Below, piece by piece: positions 1 through 28,632 of a stretch of DNA of 28,632 nt. This stretch comes from Chrysochromulina tobinii (taxonomy: Eukaryota > Haptophyta > Prymnesiales > Chrysochromulinaceae): assembly GCA_001275005.1 (NCBI GenBank), contig JWZX01001934.1:1-28632 (forward strand), read 5' to 3'. Position 1 is the stretch's first letter, and every line of letters starts with the position of its first letter. The position numbers and the translations under genes were made by a program. The notes below the pieces were generated by a model. That model searched no databases and was not told the DNA's origin. It saw nothing but the letters and a program-made list of their open reading frames with translations.

Positions 1-1511
1 ATCAGGTGCCTCACCTCGCCTTCGGCACGGAGCTCTGATGACCTCTGATTGCCTCTGATGACCTCTGATTGCCTCCCTCATCAGGTGCGCCAAGCGGCGT
101 CTTGGATCTCTCTCTCGACCGGCGGCTTGGGCGCGCTCTGCATCGTCACGCTCGTCGCGGCGATGCGCGAGCCGCCTCCGGCCGTGGATGCCTCGGGGGA
201 GCCCGGGACGGCGCCCGAGCGTCATGTGCTGCGCCTCATGAGCACCGTGTGGCAACGGCCGCTCGCGCGCCGGATGAGCCTCATTTGGTGCCTTGCCGAC
301 GGCAGGTGCGCGCGCGCCGAGTGGCGAGTGACTGCCTCTGATGACCTCTGATTGCCTCCCTCATTTGGTGCCTTGCCGACGGCAGCCGCGCAGTCTTTTC
401 AACGGTCGGGCCGTACGCGCTGCAGTACACGCTGGGCCTGCCCGCACCGCTCGTACCCCCGCTGATCCTCGTCTACATTCTCTGCAGTGCGGCCTCGCTG
501 CCCATCTGGCTCGGCCTATCTGATGACCTCTGATTGCCTCGGATGACCTCTGATTGCCTCACTCATCAGGTGCGGCCTCGCTGCCCATCTGGCTCGGCCT
601 ATCTGATGACCTCTGATTGCCTCGGATGACCTCTGATTGCCTCACTCATCAGGTGCGGCCTCGCTGCCCATCTGGCTCGGCCTCGCGCGCCGCCTGGGCA
701 AGGTGCCCGCGTGGCGTGTGGCGCTCGTGTGCAACTCGCTCTGCTTCGTGCCGCCACTAGTGACGCTCCATCCAAGGTTCATCCAACTGCCCGCATACAC
801 GGTGCATGCTGATTGCCTCTGATTACCTCCCTCATCAAGATCATCCAACTGCCCGCATACACGGTGCATGCTGATTGCCTCTGATGACCTCTGATGACCT
901 CTGATTGCCTCCCTCATCAGGTGGAAGCAGCAGGCGGCGATGATCGTCCACGATTGCTATCTGATGACCTATGGTTGCCTCCGATGACATATGATTGCCT
1001 CCTTCATCAGGTGCGCCTGCCGTTTGGCGCCCTCTTCGCGGGTTTCGTGGGTGCATGCGGCGGCGCGACCTCGGCGCTGGGCTACTCGCTCATGGGCGAC
1101 GTGGTCGACGCCGACGCGGCCACAAGCGGCGCGAGCCAAGCGGGCGTCTTCTTCGCCTTCTGGGCCTTCGTCTCCAAAATGGCCGGTGGGGTGGTTTCGA
1201 TTGGCACCGGCTTTGCGCTGCAGCTCGGCGGGTTCGTCCCAAATCAGGAGCAGTCGCTCGCGTCGCGCGTGACGATCGGGCTGCTGCTCATGGTGCCCGA
1301 GATTCTGGGCCTCGGGCTCGCCGCGGCGACCACGCTCAGCTTCGAGCTCGACGAGTCGGCCTCCGAGCGCGTGCGCGCCACTCTGGTGGGCCGGCGCGTA
1401 GAGAGTGCACGAAAGGCGGTGCTCGGTGAGTCGGGGGGCAAGGGGGGCGGGGCCAAGCACGGGAAGCTGCGCCATGGCACTGGCGGCGCCACGAATCCTG
1501 ACTTGCTTTGA
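1..1511 (+). CDS. MFS_2 / MelB-like (GPH family) transporter, 3' part, multi-exon
   Basis: Membrane sugar/cation symporter-type carrier; the start lies outside the window. Exons that keep one frame are 85-305, 386-486, 653-776, probably 921-960, and 1011-1511 (stop TGA 1509-1511). The spliced protein has several hydrophobic helices. One segment reads YALQYTLGLPAPLVPPLILV, followed by SLPIWLGLARRLGK, and the last exon carries MGDVVDADAATSGASQAGVF, matching the family's late D-V-V-D motif before a helix. Positions 6-35 would encode PHLAFGTEL, like the family's PxxALGAEL motif. They have no GT donor after them, so I take them as an intron-borne copy of an upstream exon. Exon 921-960 fits phase on both sides but is followed by CTGATG, not GT, so that junction is unsolved. 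Substrate cannot be inferred. Confidence 0.78.
306..385 (+). other. Intron flanked by 26-bp exon duplication
   Basis: An 80-bp GT..AG intron. The 26 bp at 280-305 (exon end, ...GACGGCAG) recur exactly at 360-385, so donor and acceptor both follow the same exonic sequence. Between them lie a GC-rich piece and the 10-bp repeat units (TGATGACCTC, TGATTGCCTC). Unlike most introns here, the acceptor is the duplicated exon sequence and the donor belongs to the inserted piece. Splicing restores ADG-SRAVFSTVGPYALQ in frame. Confidence 0.8.
487..652 (+). other. Intron made of two tandem 83-bp exon-plus-repeat units
   Basis: Units 487-569 and 570-652 are identical by eye. Each starts with about 31 bp of the downstream exon (GTGCGGCCTCGCTGCCC...), continues with decamer repeats and ends in CTCATCAG. 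The exon resumes at 653 with a third copy of the same 31 bp. Each unit is itself a possible GT..AG intron. Phase is kept (tgc a / gt gcg) whether one or both units are removed together. Confidence 0.8.
777..1010 (+). other. Repeat-rich intron region with a probable 40-bp exon inside
   Basis: Donor AAG/GTTCATCC at 777. A 62-bp unit beginning at 779 is repeated from 841, then decamers end in CTCATCAG at 920. Positions 921-960 can encode a 13-residue exon that fits phase on both sides. A second repeat block runs 961-1010 and ends TTCATCAG. The block at 961 lacks a GT start, so either a non-canonical donor is used or this copy is damaged. Confidence 0.5.
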
Positions 1512-1559
1512 GGGGTCAGTCTTCGAGTTTTAACAGCCTATTCACACCCTCAAAACGAA

Positions 1560-2381
1560 ATGTCCCTGTACCCCCTCTCTGCGCTCGCCGCCATCCTTTC
1601 CGCTGCGTCGCTGGACCTGCTCAAGCCTCGCACCTCGCTAGCCGCGTGGGCGGCTCGCGGCTTGACAAACGGCGAGTCACCGCAAGTGGGCGATCAGGAC
1701 CAGTACATCCACGTGTCCTCGCGGTGGGTGCAGGAGAAATGGGAAGCGCAGGGTCGACCAATGCCTGGTCCGACTATTGTGTTCAATACCTCTTTTGGCG
1801 TGATTGGATTGGGCGGACTCCATGGCGTGCCGGCGAGCGTCGTATTTCCTATCGCGGATGGCGGCCGATCAGCACCCCTGACGACGACCGCCGACGCATT
1901 TACTGCCGTGTTACCACTGCTCTTGGGCGGGCCTGCGATGCTGGCAAACTCCTACTACTCGAGCTTTCAGCATTCCGAGCTAGAGGCCTGTAGAAAGTCC
2001 TTCAATGTTACCACCGTCACAGGCGACGGCTGGATGAGCCCGCTATTACCTATCAAGCCCTTTGACGATGCTGTTCGTGGTTCATACACGCCGATTGCCA
2101 CCCTCCGCAGCAGCGATCACCGCACGTTCGACGTGGACGCCGCCCTGTGCACATCTACGGCAGATGTGATCAAGGTGGACTTGGCGGCGCAGGCGAGTGA
2201 GGGTCCGAATGTTGAGGACAGCAGCTCGTGTTGCGGCTACTACAACCCTGCGCAAGGCAATGTGCTCACTCCCGTGGTGTCGCCTTACCCATGCCGCTCG
2301 CTCCTCTTTGACGGCGAGCTTTACGGCTTCAATTACCCGCGTCTCGACTTTGTGTTTGAGTGCGACTCGACGCTTCCCTAG
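1560..2381 (+). CDS. Unrecognised protein, 273 aa, possibly secreted
   Basis: Complete open frame with ATG at 1560, only 48 bp after the transporter stop, and no introns. The N-terminus (MSLYPLSALAAILSAASLDL) is hydrophobic and could be a signal peptide or anchor. The rest is mixed globular-looking sequence with a Cys pair near the middle (SSSCCGYYN) and a C-terminal FVFECDSTLP. Composition is less GC-rich than the neighbouring genes and it lacks their low-complexity tracts. I do not recognise the family. The short spacing from the upstream gene suggests compact gene packing and not an operon. Confidence 0.6.
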   Translation: MSLYPLSALAAILSAASLDLLKPRTSLAAWAARGLTNGESPQVGDQDQYIHVSSRWVQEKWEAQGRPMPGPTIVFNTSFGVIGLGGLHGVPASVVFPIADGGRSAPLTTTADAFTAVLPLLLGGPAMLANSYYSSFQHSELEACRKSFNVTTVTGDGWMSPLLPIKPFDDAVRGSYTPIATLRSSDHRTFDVDAALCTSTADVIKVDLAAQASEGPNVEDSSSCCGYYNPAQGNVLTPVVSPYPCRSLLFDGELYGFNYPRLDFVFECDSTLP

Positions 2382-2758
2382 CGCGGCAAACAAAGCCGCG
2401 CAGGCTCAGATGCTCGGGCGCGAGGGCAAGGACGCTCGGCGGCTGACGCCCAGCGGCCTGCGCCGGTAAAGTAGCTCCATGAATAGCTCGTCCGGTTACC
2501 GGTTTAACGGCCCTGCTCGGTTCGATCACTCCTCTCTTGACAGTACTCTGAGGGACCGTTACACTCCGGCGCCAATGGGCCGTTACACTCGTCAAGTACT
2601 GTGAGGACCGTTACACTCACACAGTACTTGACGAGTACAAACAGAGCGCTCCGCACACGCGCGCGCCGCGCTACTGAGTACTGACTATAGTACTTTACTT
2701 ATATACGGCTCTCGGTTGTAGTGGACCCTTGTCGCTGCTTGTCGCGCGGCCTCGCTGA
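2382..2758. other. Intergenic, AGTACT-rich
   Basis: No gene seen. The stretch holds three copies of CCGTTACACTC or close variants (about 2558, 2580 and 2608), several AGTACT or CAAGTACT motifs, and the inverted repeat listed separately. It is more AT-rich than the genes. It could hold the terminator of the upstream gene, or regulatory sites. Confidence 0.4.
2588..2635. repeat. Perfect 16-bp inverted repeat
   Basis: CTCGTCAAGTACTGTG at 2588-2603 is the exact reverse complement of CACAGTACTTGACGAG at 2620-2635, with a 16-nt spacer containing CCGTTACACTC. As RNA it would form a strong stem-loop. It could be a 3'-end signal, a paired protein-binding site or a remnant of a foldback element. Confidence 0.75.
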
Positions 2759-3003
2759 GTCGTCATAGGCACATGCCGACCCATCTCTGCTGTCTACGCT
2801 GTCTTGGCTATCCCCCTCCCATGCGGAGCAGCCGCCTTAGGATGACGCAGCGCTGTCCACCTCCGACAGCGCCGCGCTGTATCGAGCGCTCTTCACAGCG
2901 CTGTCTAAGCCCTGATCGGAGCCGGGAGGTGTGAGCGAGATCGTCTCGAGCATTAACAGGAGGTGCTCATGTGCCTCCGCCGACTCGGAGGAAGCGCCCG
3001 TCC
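2759..3003 (-). pseudogene. Internally deleted copy of the 3' end of the large minus-strand gene
   Basis: 2759-2899 matches 4469-4594 and 2909-3001 matches 5682-5775 with scattered substitutions. About 1.1 kb between the two blocks is missing. In translation, segments such as ASSESAEAHEHLL and SARYSAALSEV of the parent C-terminus are fused directly. The upstream edge stops at a GACGGGCGC motif and joins an inverted intron-type repeat (3007-3025). No promoter or start is visible, so it is a dead fragment. Confidence 0.8.
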
Positions 3004-3006
3004 CTT

Positions 3007-3025
3007 TGATTGCCTCCCTCATCAG
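3007..3025 (+). repeat. Intron-type repeat tail in antisense orientation
   Basis: TGATTGCCTCCCTCATCAG, the conserved 3' end of the introns in this window, lies here on the plus strand between two minus-strand features. It is the only copy I saw that opposes its neighbours. It supplies the TGA that ends the leucine-rich repeat frame at 3022. Confidence 0.7.
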
Positions 3026-4188
3026 GTGCATGGGGTCTTCATGCCAGCGGCCTCTGTGTGATAGCTGCAGTGAGAGCGACAGAGACGGAGCCTCTGAGTG
3101 ATAGCTGCAGTGAGAGCGACAGAGACGGAGAGAGCGACGACACAGGAAATGGCGGACGGAGCAGCGGCAGCAGCGAGAGAAGCGAGAACGAGAGCGATAG
3201 AAGCAGCGAGAGAGAGTGCGATGGAGAGCAAGTCCACTGAGTCGTCAATACAAACGCACAACAAAAGAGATAGCGGTCGCCAGGCTCTGCGCCTCAAGAA
3301 GGAGCTCAGCAGCACCCTCAGCGCGAGGGAGGAGCACCCGCGGAAGGCGCTATCGCCGATGCTCGTGAGGGACGCGGGCAGCTCCCTCAGCGCGAGGGAA
3401 GAGCACCCGTCGAAGGCGCAATCGCCGATGCTCGTGAGGGACGCGGGCAGCTCCCTCAGCGCGAGGGAGGAGCACCCGTAGAAGGCGCAACTGCCGATGC
3501 AAGTGAGGGACGCGGGCAGCTCCCTCAGCGCGAGGGAGGAGCAACCATCGAAGGCGTGAGCGCCTATGCTCGTGAGGGACGCGGGCAGCTCCCTCAGCGC
3601 GAGGGAGGAGCACCCGTCGAAGGCGTAAACGTCGATGCTCGTGAGGGACGCGGGCAGCTCGCTCAACGCGAGGGAGGAGCACCCGTAGAAGGCGCCAAAG
3701 CCGATGCTCGTGAGGGACGCGGGCAGCTCCCTCAGCGCGAGGGAGGAGCACTCGCGGAAGGTGTAAGCGCCGATGCTCGTGAGGGACGCGGGCAGCTCTC
3801 CCAGCGCGAGGGAGGAGCACCCCTGGAAGGCCAAACGGTCGATGCTCGTGAGGGACGCGGGCAGCTCCCTCAGCGCGAGGGAGGAGCACCCGTAGAAGGC
3901 GCGAAAGCCGATGCTCGTGAGGGACGCGGGCAGCTCCCCCAGTGCGAGCGAGTGGAAGCCTTCAAACGCGCGATCGCCGATGCGCGTCAAGCTCGCCGGC
4001 AGCGCCACCGAGCGTAGGTCCCGCCGCCCACGAAAGTACTCTGCCTCGAGCGTCGTGACGCCCTCCGGGACGACGGCATGGTACACCCCAGCACCCTGCG
4101 TCGGCCGCTGCCGCTCCGCCCTGCGCACCTCGTAGGAGCTTAGCAGCTCCCCCAGCGCCGCCATTGCCGCGGGCACGGCCTCCAGCAT
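3022..4188 (-). CDS. BspA-type leucine-rich repeat (LRR_5) protein, 388 aa
   Basis: ATG at 4188. After about 60 N-terminal residues come ten tandem 23-residue repeats of the form LPASLTSIGxxAFxGCSSLA (69 bp each, about 3300-4000), the signature of BspA-like LRR_5 solenoids. These usually act in protein-protein contact or adhesion. Repeats differ mainly at 3-4 positions after SIG/SID, the solvent-exposed sites. After the last repeat the frame continues into a hydrophobic Ala/Leu/Ser tail, possibly a membrane segment, and stops inside the antisense intron-type repeat. The true C-terminus may therefore have been lost. A 40-bp duplication (about 3051-3130) lies in the tail. The plus-strand frames here are shadows. 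Confidence 0.82.
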   Translation of the reverse strand: MLEAVPAAMAALGELLSSYEVRRAERQRPTQGAGVYHAVVPEGVTTLEAEYFRGRRDLRSVALPASLTRIGDRAFEGFHSLALGELPASLTSIGFRAFYGCSSLALRELPASLTSIDRLAFQGCSSLALGELPASLTSIGAYTFRECSSLALRELPASLTSIGFGAFYGCSSLALSELPASLTSIDVYAFDGCSSLALRELPASLTSIGAHAFDGCSSLALRELPASLTCIGSCAFYGCSSLALRELPASLTSIGDCAFDGCSSLALRELPASLTSIGDSAFRGCSSLALRVLLSSFLRRRAWRPLSLLLCVCIDDSVDLLSIALSLAASIALVLASLAAAAAPSAISCVVALSVSVALTAAITQRLRLCRSHCSYHTEAAGMKTPCT

Positions 4189-4471
4189 GGGTTCCGCGGG
4201 GTCTGAGGCATCGTAGTTTCTGACGACCCGAACTAAAAATAGACCAAACCGGTAAACTTGGTGTGTTGCCCGTTCAAGACGTGATTGCGGTTCATCAAAT
4301 CACTCAAGCTGCCTGGTTGATGAGCGCGACATCCCGGTCCCTGCTAAAGCTAGTCCAGGCTCAGGACATCACGGTGGGTGGGCGGGAACTACACATCATC
4401 TCTCTCATGAGTCATGTAGAGGTCATGTCTCTCGAGCCGTCGCGCATCCCGTCGTGCGCGCATCGCTGTCG
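4189..4471. other. Intergenic between large gene 3' end and LRR gene start
   Basis: Lower-GC stretch, presumed 3' flank of the large minus-strand gene and promoter region of the LRR gene. It includes a short A-rich tract (AACTAAAAATAGACC) near 4231. No convincing gene is seen. Confidence 0.4.
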
Positions 4472-7400
4472 TCATAGACACCCCCGTCTTACGCTGTCTT
4501 GGCTATCCCATGCGGAGCAGCCGCCTTCGGATGACGCAGCGCTGCCCACCTCCGACAGCGCCGCGCTGTACCGAGCGCTCGTCACAGCGCTGCCCAGCTC
4601 GGACCGGGCGATGGCCGCCTCCTCCGCCTCCTCCGCCGCGAGGTGTCGACGCGCCACGATCCCGGCGAGCTCGATGGCATAGCTGATCGCCAGGCCCGAC
4701 GCGGCCGCCTCCGAGGGCTCTAGGCGCGGTGCTCGCCATGGCGCGTCATTCACACCGCTGCCGCTCACTCCCGCACCGCCGTTCACACCGCTGCCGCTCA
4801 CTCCCGCACCGCCGGGCGTTAGGGGAGGGCGCGTGTCCGTCATCTCGCCAAGTCGGGGAATGCCCCGCGGCCGTTGGATGGCGTGGCTCCCAAACGGGTG
4901 GCTGTGCGCGCCGCCGACACGCCCGAGAGAGACGGAGGACGAGACGGAGGAATACGTCGAGAGCACAGAGATCTCGCCGGAGGAGACCTCGCCGGAGGAG
5001 CGCGCGGTAGAGCCGCCGGAGCGCGCGCTGTGCCGAGCGCTCAACGGACCGGTATCGAGGTGGCGGCAGCCCCGCTGGCTGCTCGGCACGGCGCTCCGCT
5101 GCCGACTGCCGCCGCTGCCGCTGCCGCTGCCCATGTCACCGGCCCACGGGTCGTACGCTTCCAAATTAGGGTCGTACTCAGCCTCTTTCCAGGGGTCGGG
5201 CTCACTCGAGGCACGGCTGGAGGCACGCCTCCCCTCTGAAGACCTCGAGAGCGCATGGAGCGGTAGAAAGAGCTCCTTGGAGTGCGTCGTGCTGGGCACT
5301 CGCGTCGTGGTGGGCACTTGGAGCGGTAGAAAGAGCTCCTTGGAGTGCGTCGTGCTGGGCACTCGCGTCGTGGTGGGCACTTGGAGCGGTAGAAAGAGCT
5401 CCTTGGAGGAGCGCAGCGAGCGAGCTCCTCTGGCGGCGAACCCTTCGGATTGCGAGAGTAATTGAGAAAGGCTCCATTGCTCATCATCGCCGCCTTCGCA
5501 TGACCTGCCCTCGCCGTATCCGCCCTCGCTGCAGCCCTCGCCGCCGTCGTCCTCAGTGCCGCCGCTACCCTCTCCGTGCCGGTACCCGGCGCTGTATGAG
5601 GCGCTGTGTCGGCGCATAGCGGCCTCGCTCAACGCATCGTTCGCGTCTGAGAACCGGTCCTCCAAGAAACCTCCATCTGAGCCCTCATCGGAGCCGGGAG
5701 GTGTGAGCGAGATCGTCTCGAGCCATAACAGGAGGTGCTCGTGTGCCTCTGCCGATTCGGAGGAAGCGCCCGTCACGGCGCCGCTCGCGGGGGTCGTGCC
5801 GAACAAGGCCGCGGCCAGGGCGTTCGCGACCGCTTTGGAGGGCACGACGGGCGCCGAGTAGGCATGTGATGGCGCCGCCGCAGTGGTTGCCATCGCAGTG
5901 GTTGCCATTGCAGGGGCTTCAAATGCAAGGGTTCCGATTGCGCGTGTCGCTAATGCAGGTGCCTTCACAAGCGCTGTGCCAGGCGCCATCGCTGCCCCAG
6001 GCGCCAGCGCTGCCCACCCGAGCTCACCCTCCGCCTCCGCCTCCGCCACAGCCAGCGCCATCAGGCTCGTAATCGTACGTCGATCATTCTCACCTGATGA
6101 GGGAGGCAATCAGAGGTCATCAGAGGCAATTAGAGGTCATCAGGCTCGTAATCGTACGTCGATCATTCTTACTGGCTTCTAGTGCCGCCGCTGTCGGAGC
6201 CGTAGCCGACGCTGCCATCGCTGCTGCTGCTGCTGCTGCTGCTGCTGTCGGCGCCCGAGACGGCGCGTCGAGAGCCGTCGTGGGCGCCTGTGACGGCGCC
6301 GCCAGAGCAGTCGCCGGCGCCCGTGACGGCGCCGCCCTTTGAGCTGCGCTCGTCGGCGCCGCTGTCGGCGCCGATGGTGACGCAGTGGCCCCCGGCGAGC
6401 GCCGAGATGAGCGCCTCCCTCCAGCCTTACCGGTAGCCTTACCGTCCTCCGAAGGCTGTGCACGCGTCGCCGCGAGCGCACGAGCAGCTGCCTGCGTCGC
6501 CGATGGTGCTTGAGATGGTACCAGTGCATGTGCGACTGCAGGTGCCGCTGCTGGTGCCGCCGTGTGGACCTTCGCTGATGAGAGAGGCAATCCCACCTTG
6601 GGCCGCGCCGGCTCGTGATGACTCTCGTGATGACCCTCGTCATCGAGCTCCTCAGGCTCGTGATGACCCTCGTCATCGAGCTCCTCAGGCTCGTGATGAC
6701 CCTCGAGTGCCTCGTGCTGCGAACCTCCACGTGCATTGCCCCTTTGCAGCTGCTCCGACGCCTCCATCGCCGCGGCTCGCACGCTCACCTGATGAGGGAG
6801 GCAATTAGAGGTCATCAAAGGCAATCAGAGGTCATCAGAGGCAATTAGAGGTCATCAAAGGCAATTCGAGGTCATCAGCGCTCACCGTAAGTTCGTGATG
6901 AGGTGGGTCGCCATCGTCGCTCTCGCCATCGCTGGCGCTGCCGTCGGCAGCCGTGTGCGCCGACGATGATCTCCCTGATCTCCCTGATCTCCCTGATCTC
7001 CCTGATCTCCCTGATCTGCCGGCTGCTGGGGCGCCGTGTGGGGAGGTTGAGACGTCCTCCATGGCACGCCCACCTGATGAGGGAGGCAATCAGAGGTCAT
7101 AAGAGGCAATCAGAGGTCATAAGAGGCAATCAGAGGCAATCAGAGGTTGAGACGTCCTCCATGGCACGCCCACCATGACGCCCATCAGTGGCCGTACCGG
7201 AGCGCGCTCGTGCAGACCCAACGGCGCCCACCACGGCGCTCCGCAATAGGCGAGCGGTGCCCAAGACGGCGCTGCGTGACGGAGGGCGGCGCACGAGTTG
7301 CATCGCCTGCGCATACGGCGATGGCCAGGCTGGCGACGTGTGCGAGGTCGCGGCGGAGGGCCTGTACGGCGATGAACGCGTGCCAGGCGCGACCTTTGAC

Positions 7401-10400
7401 GCGGGGCCAGAGGCGGGGGCGGAGGCGTCAAGGGGAGAAGACGCACTGGAGTGCGTCGTGCTGGGCACTCGCGTCGTGGTGTGCACTGGCGTCGTGGTGG
7501 GCACTGGCGTCGCTGCGGCCTCCAGAGCGTTGATTGCCATCGACATCTGAAACGGGTGGTTACATCGGGCGGAGCTCATGCCGCTGCCCCCAGCGCCATG
7601 GGCGCTCGCTTTCGGACTGGCCGTTGGGGAAGATGGGCGGGGAGATGCCATCTCCCCGGGGGAGACGGCCGGGGGGATGGGCGGGGGGATGCCGGGGAGA
7701 TGCTGGCGCCGACTTGGGCAGCGGGATCGCCGTCGCTACAGCCAAGGCTGCGGCGCCCGTCGTACCGACGGCGAGCAGCGCCCTCGCCGCGTCCTCGAGC
7801 GATGATCTCCCTGATCTCCCTGACCTCGCCGCGTCCTCGAGCGATGATCTCCCTGATCTCCCTGACCTCGCCGCGTCCTCGAGCGATGATCTCCCTGATC
7901 TCCCTGATCTCCCTGACCACGCCGCGTCCTCGAGCGGTGAGCTGGTAGCTGGGCATAAGCTCGCCCCGGCCACGTCACCTCCAGCGCCACGGCCACCGGC
8001 GCCGTCCTGAGCGCCACTGCCGGCGGCGCCGTCCTGAGCGCCACTGCCGGCGGCGGCGGCGGCGGCGGTGCCGCCGCCCTCTCGGACGGTGAGCGCCGCG
8101 AGGAGCCGATCGAGGTCGGTGTGGCGTGAATAGTCGATATGCATGCGCTTGAAGTCACGCATGGCGCGCACGTCGACGAGCCGGTAGTCGACAGAGTGCG
8201 CACTGGCCCTGCGATGACGGCGGCCTGACAAGGACTGCTGCTGCTGCTGCTGCTGCTGGGCGAGCTTGGCGGTATTGACTGAGCGGGGGCCGAGGTCGGG
8301 GCGGGTGGGCGTGAGGGGGCGGCCCGGGGTGTCGGGTCGTGACGAGCGATGCGAGTGCCCTGCCCCCCCAGGGGTGGTAGGCGCCGTGCTGGGCACTTGT
8401 GAGTCGCCGCCGCCACGTCCATTCTGTAACTTGTCCACATTAGGCAATGGGGTCGATGTGAGCGCGGGAACGGTGCTCGACCGCTTGTTCACGGCGGAGG
8501 CAGCGCGGGCTCCTTTGGCGCCGTGGTGGGCTCCTTTGGCGCTGTGGTGGGCTCCTTTGGTGCGCTTCGCAGCCGCAGCGGCCGCAGCGGCCGCAGCGGC
8601 AGTCGCGGCCGCCGTCGCGGCGGCCGCCGCCGTCACCGCGGCTGCTCCTTCCTTTGACGAACCCATCTTGCCTAATTTGGCTGGCGAGGAAGGCATCGAG
8701 GAAGGAGGCAGTCCGCCAGCGCTCGGTACAGCGCTCTGCGCTCGAGGTGCGGTTGGCACACCCGCCGGGGGCGCTGTGGTGGGCGTGGGCTTTGCCGCAG
8801 GTGTCGACGCTGTGGGCGCCGTGGTGGGCGCCAGAGGGGCCTCCTCCGCCTCCGCCTCCTCCTCCTCCTCCTCCTCCTCCTCCTTCTCCTCCTCCTGACC
8901 CGCGATTGCAGGATGGCGCTCTCTTGAGAGCTCACCAAGGCGCTCTTTTGAGACCCTCTTGTCCTCGCAATCAATCTCCGCAGCAATCTCCGCCCCGAGA
9001 GGGCCCTCGGCGCGGCGGGGTGCCGGCGCCGTGCCGGGCGTCCACACGAGGGCAAACGTAACGGTGGCCCCACTCCCACTCCCCACAAGGGGATGGCGCT
9101 CGTAATCTATCCGCGTCTCGTCATTCAAATTCCCCACAAGGGGATGGCGCTCGTAATCTATCCGCGTCTCGTCATTCCCATTCCCCACAAGGGGATGGCG
9201 CTCGTAATCTATCCGCGTCTCGTCCGCCCACTGTCCGAGAGGGCGCCGTGGCGAGCACTCGCATGCGTCCGCCAACTGTCCGAGAGGGCGCCGTGGCGAG
9301 CACTCGCATGCGTCCGCCAACTGTCCGAGAGGGCGCCGTGGCGAGCACTCGCATGCGTCCGCCAACTGTCCGAGAGGGACCACGAGCTCGCCCAGGGGCT
9401 TGTCCTGCGCGAAGTGATTACGATCCCATACTTGGATCGTGAGTGCGAGAGGGGCGAGCTCTCGCAGCGATTCGATGGGCCATGAGGCCGATTCATTCCA
9501 TCGAGGGTTCAGTTGCCAAGGGACCACGGACGATCGCCACTCCTCCTGCCCAGGCAGCTTGAGGACCACGTACGGGTCGCTCGTGTTGGTTAAGTCGACG
9601 GCTTCGAGGCCGTCCGCGCCCTCGAGCTCCACAGCAAAGAGGCCGGGTTGCTCAACACGGCGCCCGACCTCGCGGTGGCGAGATTCCTCGACGAAGCGAT
9701 CGACGAAGGCTTCAAGACGGGCGGGTAGTAGCTGCGGCTTGGGCAGCTCCGCCAGCTTGGCAAGGGCACTCAGACGTGCCTGCTCGGCCTGCTTGGCCGC
9801 CCTGGCGGCCAGCTGGGCGGCCTCGGCGGCCTCCTTGGCGGCCATCAGGGCGGCCTCGGCGGCCTGCTTAGCGCTCTCCTCAGCCAGTCGCCGCTCCTCC
9901 TCCATCAGCGCCAGCCTCTCATACGCACCGTCTGTCATGCTCGTCTTGGTGGTCGGCACGGGCTGGTCCCGCGAGCCGACGGGTGCCCATCGATTCGGTC
10001 GCCGATCGCGCCAATAGGCGGGCCGCCGCAACTCTTCCAAGAGCTGATGACGCTTGCGGAAGTCGCCTGTGGACACTCCGTCCGTGAGGGCGTGCATGCC
10101 ATTGGTGCTCAGGACGGCGCCTCGCTCAGGAGCGCTCGTGCGGCGGCGGCGAGGGCGAGGCGCCGTCCTGGGCGGCCTGGAGGCCCTGCTGGAGGCCCCG
10201 AGGGTGCTAGGCCCGCCTTCCTCGTCCCCCTGCGAACCGGAGTCCTCGTCGACGTCCTCGTCGGCCTCGTCCTCCTCCTCGTCCTCTTCATCGTCCTCCG
10301 TGGCCGCTGCTCGCGACAGCGCCGTCATGGATGCTGTCGCCTTCCCCTTGGGCGCAGCCTTCCCTTGCGCGGCCTTGGGCACACTGGGCGCCGTCTTGGG

Positions 10401-13400
10401 CACATTGGGCGCCGTCTTGGGCGCAGCAGGCCTACCGGACGGTTGCAAAGGGGGGCGTGCATCCGGCACGGCTGCATCCGGCATGGCAACATTCGATGGC
10501 ATCTTCCCTGGCACCGCGCCCAGGACAGCGCTCGATGGCATCTTCCCTGGCACCTCTGCTGCCAGCGCCACGGCCACCGGCGCCGTCCTGAGCGCCACGG
10601 CCACCGGCGGCTCGCGCCGAACGCTTTCGAGTGGATGCGCGTAGCCCGTGCCACCTCGGCTAGTAGCAGCTTCAGAGGCGCCGTCCACACGATCTCCGCT
10701 CGGAGATCGAGAGCCCTCACGATCTGAGAGCGGAGATCGAGAGCTGCTCGTGCCGACGCCGACGCCGCCGCCGCGCCCAGGACAGCGCCCAGCGGCTGAG
10801 GAGGCCTTGCGGGCAGCGCCCAGGACAGCGCCCCCACTCCCGCCAGAGGGCGCTGCGGACTTGGCGGCGGCGGCTGTCATGTTGGGCGCCGTGTTGGGCG
10901 CTGCGGACTTGGCGGCAGCGGCTGTCTTGGCAGGCGCATGAGTGGCCGCCGCGCCGGCCGCCCCCCCTGGCCTCCTTGCCGCCGCGCCCAGGACAGCACC
11001 CGTCGCGCCCAGGACAGCGCCCGCCGCCGCGCCCGCCGCCGCGCCCGCCGCCGCGCGTGCACGTACGGGTGCGGCGGCGTCGGCCGCGAGCGGCAGCTGC
11101 GAGGCGATGCTGGCGCCGCCCTTCGCGCCGCCGCTGGCCATCGCCCTCCCAGATGAGTCGCTGATGAGCTCCGCGTAGCTCCGGTGAGCTCCGAACGGAT
11201 GGGGCGCCGTGTTGGGCGCGCCGCCCGCCGGTCCGGCTGCGCCCAACACGGCGCCCAACGCGGCGCCCACGCCCGCCGCGACGCTCGGCCGACCCGACGG
11301 CTGCCGAGAGCCCGCGCGCGAGCCAGGCGCCGAGTTGGGCGTCGCGCCAGGCGCCGAGTTGGGCGTCGAGCCGAGCCGCGAGCTCGGGCGAGATCCGGGT
11401 GACGAACCCGGGGGCGACTTGGTGCGCGCGCCGAGTTGGGCGCCGCCGCGTCGCCGCTGCTCGCTGCGCAGCGCGTGCGTCATCTCATCGACTCGACGCT
11501 GCTCGAGCACGCGCGACTCCTCCGCGTCGACGTGGGCGATGATCTGCCTCGCCTCCGTCCCCACCTCGACGAGCCGTGCACACCTGATGAGGGAGGCAAT
11601 CAGCATGCACACCTGATGAGGGAGGCAATCAGCATGCACGCCTGATGAGGGAGGCAATCAGCATGCACGCCTGATGAGGGAGGCAATCATCCTCGAGGAC
11701 CTGTGGGAAGACTGCGCCGTGCGCACCTTGACTGCGCCAGTGCGAGCTGGGCCTCGAGGGCGCCGTAGCGAGCACTTGCATGCTGGGCCTCGAGGGCGCC
11801 GTAGCGAGCACTTGCATGCTGGGCCTCGTGGGCGGAGTGGTCGGCTGGGGGGTGAGCCGGCTGGGGGGTGAGCCGGCGCATCGCGCGTGCCAGCTGGAGC
11901 TCCACTCGTACGTCGGGTGGCGCCGTGGTGAGCGCTTGCATGCTGGGGAGCTCCACTCGTACGTCGGGTGGCGCCGTGGTGAGCGCTTGCATGCTGGGGA
12001 GCTCCAATCGTACGTCGGGTGCATGCGCCAGTGGCCGCGGCGGCGTGCCGGCCGGCGGCTCGGCAGCGAGGCCCAGCATACAAGTGCTCGTTACGGCGCC
12101 AGCGGAGACGTCGCACACAGCCTGCGCGATCGTCGCCGCTTCGCCCAGCAGAGCGAGCTGCGCATGCGCTTCGTCAATTTCTTCATCGCCCAGCAGAGCG
12201 AGCTGCGCATGCGCTTCGTCAATTTCGTCATCGCCCAGCAGAGCGAGCCGCGCATGCGCTTCGTCAATTTCGTCATCGCCCAGCAGAGCGAGCTGCGCAT
12301 GCGCTTCGTCAATGAACATCTGAAGCTCAGCGAGCTCATTGCTCGCCTGCTCTAATGAGGCGGCAGCGAGCGCCCGCACAGCCGCACGCGCGGCCGCCGC
12401 CTCGGCCGCCGCCGCCTCGGCAGCTTGTCGCGCTGCGCGCTCATCGGCAGCTCGGGCCTCGAGCTCGGAGAAGCTCACGTACCTGTGGGGAGGGGAGGGC
12501 GCCGTGGTGAGCACTTGCATGCAAGTCTAGGCAGCGTCCACTCGGCACGTACCTGTGGGGAGGTGAGGGCGCCGTGGTGAGCGCTTGCATGCTGGTCTAG
12601 GCAGCCCTCAGGCAGCGCGTACTCGAGCGCCGCCAGCTCGTGCAGGTAGCTCTCGTACCCATCATAGCCGAGCGTGTGCGCGAGCGCTCGAGGTGAGAGG
12701 CACCGCGGCATCCCACCTGATGAGGGAGGCAATCAGCATGCACACATGATGAGGGAGGCAATCAGCATGCACGCCTGATGAGGGAGGCAATCAGCATGCA
12801 CTCATGATGAGGGAGGCAATCAGCATGCACGCCTGATGAGGGATGCAATCAGCATGCACTCAAGGGCACCGCGGCATCCCACCTGCACACCGCCGCCGCC
12901 GAGGCGCTCAATCGGCGCCGTGCCGAGCGCGCCTCGTTGGAGAGATCGGCGATGAGGTCGGCGTTGGCATTTGAGGCGAGGCGCGTCGTGATGGGCATTT
13001 GCATGCTTGTGCTGATGCGCGACCGGTCGCCCTCCTCAGACGGGTGCACCGCATCAGACGGGTGCAGCGCATCAGACGGGTGCAGCGCATCAGACGGGTG
13101 CACCGCGGCGCCCAGTGCGGCGCTGCTCGCGGTGGGCTGCCCAGTACGGCGCGGGCTGGAGCGGCGGGAGGAGCGCGGTGTTGAGCGGCGGGTGGAGGCC
13201 GCGTCCGTCGCGCCCGCCACGGCGCGGGCGTCCTGACCCTGGAGCGAGGCGAGGCGCCCTCGCGCGCTGTCCTTTTCGACTGTGAATGGGGAGCCGCGCG
13301 CGCTGCGAAGGAATGGGCTGCTGTTAGACGCACCGCCATCCTTGTCGACTGTGGCCGGCTCGGAGCCTGTCGCGTCTGCTCGCCTGGGGGTGCGCGCGCT

Positions 13401-13775
13401 GCGCATGGAGCTGCGGGCTGTCGAGCGGCTGCTGCTGCCGCCGCCGCTGCGATGCCGCGCGCTGCGGCTGCTCTGCCGCCTTGAGGACGCGCCGCCGGAA
13501 GACGAGGGTGGGCTCGTGTTGATCTCGAGGGGTGCGACGCGTACCGGAAGATGGAGCCGGTCCACGGGGATCCATGACTCGTCGTCCACGGGGTTGGCTG
13601 CCGGGCCTGGCCCACAGAGCGGCTTGCGACGCCGAGTGCCCGCAGAGACGGGCGGCAGCGTTGGCGAGAACTGCGGCTCGTGATTCCTGATCAAGCTGCC
13701 AATGCCATCGAGCATGAGGTCGCTCAGTGTCCAAGCCCGCGCTTGCGGCTTCGGCGGCAGCAGCGCAGGCGGCAT
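4472..13775 (-). CDS. Large multi-exon coiled-coil / C2-domain low-complexity protein
   Basis: ATG at 13775, stop TGA at 4472-4474. Proposed exons (minus order): 13775-12883, 12716-12593, 12482-11727, 11583 to about 7.7 kb, 7546-7174, 7073-6886, 6788-6173, 6093-4472. Joins at 11.7, 7.1, 6.8 and 6.1 kb keep frame exactly. The first join (12882/12717) is one base out, the second needs a GC donor, and the donor before 7546 is unresolved. Order in the protein: Ser/Arg-rich N-terminus, Ala/Glu coiled coil with 15-residue repeats, long Ala/Pro/Ser disorder, acidic tract, a second Ala/Glu helix (near 9900), a C2 domain (about 9050-9650), poly-Glu/poly-Ala/poly-Gln tracts, and a Ser/Gly tail. The C2 domain suggests membrane or calcium-linked attachment. 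The cellular role is unknown. Confidence 0.72.
5255..5405 (-). repeat. 63-bp coding tandem repeat
   Basis: Two full units plus a partial unit encode SKELFLPLQVPTTTRVPSTT, repeated in frame in the C-terminal exon of the large gene. The unit contains AGTGCCCACCACGACGC, a relative of the dispersed CACGGCGCC repeat. A related run without the SKELFLP part occurs at 7447-7512. Confidence 0.75.
6094..6172 (-). other. Intron flanked by 35-bp exon duplication
   Basis: A 79-bp intron. The 35 bp at 6059-6093 recur at 6138-6172 with one mismatch, and that mismatch makes the donor: GTAAG in the intron copy, GTGAG in the exon copy. The acceptor tail is CTCATCAG. Splicing joins gcc a / gt gag, giving EAS-ENDRRTITSLM. 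The donor copy has drifted toward the consensus GTAAG, as expected if selected for splicing. Confidence 0.85.
6789..6885 (-). other. Decamer-repeat intron
   Basis: A 97-bp intron of alternating TGATGACCTC and TAATTGCCTC-type units, donor GTGAGCGC, acceptor CTCATCAG. Phase 0 join HHELT-VSVRAAAMEAS. Only GTGAGCG is shared by both edges, so the flanking duplication is short or decayed. Confidence 0.8.
6961..7018 (-). repeat. 9-bp coding microsatellite (Gly-Arg-Ser)n
   Basis: About six tandem CTCCCTGAT units (plus strand), read on the minus strand as GRSGRSGRS. A longer compound repeat with the same core (39-48 bp units, GRSGRSSLEDAARS) occupies 7797-7935 in the same gene. Confidence 0.75.
7074..7173 (-). 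other. Intron flanked by 32-bp exon duplication
   Basis: Exactly 100 bp. The 32 bp at 7043-7074 are repeated without mismatch at 7143-7174. Donor GTGGGCGTGCC is the start of the duplicated exon; the acceptor CTCATCAG belongs to the repeat element. The spliced frame reads HGGRAMEDVSTSPHGAP. This is the cleanest recent-looking insertion in the window. Confidence 0.88.
9081..9230 (-). repeat. 51-bp x3 minisatellite in C2 domain
   Basis: Units start at 9081, 9132 and 9183, each encoding 17 residues including DETRIDYERHPLVG. Copies are nearly identical, so the expansion is recent. Confidence 0.85.
9231..9375 (-). repeat. 45-bp x3 minisatellite in C2 domain
   Basis: Units start at 9231, 9276 and 9321, with a partial fourth at 9366. 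Each unit is a 25-bp copy of the CACGGCGCC-containing repeat plus 20 bp of target exon. The original exon reading is the single flanking PLGELVVPLG. Confidence 0.85.
11584..11726 (-). other. Intron with four tandem acceptor-tail units
   Basis: Donor CAAG/GTGCGCACGG at 11726, acceptor CATCAG/GTGTGCACGG at 11584. Three 29-bp repeats (GTGTGCATGCTGATTGCC... CATCAG) follow one leading unit, and two of the three begin GC instead of GT. Exon sequence GTGYGCACGGC is shared by both edges. The splice gives ALAQS-RCARLVEVGTEA, in frame. Confidence 0.82.
11758..12015 (-). repeat. 36-bp and about 52-bp exon tandem repeats carrying the CACGGCGCC repeat
   Basis: Two units near 11758-11828 encode EAQHASARYGAL in frame. 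Two longer units at about 11908-12012 encode PDVRVELPSMQALTTAP. Both contain GCATGCAAGYGCTC followed by CNACGGCGCC, and differ in the length of target exon duplicated with it. Confidence 0.75.
11795..12100. repeat. 34-bp inverted pair of the CACGGCGCC repeat
   Basis: 11795-11828 and 12067-12100 are reverse complements with two mismatches, separated by 238 bp. Most other full copies near here share one orientation, so 12067-12100 is an inverted insertion or inversion. It lies in coding sequence. Confidence 0.75.
12142..12321 (-). repeat. 45-bp x4 coiled-coil repeat
   Basis: Units start at 12142, 12187, 12232 and 12277. Each encodes DEIDEAHAQLALLGD or a near variant, preserving Leu/Ala/Ile spacing, so the helix is lengthened without loss of frame. 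Confidence 0.85.
12483..12592 (-). other. Candidate GC-AG intron of the second repeat family
   Basis: Two tandem units (GCATGCAAGYGCTC ... CCTCCCCACAG, then GTACGTG). No GT donor gives a continuous frame. Taking GC at 12592-12591 as donor and CAG at 12483 as acceptor restores CLDQ-YVSFSELEARA in frame. The tail CCTCCCCACAG recurs at the acceptor of 15728-15808. Confidence 0.5.
12717..12882 (-). other. Intron flanked by 18-bp exon duplication, five tail units
   Basis: 18 bp at 12699-12716 recur at 12865-12882. Between them lie five 29-30-bp units of TGATTGCCTCCCTCATCAG type joined by GCATGC; two of them end in ATCATG instead of ATCAG, and the one nearest the donor has GCATCCCTC. The AG/GTGGG donor and CATCAG acceptor give a one-base frame mismatch between the neighbouring exon frames, so either another site is used or one exon frame is wrong. 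Confidence 0.65.
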
Positions 13776-13956
13776 CTTCTTGAGGACCGATTGGCCAAAG
13801 CAAGAGACGGTGAGAATGGATGACTTTTGACGTGTTCGCAGTCATGAGTCAAGACCAAATTTGACATGCATGCATTTTGAAGAAAAACGTGTACCATATG
13901 GCCTTTTCTCGTTCGCCCGTGGCATCTTAAAGGTGACGCGCGGACCCTGCCATGTT
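13776..13956. other. Intergenic, presumed promoter of large gene
   Basis: 181 bp between the ATG of the large gene and the stop of the next minus-strand gene, AT-richer than its flanks. No clear motif recognised. Confidence 0.35.
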
Positions 13957-15013
13957 TCAAATCTCCTCCTCAAAGTATGCTGCGCGCTCGAGCCCCGCCC
14001 CCTCCGCAGTCCCGCCCCTCGTGAGGCTTGCGAGCGTCATGGCGAGCGTGGGCGCGTCGGCCGCGTCGGCCGCGTCGAGGCCCTTGCCACGCTGGTAGTC
14101 TTCCTGGTGCTGTTCGTGGGCATTGCGACTCGCTTCAGGAGCCGTTGCCGCGGCCGTTGAGAGCCCTTGAGAGCCGTTGAGAGCCGTTGCCGCGGCCGGC
14201 TGCGCGGCCGGTTGCGCGGCAGCCGCCTCCATCTCGTCGTCCTCGTCGTCCTCGTCCCCTTCATCGGTTTCGTCCTCGGCCGAGCGCTGGATAGGCACGC
14301 CGCCGTAACCTTTCTTTCGCGCCGTCCTGGGCGGTCTGTAGCAGCCTTTCCGCCAGGAAAGCACGCTGACTGCAAGAGTAAGCAGCCACCTGATGAGGGA
14401 GGCAATCAGAGGTCAGCAGGGCGAGCAGCCACCTGATGAGGGAGGCAATCAGAGGTCATCAGGGCGAGCAGCCACCTGTGATGAGGGAGGCAATCAGAGG
14501 TCATCAGGGCGAGCAGCCACCTGATGAGGGAGGAAATCAGAGGCCATCAGGGCGAGCAGCCACCCTGTCATTTACCCCGTCAAGCCAGCAGACACTACTC
14601 CCACATTTCCAAGCATCGCCGTAATCATCGCCCGTGATGTCACCCGTGATGAGGGGGATGAGGGGGATGAGGGGGAGCGCAGCGGCGGCGGCGAGGGCGG
14701 CGGCGCGGGTGGCATGGATGGCGGAGGAAGCGGCGGGTGCGGCGGGTGCGGCGGCGGCGGTGCGGGCGCGGGAGACTGTGGCGGTTGTGACGGCGGAGGC
14801 GGTTGCAGGGGTGATGGCGGACACTGCGGCGGCGGGTTGGTCGGCGGCCGCACCGGTGGCACCGGCGGTGGCGAGGGGGACGGTATGAAATGGTTGAGGC
14901 AACTCGGGCCGAGCACTGCGAGAGAGAACGGGAGGCAATCAGCATGCACGACTGATGAGGGAGGCAATCAGCATGCACGACTGATGAGGGAGGCAATCAG
15001 CATGCCGAGCACT
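13957..15013 (-). CDS. Pro-rich single-pass membrane protein with acidic tail
   Basis: Exons 14915-14576 and 14389-13957, with a possible first coding base at 15013. Splicing 14575/14390 keeps phase and fuses ITAMLGNVGVVSAGLTG to WLLTLAVSVLSW, making one continuous transmembrane helix. Before it is a Pro-rich segment (PSPSPPPVPP ... PPPPSQPPQS), probably outside the cell; after it a basic stop-transfer (RKGCYRPPRTARKK) and a cytoplasmic Glu/Asp- and Ala-rich tail ending YFEEEI. The start is uncertain: the 15012-14916 splice would form an ATG across the junction, giving 257 residues in exact frame. There is no clear signal peptide. Likely a cell-surface protein of unknown partner. Confidence 0.68.
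14390..14575 (-). other. Intron of four tandem GTGGCTGCTCGCC...CATCAG units
   Basis: Donor GTAAATGA at 14575, acceptor CATCAG at 14390. Four 43-46-bp units each start with GTGGCTGCTCGCCCTG, a 16-bp relative of the next exon's GTGGCTGCTTACTCTTG, and end in CTCATCAG (one in CATCACAG). Each unit alone has GT and AG ends. The exon after it supplies the second half of a membrane helix, which supports the splice. Confidence 0.85.
14916..15012 (-). other. Intron flanked by about 25-bp duplication, near gene start
   Basis: CCCGTTCTCTCTC then AGTGCTCGG is found on both sides, with GC inserted in the acceptor copy to make CGCAG. Two TGATTGCC...CATCAG units and a partial third lie between. Donor A/GTGCTCGG, acceptor GCAG/TGCTCGG. 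Confidence 0.6.
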
Positions 15014-15102
15014 GAGAGAGAACGGGAGTTGCGCGCGCACGCGAAAGTCAGACGCGTGCTGTAATGGGCGCGGTCAGACGCGAGCACACACGAGCCAGTG
15101 CG

Positions 15103-15142
15103 AGTCAAGTCAAGTCAAGTCAAGTCAAGTCAAGTCAAGTCA
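15103..15142. repeat. (AAGTC)n microsatellite
   Basis: About eight perfect AAGTC units, between two copies of CACACACGAGCCAGTGCGAGTC that flank it. Lies in the presumed 5' region of the Pro-rich membrane protein gene. Confidence 0.85.
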
Positions 15143-15220
15143 CACACGAGCCAGTGCGAGTCAGACGCAAGCCGAGCCGAGCAGAGCTAGTGTCAGACAG
15201 AGATTAAGTGATTAATCAGA

Positions 15221-15258
15221 GAGACGACGACGACGACGATGACGACGACGACGACGAT
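15221..15258. repeat. (GAC)n trinucleotide run
   Basis: GAC/GAT run just past the stop of the glycosyltransferase gene, so in its 3' flank. A shorter GAC run is at 17196-17214. Confidence 0.8.
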
Positions 15259-15285
15259 GCGGCAATCACGGGTCGTAGGTTCGAT

Positions 15286-16475
15286 CTAGGTTCGATAGCC
15301 GTCCCGGCGCGTACTGCCCAAGACCACCGCCTGAGCCGATGCTTCCGTGCCGTCGCCCATCTTGCGCACGAACCAAAAGCCCTCGGCACGCGCGCGTTCA
15401 CAGATGGTCCGCGCGCTCGAGGCGGTGATGAAACTCGAAGGGCTCGTCCCTGCCTCGTGTGTGCTGGCGTCTACCTGCGTGCCGCCCAGCCACTCGCAGT
15501 ACCTGATGAGGGAGGCAATCAGCATGCACACCCGATGAGGGAGGCAGTCAGCATGCCGGCCACTCGCAGGACCTGATGAGGGAGGCAATCAGCATGCGAG
15601 CCACTCGCAGGTTACCAGCACACGTAGGTGGGGCCTTTGTCTTGGATCGGATAGCCGCGGGAACGGAGCTCAAATGGGATGATGATCTCGTCGGGCGCGG
15701 ACTCTGTGGATATCCATCGCTCGCCGCCTGTGGGGAGGAATGGCGCCGTGCTGAGCGGTTGCATGCCAGGCGGGAGGATCACAGACTGAGAGGGCGGCCA
15801 TCGCTCACCTGTCGGCGGCAGGTCGATCGAGTGGCCTTTGTTGCGGATGCGTGGCTGCCAGAGCTGCTCGAGCCTCTGCTCCTCCGCCGCGACAGCCTGC
15901 GCCGCCTCTAGCCACAGAGCCGTCCACTGGCTCTTCTCGTACTTCTCGCCGAACTGCGGCTGGATGCGGTTGACGCCGGGTTGGGCCGCGAGACCCGCGT
16001 GCACTGCCTGGCACGACTGCACCGGCGCGCAGTGCTCGGAGAGCGTGATGACCCAGCGCGGCGTGCAGCCATTGGGGGCGATTGTCGAGGCGGCGCCGCG
16101 ATAGAGGCGCAGCATGATGGCCACCATAGTCCACGAGAAGCGTGGCGACCCGGCGGTAAGGGTCAGCTCGCGGGAAAGCACGACCCCGTTGTACGCGTGC
16201 GATCTCGCCTTGAGAGACGCGTGCGAAGAGATGTCTTGTGCGTGGACGATGGGCACCGCGCGCCCTCCGCACCCATCAAAGTACTGCTGCCAGAGCGGCC
16301 AAAGCGGCAAAGCGCCGCGGGTGATGAACGCGTAGCTCACCGTGTGCACGGCCTCATTCGCGGAGCACGAGCGCGAATCTCTGACGGGGATGAGATCTAG
16401 CGCACGCGGAAGAGATGGAGGAAGAGGAAGAGGCACGGTAGAAGCCATCGGGAGTAGGCACGGCCAAAGCGACAT
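15286..16475 (-). CDS. GT14 / DUF266-like (core-2/I-branching type) glycosyltransferase
   Basis: ATG at 16475, stop at 15286-15288. Exons 16475-15809, 15727-15616 and 15502-15286 total 996 nt, 331 residues. Family marks in order: VSYAFITRGALPLWPLWQQY (strand-1 block), WVITLSEHCAPVQS (matching the family L-L-S-E-x-C-I-P-L), a Lys-Ser-Gln-Trp segment, SAPDEIIIPFEL (matching PDEHYxPT), GPTYVCW near the second intron, and FWFVRKM (matching FLFARKF). The usual His after PDE is replaced by Ile, and the N-terminus lacks an obvious membrane anchor, so activity is uncertain. Expected role: transfer of a sugar onto a glycan in the secretory path. Confidence 0.72.
15503..15615 (-). other. Intron with copies of exon sequence CTGCGAGTGGC
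   Basis: Donor CTG/GTAACCTGCGAG at 15615, acceptor CATCAG/GTACTGCGAG at 15503. The exon's CTGCGAGTGGC occurs twice inside the intron and once in the exon after it, separated by TGATTGCC...CATCAG tails. The splice removes a TAA and restores TYVCW-YCEWLGG. Confidence 0.85.
15728..15808 (-). other. Candidate 81-bp intron of the second family
   Basis: Donor GACAG/GTGAGCGATGG, acceptor CCTCCCCACAG/GCGGCGAGCGATGG. GAGCGATGG is duplicated at both edges, with a GCATGCAACCGCTC ... CACGGCGCC copy inside. Removal gives LPPTGGERWISTES. The length is divisible by three and lacks a stop, so it could instead be retained as 27 extra residues. Confidence 0.6.
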
Positions 16476-16857
16476 TCGATTTTCCCAAAATTCTGTTTCG
16501 CCAAAATGTGCTCGCAATGTCAATACCGGACACCAAAGTCGCAAATTGCATGCGAGATGATATCACGCACATTAGGCCGCACTACACATGAGGATAATTT
16601 ATTGAACGACGGGGGGCGTGCGGTAGGCATGTAAGATACTTACAGTCATGGAAAGTCCTTAACTGTTCTTGAACCCCCTCCTGACTTGACTTGACATGAC
16701 ATCAGCAAGGTGATTCGCACTCGAACTCCCGGATGCTTGACGAATCCATCAAGCACGCCTCCGCAAACGACGAGGAGGGTAAAAAGTTGGCGTCCGGGAT
16801 GCTCGCCTCATCGTCAAGGACTCTCATTCCGCGATTTCGGAATCACGCGCCAAAACG
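16476..16857. other. Intergenic
   Basis: Upstream flank of the glycosyltransferase gene. CTTGACTTGACATGACATC near 16684 resembles the pentamer repeat at 15103. I see no convincing gene. Confidence 0.35.
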
Positions 16858-17106
16858 GTGGAAGCATTCTTGCAAGATGCAAGTGATGAGCCGCGAGGCG
16901 CGAGGCGTGATCTTTTTCCATTTCCCAACAACCCTTTCGGCCGTATCCTCCTCCTGGACGACGACAACCTGAGCGTCCGCCGCATCTGGGCTGAAGTTTC
17001 GGCGACTGGCAGCAAGTACACCCTCGTCGCCAGTGCAAGCTTGGAACGCGAGCTGTTCGAGAGATACGTCCGCAAGTTGGACGACCTGGCTTTTTGTGAT
17101 CCGTGA
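16858..17106 (+). CDS. Small unrecognised ORF, 82 aa
   Basis: ATG at 16858. The codons from FGRILLLDDDNLSVRRIW onward have strongly GC-ending third positions, which supports the plus strand. The LLLDDDNLSVRRI stretch resembles the first strand of a response-regulator receiver, but the rest of that domain is absent. It may be the last exon of something larger or a relic. Confidence 0.35.
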   Translation: MEAFLQDASDEPRGARRDLFPFPNNPFGRILLLDDDNLSVRRIWAEVSATGSKYTLVASASLERELFERYVRKLDDLAFCDP

Positions 17107-17344
17107 AGGTGTGAAAAAGCGTGGTTGCATGCGCCGGGATCAGCGCACTACACAAGGGAGACTAGAGTCTGCCTTGGACCAGGGATGAAGGTTCTCGACG
17201 ACGACGACGACGACGAGATGCCCGCGCCAGGCAAGCGACCCGCTCGCGCCTCGACGCGCTTGAGCACCACCACGAACCACGCCACCAAGAACCGCCTCAT
17301 CTCAGGCAGACACCGCAGTGCACGCGCGCGCAAGCACTAGCAGA

Positions 17345-18633
17345 GCGGTCACATCGACAAGCCGCCCCTCGAGCGCTGCGTTCGCCAAGGCCTCATCGGC
17401 GGTGAGCGCTGCCGCTGTCTTCTTATGCTTGGGCTCGCGCTCCGGACGCTCCAATGCCGCTCACGGACAGGCTGCGCGAGGCACGTGCGAGCGCCCTTGT
17501 ACACGAGCCAACCGCCGACGTGGCAACTGCGGTGCTGCTTGAGTACGTGGCTAAGCTTCGTGCCGTCGCCGAGGCATCTCAGCTTCTTCTTTTTTCCTCC
17601 TTGTGCCGCGCGACATGCAGGGCCGCTTCTTGAGGCGTCGCGAAGCAGCCGAGGTGCACCTTGATGCCAAGCACCTTGACCTCCGCTTGGTACTTGCTTC
17701 CTTTGCGATAAACGCAGCTGAACCCCGTGTCGTGGCCCGCAGGTACCAGTAAGGTACGAGTTCAAGGCCCGCGAGCACTGCGGCCTCCATTGCCTCCTCG
17801 GCGGTAAGGTCGAGTTGCAGCCCTGACTTGATGCCATCCACCCTGAACGTGAACCTTTGGCCTGTGAAACCCTGCGAACCAACAAAAAAACAGCCGGCGA
17901 CGTGGGCATTTTGCCAGCCCGGCGCGGGCAAATCTCGGCGCCCGCTGACGGGAGGCACCAGGAGACAGTCGTCTGTGCGCTGAAGATCTGCCAAAGAGCC
18001 GCTGGCTCCCTCGCCCAGCCCGACTCCGGCACCCGAGTCTGCTGGCTTTGGAACTCGCCAGTCTCCTGGCCCATCCCTGCGCCTGTACCGGGTGTACAGC
18101 GGGATAAGTGCGGGGATGAGCACATCTGACGAGGGAGGCAGGAGCCTGCCCGCGACAGCTTCTCTTCCGGCCGCAATGTGCTCGGACACGAGCAACACCG
18201 TCATGGACTCGACATAGTCTCCCTTGGCCATGGATATTCCACGGGCAGAGGTTGTCACCGGATCGTAGATCGTGTAGAACTTCTTGGTGAGGTCCAATAT
18301 GCTTCTTGCTATTGACTCTATAGAGGGCTGCTGGCTGCTTGGGTCTGTGGTCAGGAGTGCAGACGGATAGTCCACGGATTGTGGCAAATTTCCCCATCCT
18401 TCACCGCCTCGACGCGCGGATCCGTCGGCAACGCCGACAAGGGCCGCGGCGATGAACTCGAAGCTCATCCGCGAAAGGTCAACGCAGAAGCCCGTCGTGA
18501 ACGAGCCGCCGAGTGTTTGCACCCTTCCCCCCTCGACGATTCCCACGTGCAGAACAGCAGGATATGTATTGTTGGGCGCCCCGCGTCTCGTCGAATTCCA
18601 CTTGCACGGCTCGTCGTTTTCGGCCAGAGTCAT
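17345..18633 (-). pseudogene. AP2-domain gene relic with frame breaks
   Basis: From ATG 18633 a 360-codon frame runs through unrecognised sequence (FTTGFCVDLSRMSFEFIAAA and beyond) to LDLTAEEAMEAAVLAGLELV. An AP2-like domain follows in another frame at about 17582-17730: GFSCVYRKGSKYQAEVKV ... LGCFATPQEAALHVARHK. The break coincides with an 11-bp step (AGGTAC at 17741 and again at 17752); without it the linker reads LELVPAGHDTG. A second linker, LTADEALANAALEGRLV, appears near 17345-17410 in yet another frame. AP2 domains bind DNA. This looks like a decayed multi-AP2 protein, though indels in the assembly could also explain it. Confidence 0.6.
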
Positions 18634-19240
18634 CAATGGCCCGTAAAGTGGGTCTCGGCAGTGGGAGCTAAATCAAAGAAACGGCCTTGGTCTGGCTGCG
18701 AACGCTCGTGCTCCGCGGCATCAAACTGCACGCCATGGAGCAGCTTCTCCACCAGCAACAGCCCTGCTCCATCATTCATGGCTCCTGCAGAATTCGTGAC
18801 CCCAGCACAGCGTCCAGCACCGGGAATGGAATGCCCAGTGAAGTGGCCGCCACCTCGTAGAAGAAGCGCGCATGAGCGCGTGAAAAGAGGACACCCGTGT
18901 GCTTTTCCACTTTCTGATGGATTGTATCGGCAGCTGCATTGCCTGATCGTGGTTCGGCTCTGACTATCAAACGCCGTAGCAGCACCGCTGTCAGGAGCAG
19001 CGCCACGTTCACCAATTGGACCGTGCACCTGCTCAACAGCAGTTGCCATCTGTCCTCCTCGTCCTTGTCATCGAAACGCGATATACATACTAGCAACAAC
19101 AGGTGATCTAATCCGCGGGGGCGGCGGGAGGACCACGGGTGTGTGGGTCTCGGTGTCCATGTGGGCCAAAAGAACGGCGTCTTGACGTTACTTTTGTAGG
19201 CGTTTCGGAGTCTCCGAGAAAACATGCGGTCCACGCGCAA
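18634..19240 (-). pseudogene. Coding-like minus-strand relic with several frame changes
   Basis: Natural-looking segments lie in successive frames: MDTETHTPVVLPPPPRIR (near 19170), MATAVEQVHGPIGERGAAPD (ATG 19049), VEKHTGVLFSRAHARFFYEV (near 18870), and MNDGAGLLLVEKLLHGVQFD (near 18780). This may be the 5' part of the gene ending in the AP2 relic. No family recognised. Introns could account for some joins, but I see no repeat-type introns here. Confidence 0.4.
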
Positions 19241-19288
19241 TTGGTCGAGGCACTTTAAGCGGAGACGCCCATACGTGGGACACCGTGA

Positions 19289-19696
19289 TTATACGTCGGA
19301 GATCCCACACGAGCTGGCCAGTCCGCATGCATATTTTTCTGTTACAAAGACAAAAAAGTGGGCTGTTGAAGGCCAAACCGAACCCGGTTTGCGGAAAACG
19401 AAATGTCGCTGGAGTCGTCGCAGGATGCCGCTCGCCGCTGCATAGAAAGCCTGGGGCACGAGCTGAAGAGGTGGAACAATATTGGCGATAAGCTCCTTGT
19501 CGGAAAAACTGACCATAAGCTGGCAACCTCGATCGCGAGGAATTACATCGATGGTTTCACGCAGCCTGGTAGAACCGTGTAAGAGGACTTTGTCCAACAG
19601 CTGCCCGCCGCGGTCGACTTGGAGCGTGTAGGATCTGTGTTCAATCGCATCGACAAGATACAGATCACGCTGGCCCGCATGGAATTTGAAATGCAT
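19289..19696 (-). CDS. Hypothetical minus-strand ORF
   Basis: ATG at 19696; MHFKFHAGQRDLYLVDAIEH through ASGILRRLQRHF looks coding. After that the frame may run into an intron (GTTTTCCGC) or decay. No family recognised. The plus-strand frame opposite (19619-19942) is a weaker alternative. Confidence 0.4.
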   Translation of the reverse strand: MHFKFHAGQRDLYLVDAIEHRSYTLQVDRGGQLLDKVLLHGSTRLRETIDVIPRDRGCQLMVSFSDKELIANIVPPLQLVPQAFYAAASGILRRLQRHFVFRKPGSVWPSTAHFFVFVTEKYACGLASSCGISDV

Positions 19697-19919
19697 CGTG
19701 GGAAAAGACTAAAATTGCAAGCCGATGCAGGGATAGCTCAACTACTTGCAGGGATAGCTCAACTACATCGAGGAGGATTATCGGCCTCCTTCGACCTCGT
19801 TGAACAATCTAGTTCTGGGGACCATTCTACGGCCACGGCTGTGCCGTCAATCAACAACGAATTGCAACGAGCGAAGACAAAGTTGGAGGCAGACTCATCA
19901 TCACCTCGGAAGGGCCATC

Positions 19920-20500
19920 ATGAGACTGAAGAGCCTCGCTGATGGCCAGTTGAAGTCAATCTGTCCCCTCCTCCGGAAGAGGAAGCTGGTCGCCTCCTTC
20001 GAGCTCGCCGGAGACACGGCCTCCTATTTGGAGGCCGTTCACCGTCTTGCACTCAAACTCCTTTGGTCTACTAGCGCTCGCACCTGCGAATGAGCCATTG
20101 CCACCTGACTTGGCTCTGTGGAAGGCGAGCTCTGGCGGCGGAGTTGTTGCAGCAAACTGGGAGCGCATCCGCACACTTGAGATGCGCAAGGCAACGGTAA
20201 AGGTGGTGACCTCCAACGAGCAGCACCTGATCAACTACATGGACTACAAGATTTTGGGCATCAAAACCCTGTTGCTCCTGGACTACCACATCCTGGACCA
20301 GGTCTTTGACTTCGAGGAGGGCGACGAGAGCGTCTGCATCAGCCACGTGACCTTCGGCATGGAGTCAGGCACTCAAGCAGACGGAAGCAATCGTGGACGG
20401 CCAGCTCCCCAAGGGCTTCCCAGAGGGGCTGCCGTCGCTTCCCGGAGGCAAGCCTAAAAACAAAAGAGAGCGCAGCAAGACAGCGGAGGAAGAGGAGTAG
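19920..20500 (+). pseudogene. Plus-strand gene with two +1 frame breaks, family unknown
   Basis: ATG at 19920. Three consecutive segments look coding: KRKLVASFELAGDTASYLEA, then NWERIRTLEMRKATVKVVTS and LLLLDYHILDQVFDFEEGDE, then IVDGQLPKGFPEGLPSLPGG with a basic/Glu-rich tail ending at TAG 20498-20500. The first switch lies in a TTT run near 20063. The second is one extra base near 20363 (ATGGAGTCAG). Third-position GC is high in all three, so they were one reading frame recently. Confidence 0.6.
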
Positions 20501-20528
20501 GACCTTACTTCATGCGCCCTGGCCGAGG

Positions 20529-20776
20529 ATGCGGGTGCGGGGTGGCAGTCTCGCCGGTGTTGGTGATGCTAGTCTTGATAGACTGATATCCTACGACACT
20601 GCTCTCGCGCCAATGGTCTCCTCGGCCTCGGAGGTAAGCTGGCATCCTGCTCTTCAATGTATCTTCACCCGACTCTCACCCGAGAACCCTGACCTTCCCT
20701 TTTGCAGGTCACACAGCTGCGCTGCCCCCATGCTGCCCCGTGCCGTGCTGCCCTCGAGCTGCGCCCGCTATGCTAG
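20529..20776 (+). CDS. Possible small two-exon gene
   Basis: ATG at 20529, exon to 20633, intron 20634-20707, exon to TAG 20774-20776; about 57 residues. The intron has a textbook donor (GAG/GTAAGC) and a pyrimidine-rich acceptor (CCCTTTTGCAG), quite unlike the repeat introns elsewhere. The peptide is not recognised. It may be an untranslated leader or part of a longer gene. Confidence 0.35.
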
Positions 20777-21107
20777 CGCCTCCCGAGGCGCTGGTTGTTT
20801 TGTGCTTGTGCGACAGGTACATGAGGCCGGCGCGGATGCACCCTGCGTCTGTATTAATATTGCGTCTACAATTAACCCACCAAGTACACTTAGCATCTGT
20901 GCACACTTGATCCTCTGTTCTTGGTGTTGCTGCGATGGGTTTGGTGGGTTAATTCAAGTCACCTACACGCGGGCAGTATTTTGCCGCACCCACCACAAAA
21001 TCCCCCTTCCCCCCCCTTCCCCCCCTCTTGCATGCTGCTTACTAGGATTCTTCACACTGCCGAACTGGAACCTCCCAGTGTCTCGCAAAGGTTGTGAAGG
21101 TGACCGC
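20777..21107 (+). promoter_or_regulatory. 5' region of chromodomain gene with perfect inverted repeat
   Basis: AATTAACCCACCAA at 20870-20883 is the exact reverse complement of TTGGTGGGTTAATT at 20941-20954 (spacer 57 nt). A C-rich tract (CCCCTTCCCCCCC) follows near 21004. An open frame runs through this stretch into the gene, but its composition is non-coding, so I start the protein at 21108. Confidence 0.5.
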
Positions 21108-24100
21108 ATGTCTCGACCGAAGCGAAGCGCAGCGCCCGACTTCGCGGCGATGGCTGCCAAGGAGGAGCTCGTGGACAAGGCCATCGCGCGTATAGCACGT
21201 GCTCCCACCGCGGAGGAGCTCGAAAGGAAGCGCCTTGCACAGGAGGCGGCGGAGGTCCGGCGCGCAGAGCGACGTGCGGCCGCCGAGGCGGCCGCTGCGG
21301 CCGCCGCGGCTGCTGCGCCCGCGCCGGAGGAGGAGGAGGAGGCGTCCGAGTCGGACGGCGCCAAGTACAAGATCGAGCGGCTGCTCACGTGTCATGCCCT
21401 CTCCGCGCGCGCCAAGTTTATGCTGGTAAAGTGGGACGAGTGGGACCTTGACCTGCACACGTGGGAGGCGAAGAAGCACATGCACAAGGATGCGATCGAG
21501 GACTTTGAGCGCACCGCGAAGCTGCCCTTTGTGCTCTCCGAGCTGCTCGAGCTGCCGCCGCATGCATCGGCTGCGCTGCTGGAACGCGAGCACCTCCTGC
21601 CGGTGCAACCGCCGCGGGAGGACGACGACGAGGACGACAACGATGAGGACGATGAGGACGAAGAGGTGGTGGAGGAGGGCGCGGGCGGCGGCGGCGTGGA
21701 CGGTCCGGCAGCAGCCATCAAGCTCGAGCAGGGGCAGGCGGCGCGTACTGCTGGCTCGGCTGCCAGCACAGGTGCTGCGGCTACGGCGGTCCTCGAGGGA
21801 GCGACAGCGGTGGCTGCCGAGAGCGAGAGCGAGGATGAGAGACCAATCCCAGTGAGGACGCTCAACACGGCGCTTATCCCAGCGAGGGCGGCGGAAGCAC
21901 TGATGACGACAACGGCGGTGGCTGGCACCACCATCACGACCACCAACTCCTCCGCCACCGCCGCGGCCGCCGCAGCGCCTCATGCGCCGGACGCCTCCGT
22001 TCCCCACAAGTCGCGACGACGCCGGCCGGCCCTCGATCGCAAGCTAGCCGAGCCGCCGCCGCCCTTCACGTCGGCGGTGCGCGACGGGCTGCTCGACGCG
22101 CTCAACACGGCGCTCCGAGAGACGACGCGCGCGTCGCCGGCGCTCCACACGGCGCTCGTCGCGGAGAGCGCGGCGGGGAGCTTGCAGGCGGCCGCGCTGG
22201 CGCTTCGGGCGGAGTTGAATCTGCCCCTCTACTCCATCCTCCAAGCTTGCATTGCCACGCCGGCGCTGCCGGCGGCCGGCGCCGTGCTGAGCGCCGTGCC
22301 GGCAGCGGCGTCGCACTCTGCCTTCGTCGGGCTGGGCTGCGGGCGAGAGGACCGGCGGGTGCGCATCGTGCTGCCGCCGCTGCCCCGAACTGACGGAACT
22401 GACGGAACTGACGGAGCTGACGGGACTGGCGGTGGAGGCGCCGCGTCGAGCGCTGGCGCCCTCGTGATCGAGCTGGAATTGCCGCGAAAGGCGAACATTG
22501 AGTACGACTCTGAGGAGGAGGAAGAGGAGACTGGCGGCGCGGCGCGCGCTGCGGGAAATGGTGGTGGAGCTGCCAAGTTGGAGGAGCTCCCGCCCGCCGC
22601 CTCTTTCACAGCCTCCTTCACAGCCAAGGTGGAGGAACTCCCGCCCGCCGCCTCCACGTCCACCGCTCTACCCGCCAGCAGCACCACCTCCACCGTCTCT
22701 TCCGCCGCCTCCTCCTCCGCCCCGCCGGTCAGCTCGTCTCTCTCGTCGGAGCGTAACGTCATGACCCATGATATCATCGCGAGCGTGCGTGAGGCAATGC
22801 GTGAGGCTATACGTGAGGCATTGCGTGAGGCGGTCTCGGCCTTCGATCGCGGCGTCACAACACGGCTGCGCGGTTGTGACCTCGCGCTCGGAGGTGGCCT
22901 CAGCTTGCCGAACCTGGGCGGCGCTGCACGCCCACCCGAGTTCTATGTGGCGGCTCCCAAATTAGGCAACTCTACGGCGCCAGCTGGCGCTGTCATGGGC
23001 GCCGCTGGGCTGGGCTTGGCGGCGGCAGTCAAGGAGCTTGTGCTGCTTCTGCTCGCGGACCGTAACATGATCGTCGAGCCCACCAATGGCTTCCGAATGG
23101 CCATGTGCCTACCGCACGCGCTCTCGGCCAGACCGTTGTGGCCTCGGCGATGGGAAGCGACGAGTGCACCGGCGGCCGGGCGCGGCGGCAGCGCGGCGGG
23201 CGGGGCGGCCGGTGGGATGGCCCGGCGCGCGCGCGGCGCAGCGACGAGCTATGCGGAGGTCGATGAGGACGCCCAGGACGACGCGGAGGCTGAAGGCGGC
23301 GAGGGCTCGTCGTTCATCCCGTTTGGATCGGTGGTGGCGGCGAGTGGCACGTCTGTGCGCGCGATCGTCGGGTGTGCCTCTGATAGCGTTTGACGGCGTG
23401 TGATGTCCTTTGAGGGGGTTTGATGGCATCTGATGGCGTCTGATGGCGTGTGATGGCGTGTGATGGCATGTGATGGCCTTTGAGGGGGTTTGATGGCGTC
23501 TGATGGCGTCAGATGGCGTCTGATGGCGTCTGATGGCGTCTGATGGCGTCTGATGGCGTCTGATGGCCTTTGAGGGGGTTTGATGGCGTTTGAGTTTGAG
23601 GGCGTGCCTCGCTGTGGAACGCTCTGATGGCCTCTGATTGCGTTCGATGGCGTCTCATGGCGTGTGATGGCGACTTATGGCGACTGATGGCGACTGATGG
23701 CCTCTGATTGCGTTCGATGGCGTCTCATGGCAGGTGTGCCGCCGGGCTCGCTGTGGAATTGCCGCTGTGGGGAGTCCATTTGCGCGGCGATCAGCCGTGG
23801 GCCATCCGTGCGCTGCGCGTGAGACACCCGGTGGTCTTGCGGGAAGGTGAGCGATGACACCTGATGACAATTGATGGCACCTGATGACACCTGATGACAC
23901 CTGATGACACCCGATGACACCCGATGATAGCCGGCGGTCTTGCGGGAAGATGAGCGAGTGCTCGTACTGATGGCGCCTGATGGCGCCTGATGGCGCCTGA
24001 TGACACCTGATGACACCTGATGACACCTGATGGCGTCTGAGTGCCGCTGAATTCCTTGGAGTGGCTCTGTCCTCAGGTGAGCGGGCACTCGTGCAAGCGT

Positions 24101-25475
24101 CCCTCATTGACGCTGACGGTCGGGGCATCCCGTCCGCCGAGCGCCTTCTGCGCGCCGTGCTACTCACCACGCCGCTACTGCCGCCCAAGCTCTCCGCGGC
24201 CGTGGCGCTCCAGCGAGACAACGCGCTCGATCCCGCCGCCCAGGGGTGCACATCTCCGATGATGCTTCAGAAGCGCGAGCTGGGGCGTTTCCTACAGGTC
24301 TGAGTGCCTCTGAGTGCCTCTGAGTGCCTCTGAGTGCCTCTGAGTGCCTCTGAGTGCCTCCGACCATCCCCGTCTCACAGCGCATCAGCGAGTTCGAAGC
24401 GGAGCAACGTGAGCGTGCGGCACGAAAGAAGGCGAAGGCCCTCGAGATGGAGCTCGAGGCGGGAGATCAACTCGACACCTCGGTGGTGCTCGCGCCGGGC
24501 ACGAAGCGCTCCTCGTACCTCGCGGCCATGGAGGAGGTTGACGAATTCGAAGAGGAGCCGCTTCAAAAATGGCTCGAGGGCTCGGAGGATAGCTCGGATG
24601 AATCCTGGGGGAGCGGGGGCGGGGGCGAGGACGACGAGGAGGACGACGACGAGGAGGAGGAGGAGGAGGATGAGATTGATGACGATGAGCTCGGCGAGCT
24701 GTCGGGCAAGGACGACGACGACGACGACGACGACGACGACAGCGAGGGCGGCGAGGGCGGCGAGGGCGGTATAGCGAAAAGGGCAGCCGGAGTCAAGCGA
24801 CGGCGCACTTCGAGGCGCGAGGCTGCCAAAATCGGCAAGGCCACCATCAGCGCCGTCATTGCCGCGGGCGCGGGCACCCTCGAAGGCGGCGGCGGGAGCG
24901 GCGCCGGCGGTGCAAGCAGCGAGGCGAGCGGCGCCGGCGGCGCAGTGGGCGGCGTGCTCGGCGTCGTCGTGGACGAAAAGGAGGTGACGAAGTTTAAGGC
25001 CGAGGCGGACCGTCTAGGCTTCAGCTTAGTGCCGGGGCAGGACGAGGACGAGGACGACGACGATTTCGACTACGCGGCCGCGCGCGCCGACATATCGTCG
25101 CCCGACTCTGCCGACGACGACGACGGCGACGACGGCGATGCGGACGGCGGCGGCGCGGGGATTGGGAAGAAGCGAGCGCGGGGGAAGACGCAGGCGAAGA
25201 AGGCACGCGGCAGCGGCAGCGCGAGCAGCGGCAAGCGCAAGGCGGCAGCCGAGAACGGCGCGCCCAAAGCGGCGCGCGCGCCGAGTGCGTTCCACCTGTT
25301 CATGAAGGCGGAGGTGGCGCGGCTCAAGGCGGAGCGGCCGGGGCTGGTGCACATCGAGGCGCTGAAGCAAGCGGGGAGCAACTGGAAGAAGAGCCTCGCC
25401 CAGGACGGCGCGTCGTCGTCGGCGGTTGGCGCCCAGGACGGCGCGTCGGCGGCGGCGGGGGGCAGCGCGCCGTAG
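21108..25475 (+). CDS. Chromodomain and HMG-box nuclear protein, 1230 aa
   Basis: Exons 21108-23371, 23734-23846, 24077-24297 and 24381-25475 total 3693 nt, an exact multiple of three. Residues about 86-140 are a chromodomain: YKIERLL, FMLVKWDEWDLDLHTWEAKK with the Trp-Trp-Trp cage region, and AIEDFERTAK. Chromodomains read methylated histone lysines. Next come acidic and Ala/Ser-rich linkers, DALNTALRETT/LHTALVAE helices, then GIPSAERLLRAVLLTTPLLP, a Glu/Asp-rich region and a C-terminal HMG-box start (APSAFHLFMKAEVARLKAER, residues about 1163-1203) of the YABBY-like type. The box is interrupted by an Ala/Ser insert and ends at TAG 25473-25475. Likely a chromatin-associated factor. Confidence 0.85.
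23372..23733 (+). other. Intron 1, TGATGGCGTC decamer array
   Basis: Donor GTGTGCCTCTG at 23372, acceptor GGCAG at 23733; the next exon starts GTGTGCCGCC, repeating the donor. About 20 TGATGGCGTC/TGATGGCGTG units fill it. A worn copy of the following exon start (GCGTGCCTCGCTGTGGAA) lies at about 23604. The splice gives IVG-CAAGLAVELPLW. Confidence 0.85.
23847..24076 (+). other. Intron 2, TGATGACACC decamer array with internal exon copy
   Basis: Donor GGGAAG/GTGAGCGATG at 23847, acceptor TCCTCAG at 24076; the next exon starts GTGAGCGGGCACTCGTG. Inside, at about 23934-23967, is a copy spanning the whole exon junction (GGTCTTGCGGGAAGATGAGC and on to GTGCTCGTAC). So the exon-exon junction was duplicated as a block. 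Confidence 0.85.
24298..24380 (+). other. Intron 3, TGAGTGCCTC x6 array
   Basis: 83 bp: donor CTACAG/GTCTGAG, six TGAGTGCCTC units, acceptor CCCGTCTCACAG. Phase 0 join GRFLQ-RISEFEAEQR. Confidence 0.88.
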
Positions 25476-25712
25476 CGAGCGAAGGCAGACACGGACGAGG
25501 GCGGCGGCGTGGCGCAGGCTGAGGACGACGTGCCCGTGCTGGCCACAGGCACAGTGGAAGGAGCAGGGGCGCCGTCCTGGGCACCTCGAAGGAGGAGTCG
25601 GCGGACGGCGGCAGTGAAGAAGGTGAGGCGTCGGCGGTGGGAGAGCAGCCACACAAATCGATGGACGCATCCAGAGGCAATGGGCCGCTGCAGGAGCGTG
25701 AGGACAGGATGA
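25476..25712 (+). other. In-frame continuation past the chromodomain gene stop
   Basis: The same frame stays open for 79 codons after TAG. Its first residues, RAKADTDEGG, match the third helix of an HMG-box, where AP-Y-xxAKAD is common. The TAG sits where Tyr is expected. A nonsense change or a recoding/editing event may have truncated the box. Confidence 0.5.
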
Positions 25713-26106
25713 GAGGCGAGGGCGTTGCGCGTGTTGATGGTGAGGTGGCGATCTCGAGGTGGCATGACCGAGTGACCCTCAGCAGAGGGCATACAACTTG
25801 CAGTGCGAGAGACCAGAGATTCATGACGTCTGACGATCGATTGAATTCTATGTTCTGAGCTCTCCTAGTTTCGTTCGATATCATTTCATACGATATGAAG
25901 TCTGTTCTCAGACGAGATAACAGATATCATGAACCGTCTGCGTCAAAACGCAATCTACAATCTCCTTACTCAGCGCGCGAGAGTGCGCGGAATTTGCTAC
26001 GTGTCAGAGGAAAACTAACTGTTCACGATTTGGTTAACGTGTACGTGAACCGTATTTCCGGGTGCCGAAGCAAGAGCGCTGCGTCGGGCGCTTTCTCTTC
26101 ACTTCG
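25713..26106. other. Intergenic, AT-rich
   Basis: No gene seen. Contains TTCATACGATATGAA (25885-25899, 6-bp palindromic arms) and other GATATC-like motifs. Probably 3' flank of the chromodomain gene and promoter of the next. Confidence 0.4.
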
Positions 26107-28632
26107 ATGATGGATGGCCAGAACGAGACCTACTTTACCGCCGAAGGTTGCACACTCGTCGGTTTCCTACTCTCGATTGGAGTCTTATTGACGACGGCTG
26201 GCCTCGCCGTGCGGTCGATGGGCTTGTTTCGAGCACTGCTATGGAGCACGATGCGAGAGGGGATGCAAGGTGCAAGTGGAAGCATGCGAGGGCTGTCGCA
26301 GCCAGGAAGTGCTCCCTGGAGCATGCGAGGGCTGGTAATTCTCCTCAGCTTCAACGGGTTGGCAAGCATTGAATGCCAAACGCCGCCGCCGCCATCACCG
26401 CCATCGCCGTCGCCGCCGCCGCGGCCGCCGCCTCCGCTGTCATCACCGCGAGGTTCACACACCGACACCGGGGATGCGACCTCCTACTTGACGGCCACGT
26501 CGCGCACCGGAATCGTCGGCGGGGGGCTTGGCTTCACGCTCAGCGCGTGGGTCTACCGCGCGGGAGCGAATCGCGTCCTCGATTTTGGCATCTGCACGAA
26601 GACGTGCTTCTACACCTCCGACGCCTGGGACTCCGAGTTCCCGACGTGCGCGTGCGGCAACGACTGCGTCGACTGCGACGGTCGCACCGCGTCGCCGCCC
26701 CCACCCCCACAATTCCCTGGCACGGTATGCACGAACAACTGCCTCGACGCCGGCGGCAGCTCGTGCAGCGACGCCGGCGGCCCCGGATCCGAGTTCGCAT
26801 CGTGCGCCTACGGCACCGACTGCGTCGACTGTGGTCACGCCCACACCGTTTCCTCGCCCAGCAGCTCAATCAGTGATTGGCCAAAGGATGTCCTTCCCGC
26901 GCCGCGTACGGTCGCAGTGTGCGCTGGCAACGCCGTGACGAAAGGCGTCGGCGCGCTGCCCTTCCACGCTGCGCTTCTCCCCGCATCGTGGGACCACCAG
27001 CTTTCGCCAGATGGGCTGGCCGCTGCCGTGGGCGATCACATGATCTTCGACGCCAAAGTACAGATGCGCGACCACAGGCCCACAGATGCCAGGCCTCACT
27101 GTTTCCCCACAGAGCGGGGGGCCTGCCGCGAGCGCTCCCAGGCGCGGCTGTGGGGAAACAGGAGGCGCCTGTTGATGATGGATTTCATTGCGCCTGCACA
27201 GATGCCATCGCCCCACGACTGTGGGTGCTCGGGCAGCGCCTGGCTCCAGATCTTGCACATGTGCTCGATGTCATGGTTGCGGTCCATTTGCAGCCTTGGC
27301 AGCTCGGCGCCTCACTCGACGACCGAGAGGGAGTTGAGGTCGATGCAGACCGCCTTGGGGCACGGCCACCCCTCGATGCTGCCTTCGCAACACAAGACGC
27401 CCGATGCAGGGGTGAGCGCTCGAAGGAAGGCCTCCTTGTGCTCCGCTTCGGCGTCCTTGACAAGGGCTGCCCAGTGGATCTCACCCAAGCCGCTTGAGCA
27501 GACCGCACGAGTACTCGTCGGGAGATGGGGACTTGGTCCTGCTTGCCTTTTGGTGGCGTTTGCTCATGTTTTGGATGGCGGCAGCATACTCAATCCCCGG
27601 CCGCTTGTGTGGTGGGGGTGCTTGCTGATAGCATCGCTCATGGCATGGCGCCGTCGTGTCGCCAAGTCTCCTTGCTCTCGGCCACATCGGCCTCGAGAGA
27701 AGCAGGGCGTGCACAGTGCCCTCACTCTCCTTGCATGGTGCACCATGCTGCCTTGCATCGGTGGCGTCATCCTCAGAGGCCCGAGTGTCACCTCCGATAC
27801 ATACATCAGGAAACTCTACGCGAACTGGAACTTAAACGCCGAACCTCAAGGATGGTGGGACGGGCCATTGACGATAAACACGGCCACACCACAGGTCATC
27901 TCGGGCGTCACTACTGACACGTCCGCCCTCCTGATCAAGTTCGACTTGCGCTCTTTCGTCGGTGCCACGCTCATGCCGAACAAAACGGCCTGGCTCAACT
28001 ACTTTGTGACCGATACGGGCAACAGCGCCTCGCTCCGCGAGCTCCTCGTTCCATGGAATGAGGTGTGCTCGCCGACCGCGAAGACGCGCGCACTCCCCTC
28101 ACAACCGCGTGCGGTACCCTGGCTGAGACCCCTTCGCGCTGACGCGTCCCTCTCCGCCCCTCCCTGCTTTCGACAGTCCACAGTCACGTGGACCAACCTC
28201 CCATTCGCATCGTCATCGTGGAGCTCCACCAACGTCGGCGGCGTCGGATTGCCGGGTGCCTTCCCAGGTGTCGTCACTGGCTGGCAGAGGTTTGACGTGA
28301 CCTCATCGGTTGCCGCGTGGCTCGCGGGTAGCCGTGCAAACAATGGCTGGATCGCGTTGCCCACTGGCGGCACCAACGGAGTCCGGGTTGAGCTGTCTAC
28401 CTCCAGGGTAGGAACGACCGCCGTGCTCTCCCCGTTCCTCGACTTTACAACGCTGTTCGCCTCGGCCAATAGCGTAATCCTAAGCGACCCAACCATCAGC
28501 CAGGATGCCGCCCCTGCACTCATTGAGCGGGCTGCTCACAAGCACGTCCCACAAGAGCACCGGAGACTTTTCTTCCATACGCATCACCCGCATCACCCGC
28601 ATCACCCCCATCATCCCCATACCCCTCACACG
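26107..28632 (+). CDS. Membrane / cell-surface protein: Pro-rich linker, Cys-rich motifs, DNRLRE-like domain (3' partial)
   Basis: From ATG 26107 the frame stays open for 842 codons to the window edge. Order: hydrophobic LVGFLLSIGVLLTTAGLAV, a second hydrophobic stretch (RGLVILLSFNGLASIEC), Pro-rich linker (PPPPSPPSPSPPPRPPPP), a LamG-like piece (LGFTLSAWVYRAGANRVLDF), and two Cys motifs ending GNDCVDCDGR and GTDCVDCGHA. From 27770 comes a DNRLRE/CBM96-like fold: SDTYIRKLY, LLIKFDLRSF, WNE/STVTWTNLP across the intron 28063-28176, and GWQRFDVTSSVAAWLAG. The tail is His/Pro repeats. 26870-27770 matches none of this and may be an intron, or two genes may be involved. Probably extracellular glycan binding or adhesion. 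Confidence 0.65.
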   Translation, partial: MMDGQNETYFTAEGCTLVGFLLSIGVLLTTAGLAVRSMGLFRALLWSTMREGMQGASGSMRGLSQPGSAPWSMRGLVILLSFNGLASIECQTPPPPSPPSPSPPPRPPPPLSSPRGSHTDTGDATSYLTATSRTGIVGGGLGFTLSAWVYRAGANRVLDFGICTKTCFYTSDAWDSEFPTCACGNDCVDCDGRTASPPPPPQFPGTVCTNNCLDAGGSSCSDAGGPGSEFASCAYGTDCVDCGHAHTVSSPSSSISDWPKDVLPAPRTVAVCAGNAVTKGVGALPFHAALLPASWDHQLSPDGLAAAVGDHMIFDAKVQMRDHRPTDARPHCFPTERGACRERSQARLWGNRRRLLMMDFIAPAQMPSPHDCGCSGSAWLQILHMCSMSWLRSICSLGSSAPHSTTERELRSMQTALGHGHPSMLPSQHKTPDAGVSARRKASLCSASASLTRAAQWISPKPLEQTARVLVGRWGLGPACLLVAFAHVLDGGSILNPRPLVWWGCLLIASLMAWRRRVAKSPCSRPHRPREKQGVHSALTLLAWCTMLPCIGGVILRGPSVTSDTYIRKLYANWNLNAEPQGWWDGPLTINTATPQVISGVTTDTSALLIKFDLRSFVGATLMPNKTAWLNYFVTDTGNSASLRELLVPWNEVCSPTAKTRALPSQPRAVPWLRPLRADASLSAPPCFRQSTVTWTNLPFASSSWSSTNVGGVGLPGAFPGVVTGWQRFDVTSSVAAWLAGSRANNGWIALPTGGTNGVRVELSTSRVGTTAVLSPFLDFTTLFASANSVILSDPTISQDAAPALIERAAHKHVPQEHRRLFFHTHHPHHPHHPHHPHTPHT
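26866..27714 (-). pseudogene. Decayed gene antisense to the surface-protein frame
   Basis: Minus-strand segments read as one protein with breaks: IEYAAAIQNMSKRHQKASR (27620), a one-base switch in GGG near 27480, EIHWAALVKDAEAEHKEAFL, CPKAVCIDLNSLSVVE, an in-frame TGA near 27316 (a likely former CGA), RLQMDRNHDIEHMCKIWSQA, then GPVVAHLYFGVEDHVIAHGS in another frame after the hairpin at 27099-27161. The Cys pairs followed by QMDRNHD are loosely reminiscent of an HNH-type metal site, as in some mobile-element nucleases. I do not recognise the family. Confidence 0.5.
27099..27161. repeat. 14-bp perfect inverted repeat
   Basis: CTGTTTCCCCACAG (27099-27112) and CTGTGGGGAAACAG (27148-27161) are exact reverse complements with a 35-nt spacer. 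It sits where the antisense relic changes frame, as a small foldback insertion would. Both strands present a splice-acceptor-like TTTCCCCACAG. Confidence 0.7.
28063..28176 (+). other. Intron inside the DNRLRE-like domain
   Basis: Donor AATGAG/GTGTGC, acceptor TTTCGACAG/TCCACAG, 114 bp (divisible by three and stop-free, so invisible by frame alone). Removal joins VPWNE to STVTWTNLP, the expected W-x-E ... VTW motif of this domain. It lacks the decamer repeats, so it may be an older intron. Confidence 0.65.

Follow-up and report, generated by a model that had tools for sequence, protein, structure and literature searches.

The bulk origin of introns is a long-standing question, and the large-scale cases have mostly been ascribed to transposons.

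For earlier Introner families, the accessible text of Gozashti et al. 2022 (PMC9860276) cites repeats of 3-9 bp, and the screen described there asked for similarity beginning no more than 10 intronic (or 5 exonic) bases from either border, low-complexity families being discarded. Neointrons of Daphnia, attributed to double-strand-break repair, carry exon direct repeats of 4-12 bp at their ends, together with filler and internal repeats, the filler forming no recurring family in the available portion of that work (PMC4202315). Rogers and Bendich 2025 (PMC11782384), in the sections available, report that all 213 introns examined have direct repeats at their borders or close to them (4-30 bp, mean 11.4), picked by eye at ≥70% similarity across many intron classes, and read them as traces of insertion. 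In the tandem genomic duplication model (AGGT), the duplicated exon segment gives the GT, and the same review, in its accessible part, names reverse-transcription template switching as a proposed model (PMC3443670). Small tandem duplications of tens of bases also arise by Pol alpha-primase/CST fill-in or polymerase theta at staggered Cas9 nickase breaks in mammalian cells, theta-mediated joining leaving more microhomology, and the accessible account describes no intron capture (PMC8355091).

The introns of Chrysochromulina tobinii analysed here resemble each of these systems in part. As with Introners (PMC9860276, as accessible), dispersed similar insertions create introns, the mRNA length is mostly unchanged, and splice sites are partly recruited from the duplicated target, but here the duplications measure 13-43 bp, the 5' end is variable, and terminal inverted repeats (TIRs) are absent. 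Because the first 13-43 intronic bases are locus-specific, such a family would be missed by that screen as its accessible text describes it. The exon repeats, filler and internal repeats recall those of Daphnia, whereas the filler is here repeatedly the 3' end of another intron, with donors that can be named. Relative to the introns of Rogers and Bendich, the repeats likewise lie near splice sites, but are longer, often identical (32/72) and set against swapped-flank controls. The duplicated exon segment gives GT, as in the tandem duplication model, but the copies are separated by a templated insert that brings the acceptor; the duplications span tens of bases, like those at nickase breaks, except that intron tails would be captured here; and, as in reverse-transcription template switching, an intron would reach another gene through a template jump. 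In the largely open-access literature on intron gain and introners, the accessible texts contained no report of this intron family, and introners in this species yielded 0 papers.

Exon duplications bracketing introns

The window, by which we mean the whole 28,632-nucleotide stretch of contig JWZX01001934.1, had been described in a preliminary description as holding introns bracketed by exon duplications longer than usual target-site duplications (TSDs), with the target usually giving GT and the element CAG, and with staggered-break repair or template switching as the source. The observation is real and genome-wide, the listed pairs being present in the main, and these three interpretive claims are in the main supported. 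The flanking repeats, whose genome-wide absence was to count against the proposal, bracket 97 of 153 element clusters at a score of at least 9, compared with 2.1% when downstream flanks were swapped (7/13 clusters in the window alone). This sample is non-random, as 13 of the 20 stretches of one set were picked by GTAC after CAG and another 20 stretches by a 29-base subfamily word; with the loci so chosen removed, 79 of 119 clusters have the repeat. Sites without an AG end and clusters within 60-80 bases of stretch ends were dropped. Against a repair-copy reading, 56 of the 153 clusters have no score-9 repeat at the CAG border, and in a search for offset copies among them controls reached scores as high as the real loci (best 27.5 vs 29), so that offset cases, including C1853, rest on identity and not on score.

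Clean duplications (score at least 12, thus excluding short ones, and with 13 of 85 dropped for element motifs) number 72 and span 13-43 bp with a median of 23, mostly above the 3-9 bp and 4-12 bp of other systems and at lengths that fit staggered-break repair or template switching; the two copies are identical in 32. Shorter duplications exist, of 9 bp at 14.4 kb in the window and of 6 bp at C380. GT begins 58 of the 72 (54/68 without GTAC-chosen loci), while it makes up 4.4% of exon-flank dinucleotides. Where copy 1 starts with GT, copy 1 and the insert together would make up an entire intron and leave the mRNA as it was. Exceptions to this layout are mirror arrangements (window 306-385; C1853) and long arrays, and among 16 non-GT/GC cases scoring at least 9, AG precedes the duplication in 10, as at an existing 3' splice site. 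Duplication length and insert length are negatively correlated (rho -0.61, n=41), which may only reflect age or intron-length limits.

On the plus strand of the window, sequence and an element-end search place the element of an intron near the contig edge (10-bp repeats and CTCATCAG) at 33-84. The copies at 280-305 and 360-385 are indeed identical (26/26), but the usual GT-first layout gives way here to its mirror image: GT (306) follows exon copy 1 (280-305, plus strand), and the plus-strand intron 306-385 runs from GTGCGC through an element joined to the target at CCTCAT, not at CTCATCAG, into copy 2 (360-385), within which lies the acceptor CAG. Its spliced frame is open; P0122 has a single copy and P0121 begins within the segment. 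The intron 487-652 (plus strand) consists of two 83-bp units, each a 31-bp exon copy and a 52-bp element, and is followed by the exon copy 653-683; the triple at 487/570/653 stood up at 31/31 in both comparisons, the frame is open once spliced, and P0121 and P0122 are single-copy. Arrays of this kind probably arose by tandem turnover after insertion. A composite plus-strand intron at 802-1010, with three element ends, repeats at 841-863 the last part of the exon (779-801); the exon ends at 801, and the exon order HPRFIQLPAYT|VRLPFG agrees with relatives. Inside it lies a foreign 31-bp segment (921-951, plus strand), identical to part of an uninterrupted exon of G000:C1189 (minus), which by its sequence looks like an empty donor site.

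The minus strand holds a 35-bp duplication, found as described at 34/35 bases, in which exon copy 2 (6059-6093) adjoins the intron 6094-6172, made of copy 1 (6138-6172, GT start) and a 44-bp insert ending CTCATCAG. For the segments given as 7043-7074 and 7143-7174, the identity holds (32/32) but the bracketing length is 31 bp, the extra base being a G, at once the last base of the element and the one in front of the target's GT; by pair comparison, exon copy 2 lies at 7043-7073 and the intron at 7074-7173, with copy 1 (7143-7173) and a 69-bp insert (both minus strand). The minus-strand feature 12699-12882 comprises the intron 12717-12882, its 18-bp duplication (12699/12865, 18/18) and an internal array of 29-bp units. 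At 14381-14563 (minus), the "16 bp units" listed earlier turned out to belong to the internal array: the intron 14390-14563 is an array of 43-bp units, with an exon duplication of 9 bp (GTGGCTGCT). Two further minus-strand features are an element array between 25/27-bp copies at 14908-15028, where the sequence places the insert-target joint inside the element end at CTCCC, and, at 15489-15611, an interleaving of the element with the exon segment GCCACTCGCAG, each in several copies, copies that are present at 15.5 kb but match at 15/17 bases and not over 11 bp. The same architecture with another 10-bp repeat (GATGACACCT) occupies 23833-24094 (plus strand), with 21-bp copies at 23833-23853 and 23936-23956; the copy reported at 23.93 kb is there, in the corrected reading GGTCTTGCGGGAAG[G/A]TGAGCG. 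Below the score threshold are, on the minus strand, the intron 6789-6885 (feature 6782-6885; 7-bp duplication GTGAGCG, copy 2 at 6782-6788) and the putative intron 11584-11726 (feature 11573-11726), a 29-bp-unit array with an 11-bp duplication (10/11; score 8.5). Rfam gave no match at gathering score in the window, and a known ncRNA was rejected as the identity of the element; a viral contigs scan gave 0 places.

Coding phase, element ends and donor-recipient pairs

Coding phase is kept in 28 of 32 testable loci when copy 1 and the insert are removed, and in 11/32 when they are left in; these segments are presumably spliced. Differences between copies fall at codon positions as 15/22/25, as expected if copy 1 is non-coding, and in 79 of 87 cases coding-like flanks lie in sense. 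An FtsZ gene on C107 has two such introns and splices to one frame; at the first of these it aligns with no segment doubled to solved FtsZ (2 alignments of 52 matches) and to 12 of 13 relatives, the thirteenth ending in the intron. In the window, an MFS_2 gene likewise gives one spliced frame and aligns with no doubled segment where compared. The preliminary description had named relatives already holding both copies as contrary evidence; at the protein level, relatives hold the segments once where tested.

The element end GATTGCCTCCCTCATCAG has 991 exact occurrences in the genome (489 plus, 502 minus) and 3,936 when as many as 2 mismatches are allowed, its reversed-pattern control giving 0 in both searches; in the window, 31 matches with up to 3 mismatches compare with 0.06 expected. 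GT follows directly in 666 of the 991 exact cases. The inserts are made of ~10 bp repeats ending CTGATTGCCTCCCTCATCAG, whose CTGAT/CTCAT motifs we take to fit the branch-point consensus, and different exons carry similar inserts between different duplications. Their 3' end is fixed at CATCAG, partly by sampling, since the loci were chosen by an intact 3' end, and their 5' end is variable, with 42 different first hexamers in 47 inserts. No TIRs were found in these 47 (2.68 of 12 matches vs 2.68 in the control), both 5'-end and TIR tests being restricted to inserts of 25-170 bases. At the 5' junction, microhomology averages 1.63 vs 0.40 bases (n=31, p=2e-7; inserts of 25-125 bases).

Inserts also contain exon-derived bases of another gene's intron, and the resulting donor-recipient intron pairs are new here. 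C1912 and C1853 are identical over 49 bp, 8 of them from the exon downstream of the donor intron, and C1912 and C1745 share 44 bp; a 15-mer tag common to the three has four places genome-wide, all in these loci (reversed control, two). From C395 to C19, 72 bp agree at 97%, with a 19-mer tag confined genome-wide to these two loci (control 0); C216 and C380 share 126 bp; and the window intron at 14.4 kb is the apparent donor of a 57-bp stretch at C272, with 9 bp of microhomology. A 15-mer of the FtsZ exon also lies within the insert at C107:10962, the word having one third place. The direction of copying is putatively from first- to second-named locus, the one whose exon likewise carries the tag being taken as donor. 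In blastn comparisons of C395/C19, C1912/C1745, C1912/C1853 and C216/C380, no exon-flank homology was found beyond the shared segment and element copies.

Weighing against a repair copy, donor exon beyond CAG was found in only one recipient, C1853. Of 11,385 locus pairs, 11 have eight downstream bases in common, C1853/C1912 included. Junction-extension counts made on the 72 clean loci draw on non-independent pairs. Similar introns share 1.86 vs 0.89 bases after CAG|GT in 14 pairs (p=0.0012, again with C1853/C1912), and the same comparison on 56 pairs gives p=0.056, so that extra bases common to similar introns are suggestive only.

A repair-copy model and its competitors

We consider it probable that these are young spliceosomal introns, formed as small tandem duplications with an insert templated by another gene's intron. 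At an exon lesion, be it a staggered break, paired nicks or a stalled fork, ~13-43 bp would be copied twice, and between the copies the repair polymerase would copy the 3' part of another gene's existing intron, acceptor included. The 5' switch would use microhomology that the donor shares with the end of the target segment, and the 3' switch would fall where CAG|GT marks the border in the donor, GT being what most targets read there too; the intron tail would thus be captured from unspliced sequence by microhomology-guided template switching. We infer the lesion and polymerase, a template of DNA and not of pre-mRNA, and the extent to which selection or targeting enriches GT starts; an RNA template would also agree with the mostly-sense orientation and the sharp end at CAG.

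Such a template is central to a LINE/SINE-like route, which we regard as unlikely. Target-primed reverse transcription would begin at the 3' AG end of intron RNA, excised and linearised, leaving the fixed 3' end (here CATCAG, partly by sampling), the variable 5' truncation (42 different hexamers in 47 inserts) and the long, variable TSDs that the inserts share with such elements; the sense orientation (79/87) and 26 RVT_1 places in the genome also favour it. Inserts usually stop where such a template RNA would end, but the 8 donor downstream-exon bases past CAG in C1853 would be lacking from an excised intron, and inserts joined within the element end (CCTCAT at 280/360, CTCCC at 14.9 kb) do not start at an RNA 3' end. 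The element end occurs in 0 of 12 reverse-transcriptase loci examined (of 26), where the 3' ends are not delimited, with a single 10-mer in one.

Quite improbable is an origin without intron gain, by ordinary tandem duplication or minisatellite turnover of old introns or by repeat assembly error. Exonic tandem repeats and intron arrays abound in the genome, and TRF lists 102 rows in the window; against this stand similar inserts in different exons between different duplications, donor-recipient pairs on different contigs, a consistent coding phase and relatives without the duplicated segment where tested. Pure tandem duplication was rejected, as an insert lies between the copies. We give slightly less credence still to a non-autonomous DNA transposon, a classic Introner whose TSD would be unusual in its length and variability. 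Thousands of dispersed similar element ends would suit one, and the accessible part of PMC9860276 reports Introners with 4-bp TSDs from a Chrysochromulina MAG; classic Introner transposition was nevertheless rejected for lack of TIRs and of a fixed 5' end, and the duplications vary over 13-43 bp instead of 3-9 bp while exon-derived donor bases travel along. Reverse splicing of intron RNA into mRNA, followed by reverse transcription and recombination, is scarcely credible: copies end at the 3' splice site and lie mostly in sense, but it predicts whole introns and no exon duplication, and was rejected on the frequent duplications, beside which 5' ends vary.

Consequences for intron gain

The repair-copy model combines repair-type duplication with intron copying at up to about four thousand element ends. 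We hold it an even chance that it amounts to a transposon-free intron contagion, in which the 3' end of an unspliced intron and its exon border would be copied under microhomology guidance into a 13-43 bp tandem duplication, each CAG|GT copy would seed the next, and genealogies would be readable from exon-derived tags. Such families would escape any screen that relies on similarity at the two intron borders. Exon-derived tags name single donor-recipient events, which makes it possible to test what serves as template, which rules the junctions follow and in which direction introns spread.

The element and its flanking duplications

The recurring 3′ part of these introns is composed of a run of ~10-bp repeats, such as CTGATTGCCT, CTGATGACCT and CTGAGTGCCT, ending in the terminus CTGATTGCCTCCCTCATCAG with its CAG acceptor. 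The last 18 bases of this element match 31 sites in the window with up to three mismatches (0.06 expected), and across the genome (53.15 Mb in 2,253 contigs, the window being C891) they have 991 exact matches, and 3,936 when up to two mismatches are allowed, the control giving 0. Exact ends are followed by GT in 666 of the 991 cases and by GC[AG] in 83. GC content is 64.7% in the window and 63.3% in the first 149 kb of fetched stretches; the genome report of Chrysochromulina tobin gives, among its summary figures, 59 Mb in 3,472 contigs, an N50 of 24,114 bp, 63.4% GC and an average of one intron per gene (PMC4580454).

Direct comparison of the copies confirmed the exon duplications that the preliminary description had listed as bracketing introns in the window. 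Stretches were then fetched around element ends, which were grouped into clusters with the window's own included, and the bases after CAG were compared with the upstream region at a threshold match score of 9. A direct repeat scoring at least 9 flanks the element in 87 of 133 clusters, compared with 1.9% when downstream flanks are swapped between loci, while scores of at least 20 are reached in 47 of 133 (0.08% with swapped flanks). Adding 20 subfamily clusters gives 97 of 153 (2.1% swapped), and the count is 79 of 119 once the loci selected for GTAC or as subfamily members are left out. Clean duplications, scoring at least 12 without an element motif inside, a cut-off that hides shorter ones, number 72 and span 13–43 bp (median 23, quartiles 20–31). 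Their copies are identical in 32 cases; copy 2 begins with GT in 58 and GC in four, and the base preceding copy 1 is G in 56. The median length of single introns, which consist of copy 1 and the insert, is 80 bases (range 50–162, n = 42).

Other repeats share the window. Stretches at 23379–23731, 23853–23927, 23967–24040 and 24299–24360, built from the 10-bp repeats TCTGATGGCG, GATGACACCT and TCTGAGTGCC, have the element's period and different 3′ ends, and probably represent introns from sister families. Tandem duplications of 36–70 bp at 9221–9378, 11741–12048, 12476–12622 and other sites repeatedly contain a second dispersed motif, resembling GCGCCGTGGTGAGC[A/G]CTTGCATGC, and the similar CCCACCACAGCGCTC is found in inserts of contig C992 and an exon of C380. 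Units of 29 bp (GTGCATGCTGATTGCCTCCCTCATCAG plus 2), apparently copied between two sites ~1 kb apart, are expanded at 11584–11688 and 12717–12864, and about ten 69-bp repeats at 3309–3987 (TRF period 69) resemble, on visual inspection, an array coding for leucine-rich repeats.

Intron reading and probable derived state

Judged by sequence, copy 1 and the element together read as introns. Among the 32 loci where both flanks appear coding, removing copy 1 and the insert keeps the coding phase in 28, compared with 11 when nothing is removed, and coding-like downstream flanks lie in sense orientation in 79 of 87. Mismatches between copies fall 15/22/25 on codon positions 1/2/3 (58 loci), a spread expected if copy 1 is non-coding.

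The FtsZ gene on contig C107 carries two such introns, one a 182-base array and the second with a 21-bp duplication, GTGCC[C/T]CCGGAGGCCGTCGTG; removal of both leaves a single reading frame. The first duplicated segment is single in solved FtsZ (52 sequences matched, two alignments inspected) and in 12 of 13 aligned relatives of 120 listed, the thirteenth, P0037, stopping within the intron; the second falls where the protein's tail is poorly conserved. The best organism-labelled relatives bear labels beginning Prym... and Scyph.... In the window, exons 85–305, 386–486, 653–801 and 1011–1511 join into an MFS_2 transporter. The related protein P0122 has each of the two duplicated segments of this gene once, and P0121 has that of 487–517 once and begins inside the other. 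Since the segments are single in relatives' proteins, the duplication appears derived, as far as these FtsZ and MFS_2 proteins can show.

P0037, found in ENA contigs (51 members), is a nearly identical FtsZ that departs from the reading frame at the intron site of L031, with different sequence beyond, a possible intron polymorphism in the wild. Another relative, P0063, reads through ANIIFGTSVDETCASS twice, perhaps a tandem duplication of exon plus intron start.

Insert ends and probable donors and recipients

The inserts have one fixed end and one free end. Forty-two different first hexamers occur among 47 single inserts, in which a search for terminal inverted repeats found none. At 5′ junctions, the duplicated exon agrees at its end with the bases preceding the same word in other inserts over a mean of 1.63 bases (control 0.40, n = 31, p = 2e-7), and some 3′ junctions fall inside the element end at microhomology (CCTCAT at 360, CTCCC at 14.9 kb).

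Copy 1, lying within the intron, tags its host gene, and several inserts hold the tag of another gene. On contig C1912 the intron contains GTGGGTCTCACTGAG and the exon GTGGGTCTCACCGAG; counting both the T and the C form, this word occurs at four places genome-wide, these two plus C1745 and C1853 (two for the reversed control word), and both recipients carry the intronic T. C1853 and C1912 share 49 identical bases, the last 8 of which (GTGCAACT) are C1912 downstream exon and lie in C1853 within the 10 bases separating CAG from copy 2 of the 22-bp duplication at that locus; an excised intron cannot be their source. From C395 to C19, 72 bp match at 97%, the word GGAACTCGAAAGGATCCGG occurs in these two only, and C19 likewise matches the variant of the donor's intron copies. 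From C216 to C380, 126 bp match at 97.6%, including an exon-derived segment of C216. Blastn of fetched stretches found no exon flanks common to donor and recipient in these three groups.

The window's intron at 14.4 kb, the apparent donor for C272, matches it over 57 bp at 94.7%, and a 9-bp match between donor and target exon, CCCTCATCA, would be the point of entry. C107:10962 holds 15 bases of FtsZ exon, a word at three places genome-wide, the third on C1983. The same pattern fits C76/C127 (94 bp at 87%) and two C214 introns (52 bp at 100%, direction unsure).

Within intron 802–1010, the segment at 921–951 resembled a foreign exon tag, a prediction that was put to the test. Its core, allowing up to two mismatches, has one other genomic place (control 0), on C1189, where the same 31 bases stand single and uninterrupted inside a 220-codon open reading frame. 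An element end lies ~70 bases upstream, and the first dozen codons of the frame cross the element. The source would be either a C1189 allele with an intron at that point or direct capture of exon sequence.

Proposed mechanism and relation to known introns

The preliminary description had suggested staggered-break repair or template switching. The simplest account would be that a short exon segment is duplicated in tandem around a templated insert, the insert being the tail of another intron, copied from either DNA or unspliced RNA, with the return switch made at the CAG|GT border. Among the most similar introns 1.86 bases are shared after CAG|GT, compared with 0.89 for random ones (14 pairs, p = 0.0012; weaker at looser cut-offs), as expected if the switch is made there; a surplus of GT starts could also come from splicing selection alone. 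In mammalian cells, Pol alpha-primase/CST fill-in of ~43–50-base overhangs is described as yielding small tandem duplications, theta-mediated joining showing more microhomology (PMC8355091).

By their published descriptions, Introners and break-repair introns each work partly like the element introns, which would be full members of neither. Direct repeats of 4–30 bp near intron borders are described for many intron classes (PMC11782384), so the repeats as such are not new. In the accounts of intron gain and introners consulted, we found no report of duplications of such length, identity and scale, or of named donors.
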